Shown: positions 1-64,000 of the stretch, piece by piece | How the letters are laid out: every line of letters begins with the position of its first letter | How positions within the stretch are numbered: position 1 is the stretch's first letter | Origin: Halichondria panicea | Lineage: Eukaryota > Porifera > Demospongiae > Suberitida > Halichondriidae | DNA length: 64,000 nt | Direction of reading: 5' to 3' | NCBI RefSeq assembly: GCF_963675165.1 | Contig: NC_087379.1 | Span: 6,279,839 to 6,343,838 of the forward strand | Notes under the pieces: generated by a model | Database searches by the model: none | What the model saw: the letters and a program-made list of their open reading frames with translations, nothing else | What the model was told of the DNA's origin: nothing | Program-made: the position numbers and the translations under genes

Positions 1-382
1 CCACACTACATGTATTTGGTTAACACCCAATTATCACTACTAGGTTATCTAACCGCGGCACTTAGGGCCTGACACGAGTGGTGATAGTGAAGTTCACCAG
101 ACTCTTGCAAAGAGGCTGGAAATCGAGACTATAAAATCTGATGCGGGCGGTGGACCAGAAACCGGAGTATCACTTGGAGTGGCCTAACACAAAGCCTCCT
201 TTCTTCAGCTCAGCTCTTCACTTCAGGTGTGCTATTTATGCTAGACATATGCACTGACTGGATATACCATAGCCATAGGCCTCCATGCTTTTGCACTTGG
301 AAGTACATCTACAGTATATAATAGTATAAACATGGCTGTCATTTTATCACATAGATTCTGAATAAAATAATAATGTTTATTA

Positions 383-510
383 ACCCGAGGCGCGTGGGCG
401 GCCACGGGTTATAGTAGTCTGTCTGTTTGTTACCCGAGGCGCGTGGGCGGCCACGGGTATAGTAGTCTGTCTGTTTGTTTGTCTGTTTGTTTGTTTGTTT
501 GTAACGAGTA
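383..510. repeat. 49-bp tandem duplication plus GTTT microsatellite
   Basis: Two near-identical copies start at 383 and 432, each opening ACCCGAGGCGCGTGGGCGG and running into a TCTGTCTGTTTG tract. The second copy is followed by further TTTG units. The GC-rich core contrasts with the AT-rich surroundings. Confidence 0.9.
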
Positions 511-675
511 TATCTACTCACCTGGATGCCATAGCACTGCGTTTACAGCATAGATAGTCTTCACACAACAGTATCTTGGTTTAAATAGTGGCAGATTTTG
601 ATGTTAAAGCTTCTTTGTCGAGTAAAAGCGAGCAAAAGCTAAGAAGCTTAAACTTGCCACGTGGCCTTGAGTCAA

Positions 676-750
676 GGTACGGGATCACTTCAGCTTAAAA
701 TACGTAGTCAAGGCTTGATTATGTATTTTCAGCTGAAGTGATCCTGTACC
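676..750. other. Long-stem hairpin, possible pre-miRNA or tiny foldback
   Basis: Arms at 676-703 and 723-750 pair over about 28 bp with two internal mismatches, around a loop of about 19 nt. The arms begin GGTACGGGATCACTTCAGC and end in its near-complement. Arm and loop lengths fit a pre-miRNA, but the sequence alone cannot tell this from a small foldback element. No target-site duplication is obvious. Confidence 0.5.
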
Positions 751-1263
751 AGGAACAATTGTCAAGAAAGTAGAATTGTGACTGGTTGTTGACTGACTCT
801 GGATCCTATACGTACTCCAGCCTGGAAGGAGCCATACTTCTCTTAGTCTAAGTCTAAGACTCCAGGCTTCTTTGCTGTGATCCCAGTCCATAGTGCATGT
901 CTCATGCATGTACGTTGTTAGTTTAGTTTTATTGCTCTTGAGTTGCTGTGCTAGCGCATGCTAGTCATACATGCTACATGCACTGCATTATCACTCATCT
1001 GGTTTCTTTATTATCACGTCACCAGCCGAGGGTTTGCACTTTAGTGCTCTAGTTCCAGTCCTGTCTTCTCTTCTTGAACTTCTCTTGCTTCTTGATGTTC
1101 CTCTTCAGGTATTTCACTTTCATTATTGAAGAGTATACTATACTTCTGTCCAACGACCACTTATATATTATAAGGCTTCAACAAGATTACAGGACGATGA
1201 CAAATTAATCAACGTCACATTTATCTTATTATTAATGTACTACTGTAATGAAAAAAGAAAGGG

Positions 1264-1764
1264 AATCAAAACTAAAAAACATTTGCAATGTGAACGTTGC
1301 TAGGATTGCCAGGAAAAGAAAAGCGTGAAGAAACAAGAAATTCGGCGAGTGCATAACTCCAATCCGTTGCAACGTCATGAACATGTACAGTCGAGTGGCC
1401 TATACTGTTGATAATGATTTTAGAATCAAAACACACTGAAGTTGGGTAAAAATGAACCGATAATCAAGAAATAAGAATTCACAATCATCCACTCACACAT
1501 CCAATACTTGCATGTTTGCTCAACACTGTAAGGAAAACATCACAAACACATTACACAACTTGAAAAAAATTCATAAAAATTACTAAAGGATTGGCCAGGA
1601 AAAGCACAAAAACAAACAAAAAGTATTGCTTAATTAAAACAGTACATGTGAATGACGTTGTAACGGATTGGAGTTATGCACTCGCCGAATTTCGCTTTTT
1701 CGCGCTTTTCTTTTCCTGGCAATCCTAGCAACGTTCACATTGCAAATGTTTTTTAGTTTTGATT
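1264..1764. repeat. Foldback element with about 115-bp inverted arms
   Basis: The left arm (1264-1378) starts AATCAAAACTAAAAAAC and its near-perfect reverse complement forms the right arm (1652-1764), with an AT-rich middle of about 270 bp. The arms differ only by a few substitutions and a small indel. The right edge is followed by TTGTACATAG, which matches the sequence upstream of the third TRIM-NHL gene (near 16665), so the boundary is supported by comparison with a sister repeat. It is probably a non-autonomous DNA transposon inserted in the promoter-proximal region of TRIM-NHL copy 1. Confidence 0.85.
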
Positions 1765-1848
1765 TGTACATAGAATCTGCAATAATTTTTGCCGATGTTC
1801 CCTCACAGATATCGCCCAGTAAAAAACCTTCGATAAATTCTCAAAGCC

Positions 1849-4092
1849 ATGGCCGAGAGAGTGACGACAAAAGAAGCTCTCAAGAAACTCGATGCTCAAC
1901 TCGAATGCTCCCTTTGTCTCGACACTTTCAAGCAGCCGAAACTCTTGCCTTGTTTTCACGTATTTTGCAAGTCCCCGTGTCTGGAGAAACTAGTGACCAA
2001 GGATGGACCCTCCCTCACTTGTCCCACCTGTCGACACATTGTCCCACTGTCAGAGAGGGGAGTGGCTGGACTGCAATCAGACTTCCACATCGACCACTTG
2101 TTTGAGATACAAGATTCTTTCAACAAGGCCAAGGATGAGAATGCTACAAATTGTGGCAACTGTGAGAATGGCAAAGCCACCGGATACTGTAACGATTGTG
2201 GGGACTTTTTGTGTGACAAGTGTCAAGCTGCTCACAAGATAGTTAAATACACACGTGAACATAAACTAATTTCGTTAGATGAACTCAAAGCTCAAGTGAC
2301 TAGCCTGGTTCCCCCAAAGAAAGCCGTCCCCCATTGCCCCAAACACTCGGAGAATTCCCTCAAGATATACTGTGATACCTGCTCCACTCTCATTTGCACG
2401 GACTGCACCATTCGTCTCCACAAAGATCACAACTACGACCTGGTGGCTGATGTGCTGACCAAGCACAAAGAAGAACTTGTCTCCAGTCTCAAACCAGTCA
2501 AAGAGAAGCTGGACAGTGTAAAACGAGCTCTGAAGGACTTTGACGCAAGAGCCAAGGCAATCCACGATCAGAGGGCCACGATTGAAGCTAACATCCACAA
2601 GGAGATTGACGAACAACATCAACTGTTGGACCAACGAAGGGCAGAGGTTGTGGAAGAGCTAGAGATGCTGACTCAGCAGAAGCTGAAGGATCTGGCGGCA
2701 CAGAAGGACCAAGTGGAGATCACTCAAGTGAAACTGACCAGCTGTCTGGAGTACGCTAAAGGGGGTCTCAAAACAGGCACAGACGGTGAAGTACTCGAAA
2801 TAAAATCTTCCTTTGTTAAGAGAGTTAAACAAATCACTGCAGAATTCGAATCATATGCTATTCAGCCAGAGACAAAGGCTGACATGGAACTGATCACTGA
2901 AGGAAAAGAACCTCTCAAACAAGCTTACCAAGATTTCCTAGAAGTTGATCACAATCGATCATTCAGCTTAGAGAACAGCCACATGACAGGAGATTGTCTG
3001 AAAGATGCTACCTCTGAAGAAACAAAAACTTTATCCTATCAAGCAATGACCAAAAATAACAAGAAATTCAAAGACAAACTTAACCTCAAAGCTGAACTTG
3101 TGCATATCGAAAGCAAAGGCATATTGAAATGTGAAGTGATCAAGGAACCACATGGCCAACACAAGATCAACTATCGCCCTGTGAAACGAGGAAAGCATGA
3201 ACTACACATCACTGTCAATGGGGACGCAGTACGAGACAATCCATTCCCAATAGCTGTAGCCCCATCACCACAGAGCTTCGGCAAGCCTTCCCGAGTTGTA
3301 CGAGGTGTGAAAAAACCACAAGGCACTGTCTTCAACAGTAAGGGACAGTTGGTTGTTGTTGGAGGTGATGGAACTACTGTCTCTGTATTGACACCAGAGG
3401 GTGAGAAGATACGAACGTTTGGACAGCTGAATAATGCAAGAGGAGTGACTGTCGACAAAGACGACAACATGTATGTTGTGGAGACCGGCAATCATCGTGT
3501 GAAAAAGTTCTCATCTGACGGAGAATTTATGGCAGCTGTTGGTAGTCACGGCAGTGGTAACCTTAAGTTTCTGCACCCTATTGGTATCTGTTATAGCAGA
3601 AGAGACAACAACCTGTATGTGGCTGATCGGAGTAACCACAGAATACAAGTGCTCTCTACTGAACTTAATTTCGTTCAATGTTTTGGCGCACAAGGCAATG
3701 GGAACAAACAATTATATAATCCACGGCATGCAACATTTGATAGTGCCAACAACCTTTATGTGACTGATAACGGTAACCATCGAGTACAAGTCTTCACTGC
3801 TGAAGGTCAATTCCTGAGAACCTTCTCACAAAAAGCCAACGGTAGGAAGCTGAGTTGTCCCTATGCCATAGCCATCGACAGCAGTGACACAGTGTACGTC
3901 AGTGAGAATGGATCACATCATGGACCACATCATGTGAGCGTGTTCACATCTCAGGGAGCCTACATCACCACGTTTGGTGGACTTGGAACGAAAGAGGAAC
4001 AGTTTAATAACATTTATGGACTTTCGATTGATAGCAATGATTCTGTTGTTGTGTCCGATCAAGGCAACTGGCGACTGCAGATATTCAAATGA
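1849..4092 (+). CDS. TRIM-NHL protein, array copy 1 (putative RING E3 ligase)
   Basis: Single-exon gene of 747 residues. Seen in order: RING (Cys20, Cys23, Cys35, His37, Cys40, Cys44, Cys58, Cys61); B-box 1 (Cys102 to His138); B-box 2 (Cys163, His166, Cys175, Cys178, Cys183, Cys186, His191, His194); a charged coiled coil (about 200-320); a filamin-type immunoglobulin domain (about 366-473, ending PFPIAV); and NHL repeats to the C-terminus. This is the TRIM2/TRIM3/TRIM71-type architecture: family members are cytoplasmic ubiquitin ligases whose NHL propeller binds RNA or protein. The Cys40-x3-Cys44 spacing is one residue longer than the usual RING C-x2-C. The start is the ATG in CCATGG, shared by copies 2, 3 and 5. 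A pyrimidine tract with CAG at 1800-1808, also in copies 2 and 3, looks like the acceptor of a 5'-UTR intron. Ligase activity and substrate are inferred only. Confidence 0.95.
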   Translation: MAERVTTKEALKKLDAQLECSLCLDTFKQPKLLPCFHVFCKSPCLEKLVTKDGPSLTCPTCRHIVPLSERGVAGLQSDFHIDHLFEIQDSFNKAKDENATNCGNCENGKATGYCNDCGDFLCDKCQAAHKIVKYTREHKLISLDELKAQVTSLVPPKKAVPHCPKHSENSLKIYCDTCSTLICTDCTIRLHKDHNYDLVADVLTKHKEELVSSLKPVKEKLDSVKRALKDFDARAKAIHDQRATIEANIHKEIDEQHQLLDQRRAEVVEELEMLTQQKLKDLAAQKDQVEITQVKLTSCLEYAKGGLKTGTDGEVLEIKSSFVKRVKQITAEFESYAIQPETKADMELITEGKEPLKQAYQDFLEVDHNRSFSLENSHMTGDCLKDATSEETKTLSYQAMTKNNKKFKDKLNLKAELVHIESKGILKCEVIKEPHGQHKINYRPVKRGKHELHITVNGDAVRDNPFPIAVAPSPQSFGKPSRVVRGVKKPQGTVFNSKGQLVVVGGDGTTVSVLTPEGEKIRTFGQLNNARGVTVDKDDNMYVVETGNHRVKKFSSDGEFMAAVGSHGSGNLKFLHPIGICYSRRDNNLYVADRSNHRIQVLSTELNFVQCFGAQGNGNKQLYNPRHATFDSANNLYVTDNGNHRVQVFTAEGQFLRTFSQKANGRKLSCPYAIAIDSSDTVYVSENGSHHGPHHVSVFTSQGAYITTFGGLGTKEEQFNNIYGLSIDSNDSVVVSDQGNWRLQIFK

Positions 4093-4380
4093 GATAGCTA
4101 GTGCAGCTAGTCAAGCCAAGAACTTTAAGTGGACTGTGTTTGTAGGTAGCTAATTAGCGGTAATAATTTAATTGTTAGCTGCGTTGTTCTAATGTATGTT
4201 TGTCCATGTTTCTATCAAACTAGGACAGCTTACATGTTTATTTGATATATTATGTGCACTTGTAGCCTATTGTGAAATCCAATTTTGTTTTCGTTATATC
4301 AGCTGTGGGATTTTTTGTGAATGTGCTTCAACACAATCATGCATGATTCAAACTTTACTTTTTTCTTAACACAAATACAG

Positions 4381-5730
4381 CTCTGCGGTACAACCTAGAG
4401 GCGGAGTGGCGTAATAGATACCCCGGGGGAAGGACACCGTACAGAGACGACCTCTTTGAGCTATGCAAGGCGGACATCTTGACCGATCACGAGGTCTCCA
4501 ATCTGCAGGTGAGGGGATACTATACACATACGTATGAAAGGAAATTACAAAACCTGTGTTTAGTGGGTAATATTGACTGCTAACACTTTGAGTGGTGGAC
4601 TGTGTCACTGTGAGTCACTAGTAATAATTATAGTTGTAGCAAGGTTTGTAGTATAGTTGCCTGGTAGCTGATTGCAGTAATGCACTATACGCTTTGCTAT
4701 ATATACCCACTATTCCTTACTTCTATGTCAAATGCATGTCAGTGAGGTACTTATTAATTAACAACGGACACACATTTACAGGTGGTGGTGATTGGAGACC
4801 AGAGTGCTGGCAAGACGAGTGTCCTGGAGATGGTTGCTAATGCTCGTATATTCCCACTGGGAGGAGGGGAGATGATGACTCGTAGCCCCACCATGGTTAC
4901 CCTTAGCAACGGAGCGGAATGAGTTGCTATGGTCTCTCTAATATCAGCCAATGACAAGTTTTAACTACACACATTACTATCAGAGCCAAGTGACAACTAC
5001 AGTACCTATTTTTGTTCCTGCTATTAACATTTTAGCATGCACAATCAATTACCAAAATTATTGAACTGTCAATTCAAAATGTCATCACTGTGTATAATTA
5101 AGTGTGACCTGACATCTGCTGACTATTTAATAGTACTGGTAAGCCTCACACAACTTTATACCTTCAATTACACCTACGTACAAATGCTCTAGAAGATCAT
5201 GTGTTGTCTCTCCTTAAAATTGGCATGTATGACTGTATATTATTTCTGTGATTGACTCAGCACTCTATTTGTACTGGTACATTGTAGATCTATTGTGGTG
5301 CTGTAAAATTGGTACAAAATAATTATACCGGTAGTTGTGACCATGTACTCTTCCACCCCACATGTATGACCTCACCAAGGAGGGGGACCTTTGTAGCCTC
5401 TGCACTGAGATTGAGCGTCAGATGAGAGTCTGCGTCCAATCAGGGAAGACCGTGAGCTCTCAGCCCATCTCCCTCACTGTGTACAGACCCCACCTCAAGT
5501 CTAGTTGACCTCCCTGGGATCATCAGTGTGAGTGTCATGTGACTGTACACTCAAATCATGTGACTGTGTGTATCCGTACAGACTGTGACCACTGGTATGG
5601 CCGTTAACATAAGAGAAGATATCATCAAAATGTGCAGGTGTTTTGTGTGTGTTGAGAATGTAGTGTTGAAAAGTTTAGTAAGTAATTCCTGTTCTTCCAC
5701 AGACAGTACATGCAGAACCCAAATAAGTGC
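4381..5730 (+). pseudogene. OPA1: OPA1-like dynamin GTPase exon remnants, set 1
   Basis: Five decaying exons follow TRIM copy 1. 4381-4508 encodes the post-GTPase segment (LRYNLEAEW, then DDLFELCKADIL) with intact AG and GT edges. 4782-4922 encodes the P-loop exon ([13 protein letters not shown], then GEMMTRSP) and ends in an in-frame TGA. 5364-5524 encodes YDLTKEGDL and a damaged DLPG region; its acceptor reads CACAT, not CACAG. 5582-5637 encodes TVTTGMA; 5703-5727 encodes YMQNPN and is truncated. These motifs match mitochondrial inner-membrane fusion GTPase OPA1 better than classical dynamin. In OPA1 the LRYNLE exon lies after the GTPase domain, yet here it comes first, as expected at the join of two tandem copies. 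The stop, lost acceptor and deletions make it non-functional. Confidence 0.85.
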
Positions 5731-5757
5731 TGTAATTAGGTTGCCCTGAGTGCAACC

Positions 5758-5816
5758 TAGTCTCATGAATCAGCCGCACCTTTGGTGTCCAAAGGTGCGG
5801 CTGATTCATGAGACTA
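5758..5816. mobile_element. 59-bp perfect palindrome with 9-bp target duplication
   Basis: Arms 5758-5785 and 5789-5816 are perfect 28-bp inverted repeats (TAGTCTCATGAATCAGCCGC inward) around a 3-base loop. The palindrome is flanked on both sides by AGTGCAACC (5749-5757 and 5817-5825). The sister repeat at 11868 reads CCCTGAGTGCTACC with no insertion, giving the empty site. This is a minimal foldback MITE. Confidence 0.9.
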
Positions 5817-5829
5817 AGTGCAACCAAGT

Positions 5830-7790
5830 GTTAAGCTTACAGTTCATCTGTACTTTAGCCTCTCGTAGTTGGTAGATCAGTCTACCCTTAGATAAACAAA
5901 CTGCACCTCATGCTCTATATTCACTTAAATATAGCTGTTTCAATACTACTATCATAGTACCACTCTTATCCACTGCCTCCTATTAGCTCCATACTATTAA
6001 CCTCTCTCAAGAAAGTTTGTTTGTGCCCTGAAACAGCTGCGAAGTACAAAGTTAACTCTGTATTTTACTCGAGGCCTCGTAAAATACAACAATCTTATCT
6101 CAATACGACCATAGATACAAGAGGAAGAGAGATTGGAAACGGAAGTGCCCTCGAAGTACCATCTGTGTATCTCCGCGATTTCAATTGACGCTTACTTTTA
6201 ACCGTGGAGGGTTAACATAAATAATTTATGAGAATTATTTTGCTGTGTGTAAAACATCCAAGAGCAGTTCTTCTGCTAAACATAACTTTCATCTCGTATA
6301 CTTGAGGCCATTAGGGACACAGCACACTACATAGTTTACACAGCCTTAGATCATACACAGTAAGGACTATATAATTTATTATATAGGTATAATTATATAT
6401 ACATAAGCATAAAGGCGCTGTGTACCTTTAGCTACTTCACGACAATCGAGATTATATTTTCTTCGTTTCCAATAACTACCATTAAGGGGCGGGCATATGT
6501 GATTCAGTAATGGGGGTAGCTCTGAGAGGTATGCATTGGACACAATAAGTTTCCCAGGCTTTCGCGGGAGTTGTGAAGAGATATACGAATGGTCCCAGAG
6601 CCACTACGTAGACTTTATTGTAAAACATCACATGAATCGCTTCCGTTCCTTATTATACTCTGATACGACTCAGCCTCTCATATAATTTTGTACTATCATT
6701 ATACATTGCACATCGGGGGGAGGGACTGTTCTGAAACCCAGAATATGCTTGTTATTCTGTTGATGAGTGACCGTGCAACAGTGTGTGTGTGTGTAGATAT
6801 TTCAACAGTACGTATATATATACGTTTCTCTTCTACCGGTATTATTACATTTGTACAGTGCATGTACATTGATATTGTAGGGTATTATTGAAAGCACGTC
6901 GGCATGTACAATGTCTGTGCTATATGATCCAGCTGGGGAATGTGCTATAAAATTGATGTCCTACACTGTATTGTTTTTGTAAGTGACCATGCATGCAACA
7001 GTGCGATGTGAACGTACAATAACATGACTGTGTTCAGAATAGCACCATATTTTTATTTTATTTTGAAACAACAACTGAAGAGCACGTCCGAATGTAGATC
7101 TTACGTATGATGTAACGTAGCCTCCTTCACAGTTTCCATTGAGGAAGTGCGGCCTGAGATCTAGATATACGTATATAATGCTGCAATGGCACCATAATTA
7201 CTCGAGCATCAAACATATGCAAACTTTGCGAGGGTTGCGAGGGTTAATCAATTCATAACAATAAAATCGCAAAACCTAAATTATTAATAGTAAAAGCAAA
7301 ATAAAACATTAGTAGCCGCGGTTCCTGATCAAGCATATACGGTACGCGCAATCCTTGCATGCCGGAACGCAATAGTTAGATAAAATTTTTTGCTGATTTG
7401 GCTGATTCGCAAAGGTTTTTCACCCGCAAAATATTCTAGTAATACGGTATGTAAAATACTTGCCTGTGGTTAAGTTCTAGTCAATGTGTTTACTTATTTG
7501 AGTTTGTGACATGTGAGAACTAGAATGGCTGCTATGAATATTGTTGCTCATATTTGACATAATTATGGTGAACCCCACCCATTCTGTTCTTCAAACTGTC
7601 AACAAAGAACTGTGAGTTAATCCCTCAAATGTGCATAACCTGTACTCGTACTCTTTGTATGTATCTTGCTAAACTATATTGACCTTGTGTGTGTATTTGT
7701 AGAATGTTTGTAAAACTTCTAATTTCCCCTCACAGATATCGCGTATCGCCCAGTGACAAATCTTACAACACTCGATAAATTCCCAAAGCC
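5830..7790. other. Intergenic 5' flank of TRIM copy 2
   Basis: No gene found. Short blocks are shared with the 5' flanks of the other array units, for example a TACATTGCACATCGGGGG block near 6702 (also near 12185) and a GAAAGCACGTCGGCATGTA block near 6890. A stretch at 6110-6150 (CATAGATACAAGAGG, GATTGGAAACG) resembles the end of the hAT-like family seen at 45589. A short relic at 7117-7166 (TAGCCTCCTTCAC, GAAGTGCGGCCTG) resembles both termini of the element at 57743. CCTCACAG at 7729-7736 marks the putative 5'-UTR splice acceptor of copy 2. Confidence 0.5.
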
Positions 7791-10027
7791 ATGGCCGAGA
7801 GAGTGACTACAAAAGACGCTCTCAAGAAACTTGATGCTCAACTCGCTCCCTTTGTCTCGACACTTTCAAGCAGCCGAAACTCTTGCCTTGTTTTCATGTG
7901 TTTTGCAAGTCCCCGTGTCTGGAGAAACTAGTGACCAAGGATGGACGCTCCCTAACTTGTCCCACCTGTCGACACATTGTCCCACTGTCAGAGAGGGGAG
8001 TGGCTGGACTGCAATCAGACTTCCACATCGACCACTTGTTTGAGATACAAGATGCTTTCAACAAAGCTGAAGACGACAATGATACAAACTGTGGCAGCTG
8101 TGAGGATGGCAAAGCCACTGGATACTGTAACGACTGTAACGACTGTGGGGACTTTTTGTGTGAGGAATGTCAAACTGCTCATAAGAGACTCAAATACACG
8201 AGGAATCATTATCTCATTTCGCTCAACGCACTCAAAGCTCAAATGACGGGCCTGGTTCCCCCCCAAAAAGCCACCCCCAATTGCCCTAAACACTCGAAGA
8301 ATGACCTCAAAATATACTGCGATACTTGCTCCACTCTCATTTGCATGGACTGCACCATTCGTCTACACAAAGACCATAACTACGACCTGGTGGCTGATGT
8401 GCTGACCAAGCACAAGGAAGAACTTGTCTCCAGTCTCAAACCAGTCAAAGAGAAGCTGGACAGTGTACAACGAGCTCTGAAGGACTTTGACACAAGAGCC
8501 AAGGCAATTCACGATCAGAGGACCACGATTGAAGCCAACATCCACAAGGAGATTGGTGAACAACATCGACTGTTGGATCAACGAAGGGCAGAGCTTGTAG
8601 GAGAGCTAGAGATGCTGACTCAGCAAAAGCTGAAGGATCTAGCGGCACAGAGGGACCAAGTGGAGATCACTCAGGTGAAACTGACCAGCTGTCTGGAGTA
8701 CGCTGAGGGGGGTCTCAAAACAGGCACAGACGGTGAAATACTCAAAATGAAATTTTCCGTTGTTAAGAGAGTCGAACAGATCACTACCGAATTCGAATCA
8801 AAAACTATTCAGCCAGAAACAAAGGCTGACATGGAACTGACCACAAAAGGAAAAGAACCTCTCCAACAAGCTTGCCGAGATTTCCTAGAGATTGAACAGC
8901 GTGGATCATTCAGTTTAGAGAACAGCCACACGACAGGAGATGGTCTAAAAGGTGCTACAATTGGAGAAATAAAAACTGTGTCCTTTCAACTAATGACCAA
9001 GAAAAACAAGAAATTCAACGGCAAAAGCAACCTCAAAGCTGAACTTGTGTATATCGTGAGCAAAGACATATTGAAATGTGAAGTGATCGATCAACAACAC
9101 GGTCAACACAAGATCAACTATCGCCCAATGAAACGAGGAAAGCATGAACTACACATCACTGTCAATGGGAACGCAGTACGAGGCAGTCCATTCCCAATAG
9201 CTGTAGCCCCATCACCACAGAGCTTCATCAAGCCTTCCCGAGTTGTACGAGGTGTGAACAAGCCACGAGGCACTGTCTCCAACAGTAAGGGAGAGTTGGT
9301 TGTTGTTGAAGGTGGTGGAGCTACTATCTCTGTATTGACACCAGAGGGTGAGAAGATACGAACGTTCGGAAAGCTGAATAATGCATATGGAGTGACTGTG
9401 GACAAAGACGACAACATCTATGTAATGGAAGTTAACAATCATCGTGTGAATAAGTTCTCATCCGACGGAGAGTTTGTGGCAGCTGGTGGTAGTCTAGGCA
9501 GTGGTAACCTTCAGTTTAGTGGCCCACTTGGTATTTGTTACAACAGAAGAGACAACAACCTGTATGTGCCTGATCAGAGTAACAACAGAATACAAGTGCT
9601 CTCTACTGAACTGAATTTCGTACGATGTTTCGGTACACCTGGCAAAGGGAACGGACAATTACAAAGCCCATTATATGCAGCATTTGATAGTGCCAATAAC
9701 CTCTATGTGACTGAGTACACTAACCATCGAGTACAAGTCTTCACTGCTGAAGGTCAATTCCTGAGAACCTTCTCACAAAAAGCCAACGGTCATCAGAAGC
9801 TGAGCTCACCCTATGCCATAGCCATCGACAGCAGTGACACAGTGTACGTTAGTGAGAATGGACTGTATCATGTGAATGTGTTCACATCTCAAGGAGCATA
9901 CATCACCACGTTTGGCGGACCAGGAACGAAAGAAGGACAGTTTAATAACATTTACGGACTCTCTATTGATCGCAATGACTCCGTTGTTGTATCCGATGAA
10001 GGCAACGAGCGACTACAGATATTCTAA
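7791..10027 (+). pseudogene. TRIM-NHL copy 2 with 4-bp frameshift in the RING
   Basis: The ATG at 7791 and its context match copies 1, 3 and 5, but 4 bp are missing at about 7844/7845, just where the first RING cysteine should be. Read from that ATG the protein goes out of frame and stops within 50 codons. The remainder is open from about 7883 to 10027 in the shifted frame and still encodes RING remainder, both B-boxes, coiled coil, filamin domain and NHL repeats. That frame has no ATG until about residue 118, in the linker before B-box 2. B-box 1 also carries a 9-bp tandem duplication (CNDCNDC). Either this is a young pseudogene, or it makes a RING-less protein from a downstream start. The long open remainder implies a recent break. 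Confidence 0.85.
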
Positions 10028-10290
10028 CGAGATAAGTGCAGTCAAGCCAAGATCTTTTAAGTAGACTATGCGTTGTAATTAATTTGTGCTCTAATGGAAC
10101 ATCTTGAAATAGTTGTTACAAAGTTTGTTTCTATGTTTGTAGCCATGTTTCTATCGAACTTGGACCACTTGCGGCGTATTTTGAAATCCAATTTTGTTCT
10201 CGTTATTAGCTGTGCGATTTTTTGTGAATGTTTATTCAGCACAATCGCATTTAAACTTTACAAATGTACTTGTTTTCAACTCGAATACAG

Positions 10291-11823
<1,533 letters not shown>

Positions 11824-12334
11824 GTATAAGTGCTGTAGTTGAAGCTTATGGTTACGGTGGCCCTGAGTGCTACCAATATTACAGTTCATTTAGCTACAGC
11901 CTTTCAAAGTTGGTAGTTCTGTGTCACACAGAGTCTACCCTTAAATAAACAACTGCGCTTCACTCCCAATTAATTCACGGTAGCATTATTAATTCTATTA
12001 CGTAGTCTATAGTGCTTTTGTACCACTGCCTCCTCCTACATGTATTAACCTCTGTACCCACTTTTTGCTCCTATTAACTTTCTCAAGAAAGCTTGTTTGT
12101 GCTCTGAAACAGTTTCAAAATGCTAGGTACATTGCATTGTAGCTATCAACTTCAATTTCAACTCACTATAATTATGTACTATCATGGTACATTGCACATC
12201 GGGGAGGGGGCGATGTTCTGTAAAGTTAGGTCGACATTACCACTAAGCTATAATAAGCTATTTTCTGTCCTTCCCTATAAAAACAATATTTTGATGCATA
12301 CAGGGAAGGACAGAAAATATCAAATATTGTTTAA
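11824..12334. other. Intergenic stretch before piggyBac element
   Basis: No gene found. It continues the array 5'-flank homology (TACATTGCACATCGGGG near 12185) and contains a hairpin: arms 12259-12276 and 12302-12319, 18 bp perfect (TATTTTCTGTCCTTCCCT), with a 25-base loop. It ends at a TTAA that is the piggyBac target site. Confidence 0.6.
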
Positions 12335-13029
12335 CCCTTTAACCGAATAAAATGGTGCAACATGTGTTGCCATAACAACCATGGTTATTACGCTCACCCG
12401 TTTTTATCATTTTAAATGCTCGGCCAGCGGTGAGATAAAATCCAAAAATTGATTTTTTATGGATCAGCCTATCATATGGTATAAAGGCTTGACTAAGCTT
12501 GATTTTCACATCATATGAATGTAACAATGTTAAGATATATCAATTTGAAGTACAATACGTACATGTATTACTATATCGGTGAACGATCTACGAAACAAGC
12601 TCACATAAAGACTGTTCATTACTGCTAATTCTATTTTAGCTATACTATACTCACTACTGATATTCTAGCTATACTATACTACTTGCCAGAGTCACACAGT
12701 GAGCCCTCTCCTGGTCTTTCACCGTCCTGGTCCATAGCGCTAGCGTCTAGGTCCATGTCATGCATGTCCTCAGGAGAGCAGTGCAGGATTGGCTATTTAT
12801 ACTATTTATACTTAGGATGTTATACACATAGAGGTTTTACATGGTTCTATACACATTATACACATGTTATATTGCATAGAGTGATGTATAAAGTCACAAA
12901 TTACCACCATAATCTAGTATAATAATTATGACTCAGTTTCTTGTGTATTGTCTACTATTTCAGTATGATGTCATTGTTTTGATAGTCAGCATTCATAAAT
13001 ACCAGTATAATGTGCATAACATGCATAAT

Positions 13030-13429
13030 TACCGTATATCTTCTAATTTATCGGACACTTCTAATTACCCCGGACACTCTTTTGGGCAATTTTCGTTGTT
13101 CTAATACAACGGACACTCCAGTGCTTTAATATTACATTTGTTCTAAATATCCGGACAATACTTTGAAAAGTAGAGTTTACATTCACAGACGGCAAGTAAG
13201 ACTTAGAGTGCTGCAGTTAGATAGCTTTGAGTAGCTAGTTTTAGATAGCTAGTGCAACTATTCAGTCGCACACTGTTCTATTAAACTTAGCTAACTCGCA
13301 TGCAGCTGCTTGCTTGTTCTAATTATTCCGGACACTTCGCATGCTCTATAAAAATCTGTTCCAATTATACCCGGACAATTTCCAAAATAATAATTTTTTA
13401 CTGTCCGATAAATTAGAAGATATACGGTA
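13030..13429. mobile_element. 400-bp TA-flanked MITE nested in the piggyBac element
   Basis: The ends are exact 27-bp inverted repeats (TACCGTATATCTTCTAATTT inward), with terminal TA as the probable target duplication of a Tc1/mariner-type element. The interior has several diverged TTCTAATTA...CCGGACA units, so the terminal sequence seems amplified within it. No coding capacity. Confidence 0.85.
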
Positions 13430-13430
13430 T

Positions 13431-13613
13431 ACCACGTTATACACATGTTATACACAGTGTTATACACATGTTAGACATTATACAGTATAAAGTCAACGTG
13501 TATAATGTCACACTTCCGCACATTGTACCACGTTATACACATGTTATACACAGTGTTATACACATGTTAGACATTATACAGTATAAAGTCAATGTGTATA
13601 ATGTCATACTTAC
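13431..13613. repeat. 96-bp tandem duplication (TTATACACATG-rich)
   Basis: Copies start at 13431 and 13527, both opening ACCACGTTATACACATG and containing sub-repeats of TTATACACATGTTA. The array directly abuts the right end of the nested MITE. Confidence 0.9.
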
Positions 13614-13654
13614 GCACAACTGTGCCAGTGTATATAATGTGCATATAACACCTA

Positions 13655-14090
13655 TATTAATCCCTTACCCTAACTCTAACCCCTTTACCCTAACCCTTTA
13701 CCCTAACCTTATACCCACCTAACCCCTAACACTAACCTTTACCCTAACCCTAACCCCTTTACCCTATACTAGCTCTAACCCCTTTACCCTAACTCTAACC
13801 CGTTACCCTAACTCTAACCCCTTTACCCTAACTCTAACCCCTTTACCCTAACTCAAACCCCTTTACCCTAACTCTAACCCTTTACCCTAGCTCTAACCCC
13901 TTTACCCTAACTCTAACCCCTTTACCCTAACTCTAATCTCTTACCCTAACCCTTTACCCTTACCCTGACCCCCTAGTCTGTTACCCTAACCCTAACCTTA
14001 TTCCCTATAACCCTATCCCTAACCCTTTACCCCTTATGCTAACTAACCCTTACCCATACCGTTACCTAACCTCTTATATACCCTTATAAC
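13655..14090. repeat. Degenerate telomere-like CCCTAA minisatellite
   Basis: About 430 bp built from CCCTAA-related units, mainly a 20-bp motif CCCTAACTCTAACCCCTTTA. The units are too irregular for a living telomere and lie inside a transposon, so this is an interstitial telomere-like tract. Confidence 0.9.
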
Positions 14091-14094
14091 CGCC

Positions 14095-14535
14095 CATAAT
14101 CCCGACATTATGCACATTATATGCATAATATACATACACAATTAAGTGTACCTGTAGCCAAACTCTATATCCGTAACACCAACACGTCCCAACTTGGATC
14201 TCACAAATTTGACATTATGCATATTATGCACAATTAAAATAATTATTTGACATTATGCACATTATACAGCTCAATTATACATCAAATATAAAATTTGACG
14301 TTATGCATATTATGCATAATATACACCACTTACTAAAATGTGACATTATGCACAATATGCATAACAATTATACATCAAGTATAAAATGCATAATGTCATA
14401 ATTATTACATCACTTGTATGAATGTGACATTATGCACATTATACATTTTTATATCAACATTATATGTTACATGTATAATGTGGGGATGTTATGCAATTAT
14501 ACATATAATGTCATGCTAATGTCAGTATAACATGC
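14095..14535. repeat. AT-rich dispersed GACATTATGCACATTAT repeats
   Basis: At least six variants of TGACATTATGCACATTAT / TATGCATAATATACA occur, many self-complementary (TTATGCATAA). They form the last block of the repeat interior of the piggyBac element before the putative transposase remnant. No gene. Confidence 0.75.
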
Positions 14536-14544
14536 ATAAATAAC

Positions 14545-14730
14545 CAATCCTGCACACTTATGGTCCTCAGTCCCAGACAGTTCATCAGCGTCTGGCATAA
14601 AGCTGGTAGCCTTTGGGAGGTATCCTACTATCCCCTCTCCTTCATAGGCACTGTCATCACCAGAGGAGACATCGCCATTGCTGTCCTCAAGCTGTTCAAG
14701 CACATCGGCACAAGTAAACAACCTAGCCAT
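14545..14730 (-). pseudogene. Possible N-terminus of piggyBac transposase
   Basis: Starting 200 bp inside the right terminus, the minus strand reads MARLFTCADVLEQLEDSNGD and continues with a run of Asp, Glu, Ser and Gly to about codon 60, then breaks into repeats. Acidic Ser/Asp-rich starts are typical of piggyBac transposases, and position and direction fit. The DDE/D core and zinc-binding tail are absent. Identity rests on context, not on a conserved motif. Confidence 0.4.
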
Positions 14731-15143
14731 AGCTATAAACTTCGTGCGGTAAGATGCTAATGAAATTTTAACATAGCAACGTGGCTTGGAAATTTCTAGA
14801 CTAAATTGCACGTGATTCTACAGCTCTTCCTGTATACAGGGATGTGCGTAGTTCGAGCTACTTCCTAAGTATCGCAGAATTATACAAAAAACTACTATGG
14901 CCACGATCGTGGCCCGTGGCGGTTAAAGGGTTAAAGAAAGAAAAAAATATAATTTATATATTATTATATTTGAAACAATGTGCTTGATAACTCATGCATG
15001 TAGTTAGTGGTTTAACTGTGTGTGTTTATACTGACTAGCGATTGCAACAGTATAATTGTAAGGAACTGCTCATTTCTATATTTTACATTTGTACAGTGCA
15101 TGTACATTGATATCAAAGGGTGATATTGAAAGCACGTTGGCAT

Positions 15144-15268
15144 GTATAGCGGGAAATTTTGGTGGGGTGCAAAATTTCACGGATAGAGCAGTTAACGCTG
15201 GGAGAAACTCCCATGCACGCACCGGTATTTCACATGCAAAGCTATTGGTGGGTATGTTTCCTGGCATT
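15144..15268. mobile_element. Short MITE (GCGGGAAATTTT / ACCGGTATTTCACATGC family)
   Basis: The copy 2 flank reads GGCATGTACAATGTCTGTGC; here the same site reads GGCATGTATAGCGGGAAATT and resumes only at ATATCTGTGCTATGATCC about 125 bp later. The inserted block shares CACGCACCGGTATTTCACAT with the element at 59645. It is an insertion with an empty site in a sister repeat. Confidence 0.75.
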
Positions 15269-15681
15269 GAATATCTGTGCTATGATCCAGTTAAAAATAA
15301 TGTGCTAAGCCAATAATAATTTATGTCCTACACTATTTTTGTGCTGTTTAGTTTTTTGGGTGACCATGCAACGGTACAATTGAACGTACATGACTGTGTT
15401 CGGAATAGTTCATCGTGAAACAACGGAGAAAACTGAAAAGCACCTCAGAATGTCAATCTACGTATGATGCTTGCACTTGACTGTGGTTAGGTCAATGTGA
15501 ATTTAGGCACACTCGAGTTTGTGGTTGTCTTCAAAATACATGTGAACGTAGATAAACGTTTATAATTAATTATGATGTGTAAACACTATGGCTGCTAAAT
15601 CTATGAATATTGTTGCATGCTCATATTTGACATAATTATGGTGAACCCCACCCATTCTGTTCTGAATGTCCTCAATAAGTC

Positions 15682-16547
15682 CATAGATACACAAAAGAAA
15701 GGGATAGGCAACACCCAGCACTTCTGTTGGATGAGGCGAGTTGCTAAAAAGGGGCGTGTAATGAGCAAAAAAGGGGTGTGTGCACTCAAAATGTCAGTAA
15801 AGATATTAATTAATAATTTGTAGTATTATAGCAAACTGTGCTCTTGAGGAGACACCAGATACACTTAGACATAGGCTATTAATCTTTTAGAGCTACTATA
15901 TGCAAAGTGATGAGAAAGTGAGCTCCAAAGGGGGTGTCAGTACACTCTACAAACCATAACAGGTCTGTTCCCAAGTCCTTCAAATGCCATCTCTTCGATC
16001 ACACAATACAGATAAAGATACTTGTGTTCCACTTTCTAATACCTAAACTGTGTCTTAGAGCACTTCAAACTAGATTACCATGTACAGTAAGAGCAGGAGA
16101 GGTACGCAAACTTTCTGGACTTCGGACAAACGTTTCATGGTGCTGCTACTACTTCACTGCATTGAGAGCTGGAAAATATGCTTTGTTCCATGCAGTTATA
16201 AACACACTTTAATTCTGTGAAACGTACATGTTATAAAATTATTTCATATTGGAGATATAGGTACATAAACTGACAAATCGGTGTTTTTTCACACAAATCA
16301 AGCTGAATAAAAGAAAGCTCGGCACTAACATAGCAACTGTAGCTATCAGTAGTGCTGGGTGTATGTGTGCATGATGCCTGATTGCTTTGAATTTCTCTTT
16401 TAGGCCCCCTACGAGAAAAATAAGCAGATATAGGGATCATTGTGTACTTTCTTGAGCACAACTCGCCTCCAAACCGGAGGGTGTGACGTCACACACTGCA
16501 TTTACCTAGCATCACGTGGGGCGTTGCCTTACTTTCGTGTATCTATG
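15682..16547. mobile_element. hAT-like non-autonomous element, 866 bp
   Basis: It starts CATAGATACACAAAAGAAAG and ends in the near reverse complement (CTTTCGTGTATCTATG). Flanks match the uninterrupted copy 2 sequence around 7580-7620 (CATTCTGTTCT ... GTCAACAAAG), giving the empty site. Ends resemble those of the 776-bp element at 45589. Internal frames are not recognisable as a transposase. Confidence 0.75.
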
Positions 16548-16778
16548 ATCAGTCAACAAAGAATTGTGAGTTAATCCCTCGAATGTGCATGACCTGTACC
16601 CTATATATGTATATGCTAACAGACTTTGTATTAGTTCTATATTGACTTTGTTGTAATATGTATTTGTACATAGTCATAGTCTAATATAGATCTAGAATCA
16701 CAATAATGTTTGCCCCATGTTCCCTCACAGATATCGCCCAGTAACAAACCTTACAGCATTCGATAAATTCCCAAAGCC

Positions 16779-18998
16779 ATGGCCGAGAGAGTGACGACAA
16801 AAGAAGCTCTCAAGAAACTCGATGCTCAACTTGAATGCTCCCTTTGTCTCGACACTTTCAAGCAACCGAAACTCTTGCCTTGTTTTCACGTATTTTGCAA
16901 GTCCCCATGTCTGGAGAAACTAGTGACCAAGGATGGATGCTCCCTCACTTGTCCCACCTGTCGACACATCGTCCCACTATCGGAGAGGGGAGTGGCTGGA
17001 CTGCAATCAGACTTTCACATCGACCACTTGTTTGAGATACAAGATGCTTTCAACAAAGCTGAAGACGACAATGATACAAACTGTGGCAGCTGTGAGGATG
17101 GCAAAGCCACTGGGTACTGTAACGATTGTGGGGACTTTTTATGTGACGAATGTCAAACTGCTCACAAGAGACTCAAATACACAAGGAATCATAAACTAAT
17201 TTCGCTGGATGAACTCAAAGCTCAAGTGACTAGCCTGGTTCCCCCCAAGAAAGCCGTCCCCCATTGCTCCAAACATTCGGAGAATGCCCTCAAGATATAC
17301 TGTGATACTTGCTCCACTCTCATTTGCATGGACTGCACCATTCGTCTCCACAAAGACCACAACTACGACCTGGTGGCTGATGTGCTGACCAAGCACAAAG
17401 AAGAACTTCTCTCCAGTCTCAATCCAGTCAAAGAGAAGCTAGACAGTGTACAACGAGCTCTGAAGGACTTTGACACAAGAGCCAAGGCAATCCACAATCA
17501 GAGGGCCGCGATTGAAGCCAACATCCACAAGGAGATTGACGAACAACATCGATTGTTAGATCAACGAAGGGCAGTGCTTGTAGGAAAGCTAGAGATGCTG
17601 ACTCAGCAGAAACTGAAGGATCTGGCGGCACAAAGGGACCAAGTGGAGATCACTCAGGTGAAACTGACCAGCTGTCTGGAGTACGCTGAGGGGGGTCTCA
17701 AAACAGGCACAAACGGTGAAGTACTCGAAATGAAAACTTCCGTTCTCAAGAGAGTCAAACAAATTTCTACTGAATTCGATCGAAACACAATTCAGCCAGA
17801 AACAAAGGCTGACATAGAAATGATCACAAAAGGAAAAGAACCTCTCCAACAAGCTTGCCGAGATTTCCTAGAGATTGATCACAGTGGATCATTCAGCTTA
17901 GAGAATAACCACATAACAGGAGATGGTCTGAAAGGTGCTACAACTGGAGAAACAAAAACTGTATCCTTTCAAGCAAAAACCAGAAATGTCAAACGCAAAC
18001 TCGACCTCAAAGCTGAACTCGTGCGTTTGGAGAGCAAAGATATATTGAAATGTGAAGTGATCGATCAACAACACGGCCAACACAAGATCAACTATCGCCC
18101 AATGAAACGAGGAAAGCATGAACTACACATCACAGTCAATGAGGACGCAGTACGAGGCAGTCCATTCCCAATAGCTGTAGCCCCATCACCACAGAGCTTC
18201 GTCAAGCCTTCCCGAGTTGTACGAGGTGTGAACAGCCCACGAGGCACTGTCTACAACAGTAAGGGACAGTTGGTTGTTGTTGAAAGTGGTGGAGCTACTG
18301 TCTCTGTATTGACACCAGAGGGTGAGAAGATACGAACGTTTGGGCAGCTGAATAATGCATTTGGAGTGACTGTGGACAAAGACGACCAAATTTATGTAGT
18401 GGAGTATGCCAATCATCGTGTGAATAAGTTCTCGTTCGACGGAGAGTTTGTGGCAGCCGTTGGTAGTTCAGGCAGTGGTAACCTTCAGTTTAGTAACCCA
18501 TTTGGTATCTGTTATAACAGAAAAGACAACAACCTGTATGTTCCTGATCAGTGTAACCACAGAATACAAGTGCTCTCTACTGAACTGAAGTTCGTACGAT
18601 GTTTCGGCACACCTGGCAATGGGAACGGACATTTAAAGCAACCACTGTATGCTACATTTGATAGTGCCAACAACCTCTATGTGACTGAGTTTGCTAACAA
18701 TCGAGTACAAGTCTTCACTGCCGAAGGTCAATTCCTGAGAACCTTCTCACAAAAAGCCAATGGTCAGAAGTTGAGCTCACCCTATGCCATAGCCATCGAC
18801 AGCAGTGACACAGTCTACGTCAGTGAGAATGGACCGAATCATGTGAGTGTGTTCACATCTCAGGGAGCCTACATCACCACGTTTGGTGGGTTAGGAACGA
18901 AAGAGGGACAGTTTAATGGCATTTATGGATTCGCTATTGATTGCAATGACTCTATTGCTGTATCTGATATGAACAACGGGCGACTGCAGATATTTTAG
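16779..18998 (+). CDS. TRIM-NHL protein, array copy 3
   Basis: Intact single-exon gene, 739 residues, same domain order as copy 1: RING with Cys20/Cys23 and the unusual Cys40-x3-Cys44 spacing, two B-boxes, coiled coil, filamin-type domain, NHL propeller. The filamin region is a few residues shorter than in copy 1. Nucleotide identity with copy 5 is very high through B-box 2, coiled coil and filamin regions, while NHL loops differ more. That pattern suggests recent duplication or gene conversion of the N-terminal half, with change in the binding surface. The same CCATGG start is used. Confidence 0.95.
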   Translation: MAERVTTKEALKKLDAQLECSLCLDTFKQPKLLPCFHVFCKSPCLEKLVTKDGCSLTCPTCRHIVPLSERGVAGLQSDFHIDHLFEIQDAFNKAEDDNDTNCGSCEDGKATGYCNDCGDFLCDECQTAHKRLKYTRNHKLISLDELKAQVTSLVPPKKAVPHCSKHSENALKIYCDTCSTLICMDCTIRLHKDHNYDLVADVLTKHKEELLSSLNPVKEKLDSVQRALKDFDTRAKAIHNQRAAIEANIHKEIDEQHRLLDQRRAVLVGKLEMLTQQKLKDLAAQRDQVEITQVKLTSCLEYAEGGLKTGTNGEVLEMKTSVLKRVKQISTEFDRNTIQPETKADIEMITKGKEPLQQACRDFLEIDHSGSFSLENNHITGDGLKGATTGETKTVSFQAKTRNVKRKLDLKAELVRLESKDILKCEVIDQQHGQHKINYRPMKRGKHELHITVNEDAVRGSPFPIAVAPSPQSFVKPSRVVRGVNSPRGTVYNSKGQLVVVESGGATVSVLTPEGEKIRTFGQLNNAFGVTVDKDDQIYVVEYANHRVNKFSFDGEFVAAVGSSGSGNLQFSNPFGICYNRKDNNLYVPDQCNHRIQVLSTELKFVRCFGTPGNGNGHLKQPLYATFDSANNLYVTEFANNRVQVFTAEGQFLRTFSQKANGQKLSSPYAIAIDSSDTVYVSENGPNHVSVFTSQGAYITTFGGLGTKEGQFNGIYGFAIDCNDSIAVSDMNNGRLQIF

Positions 18999-19429
18999 AT
19001 ACTGCAGTCAAGCCAAGAACTTAAAGTGACTGTGTTTGTGGACTGTGTTTGTAGGTTTAATAGCGTTAATAATGTTTAGCTGCGTTGTAATTAATTTGTG
19101 TTCTATTTTGAAGTATGTATATAAATGTTACAAAGTTTATTGCTATGTTTGTAGCCATGTTCCTATGTTCCTATCGAACTTGGACCATGTTTGTAGCTTG
19201 AATAAGTGCACTTGCAGCGTATTTTGAAATCCAATTTTGTTCTCGTTATCAGCTGTATGATTTTTTGTGAATGTTTCAGCACAATCACGATTATTTCATT
19301 CAAACTTTACTTGTTTTTTAACTCGAATGCAGCTCTGTGGTACATGTAACTTGAGGCTGAGTGGCGTATTGCACCCTAAGGGGGGGGAGTACAGGCACAT
19401 AAGTAGGTACAAAATTTGTGGTGTTTAGT

Positions 19430-19775
19430 TAGTCGGGCGCCGCCGCCCTCTACCGTTGCCCAGAAGGAGGTCGGGAATCAAGCCTATCCACAGTTTTGTT
19501 CTGTTGTTGGAATTCCAACAATTCCACCAGCTCCAATCAGATTGCAGTATCTCAAGGGGATTGATCACACCCACTCAACTGTACCACGTGTGAATTTTGC
19601 ATTGACTGAGAGGCGAGGCCAACACCCACTTTAATAAATGATATTCATCGCTATTGGTTAGCACCCACACAGAATGAATGATATTCATGATACTATTGCG
19701 TAAAACAGGCCAGAACAAAACTGTGGATAGGCTTGATTCCCGACCTCCTTCAAGGAGGGCGGCGACGCTCGACTA
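19430..19775. mobile_element. 346-bp MITE with 9-bp target duplication GTGTTTAGT
   Basis: Termini TAGTCGGGCGCCGCCGCCCTC and a matching inverted end continue into an inner inverted block (AAGGAGGTCGGGAATCAAGC) of about 45 bp. GTGTTTAGT flanks both sides (19421-19429, 19776-19784). Set 2 at about 10370 lacks it. 9-bp duplications suit Mutator-like or Merlin elements. A relative lies at 56240. Confidence 0.9.
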
Positions 19776-19801
19776 GTGTTTAGTAACGAGAATGTGCGTA
19801 A

Positions 19802-20034
19802 TACCGCATAGCGCGAAATTTTCAAGGCACTTATATTTCATGGACTGGCCTCTAAAAGCATTTCGTTGCACAATGTTTGCAGAATGACTGCATGCTTACC
19901 GGAAGCCACGCCTTTAAATCTTTGCACGTTATAGCAGATAATTCAAATTAAGGAACAATTTCCGTGGACTTAATAATTTATTTTCACGAAATCCACGAAA
20001 ATTAAGCCCCTCGAAAATTTCACACTATACGGTA
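19802..20034. mobile_element. TA-flanked MITE (CCGTATAGCGCGAAATTTT family)
   Basis: The left end TACCGCATAGCGCGAAATTT and the right end, read in reverse, TACCGTATAGTGTGAAATTT form inverted termini of about 25 bp bounded by TA. It was inserted 18 bp after the target duplication of the previous MITE. Confidence 0.8.
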
Positions 20035-20511
20035 TCTAAACCTTCTCTTCAATCTATTTGTACTAGTACTTTTACTGTGGTGCTGTAAAATTTGGTTGAT
20101 GGTATTGCATACGTCGATCCACGACTTGTAAATTGTCTCTAACATTCATAGCGGGTACCCGTACAAGACTCGATATAGTGATGCCATGTACTCTTCCACC
20201 CCACAGGTTGTATGACCTTACCAAGGAGGGGGACCTTCGTAGCATCTGCACTGAGATTGAGTGTCCGATGGAGAGTCAAGTCAGCGTCCAATCAGGGAAG
20301 ACCATGAGATCTCAGCCTATCTCCCTCACTGTGTACGGACCCCACCTCAAGAGAATGGTCCTGGTCTACCTCCCAGAGATTGTCAGTGTGAGTGTCATGT
20401 GACTGTGTGTATCCCTACAGACTGGTATGGCCATTAACACATGAGAAGAGATAATCAAAATGTGCAGGTGTGTTGTGATATATAGTACATAATTCCTGTT
20501 CATTATTCATT

Positions 20512-20631
20512 ACGTTTGGTGGGTCAGGAACGAAAGAGGGACAGTTTAGGAGCATTTACGGACTCTCTATTGATTGCAATGACTCTATTGTTGTGTCTGA
20601 TCAAAACAATGGGCAACTTCAGATATTCTAA
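20512..20631 (+). pseudogene. NHL C-terminal relic, last 39 codons
   Basis: In frame, this encodes TFGGSGTKEGQF through QIF and stop: the last NHL strand of the TRIM-NHL family. It is joined directly to the intron after the TGMA exon of the OPA1-like remnant (ATTCCTGTTC), so everything upstream in the TRIM gene was deleted. The following 3' flank matches those of the 23028 relic and copy 5. Confidence 0.9.
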
Positions 20632-21090
20632 TGAAATGATTATATTTTAATGAGATAAGAACTTTAGAGTGTCAGTTAATTTGTGTTCTAGTCTGAAATC
20701 CAACAAGCGAACCTGGGGTTTAGCTTAGTGTGAAATGGTTGTAACAGTACGTCTTTAAGTTTGGATATGTTTGAAATCTATGGTTATTAGCTGTGAATTA
20801 ATTGTCTGTTTTAGCACATGAAGTATGCGTGGAAAATTCACTGTTTACTTGATTCTCTTTATTGCACTCACACTCTGCCAGCACATGTCATTAATATGTT
20901 ACAAATGGTTCAGTGGATGCTGAGAGGAGAATAATAATTATATTTGACAGTCAGATGGACCTAGAAGGTTCCTATAGATGCCTGTATACTGTTTGAACTA
21001 TTACTGTTGTGTTTGTGTGTATCCTCAATACCTACACAGCCTTGTCTAACCTCAAAACTTTTGTCACGATTTCCAGCGCTGTTTCTCTTT
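20632..21090. other. TRIM 3'-flank homology block
   Basis: No gene. The stretch around 20815-20930 (GCACATGAAGTATGC, CACTCTGCCAGCACATGTC) recurs near 23755 and 28616, marking three successive array repeats. Confidence 0.7.
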
Positions 21091-21094
21091 TTAT

Positions 21095-21295
21095 CAAGGC
21101 TCTCGTACGATATTTGTGCTCACCAAAGTTGACCTGGTGGAGAAGGGTGCATGGAGTCAAACAAGACAGAGTGAATGTGTGACCAATCAGATTGATGCTA
21201 TAAAACTGATTACCCCTGCAGATGCTCTCAATTCTGGATGGCCAGTTGTTCTCAATGAAGGCTTTGGATACTATGCCTGGTTACTGGGAGAGGTA
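21095..21295 (+). pseudogene. OPA1: OPA1-like G4 exon remnant (FVLTKVDLVEKG), repeat A
   Basis: An ATCAAG acceptor-like edge is followed by codons for RTIFVLTKVDLVEKG, the G4 (TKVD) region of OPA1, then degenerate sequence ending GYYAWLLGE, matching the OPA1 segment after KALGYF. In OPA1 this follows the YMQNPN exon; here the NHL relic lies between them, consistent with a TRIM gene nested in that intron. Confidence 0.8.
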
Positions 21296-21299
21296 TGTA

Positions 21300-22115
21300 T
21301 ATGTATGTGTACTGTACTTATCATGAACTGTTACACTCTAGCAGAGCAGTTTTCTAAGTGATTTTGTTTTCATGTGTCCTAATTGTTAATGTGTATAGAA
21401 TGTATAGGGAGTCCATCAACAATCAGGCACTGCACTTTAAGAGCTAGTGCGCATGCGTTGGATATTAATATTGTACATAACCATGATAACTATAGTGAAC
21501 TGGGCTTCGACTCTTTAATAGCTGGTTCTTTATAATCATGGATTTTATATGTGAGCACGTTAGACTTTGAATCTAAGTTTAATACTCGGCAGGACCTTTA
21601 TTTTTTTATAGTGCAGTGCTCATTGCAATTCTGCATGTCGCTATATATTCAGTACACATTTTCTGAGATAGTGGCAAGCTAGCGAATTCTGGCAGGTCAA
21701 CAGGTCGGACATTCAGAAAGCACTCAATTGCAAAGACACAGCAATTAAAGAGACTGACTGCATGTGTGAACCTTCTATATGTAGTATCTTCCGTTTGCAT
21801 AATTATTATTTTAGTGATTGTCATACAAACTGTAGGGTCATCAAAATATCTCAACTATTAAGTACGCGGTATGAAGTTTTTGCACAACTACACCTACGCA
21901 TGTATATCCCTACTATGCTCTAAACGTTCATCCATGTATTGTCTCCATTGTCTCTACTCATGTGTACATGACTTGTGGGGTGCTGTAAAATAGGTTGGGT
22001 GGTATGTACATGCATATGCATATACATTCATAGCTATTAATCGACTTTAATATTAATGTACACCCGTATATAAGATAGTGACGTAACGTGGCCATATACT
22101 CTCCCACCCCATGCA
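21300..22115. other. Array spacer without genes
   Basis: Nothing coding is recognised. Blocks such as CAATCAGGCACTGC...AAGAGCTAGTG (near 21420) recur near 24540 and 28740. A stretch near 21640-21850 recurs near 28930-29170, so the spacer belongs to the duplicated unit. Confidence 0.6.
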
Positions 22116-22118
22116 CAG

Positions 22119-22391
22119 GTGTATGACCTCACCAAGGAGGGGGCCTTCGTAGCCTCTGCACTGAGATTAAGCGTCAGACGAGGGTCAGCGTCCAATCAGG
22201 GAAGACCGTGAGCTCTCAGCCCATCTCTCTCACCGTATACAGACCCCACTTCAAGAGAAAGGTCCTGGTTGACCTCCCAGAGATTGTCAGTGTGAGTGTC
22301 ATGTGACTGTACACTCAATCATGTTACTGTGTATAGACGGTGACCACTGATATGGTCGCTAACACAAGAGAAGATGTCATCAAAATGTGCA
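22119..22391 (+). pseudogene. OPA1: OPA1-like exon remnants, set 4
   Basis: 22119-22290 encodes VYDLTKEG, then loses one base (GGAGGGGGCC for GGAGGGGGACC), shifting the frame. 22337-22391 is the TVTTDMV version of the TSGMA exon with intact splice edges. The sequence then passes into the dispersed element at 22450. Confidence 0.8.
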
Positions 22392-22449
22392 GGTGTGTTG
22401 TGTGTGGTGACTGTAGTGTGGAAAGTGTCTAGTAATTCCTGTTCATTAA

Positions 22450-22660
22450 TTTTAGCTTTTATACTAGTACTTTTGGCATTCTTTTTAGCACCATTGCTAT
22501 CATGGTCAATTATTTCCCACTATTGAGTTTCCCTGTAATTCCGTGATTATTATGCGGCAAAGTCTCGAGACTAGCAATAATGTAGTAGCAATCAGTAGCT
22601 TTATGTTATGTCAACGTATACCGAGGTATTCAGCACCCGCGGTGCTTTCGTATATATTCT
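22450..22660. repeat. Interspersed element, ends with GCACCCGCGGTGCTTTC
   Basis: The same sequence occurs at about 24940-25255 (same direction) and inverted at about 55262-55570 inside an SRM2 intron. Shared marks are TTTTAGCTTTTATACT, a CAACATGGTCAAT-type block and the palindromic GCACCCGCGGTGC end. The remote inverted copy shows it is a mobile repeat, not only part of the array. Confidence 0.7.
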
Positions 22661-23027
22661 TCAAGTGTTCAAACAATTTTTAGGGAATTCTGCAACAGCT
22701 TGAAAAGCTGTTGCATATAATTATAAGAGCTTATCAACTTTAGAGTCAACTCACGGTTAGCACTCAGGGCCTCGTAAAATACAACAATTACGACCCAGCC
22801 TCTCATGTATACGATATGGTGCATTGCACATGAGGGAATGTGAAATTGTGGGAATTGTGGACTGAAATTGTTTGCAGTTTTAGTGTATATAACTAAAACT
22901 GCAATGTATTGATCATCGAACGTGATATTGAAAGCACAAATATCACTTGTACATTGACCATTGGGGGGAGAGGCTGTAAAATTGAAATTTATGACTTTTG
23001 CGGGTGACCACGCTAGATCTACGGTGT

Positions 23028-23567
23028 GTTGGTAGTCGAGGCAGTGGTAACCTTCAGTTTAGTGACCCATTTGATATTTGTTACAACAGAAGAGACAACA
23101 ACCTGTATGTGACTGATAATTGTAACCACAGAATACAAGTGCTCTCTACTGAACTAAAGTTCGTACGATGTTTCGGTACACCTGGCAATGGGAACAGACA
23201 ATTACAAAACCCACTGTATGCATCATTTGATAGTGCCAACAACCTCTATGTTACTGAGTACATTAATCATCGAGTACAAGTCTTCACTGCTGAAGGTCAA
23301 TTCCTGAGAACCTTCTCACAAAAAGCCAACGGTCAGAAGCTGAGTTATCCCTATTCCATAGCCATCGACAGCAGTGACACAGTGTACGTCAGTGAGAATG
23401 GACCGCATCATGTGAGTGTGTTCACATCTCAGGGAGCCTACATCACCACGTTTGGTGGGCAAGGAACGAAAGAGGGACAGTTTAATGGCATTTATGGACT
23501 CGCTATTGATAGCATTGATTCTGTTGTTGTGTCCGATCAAGACAACGGGCGACTACAGACATTCTAA
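23028..23567 (+). pseudogene. NHL-only relic of a TRIM-NHL gene (array copy 4)
   Basis: 180 in-frame codons encode roughly the last four NHL repeats (GSRGSGNLQFSD to RLQTF, stop). Upstream, GACCACGCTAGATCTACGGTGTG matches non-coding sequence far upstream of copy 5 (25621-25643) and is fused directly to NHL sequence, so about 2.3 kb including promoter, RING, B-boxes, coiled coil and filamin domain was lost in one deletion. No ATG begins the frame. The reading frame has no stop, which points to a recent event. Confidence 0.9.
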
Positions 23568-23987
23568 TGAGATAAGAAGTTTAGAGTGTCAGGTACTGTG
23601 TACATTTTTTGTGGTGTTAATTTGTGTTCTAGTCTGAAATCCGACAAGTGAACCTGGTTTGGCTTAGTGTGAAAATTGTTGTAATAGTACGTCTTTAAGT
23701 TGATTTGTTTGAAAATCTGTGGTTATCAGCTGTGAATTAATTGTCTGTTTTAGCACATGAAGTATGCATGGAAAATTCACTGTTTACTTGATTCTCTTTA
23801 TTGCACTCACACTCTGCCAGCACATGTCATTAATATGTTACAAATGGTTCAGTGGATGCTGAGAGAATCATAATATTATATTGACAGACATTGTCAGTCA
23901 ACTATGGTCAAATGGACCCAGAATTAGATTGCCTGTACTGTCGGGTTACCTCAAACTATTACTGTTGTATTAGTGTGTACACTCAAT

Positions 23988-24140
23988 ACCTACACAGCCT
24001 TGTCCTCGTAACTGCCTTACTAATACTAATATAATACCTACACAGCATTGTCCTCGTGACTGCCTTACTGATACTAATATAATACCTACACAGCCTTGTC
24101 CTCGTGACTGCCTTACTGATACTAATACCTACACAGCCTT
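23988..24140. repeat. 48-bp tandem repeat, about 3 copies
   Basis: Units starting ACCTACACAGC at 23988, 24036, 24084 and 24127 (last spacing 43), each containing TTGTCCTCGT(A/G)ACTGCCTTACT. The sister repeat near 21035 has a single unit. Confidence 0.9.
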
Positions 24141-24211
24141 GCATTGTCTAACCTCAAAACTCTTGTCAGGATTTCCAGCGCTGTTTTATAATTATCTCTC
24201 CTTTTCTCGAG

Positions 24212-24405
24212 GCTCTGGTACGATATTTGTGCTCACCAAAGTTGACCTGGCGGAGAAGGGTGGAGTCAAACAAGACAGGGTGAGTGTGTGTGACCAATCA
24301 GATTGATGCTATATAACTGATTGCCCCTGCAGATGCTCTCAATTCTGGATGGTCAGTTGTTCTCAATGAAGGCCCTTGGATACTATGCCTGGTTACTGGG
24401 AGAGG
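24212..24405 (+). pseudogene. OPA1: OPA1-like G4 exon remnant, repeat B
   Basis: Encodes GTIFVLTKVDLAEKGG, closer to OPA1 than repeat A at 21095 (LAEK), then KQDR, after which the frame is lost. ALGYYAWLLGE is still readable in another frame. Together with repeat A it confirms that the G4 exon belonged to the duplicated unit. Confidence 0.8.
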
Positions 24406-24409
24406 TATG

Positions 24410-26245
24410 TATATATATATATATGTGTACTGTACTTATCATGAACTGTTACACTCTAGCGGAGCAGTTTTCTAAGTGATTTTGTGTTCATGTGTCCTAA
24501 TTGTTAATGTGTATATAGAATGTATAGGGAGTCCATCAACAATCAGGCACTGCGCTTTAAGAGCTAGTGTGCATGCGTTGGATATTAATATTGTACATAA
24601 CCATGATAACTATAGTGGGCTTCGACTGGTTCTTTCTAATTATGGATTTTTATATGTGAGCACGTTAGACTTTGAATCTAAGTTCAATTCTTGGCAGGAC
24701 CTTTATTTTTTTATAGTACAGCTCGTGATTTTCTGCATATTCTACGGTGGCCCTGAGCGCTACTAGTAGTTCACCTTAGCTACTTAATAGTTCACCTACC
24801 TTAGCTACTTGATAGTTCGCCTACCTTAGCTACTTGATAGTTCAACTACCTAAGTTTGTAAGTTCAACAACCTTAGCTACTTGATAGTTGACCTACCTTC
24901 GCTGCTTGATAGTTCACCTACCTTAGCTAAAACAAAATTCAAGAGTTTGAACAGAGCTGCAAGCCTCTGCTGACGTGACATGATGCAGCAGCCATTAATT
25001 TTAGCTTTTATACTTGTACTTTTGGCATTCTTTTTAGCACCAATTGCAATCATGGTCAATCATTTCCCACTATTGAGTTTTCCCGTAATTCCGTGATTAG
25101 TTATAAGCGGCAATAATTAGTCGCGAGACTAGCAATAATTATTACCTATAAATTATTGTGTGTATTAGCAATAGCTATACTAGTAGCTTTATGTTATGTC
25201 AGCTATGACACATTACACCGAGGTATTCAGCACCCGCGGTGCTTTCATATATATATTCTTTCAGTTAAGTGTTCAAACAATTTTTAGGGAATTCTGCAAC
25301 AGCTATAGGTACATATAATTACAGGAGCTATCAACTTCAGAATCAACTCAAGGTTAGCACTCAGGGCCTCGTAAAATACAACAATTACGACCCAGCCTCT
25401 CATGTATACGATATGGTGTATTGCACATGGGGGAATGTGAAATTGTGGGAATTGTGGACTGAAATTGTTTGCAGTTTTAGTGTATTTACTAAAACTGCAA
25501 TGTATTGATCATCGAATGTTGATATTGAAAGCACAAATATAATAATCCAGTTTTCTATACTTGTACATTGACCATTGGGGGGAGAGGCTGTAAAATTGAA
25601 GTGTATGACTTTTTGCGGGTGACCACGCTAGATCTACGGTGTGTGTAAGTGGTTTCGTTATTGTATTGCAACAGTAGACTTGTAGCAGCTCGATTTTTTT
25701 TGAAAAAGAGAAGTTGAAGAGCACATCAAAATGTGCGAATACTGTGTAGAATGCTTGGTTAAGTAGTCGGTTCTAGTCTGAGTTTGTGAATTTTTATCAA
25801 GCCTGGAGAGTAGAGGGAACAACACATCTTCCTGCTATTGTGGAAATGGTTGCTATGAATATTGTTACATTATTGACATCTGGTGAATCTCACATGACAT
25901 TCTGTGTTGCTTCTCTTAATAATTCTAGCTGAATGTCCTACACAAGGAATTGTGAGTTTATCCCTTAATGTGCTGACTTGTATGACTGTACATGTGTTGA
26001 CTGTCTGTATGTGTGCTAGTATGTGTACTAGGAATGAATAATATGAATATAAATACCGTACTTCTTCGCAATAAGGCACCCCCTGAGAATTTGCATACAT
26101 GTAGAACCGTATAAATTTTGAATACACTAGATCAAGTGGCACCTTTAATATTTAGAAGAAAATTAATACAGTGCAGTTTGTAAAACTTCAATTTTCCTCA
26201 CATGCCAGTAAGAAGCCTTACAAGACTTGATCATATCCCAAAACC
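24410..26245. other. 5' flank of TRIM copy 5
   Basis: No gene. Contents: spacer homology to 21300-21550; a 25-bp minisatellite (TTAGCTACTTGATAGTTCACCTACC, about six units, 24766-24930); a second copy of the GCACCCGCGGTGC-ended element (about 24940-25255); and at about 26054-26174 a possible small TA-flanked MITE (TACCGTACTTCTTCGC). The putative 5'-UTR acceptor seen in copies 1 to 3 is altered here (CCTCACATGCCAG). Confidence 0.6.
24766..24930. repeat. 25-bp minisatellite
   Basis: About six imperfect units of TTAGCTACTTGATAGTTCAC plus CTACC. Absent from the sister spacers near 21580 and 28900. Confidence 0.9.
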
Positions 26246-28468
26246 ATGGCCGAGAGAGTGACGACAAAAGAAGCTCTCAAGAAACTCGATGCTCAACTTG
26301 AATGCTCCCTTTGTCTCGACACTTTCAAGCAGCCGAAACTCTTGCCTTGTTTTCATGTGTTTTGTAAGTCCCCGTGTCTGGAAAAACTAGTGACCAAGGA
26401 TGGACGCTCCCTCACTTGTCCCACCTGTCGACACGTTGTCCCACTGTCAGAGAGGGGAGTGGCTGGACTGCAATCAGACTTCCACATTGACCACTTGTTT
26501 GAGATACAAGATGCTTTCAACAAGGCCGATGATACAAACTGTGGCAGCTGTGAGGATGGCAAAGCCACCGGATACTGTAACGACTGTGGGGACTTTTTGT
26601 GTGACAGGTGTCAAGCTGCTCACAAGTTTGTTAAATACACTCGTCAACATAAACTGATTTCGCTGGATGAACTGAAAGTTCAAGTGACTAGTCTGGTTCC
26701 CCCCAAGAAGGCTGTCCCCCATTGCCCCAAACACTCGGGGAATGACCTCAAGATATACTGCGATACCTGCTCCACACTCATTTGCATGGACTGCACCATT
26801 CGTCTCCACAAAGACCACAACTACGACCTGGTGGCTGATGTGCTGACCAAGCACAAAGAAGAACTTGTCTCCAGTCTCAAACCAGTCAAAGAGAAGCTGG
26901 ACAGTGTACAACGAGCTCTGAAGGACTTTGACACAAGAGCCAAGGCAATCCACAATCAGAGGGCCGCGATTGAAGCCAACATCCACAAGGAGATTGATGA
27001 ACAACATCGACTGTTAGATCAACGAAGGGCAGAGCTTGTAGGAGAGCTAGAGATGCTGACTCAGCAGAAACTGAAGGATCTGGCGGCACAAAGGGACCAA
27101 GTGGAGATCACTCAGGTGAAACTGACCAGCTGTCTGGAGTACGCTGAGGGGGGTCTCAAAACAGGCACAGACGGTGAAGTACTCGAAATGAAAACTTCCG
27201 TTCTCAAGAGAGTCAAACGAATTTCTACTGAATTCGATCGAAACACAATTCAGCCAGAAACAAAGGCTGACATAGAACTGATCACAAAAGGAAAAGAACC
27301 TCTCCAACAAGCTTGCCGAAGTTTCCTAGAGATTGATCACAGTGGATCATTCAGCTTAGAGAACAGCCACACGACAGGAGATGGTCTGAAAGGTGCTACA
27401 ACTGGAGAAACAAAAACTGTATCGTTTAAAGCAAAAACCAAGAGTAACAGAAATGTCAAACGCAAACTCGACCTCAAAGCTGAACTCGTGCATTTGGAGA
27501 GCAAAGATATATTGAAATGTGAAGTGATCGATCAACAACACGGCAAACATAAGATCAACTATCGCCCAATGAAACGAGGAAAGCATAAACTACACATCAC
27601 TGTCAATGAGGACGCAGTACGAGGCAGTCCATTCCCAATAGCTGTAGCCCCATCACCACAGAGCTTTGTCAAGACTTCCCGAGTTGTACGAGGTGTGAAC
27701 AGTCCACGAGGCACTGTCTTCAACAGTAAGGGACAGTTGGTTGTTGTTGAAAGTAATGGAGCTACTGTCTCTGTATTGACACCAGAGGGTGAGAAGATAC
27801 GAACGTTTGGTCAGCTGAAGAATGCACATGGAGTGACTGTGGACAAAGACGACAAAATTTATGTAGTGGAGAATGGCAATCATCGTGTGAATAAGTTCTC
27901 ATCCGCCGGAGATTTTGTTAAAGTTAGTGGTAGTCAAGGCAATGGTAACCTTCAGTTGTATATCCCAGTTGGCATCTGTTATAACAGAAGAGACAACAAC
28001 TTGTATGTGGTTGATCAGGGTAACCACAGAATACAAGTGCTTTCCACTGATTTGAAGTTCATACGGTGTTTCGGTACACAAGGCAATGGGAACGGACAAT
28101 TACAAAACCCACTGTATGCATCATTTGATAGTGCCAACAACCTCTATGTGACTGATCGTGGTAACCATCGAGTACAAGTCTTCACTGCTGAAGGTCAATT
28201 CCTGAGAACAACCTTCTCACAAAAAGCCAACGGTCAGAAGCTGAACTCACCCTGGGCCATAGCCGTCGACAGCAGTGACACAGTGTACGTCAGTGAGAAT
28301 GGACCGAATCATGTGAGTGTGTTCACATCTCAGGGAGCCTACATCACCACGTTTGGTGGGCATGGAACGAAAGAGGGACAGTTTAATAACATTTATGGAC
28401 TCTCTATTGATCGCAATGACTCTATTGTTGTATCCGATCAAGACAACGGGCGACTGCAGATATTCTAA
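26246..28468 (+). CDS. TRIM-NHL protein, array copy 5
   Basis: Intact single-exon gene, 740 residues, domains as in copy 1: RING, B-box 1, B-box 2, coiled coil, filamin-type domain, NHL propeller. The acidic linker before B-box 1 is shorter (FNKADDTN) than in copies 2 and 3 (FNKAEDDNDTN). All zinc ligands seen in copy 1 are present, including the C-x3-C spacing. It is very close to copy 3 from B-box 2 to the filamin domain. It is the last member of the array; no OPA1-like exons follow it, though general 3'-flank and spacer homology continues to about 29170. Confidence 0.95.
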   Translation: MAERVTTKEALKKLDAQLECSLCLDTFKQPKLLPCFHVFCKSPCLEKLVTKDGRSLTCPTCRHVVPLSERGVAGLQSDFHIDHLFEIQDAFNKADDTNCGSCEDGKATGYCNDCGDFLCDRCQAAHKFVKYTRQHKLISLDELKVQVTSLVPPKKAVPHCPKHSGNDLKIYCDTCSTLICMDCTIRLHKDHNYDLVADVLTKHKEELVSSLKPVKEKLDSVQRALKDFDTRAKAIHNQRAAIEANIHKEIDEQHRLLDQRRAELVGELEMLTQQKLKDLAAQRDQVEITQVKLTSCLEYAEGGLKTGTDGEVLEMKTSVLKRVKRISTEFDRNTIQPETKADIELITKGKEPLQQACRSFLEIDHSGSFSLENSHTTGDGLKGATTGETKTVSFKAKTKSNRNVKRKLDLKAELVHLESKDILKCEVIDQQHGKHKINYRPMKRGKHKLHITVNEDAVRGSPFPIAVAPSPQSFVKTSRVVRGVNSPRGTVFNSKGQLVVVESNGATVSVLTPEGEKIRTFGQLKNAHGVTVDKDDKIYVVENGNHRVNKFSSAGDFVKVSGSQGNGNLQLYIPVGICYNRRDNNLYVVDQGNHRIQVLSTDLKFIRCFGTQGNGNGQLQNPLYASFDSANNLYVTDRGNHRVQVFTAEGQFLRTTFSQKANGQKLNSPWAIAVDSSDTVYVSENGPNHVSVFTSQGAYITTFGGHGTKEGQFNNIYGLSIDRNDSIVVSDQDNGRLQIF

Positions 28469-29489
28469 CGAGATAAGAACTTTAGGCCGGTACTGTGTAC
28501 ATTTTTTGTGGTGTTATTTTGTGTGGTTAGGCTTAGTGTGAAAATTGTTGTAACAGTAGTCTTTAAGTTTTGATATGTTTGAAATCTATGGTTATTAGCT
28601 GTGAATTAGTTTTAGCTCATGAAGTATGCGTGGACAATTCACTGTTTACTTGATTCTCTTTATTGCACTCACACTTTGCCAGCACATGTCATTAATATGT
28701 TACAAATGGTTCGGTGGATGCTGAGAGGAGCATAGTGACAATCAGGCACTGCACTTTAAGAGCTAGTGAGTTGGATATTAATATTGTACGTAACTATAGT
28801 GAACTGGGCTTCGACTCTTTAACAGTATAATTATGGATTTTTATATGTAAGCACGTTGTACTTTGAATCCCAAAAATTTGAGCTCAATTCTCGGCAGGAC
28901 CTTTATTTTTTTATAGTGCAGTGCTCATTGAATTGCAATTATAAGTTGTCTGCATATTCAGCACACGTTTTCTGAGGTAGTGGCAAGCTAGCCAACTCTG
29001 GCAGGTCAACAGGTCAGAGAAGTTGGACACATTCAGAGAAGCACTCAATTGTAAAGACACAGACAGCAATTAAAGAGACTGACTGCGCCATGTGTGAACC
29101 TCTATAATTATGTAGTATCTTCCGTTTGTATAAAAATGTATACATAATTGTGATACTGTAGGTCATCAAAATATCTCAACTATTAATTATATCAAGGGCG
29201 TATAAGAGAATATGTATTCTTTTGGTACGTAAATCAGCAACATACGTGTAATACCTGGTATACATATACAACACTATAATTATTATAATTATAATAATTA
29301 TTATGGTTGTCAAAAACAATTACTCAAACAGCATAATATATACAGCTAAAAATAAAACGTGTACAACAGAGCAAAAACTGACAATTAAATACAAAATATT
29401 GTTAATAGTAGTGAAATCATCACATGGTGTTTTGAAAACCTACTACTTGTATACAATTAAGTCCTAGCTACATACATGCAGTGGGTGAT
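28469..29489. other. 3' end of the TRIM array
   Basis: No gene. 28469-28735 matches the 3' flanks at 20632 and 23568; 28735-29170 matches the 21410-21850 spacer. The G4 exon present between these blocks in the other two repeats is deleted here. 29170-29480 is AT-rich and probably holds the 3' UTR of the Eph gene. Confidence 0.65.
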
Positions 29490-32400
29490 TCACACAGTCA
29501 CAGATGGCTGCCTAGTGAGTTGAGTCTGAGCCTTCTCTATACTGCTAGTGATACGATACAAGTGCCCCGAGAGTGTGATCCCCATGGTCTTAAGGTCGGC
29601 CTCTGTGAGCTGCAACACTTGGTTGATGTCGTTCAGCCCGGCTTCATCGAATTTGACCTTATAACGTTCCATCTTGATGGCTATGAGCCACATCTCAACG
29701 GTGGGGTAGTCGAGAGGGTTGAGGATGTTGGCACTGCTCAGGTACGTCTTGGGCACCTTCTTAGGGGCAACAGGTGGGTCAGGTACGCTGTAGGGGAGGG
29801 GGACATGGTGACCATTATACAGAATTAGAGTGCTACTGTGTTATGATTTATACACAGTATAATATACAAAGGTGATATTTACAATTGGGTCTTTCATTTT
29901 GAAATGGTTGCCTAGTCAAATAAAGTATGTGATATCAAGGCATGCAACTGACTATCAATCCTACATGCAGCAAACTAAAGCCACAGAAGACCAGATAATG
30001 CTATGTACTGTACATACAAATCTATTAATAGAATTTATTTTTAGATATTACTGTACTTTCCACTGCCCCCTTTAGTTTTTGCTCGCAAGTTGTTGCATGC
30101 CCTCTCTATTTTATACGGCCTTGGTGATAATATTGTCATGTACGTACTTTATCTTCATGTTATTCTCCAAAAGTTGGTCCAAGTATTTGACAATGTCAGC
30201 AAATGTTGGTCTGTCGTTCTTCTCAGCACACCAGGAGTTGAGCATAAGATCGTACACAGGTTGTGGACAGCCCTGTGTGTGTGTGTGTGTGTATGGGGGG
30301 GAGGGGGGCTAGGTACAGGAAGGGTACGTATGTACATCAGAGATAAAAATATTGGGTGTTAATGATAGAGTTGTGCGTGTCGGTGACAAATAATGACAGC
30401 TTACATGAGGATTCTCCAACCTGTATCCAGCCTCTAGTTTATCCAACACCTGAGAAACGAAACAACCACATTGTTAATTAAATCATACAAACCCACACCC
30501 ACACAGAGTCCAAGGTATGCATATACCAGCACACCCCCCCCCCCACGCCATACACTTCCTCACACACTCACAATCTGGTTGTCCCAGTCCTCGGCTTCGT
30601 AGGGATGCTGTCCGTAGCTCATGACCTCCCAGAGTAGCACACCGTAGCTCCACACGTCACTGGCAGAGGTGAACCGACGACGGAAGATTGCCTCAGGGGC
30701 AGTCCAGCGGACAGGAATTTTGCCACCCTAACAACAGAAAAACAGTACACATGACTTGAACACACTAATGGTCCGTGAAACACAGTGGATACATGTAGGT
30801 AAAAACCACAACAGAAACTATGTACACTGCATGCTCCATTACACACTGCATATGTAAACACGGTCCATATGAGCACAATTGACCACCATGCTGGGAAGTG
30901 ACTTTACTACCAACATTGTCACATTGTGTTGAATAGTTTCGAAGAGAGTGTTACACTGACCTTCTTGACATCGTACTCATCGTCGACTGTTTCCCTAGAT
31001 AGTCCAAAATCAGCCACCTTGCAAGTCTCATCCTTACCCACCAGCACGTTGCGAGCAGCCAGGTCCTACGAGGGAAGGAGGGGGTGGGGGAGACTGTCGT
31101 CATGACACAACAGGTATTGAAGTATTTACAGTAATAGATTGCTTAGGTTATAGCCAGGAACTGATATTATAATAGCAAACAACACATTCTTAGTGTGAAC
31201 TGATGAAAACATTATCTACAATTGCCGGGAAGTGTACACATATCGACATGCACAAACACAAGCATTACACTTATGCTGTCTCTTACTTACACTGACTCAC
31301 CCTGTGCACAAAGCCAACCGTGGAGAGATAGTCCATACCAGCAGCCACACAACGTGCCATTTTCACTTGACGTTCCACTGACAGATGATCATCGTTTTTC
31401 TGTACAGAGGAACACAAACAGCCATAAATTGTGAGACACGAGGGCCTCTAATTGTCACTGATCTAAACAGTACTGCTATGCTTGTCATGTTAGCAGCAAG
31501 AGTACATCAGTATGCAAGGGGAGCAAACAATATTGAATGCACATGAGGGTGGGTGGTGGGTGGTAAAGTTCCAATTCTACAGCTATAAATTGTTTGACCT
31601 CGTTCCATTGAGCTCTATGTAGCATCAGGAGCATGCATAGACTGTGGTTTAAGAGTCACGACATCCTCTAACCAACCACCATGTTTGGCAATTGTGGTGC
31701 CTATAAAGAACTGGATTTATGGCTTCCAAAGATGTTGAAACCATAGTTGAAACCATAACTCAGGTCACACTACTGGTTGTTAAATCAGCCCACTTTGAGC
31801 AACATACTCCCATTCATTACATTCTGTGTGCATTCTTAGATCATTTTCGCACCCTTATAATAAGGTGAGGTGACCTCTTGGGGTGGGGGTGGGCCTAGCA
31901 AGGTGAATCAATGGACTCCCCTAGGTTATTCAAACATGGGGACACATATACCCTACCCAAAATCAAGGATTGGAAATGTCAGCTATTTTAGCTCTAGCTC
32001 TCTCCTCACCCTGAGGTAGTGGTAGAGAGAGCCGTTCTCTACAAACTCCATGACGATCATAGCAGGCTCCACTCTGGTGACCACTCCGTACAGCTTGATG
32101 ACATTTGGGTGATCAAACTGACCCATTATGGACGCCTCTGTCAGGAAGTCGTTCTTCATTTTATGGGAGGAGCCAGGCTGTGGGAGAGGAAGTGTATTGT
32201 TTGTGAGCGTAAGGTAGTGAAAGTATGTTTAGACTGACTGTGTCCTTTTAAAGGCTGCTATAGCAATTTGAAACCACAGGAAAACACTCACTGTTTATAC
32301 AGCACAGTCGTATATATAGAACAGTTTTCATAGGCACTGTAAGTGACCTTACAAATAAGAAAGGCACTATGAACCAGGACTGTGTTATTGTACGCTTGAT

Positions 32401-33929
32401 TCCCATTAACAATTGTAAACCACCCACTCTCTAATGGAGGCTAAAACACACAGAATGAAACTAACTCACTTTGAGAGTTTTGACGGCCACAGGAATCTGC
32501 TGCTTCCCCCCCTCGGACTTCCATGTTCCCTTGTACACGTCACCAAACTCCCCCGACCCAATGTCCTCCATGAGACGCAGCATCTTGGGTGGTATCTCAG
32601 AGGCAAAGTCCTTCACTGCATCGCCGGGGCTCGTGTACGTGGTAGGGTCAACGTACATACGCCTGCCAATATTGGGGAGTGCAATGGAGTTCTCTTCAGC
32701 ATAGTGACTGACTGTAGGAGATGGGGAGGGGGATGAGCATTAAAAGATGTGCATTCTGGCCAAAACAAAACACAGTGTATTCTCGGTCAGCAGGTCCTTT
32801 TCAGTGACAAAGATTTTGAGTTATAATGCACACTGCACTTCCCAGAGGGCATACAATGCACGAGACATAAAACCAGCTCCAAGACAACAGTGAAATTACA
32901 ATAAAAACTGAGTAGTGATATTGTGGGTCAACCTTCACCCTCTATAATACAACCAGGTCAATAGGTCCCCACCTATGGACAGGCCACCATTGTTACACAA
33001 AAAGGGTGCACTGTACACATAAAATAAATTAATGCACTTACTTGTTTCCTTGACAATTTTCTTCTGGCGCCATCTGTGAGCACGGGTTAGAAAAACACAA
33101 AGTGAATGAAACAGCCTAACAAACATGTGAAGCTACCAGTCATGCATTGTACCAAGATTTCATTAGGAACTCTTGGTTGTACATAGTGATACTATATATT
33201 TATTAGTACATGCAAGCTCTATAATGATGCACTCACAGACAACAGAAGAGCAATAGGACGACTACAACGAGGATGATAATCACTGCGACCACCCCGATCA
33301 CAGCACCCACTACCACGGCAGTGTTCACTGCCAGGAGGGTGATAGGTATAGCCTCACCCCTCGCTAGGAGGATGAAGAACTCTTCCTCAGGTATCAGATC
33401 TGATATGTCCGTCTCTGATGTCACAAACACTATGTAGGCAACTTCAGGAGTTAGTCCTGCGTGTGTGTGTGTGTGTGTGTGTGTGTGCATTTGGTCAATA
33501 TTCATAAAAAGTGTTTGTTGGCTATTTTGGTGAAGTAGCTACTAGTAGCTTTCTTCTTTTTGCATGGCCGTGCAAAAAAGTAATTTTGTGTGCCAGGGAT
33601 CAAACAATAATTGATCAATAGGTTCCTACATACGTATCCTATAATAGTGGCTATTTGGATGTGTGTGTGTGTGTGTGTGTGTGTGCGTGCGTGCGTGCGT
33701 GTATGTGTACAATATTAATAGTAGCACACTCTTTACCTCTTATCACTCCCGTGGTGTCGGTGACAGTGTTAGAAAATGTGATACTTGTCTCCCCATCAAC
33801 CCTGTACCAGAGGTTGTATCGTAGCTCATCTCTCGCCCTACCACCAGTGAACACTGGCTCGTCCCAGGCTAGTGTTAGTGTGGTACTGGATCTATCCACC
33901 ACCCTCACGTTGAGCGGAGGGGACGGAGG

Positions 33930-33975
<46 letters not shown>

Positions 33976-36785
33976 ATAGGATTGTATGGTGTGGATAAAT
34001 TAAGCTCAATGTCAATAATGTGTTCTACATGTGGGTGTGGCTAATGAATACTGTAAGAAACAGACCATCGTAAAGTTAACACCTCATGAAAGGGACCAGT
34101 GCAATGCGCAATGCTGCAATGATCAATGATGCATGGAAATAGCTTGTACAAAAACAGGAGAGTTGTTCAATAGATGTTCCTTATCAACAATGACATGTAG
34201 GAAGCATGTACGTCTACATACAAGGTACGCGCTGGTGAGATGGCAATCAGTATTCATGACCTGGGAGCAGTGCATGTGGGAGTTGTCTAATAACGAATAA
34301 TATTAATTTGACCTTAAATTCAACACAACTGCCTTGCAAAAACTTGGGAAAGAAGCAGATAAGATCATGTTTACGATTATTTTTCATAAATGCTCAAACT
34401 ATTGCTAAGCATAAGAATTATTATAGGACAATGGGAGAGCCATTACTAGAGGTATTCATGCACTCCTGCTAGAGGTCAAAACAAGCTTTGTTGTGTAGTC
34501 CTAACCTCTATCACCATGGTACAGTACATTGACCTGAACATTGATAAAACAGCTGCTATTGTGCACTTCAATGTGTGTGTGTCTGGGGAATGCTCCAGTA
34601 CTAATGACTAAAGAGTTTTTCATTAATTTTGCTGCAGACACCGCGGTGTTTACCTAATTATAAGACAAAACATCAAAGGTGGTAGTAAATTAATAAGAGG
34701 CTTTTGAGCTGTACTTAGCTATCAAGCTTGCAAACTTTGGAGCCCAACCCAGTGTAATATTTGCATACAACTGTAAATCTTGGCAATAGGGTGTCAGTAT
34801 ACTCTAGAAAACAGTGTACCCAGTGCAGGTCAATTGGTCATGAATTGGACAACCAAAACAGGATAGTGATCAGCTGAGCATGCAAATATCTCTGCAAGCA
34901 AGCAGCTATTGAGAGTGCAACAATACCCTACAACTGTACTGAAAGCATTTACAATCCATAGAAACTGCAAATTAAATTAGGGCCACAGACGCCAGGCTCT
35001 AGGGAAAACAGCTTGTCCCAAAGCTGCTGTGTTCACACACAAAATTAATAAGTTTAAATGGGGTTCAGATACACACCTAAAAAGCTCGGGTATTAATAGT
35101 ACACACACCAGACAAACAAGTAAATTCACTTCCTTTACAGTGAGGCAGCTGTGTCATTACTGACAGATTCCTCTAGAGAATAAAAAACACAATTTACATA
35201 CCTTATTAGCAAATGCTCAGCATTCAACAGGAGCTACCTCTGTGTAAACAACCATGAGCATGCAGCTAGATGCTATAGCCTCACTAAATGCTAGCCTGGG
35301 CGAATGCAGCTAAGTGCAAAACAAGCAAATAAATCAACATGTGAGGGGAAATGATCGCATACATATCCAGTTTAACAGGGCAATTAAGGAAATATGTTTT
35401 GAAAACAGTCCCAGGGAGATTTAATTATCTAGCTAAGTGTCATCCAACTCACGAGTGCAGGGAAGGTCCACCTCTTCTGGTGTTCTGTAGTAGCCATCGT
35501 CACACGGGCACTCGGCCAGGCCTGAGGCTGTGCTGTTGCTGTTGTTAGGGCACATCAGACACTCCCCATTCACCACACTGGCGTATAATCCAGGGTCACA
35601 GGCTGTGTGTGAGAGAGGAGGGGGGGGGGCAAAGCATAAGTTATGGACTTAGAGCATTATAGCGAATATTTCTTGCTGGTGGCTAGTAAACCGGTGACTA
35701 TAATGGCGATGACAGTACTGTTAGGTTACTTAACCATACTTACATAAACAGTTTTCTCCGTTCATGGTTGGAACAAATCCAGCGTTGCAGACACACCTAC
35801 TGGAGGGTACAGCAACCCAGTTACCACTCTCCAAACACTTGAGTGAGAAAGCATCACCTACTGGACTGGAGTTAGCGAAACAGGAGGCATTAACGCTGAG
35901 TTGTATACCAGACCCAACGATTGGAGCTATTGTCTCAGGGCGTACCACTAAGTTGACTGTTTCACCAGGACAGGCGTTATAAAAGACAATCAGTCGAGAG
36001 ATGAGAATACAAGTGCCAGGATCGCGAATGGCGAGGTAGAATCCAGACTCATTGGTATTGAATCCAAACTGTTTAGTAGTTGTTGTGGTAGTTCCAGAGA
36101 CCTGAGTCGTCAAGGTTCGTATAAGTGTATAGTTATCAGTGTCTATAGCAGCCACTGGATTCACTGTAGACGTCTCATATTTCAGTAGGTCAAATGTTCT
36201 CCTGCATCTTGTGCTGCCTTCATCAGGGCATATGCTCTGCTGGTATTCGATCTGTACGGAGACTTGCTGTAGGGGATATCCATCCACTGTTCTGTTGATG
36301 TGCTGGGTGATTAGCCAGTTGTCCTGGGCCCCACCCGACCAACCACAAACAGTGACAGCAGTCTCACAGCTACGTCCTTGTTGTTCTACCCACTGAAAAA
36401 CGAAAGACAGTATAGTAACAGATAAAAGGAAAACTATCAAATCTACTATGGCTACGACTTACAATTACAAATAACTGTAGTTCACTAAAAATGCACAGCT
36501 ATGTATTGCACTTGGATTGCTACAACTACGACTTACGGACGATTGCAGCCCAACAGGATTATTCATATCAAGGTCCACAGCCTGCCACACAGGATTAGCA
36601 TTTGGTGGTAGCAACCTGTTATAGTGACTGGAGTCCATCAATATCCTCCCATTAGGAGGGTCTTCCACAATGTTCCTTAGAAGTTCAGGTAAAGTAACAG
36701 TGCACAGTTCTTGTTCATCTCCAGGAGCTTGTCCTGCCACCAATGTCAGGGCACTCACTAGCAGCAGACAACACAGACCCTTCAT
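29490..36785 (-). CDS. EPH: Eph receptor tyrosine kinase
   Basis: Fourteen exons (36537-36785, 35744-36392, 35453-35602, 33737-33931, 33237-33456, 33042-33073, 32470-32711, 32010-32177, 31301-31399, 30961-31065, 30572-30727, 30405-30449, 30148-30272, 29490-29787) join in frame to 910 residues. Order: signal peptide ([13 protein letters not shown]); ephrin-binding domain ([19 protein letters not shown]); Cys-rich EGF-like segment; a single fibronectin III domain; transmembrane helix (about 460-487); juxtamembrane YVDPTTY; kinase with glycine loop GSGEFG, VAVK lysine, HRDLAARN and DFG; SAM domain; C-terminal SVTV resembling a PDZ ligand. All catalytic residues are present. Eph receptors bind cell-surface ephrins and control adhesion and repulsion. 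Canonical family members have two fibronectin domains and about 950-1000 residues; one is missing here. Confidence 0.93.
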
Positions 36786-37256
36786 TTGGCTGCACTGTGC
36801 AAGGAGAGAGTAGCATCAGAGTTGAGTGTAGAATGGCCAGGGACAGATACCATACATATCCAAGCATCTATGGTATATCTAGTTAGTGACTAGTAGTTAT
36901 TCAAAATCAGTTTATAATATTATTGTTCTATACATTGAGCTCCTGAATTCTTTACTCACCTTTATTTTTATGGATTTCTACAGGTTAGTGCAATGCTACT
37001 ATAGCTAGCTGTAGCTCTGTTGTCTCTCTTGGTTTGTCTAAAGACAGATATACGTATTAACCTCTCTGCTCTCAAAATGTGCTTGATCAGTTTTAATTTT
37101 GATGATAGTGGTAAAAACGTCTCCACCCTAGACTTCGAAAGAGGGCGGTGTTTGCTTGGAGCATTGACCTCAAGAGCCAGCTTTACCAAGTCATCAGTAG
37201 ACTACTATACTGGAAAAGGTTCTTTGCTCTCTGGTTTTTGCTGAAAGCTTCAAGAG
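36786..37256. other. Divergent intergenic region, Eph and Rab-like genes
   Basis: The two start codons face away from each other 471 bp apart, so promoters of both genes should lie here. No repeat or further gene is seen. Confidence 0.6.
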
Positions 37257-38831
37257 ATGAGGTCCAATCGACTGGGCAGCCTCCACAACAGTAGATCAGT
37301 CAGTGCAACTGGACAACAGTATGCAGTGCGTATGTGTTTGCTAGGTGAAGCTGGAGCAGGCAAAAGCAATCTCTTCCACAGAATAAAGTATAAGGTGTGT
37401 GTACAGTACAGCTACATGTAGCTAGCTAGCTACTTATGAGCTGTGGTGTTGATAAATATGTGTGGTAACTGTAGGTACAGGTGTAGCTGTAGTTTGGGTC
37501 TGTAAATTGTACATGTTGTAATACGTTCCGATCTTACCCGATTTCAGCTATCGAAGAATTGCCCCTGTGATAATAATTAGATGCATTCTACAGCTTTTCA
37601 AAAGCTACCGTATTATCACTACTATTATATTACTACTATTCATACAATAACTATGTTGTATCTTGGGATGTGTAGAAATTCAAGGACGACTCGGATGAGG
37701 CCACCAATAGCCTCGGGATCACGACGGGACTGACAGCACGGAACAGGTCATATGACTCTCACACTGTGGTATTACGCTCCAGTAAGAGGAAGAAGAAAAT
37801 TAGTGTGAGTTAGCATGCTTACTTACTCCAGTGCTCTCATTGTATGACACTATGGACATGTGCACAAGTACTATTGTTTGAAGAGCTGAACTAAAACAGA
37901 TGTTTGTCCATGTGTACAGAGTATTGCCACAAGCATTATGAATGTTTAATATGTACACTGGATACTACTGCATCTGGTACAACCAGGTAATGACATCTCC
38001 TTATAATTATTGAGGCATAACAGCACTAGGCACACGTGTCACATCACCCCCCTCCCCCCCACACACACACACACACAGTTGACGTTGATGGACACGGCTA
38101 GCAGGGAACGCTACCAGTCCCTCACTGCCCAGTACTATAGAGGGGCACATGTCGTACTACTAGTGTGCAGTCTAGACAGCGAGTACACTCTCACCAGACT
38201 GGCCAAGTGGCACCAAGAGGCACAGTACTATGTCGATGAATCTGAGGTCATTTACGCTTTGGTAGCCACAAAGAGTGACCTAGAAGAGGTTGAACGAGAG
38301 GTTAGCAGAGAGATGCTGTTGGGGTTCTCATCTCACTATGGAGTGGAGGAGGCTCGTGTGTTTGAGATCAGCTCCAAGACAGGCGAGGGGGTGGACGATA
38401 TGTTGCAAACTCTGGCCGAGACTGTCGTGGAACAGTTTGAGAGGGGAAGTACTTCGCTGAACATCAGAAGTGAGTTCTATAATTATACAGTCTATTATAA
38501 GAATGATTTCACCCTAATTGCAAGTCTGTACGTACATGAATATCGGTTTTATCACCATATTAGGGTAATATGAATATGTACCTGTACCCCAGAGTTCTTT
38601 CCCTGCGGAGTTTGTCTTAGACTGAAGACTTGAAACACACACACACACACACACACACTCCCTCCACACTAAGGTGGTTCAGTTGATGAGCGTACTACTT
38701 TACTGGGCAGCAGCTCGAGACGAACAACCAGCGTGTCGTCTCCTCTGAGTAGTATGAGCAGTGGCGCTAGTGAGACAGACTTGACTGAATACCGTAAACC
38801 TGGATGTTGCTCTAACTGTGTGATCTTATAG
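37257..38831 (+). CDS. Atypical Rab/Ras-like small GTPase
   Basis: Four exons (37257-37394, 37676-37804, 38079-38469, 38674-38831) give 271 residues. P-loop GEAGAGKSN is good. G3 reads MDTASRERY where Rabs have WDTAGQERY, so the catalytic-loop Gly and Gln are changed. G4 reads ATKSDL instead of NKxD, G5 ISSKTGEG. A Ser-rich hypervariable tail ends GCCSNCVIL, a CaaX-type box whose final Leu favours geranylgeranylation. Loss of Gly/Gln in G3 predicts weak or altered GTP hydrolysis; membrane attachment is inferred from the tail. Subfamily cannot be assigned by eye. Confidence 0.85.
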
Positions 38832-39146
38832 GCAACTCGAGTGCATGCTAACTCTTTTTATCCCCTCCTCCGTCACCTAATCTTTGCACCTGGCATTGCA
38901 AACTTATTTTCTTCGTAATTCTGGACAACTATTTATACATGTTTGTATTGTGTGTGATTGATGTCTAATAATTACGTGACTGATCAATAATTGTTGCTAG
39001 TGTGGACTGTTATGAATTTGGTAAATACAATCAATAACAGATAATTATGTTAACATACAGGGTCATATTGAATACATCTGTATGGCTCACATGCACACAG
39101 CACAGTAGAGATACATGTACTGTGTTGGTAACAAGTCAAAGTATAA

Positions 39147-40416
39147 TCATTCAGTATAGAAAGTTGGTATTTCTGATCCAGTGAAGAGCATCCTTTCTAC
39201 ACCATTCTCATCGATAACGGCCAGTCTTAGAACACCACCAGAGCTGCCATCACGAGCCACAGCAAGGCCCAGAGCTGTGTGATTGGGTAAAGATCGTCAC
39301 AATAGAAAAACAAAAATAGTACATGAAACAGTTTTGTTAGTCAGGCCACCCTTTATGCAATTGTACTGTATAATTATTTGGAATGCACTCACTCACCATT
39401 CTTAACGAATGCAATGCACTCCTCTCTGCTCATGCCAGCTTTGTATTGGGCATCACAGTAACCATACACATAGGTGCTGCCTGAGCCACCGATGGCAAAT
39501 GGTTGTCTCACATACATACCACCAAGGGGAATAGAGTACACCTAAAGAGAAAGAAATTGAACGAGTTCAGCAATAGCTTAAGTAAGGCAACAGCTTAAAG
39601 TAAGAAACATACAAGTAGTATAATTGGGTGGCAATATTACTAGAAAATTGGGACAGTGAAGCATACGCTATCTAAAAGCACCCAGTGCAGGCCTACATGT
39701 AACCCTCACCTGTCCCCCCTCTCTCTTGTCCCAGCCAGCACACAGGATACCAGCTGTCCTCTTCTCCCTGTTCTCGTAGCAGTAACGTCGGAACAGGTTG
39801 GCAGCTGTATTCACCAAAGGGGGCTCTCCCTGCTCCATGCTGGGGGGGGGGGGAGATGATAGGGTAAAGATACAACTATAAATATATTTAATATGTGATG
39901 AGGCTCAGAAGCATGTACTACAATGGACTGTATTAAAGCAAACAAAACAGTCTCACCAATAATTGTATTGAAGAAATGCACAAACTTATCATATAAAACT
40001 ACCATTACAAGCGATACCGCAAGGCATACCACCAGCAGTAGCATAGATGTACATTAATGTAATACTCTTCCTCACGTGTGTAGACTGATGTAGTACTTGA
40101 CTTGGTCAGCGGTGGCTTGAGTATCAGCAGAAGAACCGGAACGACAGCAGAATATACGATCAGAGATCTCTGTCAATTTATCAGATACTCTATTGGCCAC
40201 ATATGCACCTGAGCTGGTCCTGGAGTCAGCCCCTATCACCACACCACCATCAAACTCAACAGCCATGATTGAAGTCTGCAATTAAAAATTGCCATGCTCT
40301 GATACATGCAAATGATGGATATGCTATTTGCTTACCCCTGTGGATACTTCTTCTTTCAGCCATTTCGGCTGGTTCAGGCTACTTTCCATTGAAGACAGTA
40401 AGGTTGCTGCTGCCAT
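39147..40416 (-). CDS. PSMB6: 20S proteasome subunit beta1 (caspase-like)
   Basis: Five exons (40336-40416, 40076-40275, 39710-39839, 39397-39541, 39147-39274) encode 227 residues. A 27-residue propeptide ends VSTG, and the next exon begins [13 protein letters not shown], so the catalytic Thr1 is the first codon of exon 2. The nucleophile environment (GADSRT, SDKLTE lysine, GGSGS loop, RDGSSGG) is complete. Segments [13 protein letters not shown] and [10 protein letters not shown] match PSMB6 of other animals. It cleaves after acidic residues inside the 20S core. It shares a short divergent promoter region with MIIP. Confidence 0.95.
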
Positions 40417-40517
40417 CTTTACTCGTGGAGTTACTGTGCTCTAAATAGAACGGCAATGCTCCACCTCCAAAATTCAATTAAAGCACACCAAATGCAATTT
40501 CAGTTCAAAAAAGAACC
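40417..40517. promoter_or_regulatory. Probable bidirectional promoter PSMB6 / MIIP
   Basis: Only 101 bp separate the two start codons, which point outward, so both 5' UTRs and core promoters must overlap. No TATA box is obvious. Confidence 0.55.
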
Positions 40518-43246
40518 ATGTCATCTGTAGAGAGTAAAGCTTGTTCTGAGCTGTTAAAGAAGCTGAAATGGGGACAGAAGGATCTGAAGAGAAGCCTGCA
40601 TACATTGGCGGGTGATGATGCACTGAGAACACGAAAACAGCAGCTAACAAGACGCCATCTTGCTGAGAAGTCGATCAATAGTGTGAGGGACTTGTCAACG
40701 AAGAGAGCTAGGTTGGAACTGCTGTCACCTAGCACAGAACCAAGGGTATGCCATTACGAGTCAGCCAGTATATCGCAGTGCAAGGCATTAAGCTGTACGA
40801 TATACATGTATGCACGATAGCAAGCATGACAACGAAAGTCGTCTATTCATCGCTGTGTAATACATGTAGTTACTCACATTAAGTTTGATCACATCTCTCT
40901 CATATCAGGGTACAGGAAAGCACCCCAGACGATTATCCTCCACCCCCAAGAAACGTGATGGACCACTCGTTGCATTCTCAGCACCTGAAGTTGATTCATC
41001 TCTAGAGGAAGCAATATTGTATCAACCCTCACACCCTCGCACACAACCACCCACTCATCACCTACCATCACCCCGACTGAGCCGAGTTACCGTGGATACC
41101 AGCCGAAGCTTACGAGACTCTTCCCTTTCACGAAGCGTCCTCCGTAGTTCCACTCACAAGAGCAAATCGAAGACCCCTGTAAAACGTGGACTGAGTGTTA
41201 GTTTTGTTGATGGGAACAAATTGAGAACTCCGAAGAAAACTAGCAAGAGATTGTCAGAAAAAGAGAAAGGTGAAAGTTTAGTGGACTCTCTAAATGCCTC
41301 AAAACACGGAGCATTGGATTTGACACTGTCACAACGTAAACGCAAGTTCCCTCGGATGTATGCCGGTGATGATCCAAAGCTGGGCTATGATTGGATCGCA
41401 GGACTTATCGACGCCAGTGACACCTACCTGAGTGAGAGAGATGACGAGTATTTCCGAGATATGAAGGAGTTCAGGAGAGTCAACTGCTCAGAGTGCTACA
41501 AACCAAGGGAGGGAATGTAAGCAAGCCTGTTAGTCATTGCTCTCTTATTATACATAACCAAATGCATTGCATTTCTGCCATCTGTTGTGTGTACAAGTAC
41601 GATATACCAAGGTTCTCACCCTTATTCAATGATTATACCTGACTCTCTGCTTTCGTGTACAGGCTACCAGACCGTGTTGATAATCCTGTACCAGGACACA
41701 GCTACAGTAGCACTACTTCAAACGACCACAGAGAAGAACCCAGCGCCAACTGCACTACATGTAAGCTACATGTATCTCTGAAATTGGAATTTAACCGCTG
41801 CATTGTATTCCTATAGGTGTGAGGAGCTATTCTCTCAACAATCGACTCTTTCCGATACCAAGACAGACGACCTCTGACCTTGTGACAGAGGGAGGGTATG
41901 GTCACCTGGAGAGCTCCTGCCCTGTGTGCGAGGACAAGCACTCTGACTCAAAATCACCCGTCAGATTCATACGGTGAGTGAGCCGGGAGGAACTTAAAAT
42001 GTTATGTATCTTCCCAGTTTCTGGAAAAGGTACATGTAGCATTTAGTTTTGGATTTTGGACCTTCACAAATTAATAGAAACTATATATACTGTGCACATA
42101 ATTATTTTCTTTCCGAAAATAAGTTTTTAAGTTGATTATTCGTGACTTCCAACAAGTACGTTTACACTGTACTTTAAGGTACTGCACTGCACAGACTGGA
42201 TTTCACTGACTCTATAGTTGCTTTCAATTGTTAATGCTTATGGTTGGTACATGTACTGGTTGCAGGGTGAGTGTCCCCAAGAGGACTCTACAAAGCTCCT
42301 ATCAACTGAGGCCCCATCGCAGGAGAAGCTTTGACCCCAACGACTCCATGGGACTCAGCAAGGTTGGTCGATCTCTATTAGGACCTCCTGTTTACTACAA
42401 GTAGTACGTGTATCAGTACGATATAGAGTGTAGAGTGGTCAATGGGCAACAAATTGTGATACACACTGTACATCATTCTAAAATACTGAGAGGTGTGGGT
42501 TTGTGGGTGTGGTGTGGATGTGAGGGCAATACACTTCAATTTCGTGATTTCCCTGTTGTCTAAAATATTTTAGAACACCCTTAATGGGGTGACGATATGT
42601 ATGGTTGGGTACACCTCAATGGAGAATACACGACAGGAAAAGCATGGAAAGCATTAGACTACAGGGAAAGAAACAAAAACCTAGACAACAGGGAAGAGAG
42701 AGGGATAAGAGGAAAGACAGTATCTCAGCATAATCATCCAGTTCTGTTAATTGTTATACTGTGTGATGGTGTCCCTGTATCCCTCACAGCATTGTCTGGT
42801 GGGGTGGGAGTCAGCCAAGCCATCCATGGTCCCCCCACAACCCAGTGTTGGACTCAGAGATGCCGTCGGGAAAAAGGTGAGCTTCTACAAGTGCTGTATG
42901 AATTCAAAAATAACATCAAGCTTTCATTAGTGTGTACATTTGTTGAATAGCCCTTATTGAGATTCACTGTGTTCTATTCAGGATACGTATACACTTAACA
43001 GTCATACAAATGTATGTTACACATGTCCATTTTATAGCATTCTGTAAACTGTATCAGGAGTGCATGAATACTGTATATATACTTATTAATATTTGTGAAC
43101 CGACCGTCTACAAAAGTACACTGACAAACAACAGTACTATAATAATACTTTCCTTTTTGTTTCTCCTGCAGCATCTCTCAAGTGTGGATCTGCTTAACAC
43201 TTCACATACAGTTGAGTACAACTTGAGATCAAGAGCCATCAAATAA
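40518..43246 (+). CDS. MIIP: Migration and invasion-inhibitory protein homologue
   Basis: Seven exons (40518-40745, 40909-41516, 41663-41760, 41817-41973, 42266-42362, 42790-42876, 43172-43246) join in frame to 449 residues. Three blocks match vertebrate MIIP in order: LGYDWIAGLIDASDT (human LGYDWIAGSLDTSS), NNRLFPIPRQTT (NRRLFPVP) with a preceding Cys and later CPVC, and HRRRSFDPNDSMGLSKHCL (human HRRKSFDASDTLALPRHCL). The N-terminus is basic, Ser-rich and probably disordered, with LLKKLKWGQKDLKRS resembling the human LLRQLWVGQDAVRRS. Human MIIP binds IGFBP2 and affects mitosis and migration; function here is unknown. The TAA stop overlaps an AATAAA signal. Confidence 0.85.
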
Positions 43247-43247
43247 A
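43242..43247 (+). terminator. AATAAA overlapping the MIIP stop codon
   Basis: AATAAA at 43242-43247 contains the TAA stop (43244-43246). If used for polyadenylation, the 3' UTR would be only about 20 bases. Confidence 0.5.
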
Positions 43248-44025
43248 CACTTACAAGTATTATGGACACAAACTTCATGCATGCATGTACTTGCATGTTT
43301 TGTAACAGATACACATCATTAATTTTAACATGTATACCGAAAAAATGTTATTGAAATCATTCATGTGTTGACCATGAATATATCTGGGGACAATTGAGAC
43401 AGTACGTAGCTATGAAATCCTATACAGATAACAATCACACCATCACCATAATTATCATTGTGTGCTTTCCCCCTGGCCTGCATGCATGCATAGTGTTACA
43501 TTGTGTTGTGTCAACACAAGAAGAGCACATTGTTTCACATTGTTATTGTGCACGTGTTTATGCATGGGCATTAGATGCACTCACCAGCGACGATGATGAT
43601 TACCAGGCGAGTGTAGTGTAGTGTTGTGTGTGGGTGGCCTGTGTACATGTAGTACATACTATACCATCTGCACGTTAGCATAATTATTCCCCTTGTGTGC
43701 ACATTGCTAGGGTTTCTGTCCTCTGTATCAGTTTCATTTGCACATTCCATTATCACTGCATTACAGAGTACGCTTAGCAACACGCAAGACTCACTGTGAG
43801 TGTTGCTATAGATACTGACCATACTCTCTGTGCTATGGTATAATGTTACATGTATGTCAATAACCCATTTTGTAAAAGGACAACAGCAATTTATAAAGTT
43901 AGACCATCATTTAAGGTTCATTGACCACACGCACACATCATATAAAAGTAGCAAAATTCAAAATTAATTGTGGAAATAAAAAGTACAATAAGTGGTATAA
44001 ATGGGTAGTATAATAATTATATAGT
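43248..44025. other. Intergenic, MIIP to VAMP
   Basis: No gene assigned. A 19-base block at 43574-43592 on the minus strand (GTAATCATCATCGTCGCTG, then GTGAGT) looks like a hydrophobic mini-exon and could be an alternative 3' exon of the neighbouring VAMP gene, but has no clear acceptor. Confidence 0.4.
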
Positions 44026-45380
44026 TCAGTTTTGGATACAGCGAGGATTGTCCGAAGGGGATAGACAAACGCCCAGGACAACTGCAATAATTACATAAAC
44101 CATTATGTCACATCCTATGGGCAATTACCATAGTAATTGTAACTACGAGCTAGCATGTTTCATTATGATGAAATCAGGGATATTTCTACTCACCAGCAAG
44201 GATAAGAGCCAGAAGTATAACGACAAGGATAGTTATCAGAATGCACCACAGCTGTGTGGTGAGGGAGGAGGTGTATATACACAAACATTGATTGGTCCTT
44301 CATGCAGTAATCAAGTATTGAGCACAGCAGCTATTGTTATAACACGAAGGGATTATCAATCAAACATGCTAGCTGCACTTATTGCTGCACTCCCCCCTTT
44401 CAATAAACGGTCAACTCTACAATGAGTGACCATGCATGCATCTTGAACTTATGGCTGGGGGGGTTCGTACAATGTGCAGTTTACGTATAGTGTGTAACCA
44501 CCTTCCAATTTGCACGCTGTTTTTTCTTTTTCAACCTTGTGGCAGTTTTGTCAAAACGAATAGCTCCAGCCTGAAGGTTCTCTGTAGACATAAGTAAGGA
44601 TTATTGAGTATTGAGTCCTTGCAAACTCAGTATGTTGACTATAACTCTATCAAGTAAATACGGTGACTGACCAGCCTGCTCCTCCAAGTTGTCAAGCCTT
44701 TCACCCCTCTCTGAAACCTTTTTGATGTTTTCCCTCACAATGCCTTTCACCTGAAATTATAGACATAATATAATTACACCGTTGACACACTACAACACTA
44801 TAATTATCCATTATATACAGCTATAGACAAAGCGGCAGCAGATCTCCAGATAAAATTATGTGTACAAATCAATGTTCATGCACTAAATCACCAAAGTATA
44901 TTGTGCGTGCACTATAATTTTGGTCAAGATTAAATAAAGAATTACCTCATCAACTTGTTGGTTGAGCCCGTAGACAGTCGACCTGTGCAGGACAAAACAA
45001 TGATAACGAGTTTTATAAATTACCAAAATTGGTAGTGAGTGGTTAAGGCTTATCAGTGGGAGAGGCAGATACTAAAGAGAGGCAGATACTTCCAGCAGCT
45101 ACCTTATCACACAAATTTGTATTGCAGATTATATTAGAGGCCCCTGATATCGCATTTATAATTCAGAGTCTTACATTGGAAGTGCATAATTTTATGCTCG
45201 CATATTTTTATATAACACTACGGCTTCTAACTATTGAACTAACCCTACAACAAAAGCTAGTATGGGATGATCATACATAACTAACTTACTTACCTATTTA
45301 AACCCTAGTGCTAACCGTAGCCCTGTAAATAAAAGCATTGCTAACAAGAAAAATGTAGCTACGAAACTGGATACTCACAT
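44026..45380 (-). CDS. VAMP/synaptobrevin-like R-SNARE, copy A
   Basis: Exons: AT of the start codon at 45379-45380, then 44946-44982, 44672-44750, 44502-44581, 44194-44251, 44026-44081; 103 residues. The intron splits the ATG as AT|G. The SNARE motif (VDEVKGIVRENIKKVSERGE through ATRLKKKKQ) carries the zero-layer Arg in SERGE, followed by one transmembrane helix (LWCILITILVVILLALILA) at the C-terminus. R-SNAREs drive vesicle fusion by pairing with syntaxin/SNAP25-type Q-SNAREs. The last exon is chosen by frame and a good acceptor (TTATTGCAG) and is the least certain part. Copy B at 47368 lies in the opposite direction. Confidence 0.82.
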
Positions 45381-45588
45381 TATTTTTGTTGCTGTTTGTT
45401 GTTCAGTTGGGTATCAGTATAGCTAGATCTCCAGTAGTTTTAGTACAGCCGATTCGTGAATGATGTGTGGGCTGGTCAAATTGCTGGATCTATATAAAAT
45501 CAGATTGCCTCACTGAGCTGAGCTCATGCATTAATCAGCTACGCCCCAAAAATGCAGTAAAGGGAGTGGCTGTGCTGCTCATGTAAAC

Positions 45589-46364
45589 CAGAGATACAAA
45601 AGAAAGGGGATTGGAAACGACCGCCCACGCCCTATGTAAAAGGACTGACATCCGGTGAAGCACTCCGTGTAATTATTGCGCTCGCAAATAATTACATGGA
45701 GGACTGCGCTACGGTTTTGTATCCCTGGTTTCTAGCTCTCCTATCCACTAGAGATCACTCAGGGCCTGGGAGATACTTGAGAGAAGTAAGCTTATACCAC
45801 TGACAAGCTCTAAGTCCGTTGTCTTTACTCTATTTCCAATTTTTTTGAGTTTAGCTTGAATTACTCTATGTCAACTTTTCTCTGTCCCTCCTGTGAAGTC
45901 AAAACAGCAAAGGACATTGCTTGACTTGGTTATTATGTATCTAAGTGCTACATAGAATGGCTTCATGCTATAAATAAGCTGTACTGTTCATAAACGTTTG
46001 CAGTATAGTCCTTCAAACTGCTTTAGTATACTTTTAGACACACCACGGGCCTGTCCCTCCTACGACTTCATAGTAAAGGCTATTTCTTCTTGCATAGCAT
46101 TTATTTGTCTAGTAATAGTGGCTGCATGGCTTAGTCGACTTTTTAGAGCTAAATTCTCTTTACTTTTTAGAAAAATCAACATTAAAAATGATCAATTTCA
46201 CTGTTTCTATGTACAGCACATTGTAGAGCAGTCAAGACAGGTAATGAGCATGCTGACTATAAATATAATTCTTTGTAGTTTTAGCCACGCCCTATAACAC
46301 GGAATGCTTCACGCAAAAATTTCGTAAAAATTTCGTTTCCAATCCCCTTTCTTTTGTATCTCTG
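45589..46364. mobile_element. hAT-like MITE, 776 bp, perfect 32-bp termini
   Basis: It starts CAGAGATACAAAAGAAAGGG and ends in the exact reverse complement over 32 bp. TGTAAAC flanks both sides (45582-45588, 46365-46371); a CAGAG start and a roughly 8-bp duplication fit hAT. No transposase. It sits 200 bp upstream of VAMP copy A. Perfect termini imply recent insertion. Confidence 0.9.
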
Positions 46365-46464
46365 TGTAAACGCCGCAGTCACAAGCAACGGCGTATTTAT
46401 TATTACTTGCTCGCGAAAATATAAAATAATGTTTTTATGCATTCATGATTAGAGTGTATAGCCT

Positions 46465-46951
46465 CTATAGTTCATCTCTAGGCAGGCAAGGAGATCCTTC
46501 TTTGTTTGAGTAGTGTCTGTTGAGCACCACCTCACCCCCAGGGCATATCTCATTTGAGATAGGCACCTTCAATGCTGTGCAACCGCCATGGAAGTCTTTG
46601 CTTTGCTCTGCATAGAATAGAATTAGTCTACCTTTGTACAACTTATAACACTGTCAGTCGCTTACCTTCTAATCCATTTGCAGTTTCATCATACACTTTT
46701 TGCTCATCAGTGCACTTCTCGAAGTCTCCTTTGTAGAAATAGGAGCAAGCATAGTTCTTCTTCTGTCCAGCTGTGTCAATGCATCTGCACTCCATCACGA
46801 CTGCATGAGTATTGCCACCCATGTCTAATTTCAACAGTTTGCAGGTGGCTCCATCTTTTGCTTGAAATTCTCCAATTGAGTTGGGGTCCTTACCACAGCA
46901 CACTGCTGCAGTTATTGCAGCCAAAACCAGAAATTGTAACTTCATTGCCAT
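46465..46951 (-). CDS. Small secreted eight-cysteine protein with C-terminal RDEL
   Basis: Two exons (46666-46951 and 46465-46607, intron of 58 bp) encode 142 residues. A clear signal peptide (MAMKLQFLVLAAITAAVCCG) is followed by a compact domain with eight cysteines, including ECRC, YFYKGDFEKC and NEICPGG, and the chain ends CLPRDEL. RDEL is a variant of the KDEL signal that retrieves soluble proteins to the endoplasmic reticulum. I do not recognise the family; the cysteine number recalls single-domain von Willebrand C proteins, but the spacing does not clearly match. It lies between the two VAMP genes. Confidence 0.75.
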
Positions 46952-47367
46952 AATTATTACTGTGTAATAATTCCAGAGTCTATGCTCTATACCTGACCTT
47001 AGATTTATTATATAGGCCAAACATTAGTAACTGGAAAACCCAGTAAGAATTTCTGTGTTGGTGTAGCTATCTGACCACACCATTCCACAGGCCACTGCAC
47101 AGTAGCTATGAAGCGAATAATAATTGTGCGTGCCTGTTTTGAACTTGTAGTGATTTGTGTCTGAGGAGGGGCCAGAGGGGGAGGGGCTAGTATGCACGTG
47201 AGTTACGTCATATTAATTAATCAACACAGAGAAATTCGAGAAATACACTGAAAGTATTAATTTGTATAGCTCCTTTATGCTTATCTAGTCAACCTGAGGC
47301 TTCTATAACAGAGCTTGCAGTGACCTACTGTTGTATTACCAACTAAAAAGCTAAAATATCCTCCAAA

Positions 47368-49488
47368 ATGTAAGTGCTGTATTTATATGTGAATGTGGCT
47401 AGCTAGCTGGGGGTGTGTGTGTGTGTGAGTAGCTAAAGAATACAGTGTAGTGTCAGTGTGCAGTAAATAATTCACTGTGTTGTGTTTGCCCTCAGGTCGT
47501 ACGAGTCCACCGGCGAGTCGTCTCGAATCAATCATCTCAGAGGACAAGTAGATGAGGTGTGTGGTTGGTCCGGGTCCGGGTAGTAGTGCGGGTGTGAACT
47601 GCGTGTGCCTTTGTGTGGGTTATGGGTACTTCATGTGCATACTGGAGAGATGTAGTTAGTGTTGCACTGTGTACATCATAACTGAGCCTTTCTGAGTCTT
47701 GACCTAATACCTGATGAATTCTACTTTCTAGTTGGCGTATAATTTTAGTATCGTCTAGAGTATACACATTAATAGTGTCTAGTTATCTCATGTGTTCAGT
47801 TTCATCAGCTGTATAGTTCTATATTTAGATTGCACGTGTATTTGTGATCTGATATGTCACTGTACAAGCGCAGCTGATCTCTGTGTGTGCAGCTTCTTCC
47901 TGTGCTAGCCAATTTGTGTAAACACTCAGTCACTACTGACTTGTGTACTGGGTCTTGTGTATTCTATGGGTAAAGAAGGTTCAGTACAGAGGTCAGGCTG
48001 TATATGCCCTTATGTTGTACTCTGTGTATTTGACAGCTAAGAGTTGGCATTCCGTGTGTACATTTGGCAGCTGTATGTGTAGTTGTATGAAGGAGCATGT
48101 AGTCAAACTTTGCTGAACTTGCGATTGTACTCTTAGTTGCGATTGTGTTGTTGTATTGTTGGGAAATTACGTGGGAATGCTTTTGATGTGGTCAAGTTTG
48201 CTTGCGAGCTTACATGTGAACTACTAACACTGTGCAGGTGAAAGGTGTGATGGTACATAACATCGAGAAGGTCACACAGAGAGGAGACAAGTTAGAGGAC
48301 CTCGGAGAGAGAGCAGGTGAACAATACACAGTACAAATGTGATAGTAGAGGGTCAATACACACGTACATGTACACAATGATTAATTGATCCCAACACATG
48401 GGTGTGCTCCAGACATTCCTAAGAAGCATTATAACCAATAGTTCCTTCATTCTTTTCCATACCTATGCTCTGAGCAAATCAATTTTCTGAAAGGGGAATA
48501 GTCACAGAAAGTGTTTACTGATTGATTGACGATTATACTGTACATGTACAGTGCACCTTCGACCTTCGCAAAGCAGGGTAATGCGCCACCCTTTACCAGA
48601 AAAAAGAAAAAGTACGTGTGTGGCCATTTTTAATTATTTGCACAGAAAAGAACATGATCCTGATAGCCTATAACGCTTATAACCATACCTACATACTCTA
48701 CTCACCCCCCCTTCACATAGGTACAGCTCAATAATGTCAATGGTATATACAATTTCTAAGCTTGCCTATGGCGTGGCGGGAGGGAGAATATCCCCCTCTC
48801 GTACCCACCCCCTGGCCGGCTCTGCTTATGCTCCCATATTAAAAAAAACAACCTCTTGCTTTTAATTTGTCTCTGGGAGAAACACTGACCTACACATTCA
48901 CTATCCATACCCCCCCCCAACACACACCATCCTTGCAGAGTATCTTAACCAGAATGCTGACATGTTCCAGCGCACTGCCACTAGGCTGAGGCGTAAGCTG
49001 TGGTGGCAGAACGTGAAACTGTGGATTATCCTCATCGTAATACTGTTGGTCATCCTGGCTGTTATTATCAGTGAGTCTGTGTACATATATAAAGCTAGCT
49101 CACCTCTGTAATGACTGATGACCAGAGGAGGTCCGACATGCGTGCACGAATCACTACAAGTTCAGTGCATTGATGTCATTAGGTCACGTGATAACATCCA
49201 GGCCACAATGCACTGAACTTGTGCACGCATGTCGGACCTCCTCCTGACTGATGTCACAGCACTGCACATGTGGTGTATATACAACAAATTTAATTAGGCT
49301 CCCACTTAGTTCAGTACTACATGTTACATGTATAATAGTTAATAGTATAGTCTAAAGTTACTCCAGCATAGCATCTTGTTTTGACTCTATCGTATCCTTG
49401 CTTCCATAAATCAGTTGTCATGATAATTATAATCGTTGCTTTCCCCCCTGCAGTCATTATTGTGGTGGCAGTCACTCAAAGCAAGTAA
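47368..49488 (+). CDS. VAMP/synaptobrevin-like R-SNARE, copy B
   Basis: Exons: AT at 47368-47369, then 47496-47556, 48238-48316, 48939-49070, 49454-49488; 102 residues. The start codon is split AT|G by an intron exactly as in copy A, and the VKG exon is 79 bp in both. The SNARE motif has the zero-layer Arg (VTQRGDKLEDLGERAE). RRKLWWQNVKLW followed by a long hydrophobic helix matches VAMP1/2/3-type tails (KYWWKNLK in vertebrates). The last exon adds VAVTQSK. An AATAAA occurs about 105 bp after the stop. Confidence 0.92.
49121..49244. mobile_element. 124-bp foldback MITE in VAMP B intron, 9-bp duplication
   Basis: The arms AGGAGGTCCGACATGCGTGC and AAGTTCAGTGCATTG are repeated in inverse at the other end; one arm carries a 10-base insertion. 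TGACTGATG flanks both sides (49112-49120, 49245-49253). Confidence 0.85.
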
Positions 49489-49592
49489 AATTGATGTTAG
49501 GGAACGGACTGATCTTAGTTAACGTATGTACTGCTGCTAATAAGCTATTATTTGTGTTGCCAAGTGTGCTTTATATATACAATGTAGACCCA

Positions 49593-49598
49593 AATAAA
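49593..49598 (+). terminator. AATAAA downstream of VAMP copy B
   Basis: The signal lies about 105 bp after the stop codon and is the first AATAAA on that strand. Confidence 0.5.
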
Positions 49599-49772
49599 AA
49601 CCAAACCTGTTTTAATTTTCAATATATCTTATTACTGTGTGTGTCATCTACTATAATATTGCATAGAGGTGTATAAGTGATACTTTTTGTCAATGAATAT
49701 TGAAAACATGATTGCATGGGGAAAACAGATTAAATAAAGAAAGGTTCACTGTTCACTCCTAAATTAATAATG

Positions 49773-51972
<2,200 letters not shown>

Positions 51973-52239
51973 CTTCAAAACTTCTTGCAAGACACTCGAA
52001 CTCCACGTGGCCAGCTACATCAGCCACTCCCCCTTATTTTGAGCATGCACCTTACAACCGCCCACTCACACACTAAATTTTTCACACTTTTCACACACTA
52101 AATTTTGACTGGGGTTGATATTTAAAATTCGTGACAAGTTTTCAATACATTACTAGACTATACTATTAGTGTTGATATCAACATTGCATACATTGAAGAG
52201 TTTAGCACGATAAAGAACGTTCAAGTCAGCAATCTTGCG

Positions 52240-54050
52240 TTTGACTTCCAGTGCCTGCACAAAGGAAGCATATTTACAACACTGTTACATAACTTAACAA
52301 TTTACCTTCTTGACAATTGTTCAGCCAAAAAATGGTATTTGTGGATGTTGAGAAACTGGTACCGTCCCAGATGTGAACTTTGACCTGAAAGTTGTAAAAT
52401 ATATTTCTTACTGGGGTTATTTAACAGTAAGTCTACACCGTTTTGCAGTCTATGTTAAACCTTTGGGCAAATTAATGTACGGCTGAACTAAAATCAAATC
52501 AATGAAATGTGATCACGGACACAGTAGTTAGCTCAGCAGGTTTCTCTAGCACTCATCCCTACTACAATCTGACCCACAAAACAGAGCCAGTTGTTACACA
52601 CTCAGAGTGCAATAGCCGATAGCTCAGATTTTATAATACGTTTCAAAATTATACTCACCTCGTTAATCTCACGGAGGTGAATTTCCTCGACTGTGGAGTG
52701 CTTTGCCACTTCTCTCAGGACTCTACCATCACCAATCCAATCTGAGAAAGGATGTTCCCTGTTATCCCAGCAGTTAAGGCAAATTAATGTACGGCTGAAC
52801 TAAAATTGAGTCAATGAAATGTGATCACGGACACAGCAGTTAGCTCAGCAGGTTTCTCTAGCACTCATCCCTACTACAATCTGACCCACAAAACAGAGCC
52901 AGTTGTTACACACTCAGAGTGCAATAGCCGGTAGCTCAACCACACCTACCCAGATTTTATGTTTAGCAACAACTTTATACTCACCTCATTAATCTCACGG
53001 AGGTGAATTCCCTTGACTGTGGAGTGCTTTGCCACTTCTCTCAAGACTCTATCATCACCAATCTGAGAAAGGATGTTTCCCTGATAACAAAACACATTTA
53101 GGGCAAATCAGTGTACGGCTAAACTAAAATTGAGTCAATGAAATGTGATCACGGACACAGCAGTTAGCTCAGCAGGTTTTTCTAGCACTCATCCCTACTA
53201 CAATCTGACCCACAAAACAGAGACAGTTGTTACACACTCAGAGTGCAATAGCATAGTATAGTCCACCAACAGTTAGTTATACAACAGGTTAGTATATCAA
53301 CTTCAATAGTTAGGCCACTGTTAGTTGCATACTTCTTTCAGATCAACCTCCCTCCTCAGTTTTTGCTCACTGCCTATACGGCCGAGCTCCTAAATAAGTC
53401 ATTATTGCTTATGTCAGCCATTTGAGGGACGGTCTTTTTTTTGCTGACACTGCATTCTACATGTGCTGAAATAGAATATTCTATTTGTCATATCCTTATC
53501 AAAATAAAGAGTATTAAATAAGTACTCCCTCCCTCATTAGAGCCAAGCTAATTCTCGTCTGAAACAAGTATGCAACTAACAGTGGCCTTATGTTCCATGC
53601 AAAATAATTATAATTAACAACCAATGTTCTAGTCGTCAGTGCAGTATAGTACTCACCTCATCAATTTCATATTTCCTCAAATGTTAGGTGTTCAGCGTTT
53701 TGCTACCATTCAGCACCCTGCATTATAACCGTGGAAACCCTGAAGGTATTAGAAAAAAGATTTCCTCTTTTATCTCCTTCAAAAGTGCCGCTTCTTATTT
53801 TTCGCGAAAAATACCATTGGCACTACCAACTACCAAATGAACGTTTCCCTGTTAACACAAACACCAACTGCAGCACAAGCTAGGGCAGGAAATGTGCAGG
53901 TAGGTAAGGCTGTTGTGAGCTAGGATATACGACAAGCCATCTGAAAGACCAGTATGATGAATCACTTCTTTCACAGCCTAGCCAGTCTGAATGCCAAAAC
54001 TCCTCCAATAACCAGACACAGTGATCTCTCAGCTTCTTTGATAAAATAAT
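52240..54050 (-). pseudogene. SRM: Decayed spermidine synthase copy with repeated exon 3
   Basis: Fragments in SRM order on the minus strand: exon 1 remnant (about 53940-54045, AATCACTTCTTTCACAGCC on the plus strand as in SRM1); three exon-3 remnants (53657-53850, 52985-53065, 52659-52740, encoding versions of [15 protein letters not shown]); an exon-4 scrap (about 52340-52400); and a last-exon scrap (about 52240-52310). Exon 2 and most of exons 4 to 6 are missing. Three 155-bp repeats (52477, 52799, 53113) alternate with the exon-3 remnants, so an exon 3-intron 3 segment was multiplied locally. Confidence 0.82.
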
Positions 54051-54257
54051 GCCACGTGGTAGCTAGTCAGTCTCGTGCACCCACTGCCCACTCCATCCAC
54101 AGCTAGCCACTCCCACTGCCAAAGTTGCCTGTAATCATTGCAAAATTGCTCTACACTAACAGAATGGATATACACAAAAAATAATATAAGAGAAGGGTTC
54201 TTTTTATTTAAGTTGACGAGACTGGCTAAGCCAAAATATAGGGTATCTACGTTCTTG

Positions 54258-56795
<2,538 letters not shown>

Positions 56796-56927
56796 TATGT
56801 TTCCACAGATATCTGTTTTGAGGTTTGATAAACAAAAACCTTTGTTTGAAATTTTGAGGTTTGAGCATTCCACATGGAGAAACCTCGTTAAAAGAACGCG
56901 GCTAGCCTTAGTGTCCACTATCACCGC
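56796..56927. promoter_or_regulatory. Probable bidirectional promoter SRM2 / TMEM222
   Basis: The start codons of SRM2 (-) and TMEM222 (+) are 132 bp apart and point outward, leaving room only for a shared promoter and short 5' UTRs. Confidence 0.5.
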
Positions 56928-59188
56928 ATGACGTCATTCCTAACAAAGATGTACAAGAAAAAGATGGATAAAGTGGATTCTGAACCAATTGTCGAGTTCT
57001 CTCGTCAAAGATACCCCTACTGTATTGTATGGACACCTCTGCCTCTCCTCTCGTGAGTATACACATGTCTACTTTTAATAATAGCCAGCCACAAATGTGT
57101 CTACACAAGAAAAAGTTCAATAGGCCTACCACGTACCGTAAAACTAGACTCGCAAGCCTCTATTTAAGGTGACCCTCTAAATATGCGACACTTGGACATT
57201 TTGCCCATATAGCACCATATAAATGTGTACATTAAAACTCTTATATCCAACATGCACACACATTTTCAGATGGATTTTCCCTTTTATCGGTCACATGGGG
57301 ATATGCACCAGTGCCGGTGTGATTCGAGACTTTGCTGGCCCATACTATGTCTCTGTAAGCACATACACAAACACACTTACCCATACACGCACATATGTAC
57401 ATCTTTACATACACAAACACACACACGTACATATGTACATCTTTACATACACCTATAACTACTACCATCTGCCCCAATTTCCCACGGTCAACCTATGGTT
57501 GGTTGTGTTGGTGGTGATGGGAGATCATACTGGGGCTTGCACTGCGTTTCTGTGAAGGAAAGAGCCCTTCCTTCATGGCTTGCTTGCCTCCACAGTGTTA
57601 AACATGTACACATGTCCTTGCTCTGCTGTTTGTTTACTTCTGCAGTTGCTAAATTTTTGTTTTCTTACCTTGCAGGAAGACAACATGGCTTTCGGGAACC
57701 CAACAATGTAAGTTATGGTCATGTGTACAGTCTTTACCACATTAGCCTCCTTCACCGGCCTTCATAGAAAAGAAGGCCTGCTATCGACTGCTTGCGCATG
57801 CACAAAATTATTGGATATTTTTCCTCGTAAAATTTCCTATAATACAGAATTCATATCCTAAAAGTCATACACAGAGCTATATAGCTAGCTAGCTAGAGAC
57901 AGAGCTGTGTAGGTTTGTTGTACAGCTATTTTCTTCTGCAGTAGCAGTAGTACAGTAGACTTTCACCAAGTTAATGTTAAATGGGCGTGGCCTGTCCATA
58001 TAGGCTCTTGTCAGCTTTCACTCCGTTCAGACGATTGTCATCCACACTGTTGCAGGCTGTGAGTCTTTTGTTAACATAGCAGGCTAAGGGTAGCTATCAG
58101 AGAATGCTATCCGATGGGCTAGAAACCTTCAATTGAACTTTCTATCTACTTCCTTCAATCCACTTCCGTTCGTTGTGATGTCGTAGTTTTACTGAGCATA
58201 TACGATGTTATCCAAAGCCCTCAGATACCGGGGGGATATTAGCGTATGCGCAAGCAGTCGATACCAGGCCCACTTCCCTAAGTGAAGTGGGAAGTGCGGC
58301 CTGGGATCGAGGCTAGTACCACATATGAAATGGGTAAATTTGAGCCCGAGGCATTCAACATTTTAAACTGATAGATACAAATCAGGCAATGTGCATGTAG
58401 ATATCATAATTATTTGCTAGTTGTGTTCCGCAGGTACTGGCGACTGTCACCCTCCAAGGCAGAAGCTGCAGCCTGGGACAGTGCTGTTCACCAAGCCTCT
58501 GAGGAGTACGGCAACAAAATGGTGAGCCATACACTTTTTTAGTTTTATAATTGTGGTAATAGTACTTCCACCATAGAACGTAACCCCCTCTCAGTTTTAA
58601 GTACTGTATGCAGCCCTCGTGTACGTAGATCAGTGGTCTCTTTTATAAAATAATGTTCATGCATTAGATTGCCTGAAATGGGCCTGTTTTCAAAGCTTTA
58701 AAGAATTATACTGAGTTACATGTTCAATTTCATAACTAAAAAAATGCATTTTGATAGCGTTACAGTAAGTGCCTTGAGTATATACTCTCCCTCCAGCATA
58801 ACTTGTGTTGTGATAATTGTCACTCCCACGTTGCCCGTGCACTCAACCTGATGAGGTATGAAGGATCGTCTCGTTGGAACATGTACAAACTAGGATTCCT
58901 CATGGTGTTCAAGGGAAAGTTCACTGGGTAAGTTAGAAGGGGGAGGGGGGGGTGCATGTCTACACTTGTAATAGTGCTGTAGTACATGCATACATTTTTT
59001 TACATACATTGTAAGTTGTAGTTGTAGTTGTTATTCTGAGCGTTTTTAGCTGGCTAAAATTCAACGTCTCTCTCCCTTCTTACAGAGTTGGTGGTTTCCT
59101 GAAGACGTGGCTGCCATTCATCATCATCCTCTCCCTGGTGGTCATCGCCGTGGTGCTCGGTACTACCCTCTCAAGCACACTCTCCTGA
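56928..59188 (+). CDS. TMEM222: Transmembrane protein 222 (RTE1-like)
   Basis: Six exons (56928-57052, 57270-57354, 57676-57707, 58434-58521, 58797-58927, 59086-59188) encode 187 residues. Nearly every conserved block of TMEM222 is present in order: RYPYCIVWTPLPLLS, IFPFIGHMGICTSAGVIRDF, GPYYVSEDNMAFG, WDSAVHQASEEY, HNLCCDNCHSHVARALNLMR, and a C-terminal hydrophobic helix after KTWLPF. The family also includes plant RTE1, which acts on the ethylene receptor at Golgi/ER membranes; its animal role is poorly known. The invariant Cys/His cluster is intact. The ATG chosen precedes TSFLTKM; later ATGs at codons 8 and 13 are alternatives. A hAT-like element occupies intron 3. Confidence 0.93.
57743..58316. 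mobile_element. hAT-like element in TMEM222 intron 3, 8-bp duplication
   Basis: Starts TAGCCTCCTTCA; the right end inverted reads CTAGCCTCGATCC. The inner inverted block TATCGACTGCTTGCGCAT is exact. TACCACAT flanks both sides (57735-57742, 58317-58324), the 8 bp expected for hAT. It has no coding capacity. Confidence 0.82.
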
Positions 59189-59396
59189 CTCTTGAGCTGT
59201 GTACCCTGTGTCTTTAGTGTACCATACTCACTCCCTTAATTTTTATGTTTAAGTAATGTGTACATACAATCCATATTAGTGCTGCATTCATGTCTATATG
59301 TGTGTTTTAAGAATTATTTATGGGATGTACTGATAACAATAGTTATGACATGTAATTATATAGAGAATTAAAGTGGAATTGGATGTACAAAATTAA

Positions 59397-59586
59397 TACA
59401 GTGGAACCTCTGTTAACAACCACCTCCGAATAATTAAAGGCCAGTTGCTATATAACGGCCTGCAGGCACCCAGGTCCCAAATGAACAGTTTGTGTATAAA
59501 ACAACCTCTCAACAAAGGCCACCTCTGTATAAAGGCCAAAACATTGTTCCCCCCAAAGGTGTCTGTTATAGAGGGGTTCCACTGTA
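59397..59586. mobile_element. TA-flanked MITE (CAGTGGAACCTCT termini), 190 bp
   Basis: The ends TACAGTGGAACCTCT and AGAGGGGTTCCACTGTA are inverted, bounded by TA. Inner repeats AAAGGCCA and CACCTCTGTATAAAGGCC occur. Non-coding. Confidence 0.88.
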
Positions 59587-59644
59587 ATACCTGAATCTGG
59601 TATTAAGCACATAGTCCTTTTTTATTATTATACTCCCAATTATA

Positions 59645-59793
59645 TACCGTATAAACTCCCACGCACCGGTATTTCACATGCAAAGCTATTGGTGGGTGTG
59701 GTTTCCTGGCATTGAAACGCGAATATTAGAACCCACAAAAATTTCTACTGAGGGCTCTGGAGCCAAGTAGCGAAATTTTCCCACTATACAGTA
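59645..59793. mobile_element. TA-flanked MITE, relative of 15144 element
   Basis: Starts TACCGTATAAACTCCCACGC and ends CACTATACAGTA. The inner block CACGCACCGGTATTTCACAT is shared with the insertion at 15144-15268. Confidence 0.75.
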
Positions 59794-60217
59794 ATAATTA
59801 TACACTTCTACTATTACTGTTCCAGCATCAATTATCAAGTTTCAATAAATTTTCAATAAGGTACTGCCAGAATGAAATGACAAGCAGAGTATAGACCACA
59901 GTGAGTGCATTATACAAAACGGTGGAGACATACGTACATGTAAGTTACACAACATACAACGCCCTGCATCGAAACTTAAACGATAAAACAGCTACAGTAC
60001 TATTAAACACATCTTGCTTTGTACAACAAACAACTGGTGGTTGGTATGGTAGGAGATAAACTAAAGCATTCTGTGCATGAAAAATGTGATATAGAAAAGT
60101 GGAAATAAATGAGAACATGTATATTCCAATGGTTACAAGAGGGCAGTTGTATTCACTTACGAAAAAAATGTGTGGTCTACAGCTGAGGTGGGCATAAATT
60201 GAGGATAAAGAGTGCTG
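59794..60217. other. Intergenic, convergent TMEM222 / CNOT6
   Basis: No gene. It should hold the 3' UTR of CNOT6; nothing else is recognised. Confidence 0.5.
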
Positions 60218-63200
60218 CTATGGTGCATTCAAAATCTCAAATTCGCAGAGAAGAGGAAAGTGGTCTGACGGAAAATGAGGATTTGGACAGCCAATTACTT
60301 TGTTTGCCTCTAGCCACTCAGTACTGACAGGTCCTAACAGCCCCAGGGGTGAGAGATAGTTTGAACTGTAGAACACGTAGTCGATCACCCCCTTGAACTC
60401 ATACGTGTAGTTCGTATACGGGAGCTGATTCTCATAGTATGCGTGCTTGAGCTTGAACTGATGGAAGAGCTCTGGTTTCCCAACTGGCGATCGCATACCA
60501 GGTCTCACAGACTCACTGAATCGAGCCAGAAACCCCTCATAGCCATAGTCCCTCAAGTCAGGATGGTCAATAGGGATTCTCCCCTCCATAAGATACTGTA
60601 GCACACTCGAGTCGGGCAGAGAATTGAGATCAGCACACATGACAATCGGGATCCCAGGCATTCCGGGAGATGGTGACTTGTAGCCAATGCCTCTCTCGCC
60701 TTGTGCTCTCATTATAATCGTGTCCAGTTCGTTCATTAGCATGATCGTCTGAATCAGTTTCACATCAGCAAATTCCGGGTCCCAGTGTATGTGTGCGTTG
60801 GCCACGAGAAAGTGCTGTGGTGGTAGGTGGATTCCATTCACGTTCTTCATCTCCAGTAGTACAGCGATCCCAATGTTGTCTCTGGGCATGACCCTGTTGA
60901 GCATGGCTTCAGAGCCTTCTGCGTGTGCCACTGCTAGCTGGTTGAATTCCATCAGGTACTTCTCAATCAGAGTGAACCTGAGTGGGGGAGAAAGACGATT
61001 ATAACTTCTTGATACGTACATGTACACATATGCAGTTTCAAGCTGACAAAAGTATACAGCTATATTCATATAGTCAAGAGTAGTCTTGATAATTATAGTA
61101 CAATGTCTACTATGGACAGAAAATTCATTATTAACGATTTCTAATTATGCATTCTTCGATCTATGCATACAATACCGATGAAACAATGTTCACAAACATG
61201 TACCTACATTGTATTATTAGTACTCACTTTGATTTATGCCAGAATATGGCACAGCCGTCCACTAGTTTGCGGTCCCTCTCTCCCATTGTCCTGGCACGGG
61301 ACTTGGGACTGAAGATGCCCTCATAGCCCTGTTCTCTCAGCTCAGGCAGGAAGAAAGAGTAGTACTGGTCTGTTTCAACCTCCTGCAGAGATACGTAGAG
61401 TACAGGATGCAGGATGTCAACAGTTAATTAGAGAGGGGCTACATGTACGCTTCTTACAAAGTGAGGTAGTTTAAATGAAATTATAATGGGACTGTTTATT
61501 TGCAGAGAAAAGTTGCAGTTTTTGTGAGGGATGAGGGGGAGAGGATTCTACGCTACGTACATGTGTGCACTTCCACACACATCTAGCACATCTAGCTAGT
61601 ACGAGCGAACTGCATACACACACTTTCTACACACATAAGGGCAACTGCACACATACTAACAGCTACATGCATCTATCAATAGATAATTTAGAGCAAGCAA
61701 GGAACTCAGCCCACCTGTAGAGCGATGATGTCAGCAGTGCTGTCCAGAATCTCCTTGAGCAGGGCTGATTTCCGATACTCCCAGGCCAGGGCCCATGACG
61801 GACAGTAGCCGTACATCTGACGGGTGGCATACTTGTCACAGAGGACATTGTACGACATTACAGTGAAGTTGGCGGGAACTGCAATTGTGTACAGCAGTGG
61901 GGTCATTAGTGAGGAAGCTTGTGCAGTCACAAAGCAGAACAAACACAGCTGTAAATGGAACCAATTATTGTCTGGCACTTCAAGGACGATTTAAAATGTA
62001 ACCGATTAATTTGTATCTAATTGTAGTCTAAGAGTATGTTATTTGTCCAACACATACATGCACTGTACATGCACTAGGGGAGGAGAATAACACACAGGTA
62101 CACACAATGCACCCTTTGTACAGTATTTGTCACATCTGTGCTTTGAGGTAATTGAAACTCTACATGTACATGTAGATCTGATAACACACAGGTTATATCT
62201 AGTCATCACTACAATATTATGAACAGTATCGGCTAACACTGGGAGACTAGATTGAGCTGGAACAAATTCTCCCCACAAAGAATGTTATTCGATCAGACTG
62301 TTAGTTAATCCACCCACCTCTCTGCCTGTTTCTGCGTGAGAGTTGTATCCACTCCCTGTCAGGGGGTGGTTGTTGGGGTGGAGTGAGGTTGTCCAGGAGG
62401 AATGTGATCAGTTTTGAAGTGCCATTCACCTCGTTTGACATTGAGAGAATGTCCGGTTGGAGAGGGTTACCAGAGAGACCCAAGATCTGCACAGAAAGAA
62501 GGGGGTGCATTTTAACCACTGCTGCTTGCTTTTGGCATAATTATAACTCTATGAAAGAGCTAATGGATTTCAATAGTTACTGGAATTTGAATCCAGAAGT
62601 GTGTATATCACCAATGATCTCTTACAAAACTCGGTAATCACATCCACCCACCCTATACCACTGCAGCCCACGGGCATTACATCACTTGAATGCACTCACC
62701 TGTAACAGGAACAGCTTGCCAATCTCGTAGGGGAGGACTCTGAGAGTGTTGTTGTTGAGGAGGAGTTCTCTGAGGTGTGTCATGTCCCCCAGCTCGGCTG
62801 GTAGGCTACGTAGCTTGTTCCCCGAGAGGTCCAGCGTCTGCAGGAACTTCAGGTTAGCTATGTCAGGAGGTATTCTCTGGAGAGGGAGAGAGAGAGACAT
62901 GATAAAATAAAAAGTGTTCAATTGAAACGTGGGTCTCAAAATACCTGTGGGGGTGTACGTGTAGGTGTGAGTGTACATGTATGTACAGTAGGTCTAGGGG
63001 AATTAACTCCAGTAAAGCTGTAAAGTGATGCAACAGCGGGAAAAAATTGCGAAATATATATCAACAATGTGGTCGTCCACGTAAATATTAGCACAGCATA
63101 CCCACACACAACCTGAAATTGAGCTAAGCCACATTCACAACAAGCTAACCCCTAAAATACTCCCCCTCTAGCTCCCCTCCCCACACACACACACCTGTAG

Positions 63201-63392
63201 GTTATTGTCGTTTAGGAAGAGGGATGTGAGATGTGTGAAGGTCCATAGCTCTGGACTGAGGTTCTTAATCGGACCACGTATCTCCAACTCGGACCAGTAA
63301 GACTTCTTCTCAGCTTCGATATCTTTCTGAGACATTAGTGTGTAGACTCGTTTCGATTTGTCATAAAGTCTGTTTGATATAGAGCGAGCCAT
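60218..63392 (-). CDS. CNOT6: CCR4-NOT deadenylase subunit CNOT6/CCR4
   Basis: Six exons (63195-63392, 62700-62876, 62318-62486, 61715-61878, 61228-61382, 60218-60977) give 540 residues, near human CNOT6 (557). The N-terminus has leucine-rich repeats (HLTSLFLNDNNLQ, LQTLDLSGNKLRSLP, LRELLLNNNTLRVLP, LGLSGNPL) that bind the CNOT1 scaffold via CNOT7/8. The C-terminal endonuclease-exonuclease-phosphatase domain shows FTVMSYNVLCDKYA, ALQEVETDQYY (metal-binding Glu), ANAHIHWDPEFADVK, ADLNSLPDS and PSDHFPLLCEF, so the catalytic set is complete. It shortens mRNA poly(A) tails in the cytoplasm. The ATG at 63392 is the first in frame. Confidence 0.95.
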
Positions 63393-64000
63393 CAAACACC
63401 ATCCTTTGTTGACTGTTATCTGGCTTTGTGCGTGGGTATTCTACGAGAGTGTGGGTATTCTACGAGAGTGTAAGTGACTTAGAGGTATATATATATACAG
63501 GTTTCCAGGGGTTACTCTCTCGGCTTTAAAAAGAGTGGTAACGATCGATATACAACTATAAGGTGATGATTGGAACAGTTCTGAGTTTCTCGGGTGTGTT
63601 TGACTGATGTGTGCCAACATTCACAAGTTGCATGATGAATTGGGGGAGTTCTTTCATGTCACCTCTCACAGCTGGTTACTGCCTACAGGGGATCACACGG
63701 GGTCAGAGTGCAGACAGGATTAGAGGGGAACAAGACACTTACAAGGATAGCTAAGTACCGTAAACATCTGAGTTCAAACGCCACAATATTACAAGCACCT
63801 GGACATGCCCATAATTAGGTCACCACGTAAATTCCTTAATCTTTTGTACATAGTCTTGCAAATGCAATTAATTTTTAGCACATGGGCTTTAATTCAGACG
63901 CTTACTGTAGTACAGAACAATCATTAGCAACACCACCTGTACATGTAGACATGAATGAGATGCTTTCATATATGATTTATAAATGATCTAATTGCAGCCA
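63393..64000. other. CNOT6 upstream region
   Basis: No gene found. A 19-bp direct duplication (GTGGGTATTCTACGAGAGT at 63432-63450 and 63451-63469) lies 40 bp upstream of the CNOT6 start and may be in its promoter or 5' UTR. Confidence 0.5.

Follow-up and report, generated by a model that had tools for sequence, protein, structure and literature searches.

TRIM-NHL genes among decayed OPA1 exons in the sponge Halichondria panicea: sequence support for nesting in an OPA1 intron

Introduction

A tandem array on one contig (C3) of the sponge Halichondria panicea sets intronless TRIM-NHL genes among broken exons of the mitochondrial dynamin OPA1. How did the two come to share these units, and was one of them a guest in an intron of the other? 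A sequence-only reading of the locus had proposed a TRIM-NHL gene nested in an OPA1 intron, with the composite then copied as a unit. The right end of the array (C3 6.201-6.308 Mb) is the 64-kb stretch C3:6279839-6343838, referred to here as the window; the genome searched comprised 131 Mb in 39 contigs.

Results

Layout of the array

The window contains three intact TRIM-NHL open reading frames, the number of intact nested genes given by the sequence-only reading, together with one frameshifted copy and two relics. These genes and the OPA1 exon relics around them are listed by window position.

1849-4092, plus strand: intact intronless TRIM-NHL gene of 747 aa (RING, B-boxes, filamin, NHL; coiled coil by position)
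4380-4487, plus strand: OPA1 LRYNLE exon relic (tblastn map)
4782-4931, plus strand: OPA1 P-loop exon relic with an in-frame stop
5358-5540, plus strand: OPA1 DLTKE exon relic with a frameshift
5582-5638, plus strand: OPA1 TSGMA exon relic (tblastn map)
5704-5723, plus strand: OPA1 YMQNPN exon relic, partial alignment
6767-6926, plus strand: stretch preceding the next TRIM that matches internal positions 140-353 of the YMQNPN-DGSVD intron in intact OPA1
7791-10027, plus strand: TRIM-NHL gene with a frameshift near codons 18-20
10290-10346, plus strand: OPA1 LRYNLE exon relic, partial
10930-11080, plus strand: OPA1 P-loop exon relic with a frameshift
11424-11613, plus strand: OPA1 DLTKE exon relic with a frameshift
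11659-11812, plus strand: OPA1 TSGMA and YMQNPN exon relics
16779-18998, plus strand: intact TRIM-NHL gene
20208-20468, plus strand: OPA1 DLTKE and TSGMA exon relics
20512-20628, plus strand: TRIM-NHL relic (codons 708-746) between TSGMA and DGSVD relics
20904-21441, plus strand: OPA1 DGSVD (20904-20969), TKVD, LDGQ, and GMLR exon relics; the DGSVD acceptor reads AA instead of AG
22148-22393, plus strand: OPA1 DLTKE and TSGMA exon relics
23019-23564, plus strand: TRIM-NHL relic (codons 561-746) between TSGMA and DGSVD/TKVD relics
23843-24561, plus strand: OPA1 DGSVD (about 23843-23905, acceptor AA), TKVD, LDGQ, and GMLR exon relics
26246-28468, plus strand: intact TRIM-NHL gene
28705-29064, plus strand: relics of the OPA1 DGSVD exon (28705-28740) and of the last exon (VRMI); the array ends here on the right

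A long CACACA-type simple repeat at window 10628-11299 runs into the OPA1 P-loop relic there, and the listed open frame tracks the repeat.

The tblastn map of OPA1 exons and TRIM spanned a 174-kb region, and right of 6200.5 kb (C3 6200.5-6343.8 kb) it gave 100 merged pieces, all 100 on the plus strand. At the DNA level, blastn found a few short inverted OPA1 matches (6204238, 6216185, 6221572, 6231267, and 6299687) and, therefore, the earlier claim that all pieces lie on the plus strand is true for the tblastn-mapped pieces only. The full order of a unit is P-loop, DLTKE, TSGMA, YMQNPN, TRIM, DGSVD, TKVD, LDGQ, GNSGE, GMLR, LRYNLE, and then P-loop again, with some pieces absent from each unit. 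The tandem junction, LRYNLE followed by P-loop, occurs four times in the array. When the pieces of a second partial OPA1 copy (OPA1 copy 2, 6222.6-6226.5 kb) were excluded, 33 of 50 neighboring exon pairs were exact next-exon neighbors in OPA1, and 0 of 10000 shuffles reached as many. The nearest piece left of TRIM was TSGMA or YMQNPN in 10 of 17 cases (equaled in 0 of 10000 shuffles), and the nearest piece on the right belonged to DGSVD through LRYNLE in 13 of 18 (equaled in 6 of 10000). This one-strand arrangement in OPA1 exon order around TRIM-NHL genes far exceeds chance. The proposed exon order thus held, except that the exon following TRIM is DGSVD, which had been missed, and not TKVD. 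Every mapped exon occurred together in no unit, and a complete OPA1 coding gene was not found among the array pieces.

A complete OPA1 gene without TRIM

A complete OPA1 gene lies at the left edge of the array (C3 6193.4-6199.9 kb), 80 kb left of the window. Its 21 mapped exons were located by eye and modelled from the SEIK exon onward, downstream of the targeting and membrane parts, and the splice sites were chosen by script (GT or GC, AG, frame, no stop) among 2-11 candidates per intron; joining the exons at GT-AG sites is possible and yields 738 codons that end in a stop and contain no other. A hand-joined peptide of 743 aa aligned nearly end to end with the short form of human OPA1 (PDB 8eew; 8e-194, query 7-739), and the gene has both the dynamin GTPase and the OPA1 C-terminal region expected of OPA1/Mgm1. 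The array pieces, in contrast, are fragmentary and cannot encode OPA1. All six matches to the OPA1 C-terminal region (PF19434) fell within C3 6197.9-6225.9 kb, and Dynamin_N matches elsewhere were to other or unassigned dynamin-type genes. One of these dynamin-like matches, at C3 7261385, was considered as a second OPA1 and rejected, as it reads as what we take, from its motif, to be a mitofusin.

The intron between YMQNPN and the next exon, DGSVD, is 546 bp long in the complete gene. A check that had been suggested beforehand was whether this intron holds a TRIM-NHL gene; it does not, and no trace of TRIM was found in it. Judged from its sequence, the complete gene presents the empty site.

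OPA1 copy 2 is a second copy of the 3′ half of the gene (C3:6222620-6227639, L032). It is preceded by decayed array-type pieces, and the tblastn map did not find the DGSVD, TKVD, and LDGQ exons in it. In the 422 codons from GMLR to VRMI, all 20 differences between it and the complete gene are silent, with no amino-acid change. We interpret OPA1 copy 2 as the outcome of recent unequal crossing-over between two functional alleles that had diverged, or possibly as a haplotype misjoin.

Intron sequence on both sides of TRIM

Nested and flanking arrangements look alike by exon order in a tandem array and, therefore, intron sequence was used instead, with positions numbered from 6195201. Two blocks from inside the intact intron, at about 154-195 and 268-345, recurred in order from YMQNPN to TRIM in seven of 10 intervals, with a best E of 3e-8; additional matches near 433-476 were weak. 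Since gapped pairwise alignments of the intron flanks were mostly no better than shuffles, profiles were used. A left-of-TRIM profile from four intervals matched positions 154-335 of the intact intron. A right-of-TRIM profile from ten tails, five of them from L038, L039, L043, L045, and L055, matched positions 461-543, up to the exon. None of 200 dinucleotide shuffles reached the score of either profile; the right-hand match is of modest strength, scoring 7.1 (E 0.21) where the best of the 200 shuffles scored 6.4. Of three other OPA1 introns scanned, one also matched the left profile, at two places, suggesting that part of this flank is a dispersed repeat. A genome search queried with the intact intron reported no array blocks.

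The left and right OPA1 sides complement each other: from YMQNPN to DGSVD, exons are neither skipped nor repeated. The boundary letters at DGSVD agree by eye between the array and a group of minus-strand copies described below. On this evidence, the guest of the array is placed in the intron between about positions 345 and 461. A guest inside one host intron, with intron on both sides, was found in the array copies and not in the complete OPA1 gene. The proposal that an intronless TRIM-NHL gene lies in the OPA1 intron after YMQNPN is thus supported by the interior blocks on the left and the tail on the right.

Parts of the 315 bp upstream of TRIM matched in five of seven copies without a clear OPA1 flank. 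Homology 3′ of the gene to these seven copies mostly ended within 15 bp of the end of the open reading frame; as exceptions, one pair matched over 42 bp, and L040 has a separate repeat at a distance of 0.6-0.7 kb. Together, these observations would fit copying at the DNA level, with the upstream region carried along, better than a retrocopy, against which the shared upstream sequence counts.

Decay of the OPA1 pieces and constraint on TRIM

Many host exons are frameshifted or absent. After seven of 72 relic exons below half coverage were dropped, 27 of 65 were frameshifted and 6 of 65 had a stop, so the statement that every host copy carries such lesions was too strong. Nor were splice sites lost in every copy: the acceptor AG was kept at 57 of 62 and the donor GT at 47 of 50 aligned sites, counts for which local alignment favors conserved edges. 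The P-loop donor was aligned in 0 of 9 copies. The DGSVD acceptor is AA in all five array copies and AG in six of seven minus-strand copies; AG was not found in L054. The five array copies of DGSVD probably share one acceptor defect. When relics were compared with the complete gene, pN/pS was 0.34, and when they were compared with one another it was 0.50, suggesting that for some of their history they belonged to functional genes.

A sample of 27 TRIM copies was picked from full-length matches, with one internal-deletion copy (6243006) and four relics of the region outside it, and 23 of the 27 were open. The frame-broken T3, T9, T12, and L055 and the outgroup or partial rows L050, L051, and L052 were left out of the dN/dS calculation. 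The median dN/dS was 0.41, and by domain it was 0.10 for RING, 0.21 for the B-boxes, 0.40 for the coiled coil, 0.57 for filamin, and 0.55 for NHL. The sampled TRIM genes are constrained while many host pieces are broken, in agreement with the earlier suggestion that selection keeps the guest and not the host. A Pfam scan took 20 of the 23 open copies (three crossed locus borders), and RING, B-box, filamin, and NHL models matched all 20; the coiled coil is assigned from position only.

Within the NHL domain, 18 of 30 hypervariable sites (five or more residues) fell in 25 register positions (hypergeometric p 4e-15), an enrichment that is descriptive since the register was picked after the variable sites were seen. 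In the blades, these positions are the two that precede the conserved N and those surrounding the conserved P; going by the NHL motif register, they presumably lie on the ligand face. The pN was 0.40 at the register positions and 0.068 elsewhere in NHL, and the dN/dS was 1.03 (1.21 in the 11 closest pairs) compared to 0.43 elsewhere. One of ten shifted-register controls (+16) gave a dN/dS of 1.08, at a lower pN of 0.17.

TRIM copies elsewhere and reshuffling

The genome search gave at least 33 places with at least 80% identity to the first TRIM-NHL protein, at least 32 of them on C3 and at least one on contig C9; 60 of 321 candidates were scored, and one split gene was counted once. On C3, the copies form groups at 5.88-5.96 Mb (plus strand), 5.99-6.06 Mb (minus strand), and 6.20-6.31 Mb (plus strand), in addition to a lone copy at 5.109 Mb. 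In 15 sampled loci outside the 6.2-Mb array, the right intron tail was strong in eight, weak in one (on C9), and absent from six; five of the eight strong-tail loci had helped to build the profile, so that only L044, L046, and L054 are independent. The OPA1 tail lies 3′ of TRIM in the minus-strand copies and in the lone copy. The relics after TRIM at strong-tail loci were DGSVD with TKVD or LDGQ in five and LDGQ alone in one. No left-hand OPA1 piece was found within 1.0-2.9 kb upstream of the sampled copies outside the array. Inside the array, the YMQNPN-side piece lies 1.1-5 kb from TRIM and, thus, its absence from the span searched elsewhere is not strong evidence.

The backbone of the TRIM tree did not resolve, and the OPA1-flanked copies required three changes on it. 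A single clade of all OPA1-flanked TRIMs was tried and mildly rejected (p 0.0165). This suits an old nesting followed by losses, or recombination.

Copying of host and guest as one rigid unit, as had been supposed, found no support from co-phylogeny. The pieces are ordered in units, but across nine units the TRIM distances were uncoupled from those of their own upstream (left) OPA1 pieces (Mantel r -0.06, p 0.62), suggesting that the units were reshuffled. For 2 of 23 TRIM copies, the three segments had one nearest relative in common. L047 (C3 5.957 Mb) and L048 (5.913 Mb) are near-identical over their first 470-500 codons and differ in their NHL propellers, with 0 of 191 fourfold differences in codons 1-470 and 12 of 115 in codons 471-746 (the NHL part), as if the recognition domain had been exchanged. 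On these comparisons, NHL segments recombine and the TRIM copies have mosaic histories. Variability at repeated motif positions, together with recombination of NHL, suggests a diversifying recognition family. The copies most likely work as a putative E3 ligase family with varied targets, an activity and recognition predicted from their domains and variation.

Discussion

It is fairly probable, in our judgment, that a guest TRIM-NHL gene entered the intron of an OPA1 copy, multiplied with the host pieces, and was then shuffled, its open reading frames being kept by selection. The nesting, the empty site, the decay of the host pieces, the mosaic histories, and the pattern of variation can be read from the alignments. 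An intronless TRIM-NHL gene, copied as DNA along with part of its upstream sequence, would have entered the YMQNPN-DGSVD intron of an OPA1 copy, and the complete gene without the guest would have remained at the array's left edge. We infer this direction, insertion and not loss from the complete gene, and also the copying step, in which unequal crossing-over would have multiplied the TRIM-bearing copy into tandem units of P-loop to YMQNPN, TRIM, and DGSVD to LRYNLE. Later recombination would have shuffled TRIM genes, NHL segments, and OPA1 pieces, and TRIM copies carrying the intron tail may also have reached other sites on C3. Selection would retain the TRIM open reading frames and let the repeated propeller positions vary.

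The array could instead be the older state, if an ancestral OPA1 held TRIM in its intron and the complete gene lost it by deletion. The OPA1 tail flank does occur in distant branches of the TRIM tree (the lone 5.109-Mb copy, the minus-strand array, and the 6.2-Mb array), which suggests that the nesting is old within this TRIM family; the intact intron, however, has both the left and right blocks with no TRIM trace found, so that loss would need a clean deletion, and we consider this history unlikely. Another account does without nesting: a TRIM gene already in place came to lie between two partial duplicates of OPA1, one of which stops within the intron where the other begins, and the array then grew by tandem duplication. 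Tandem arrays are circular in this respect, TRIM copies without OPA1 exist, and the sampled copies outside the array have the right-hand OPA1 piece only, all of which such an account would accommodate. Against it, the two sides are complementary in one intron, with intron homology on both and no exon missing or doubled between them, and we judge it quite improbable.

We think it very unlikely that the OPA1 pieces remain in use, whether, for instance, TRIM transcripts include them as untranslated exons or they contribute to a second OPA1 product. Such use would be consistent with the mostly retained splice sites, a pN/pS among relics of 0.50 and not 1, and the purely silent differences in OPA1 copy 2, but it is at odds with the frameshifted relic exons, the DGSVD acceptor broken in every array copy, and the exons not found in OPA1 copy 2, and a low pN is also expected from repeated donation by functional OPA1 alleles. 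Returning to the intronic guest amplified with its host, one tentative suggestion, which we hold with considerable doubt, is that the broken OPA1 exons act as recombination handles. Their homology would permit unequal crossing-over and conversion, multiplying TRIM-NHL, helping to swap propellers, and exchanging with the complete OPA1, an exchange of which OPA1 copy 2 looks like a product. If so, a housekeeping gene would be the scaffold for an innate recognition repertoire.

TRIM2, TRIM3, and TRIM71 form small, conserved families. Their class and Drosophila Thin have domain order and NHL similarity in common with the array TRIMs, whose NHL matched that of Thin at 3e-60 and that of TRIM71 at 7e-40; here, in contrast, the family is large and made up of close relatives that vary at NHL positions. 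LRRTM genes in alpha-catenin introns resemble the array in that a nested gene was co-duplicated with its host, with later loss of host or guest reported in some lineages (PMC3933685). That system has three host-guest pairs on opposite strands, whereas here the guest is on the same strand and tandemly amplified, and the host copies are fragmentary beside a TRIM-free OPA1. Nested genes in mammals have been surveyed (PMC8467205), and tandem TRIM expansions in animals have been noted (PMC3503706). The fish TRIM-B30.2 multigene families (finTRIM, btr, and trim35-like) are likewise a TRIM expansion with a hypervariable recognition region that binds ligand, for which positive selection and recombination tests are reported (PMC3137616). 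They differ in that their recognition domain is B30.2, while the family here has an NHL propeller, single-exon genes in an array of OPA1 fragments, and dN/dS counts only. A sponge study makes only passing mention of NHL in the portion consulted (PMC8242945). Among the matches listed from open PubMed Central papers, none concerned an OPA1-TRIM array. Nested genes and TRIM expansions are already known; the present combination of the two looks new.

The locus suggests that an intronic guest can be amplified by the copying of its host and then outlive the host copies; an OPA1 gene bordering the array still has the empty intron. A second implication is an animal TRIM-NHL family whose propeller recombines and shows variation at repeated positions, a family similar in kind to fish TRIM-B30.2. 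This family is a candidate for the recognition of many targets.

Other features of the region

Inverted copies at C3:6252324-6253102 and 6272080-6272854 are 98.8% alike and may represent a mobile element, active in recent times, that lies between units of the array. Window 51104-53252 contains local direct repeats (141-480 bp; 79-97% identity), and an Ephrin-receptor ligand-binding domain lies within a single open frame at window 35730-36458 on the minus strand. At C3:6174091-6185026 (L027 and L028), there are three tandem genes of the same kind, whose aligned blocks share about 90% DNA identity. A domain scan of the first gives RING/TRAF zinc finger/MATH (TRAF-like), and the third is split across two frames.
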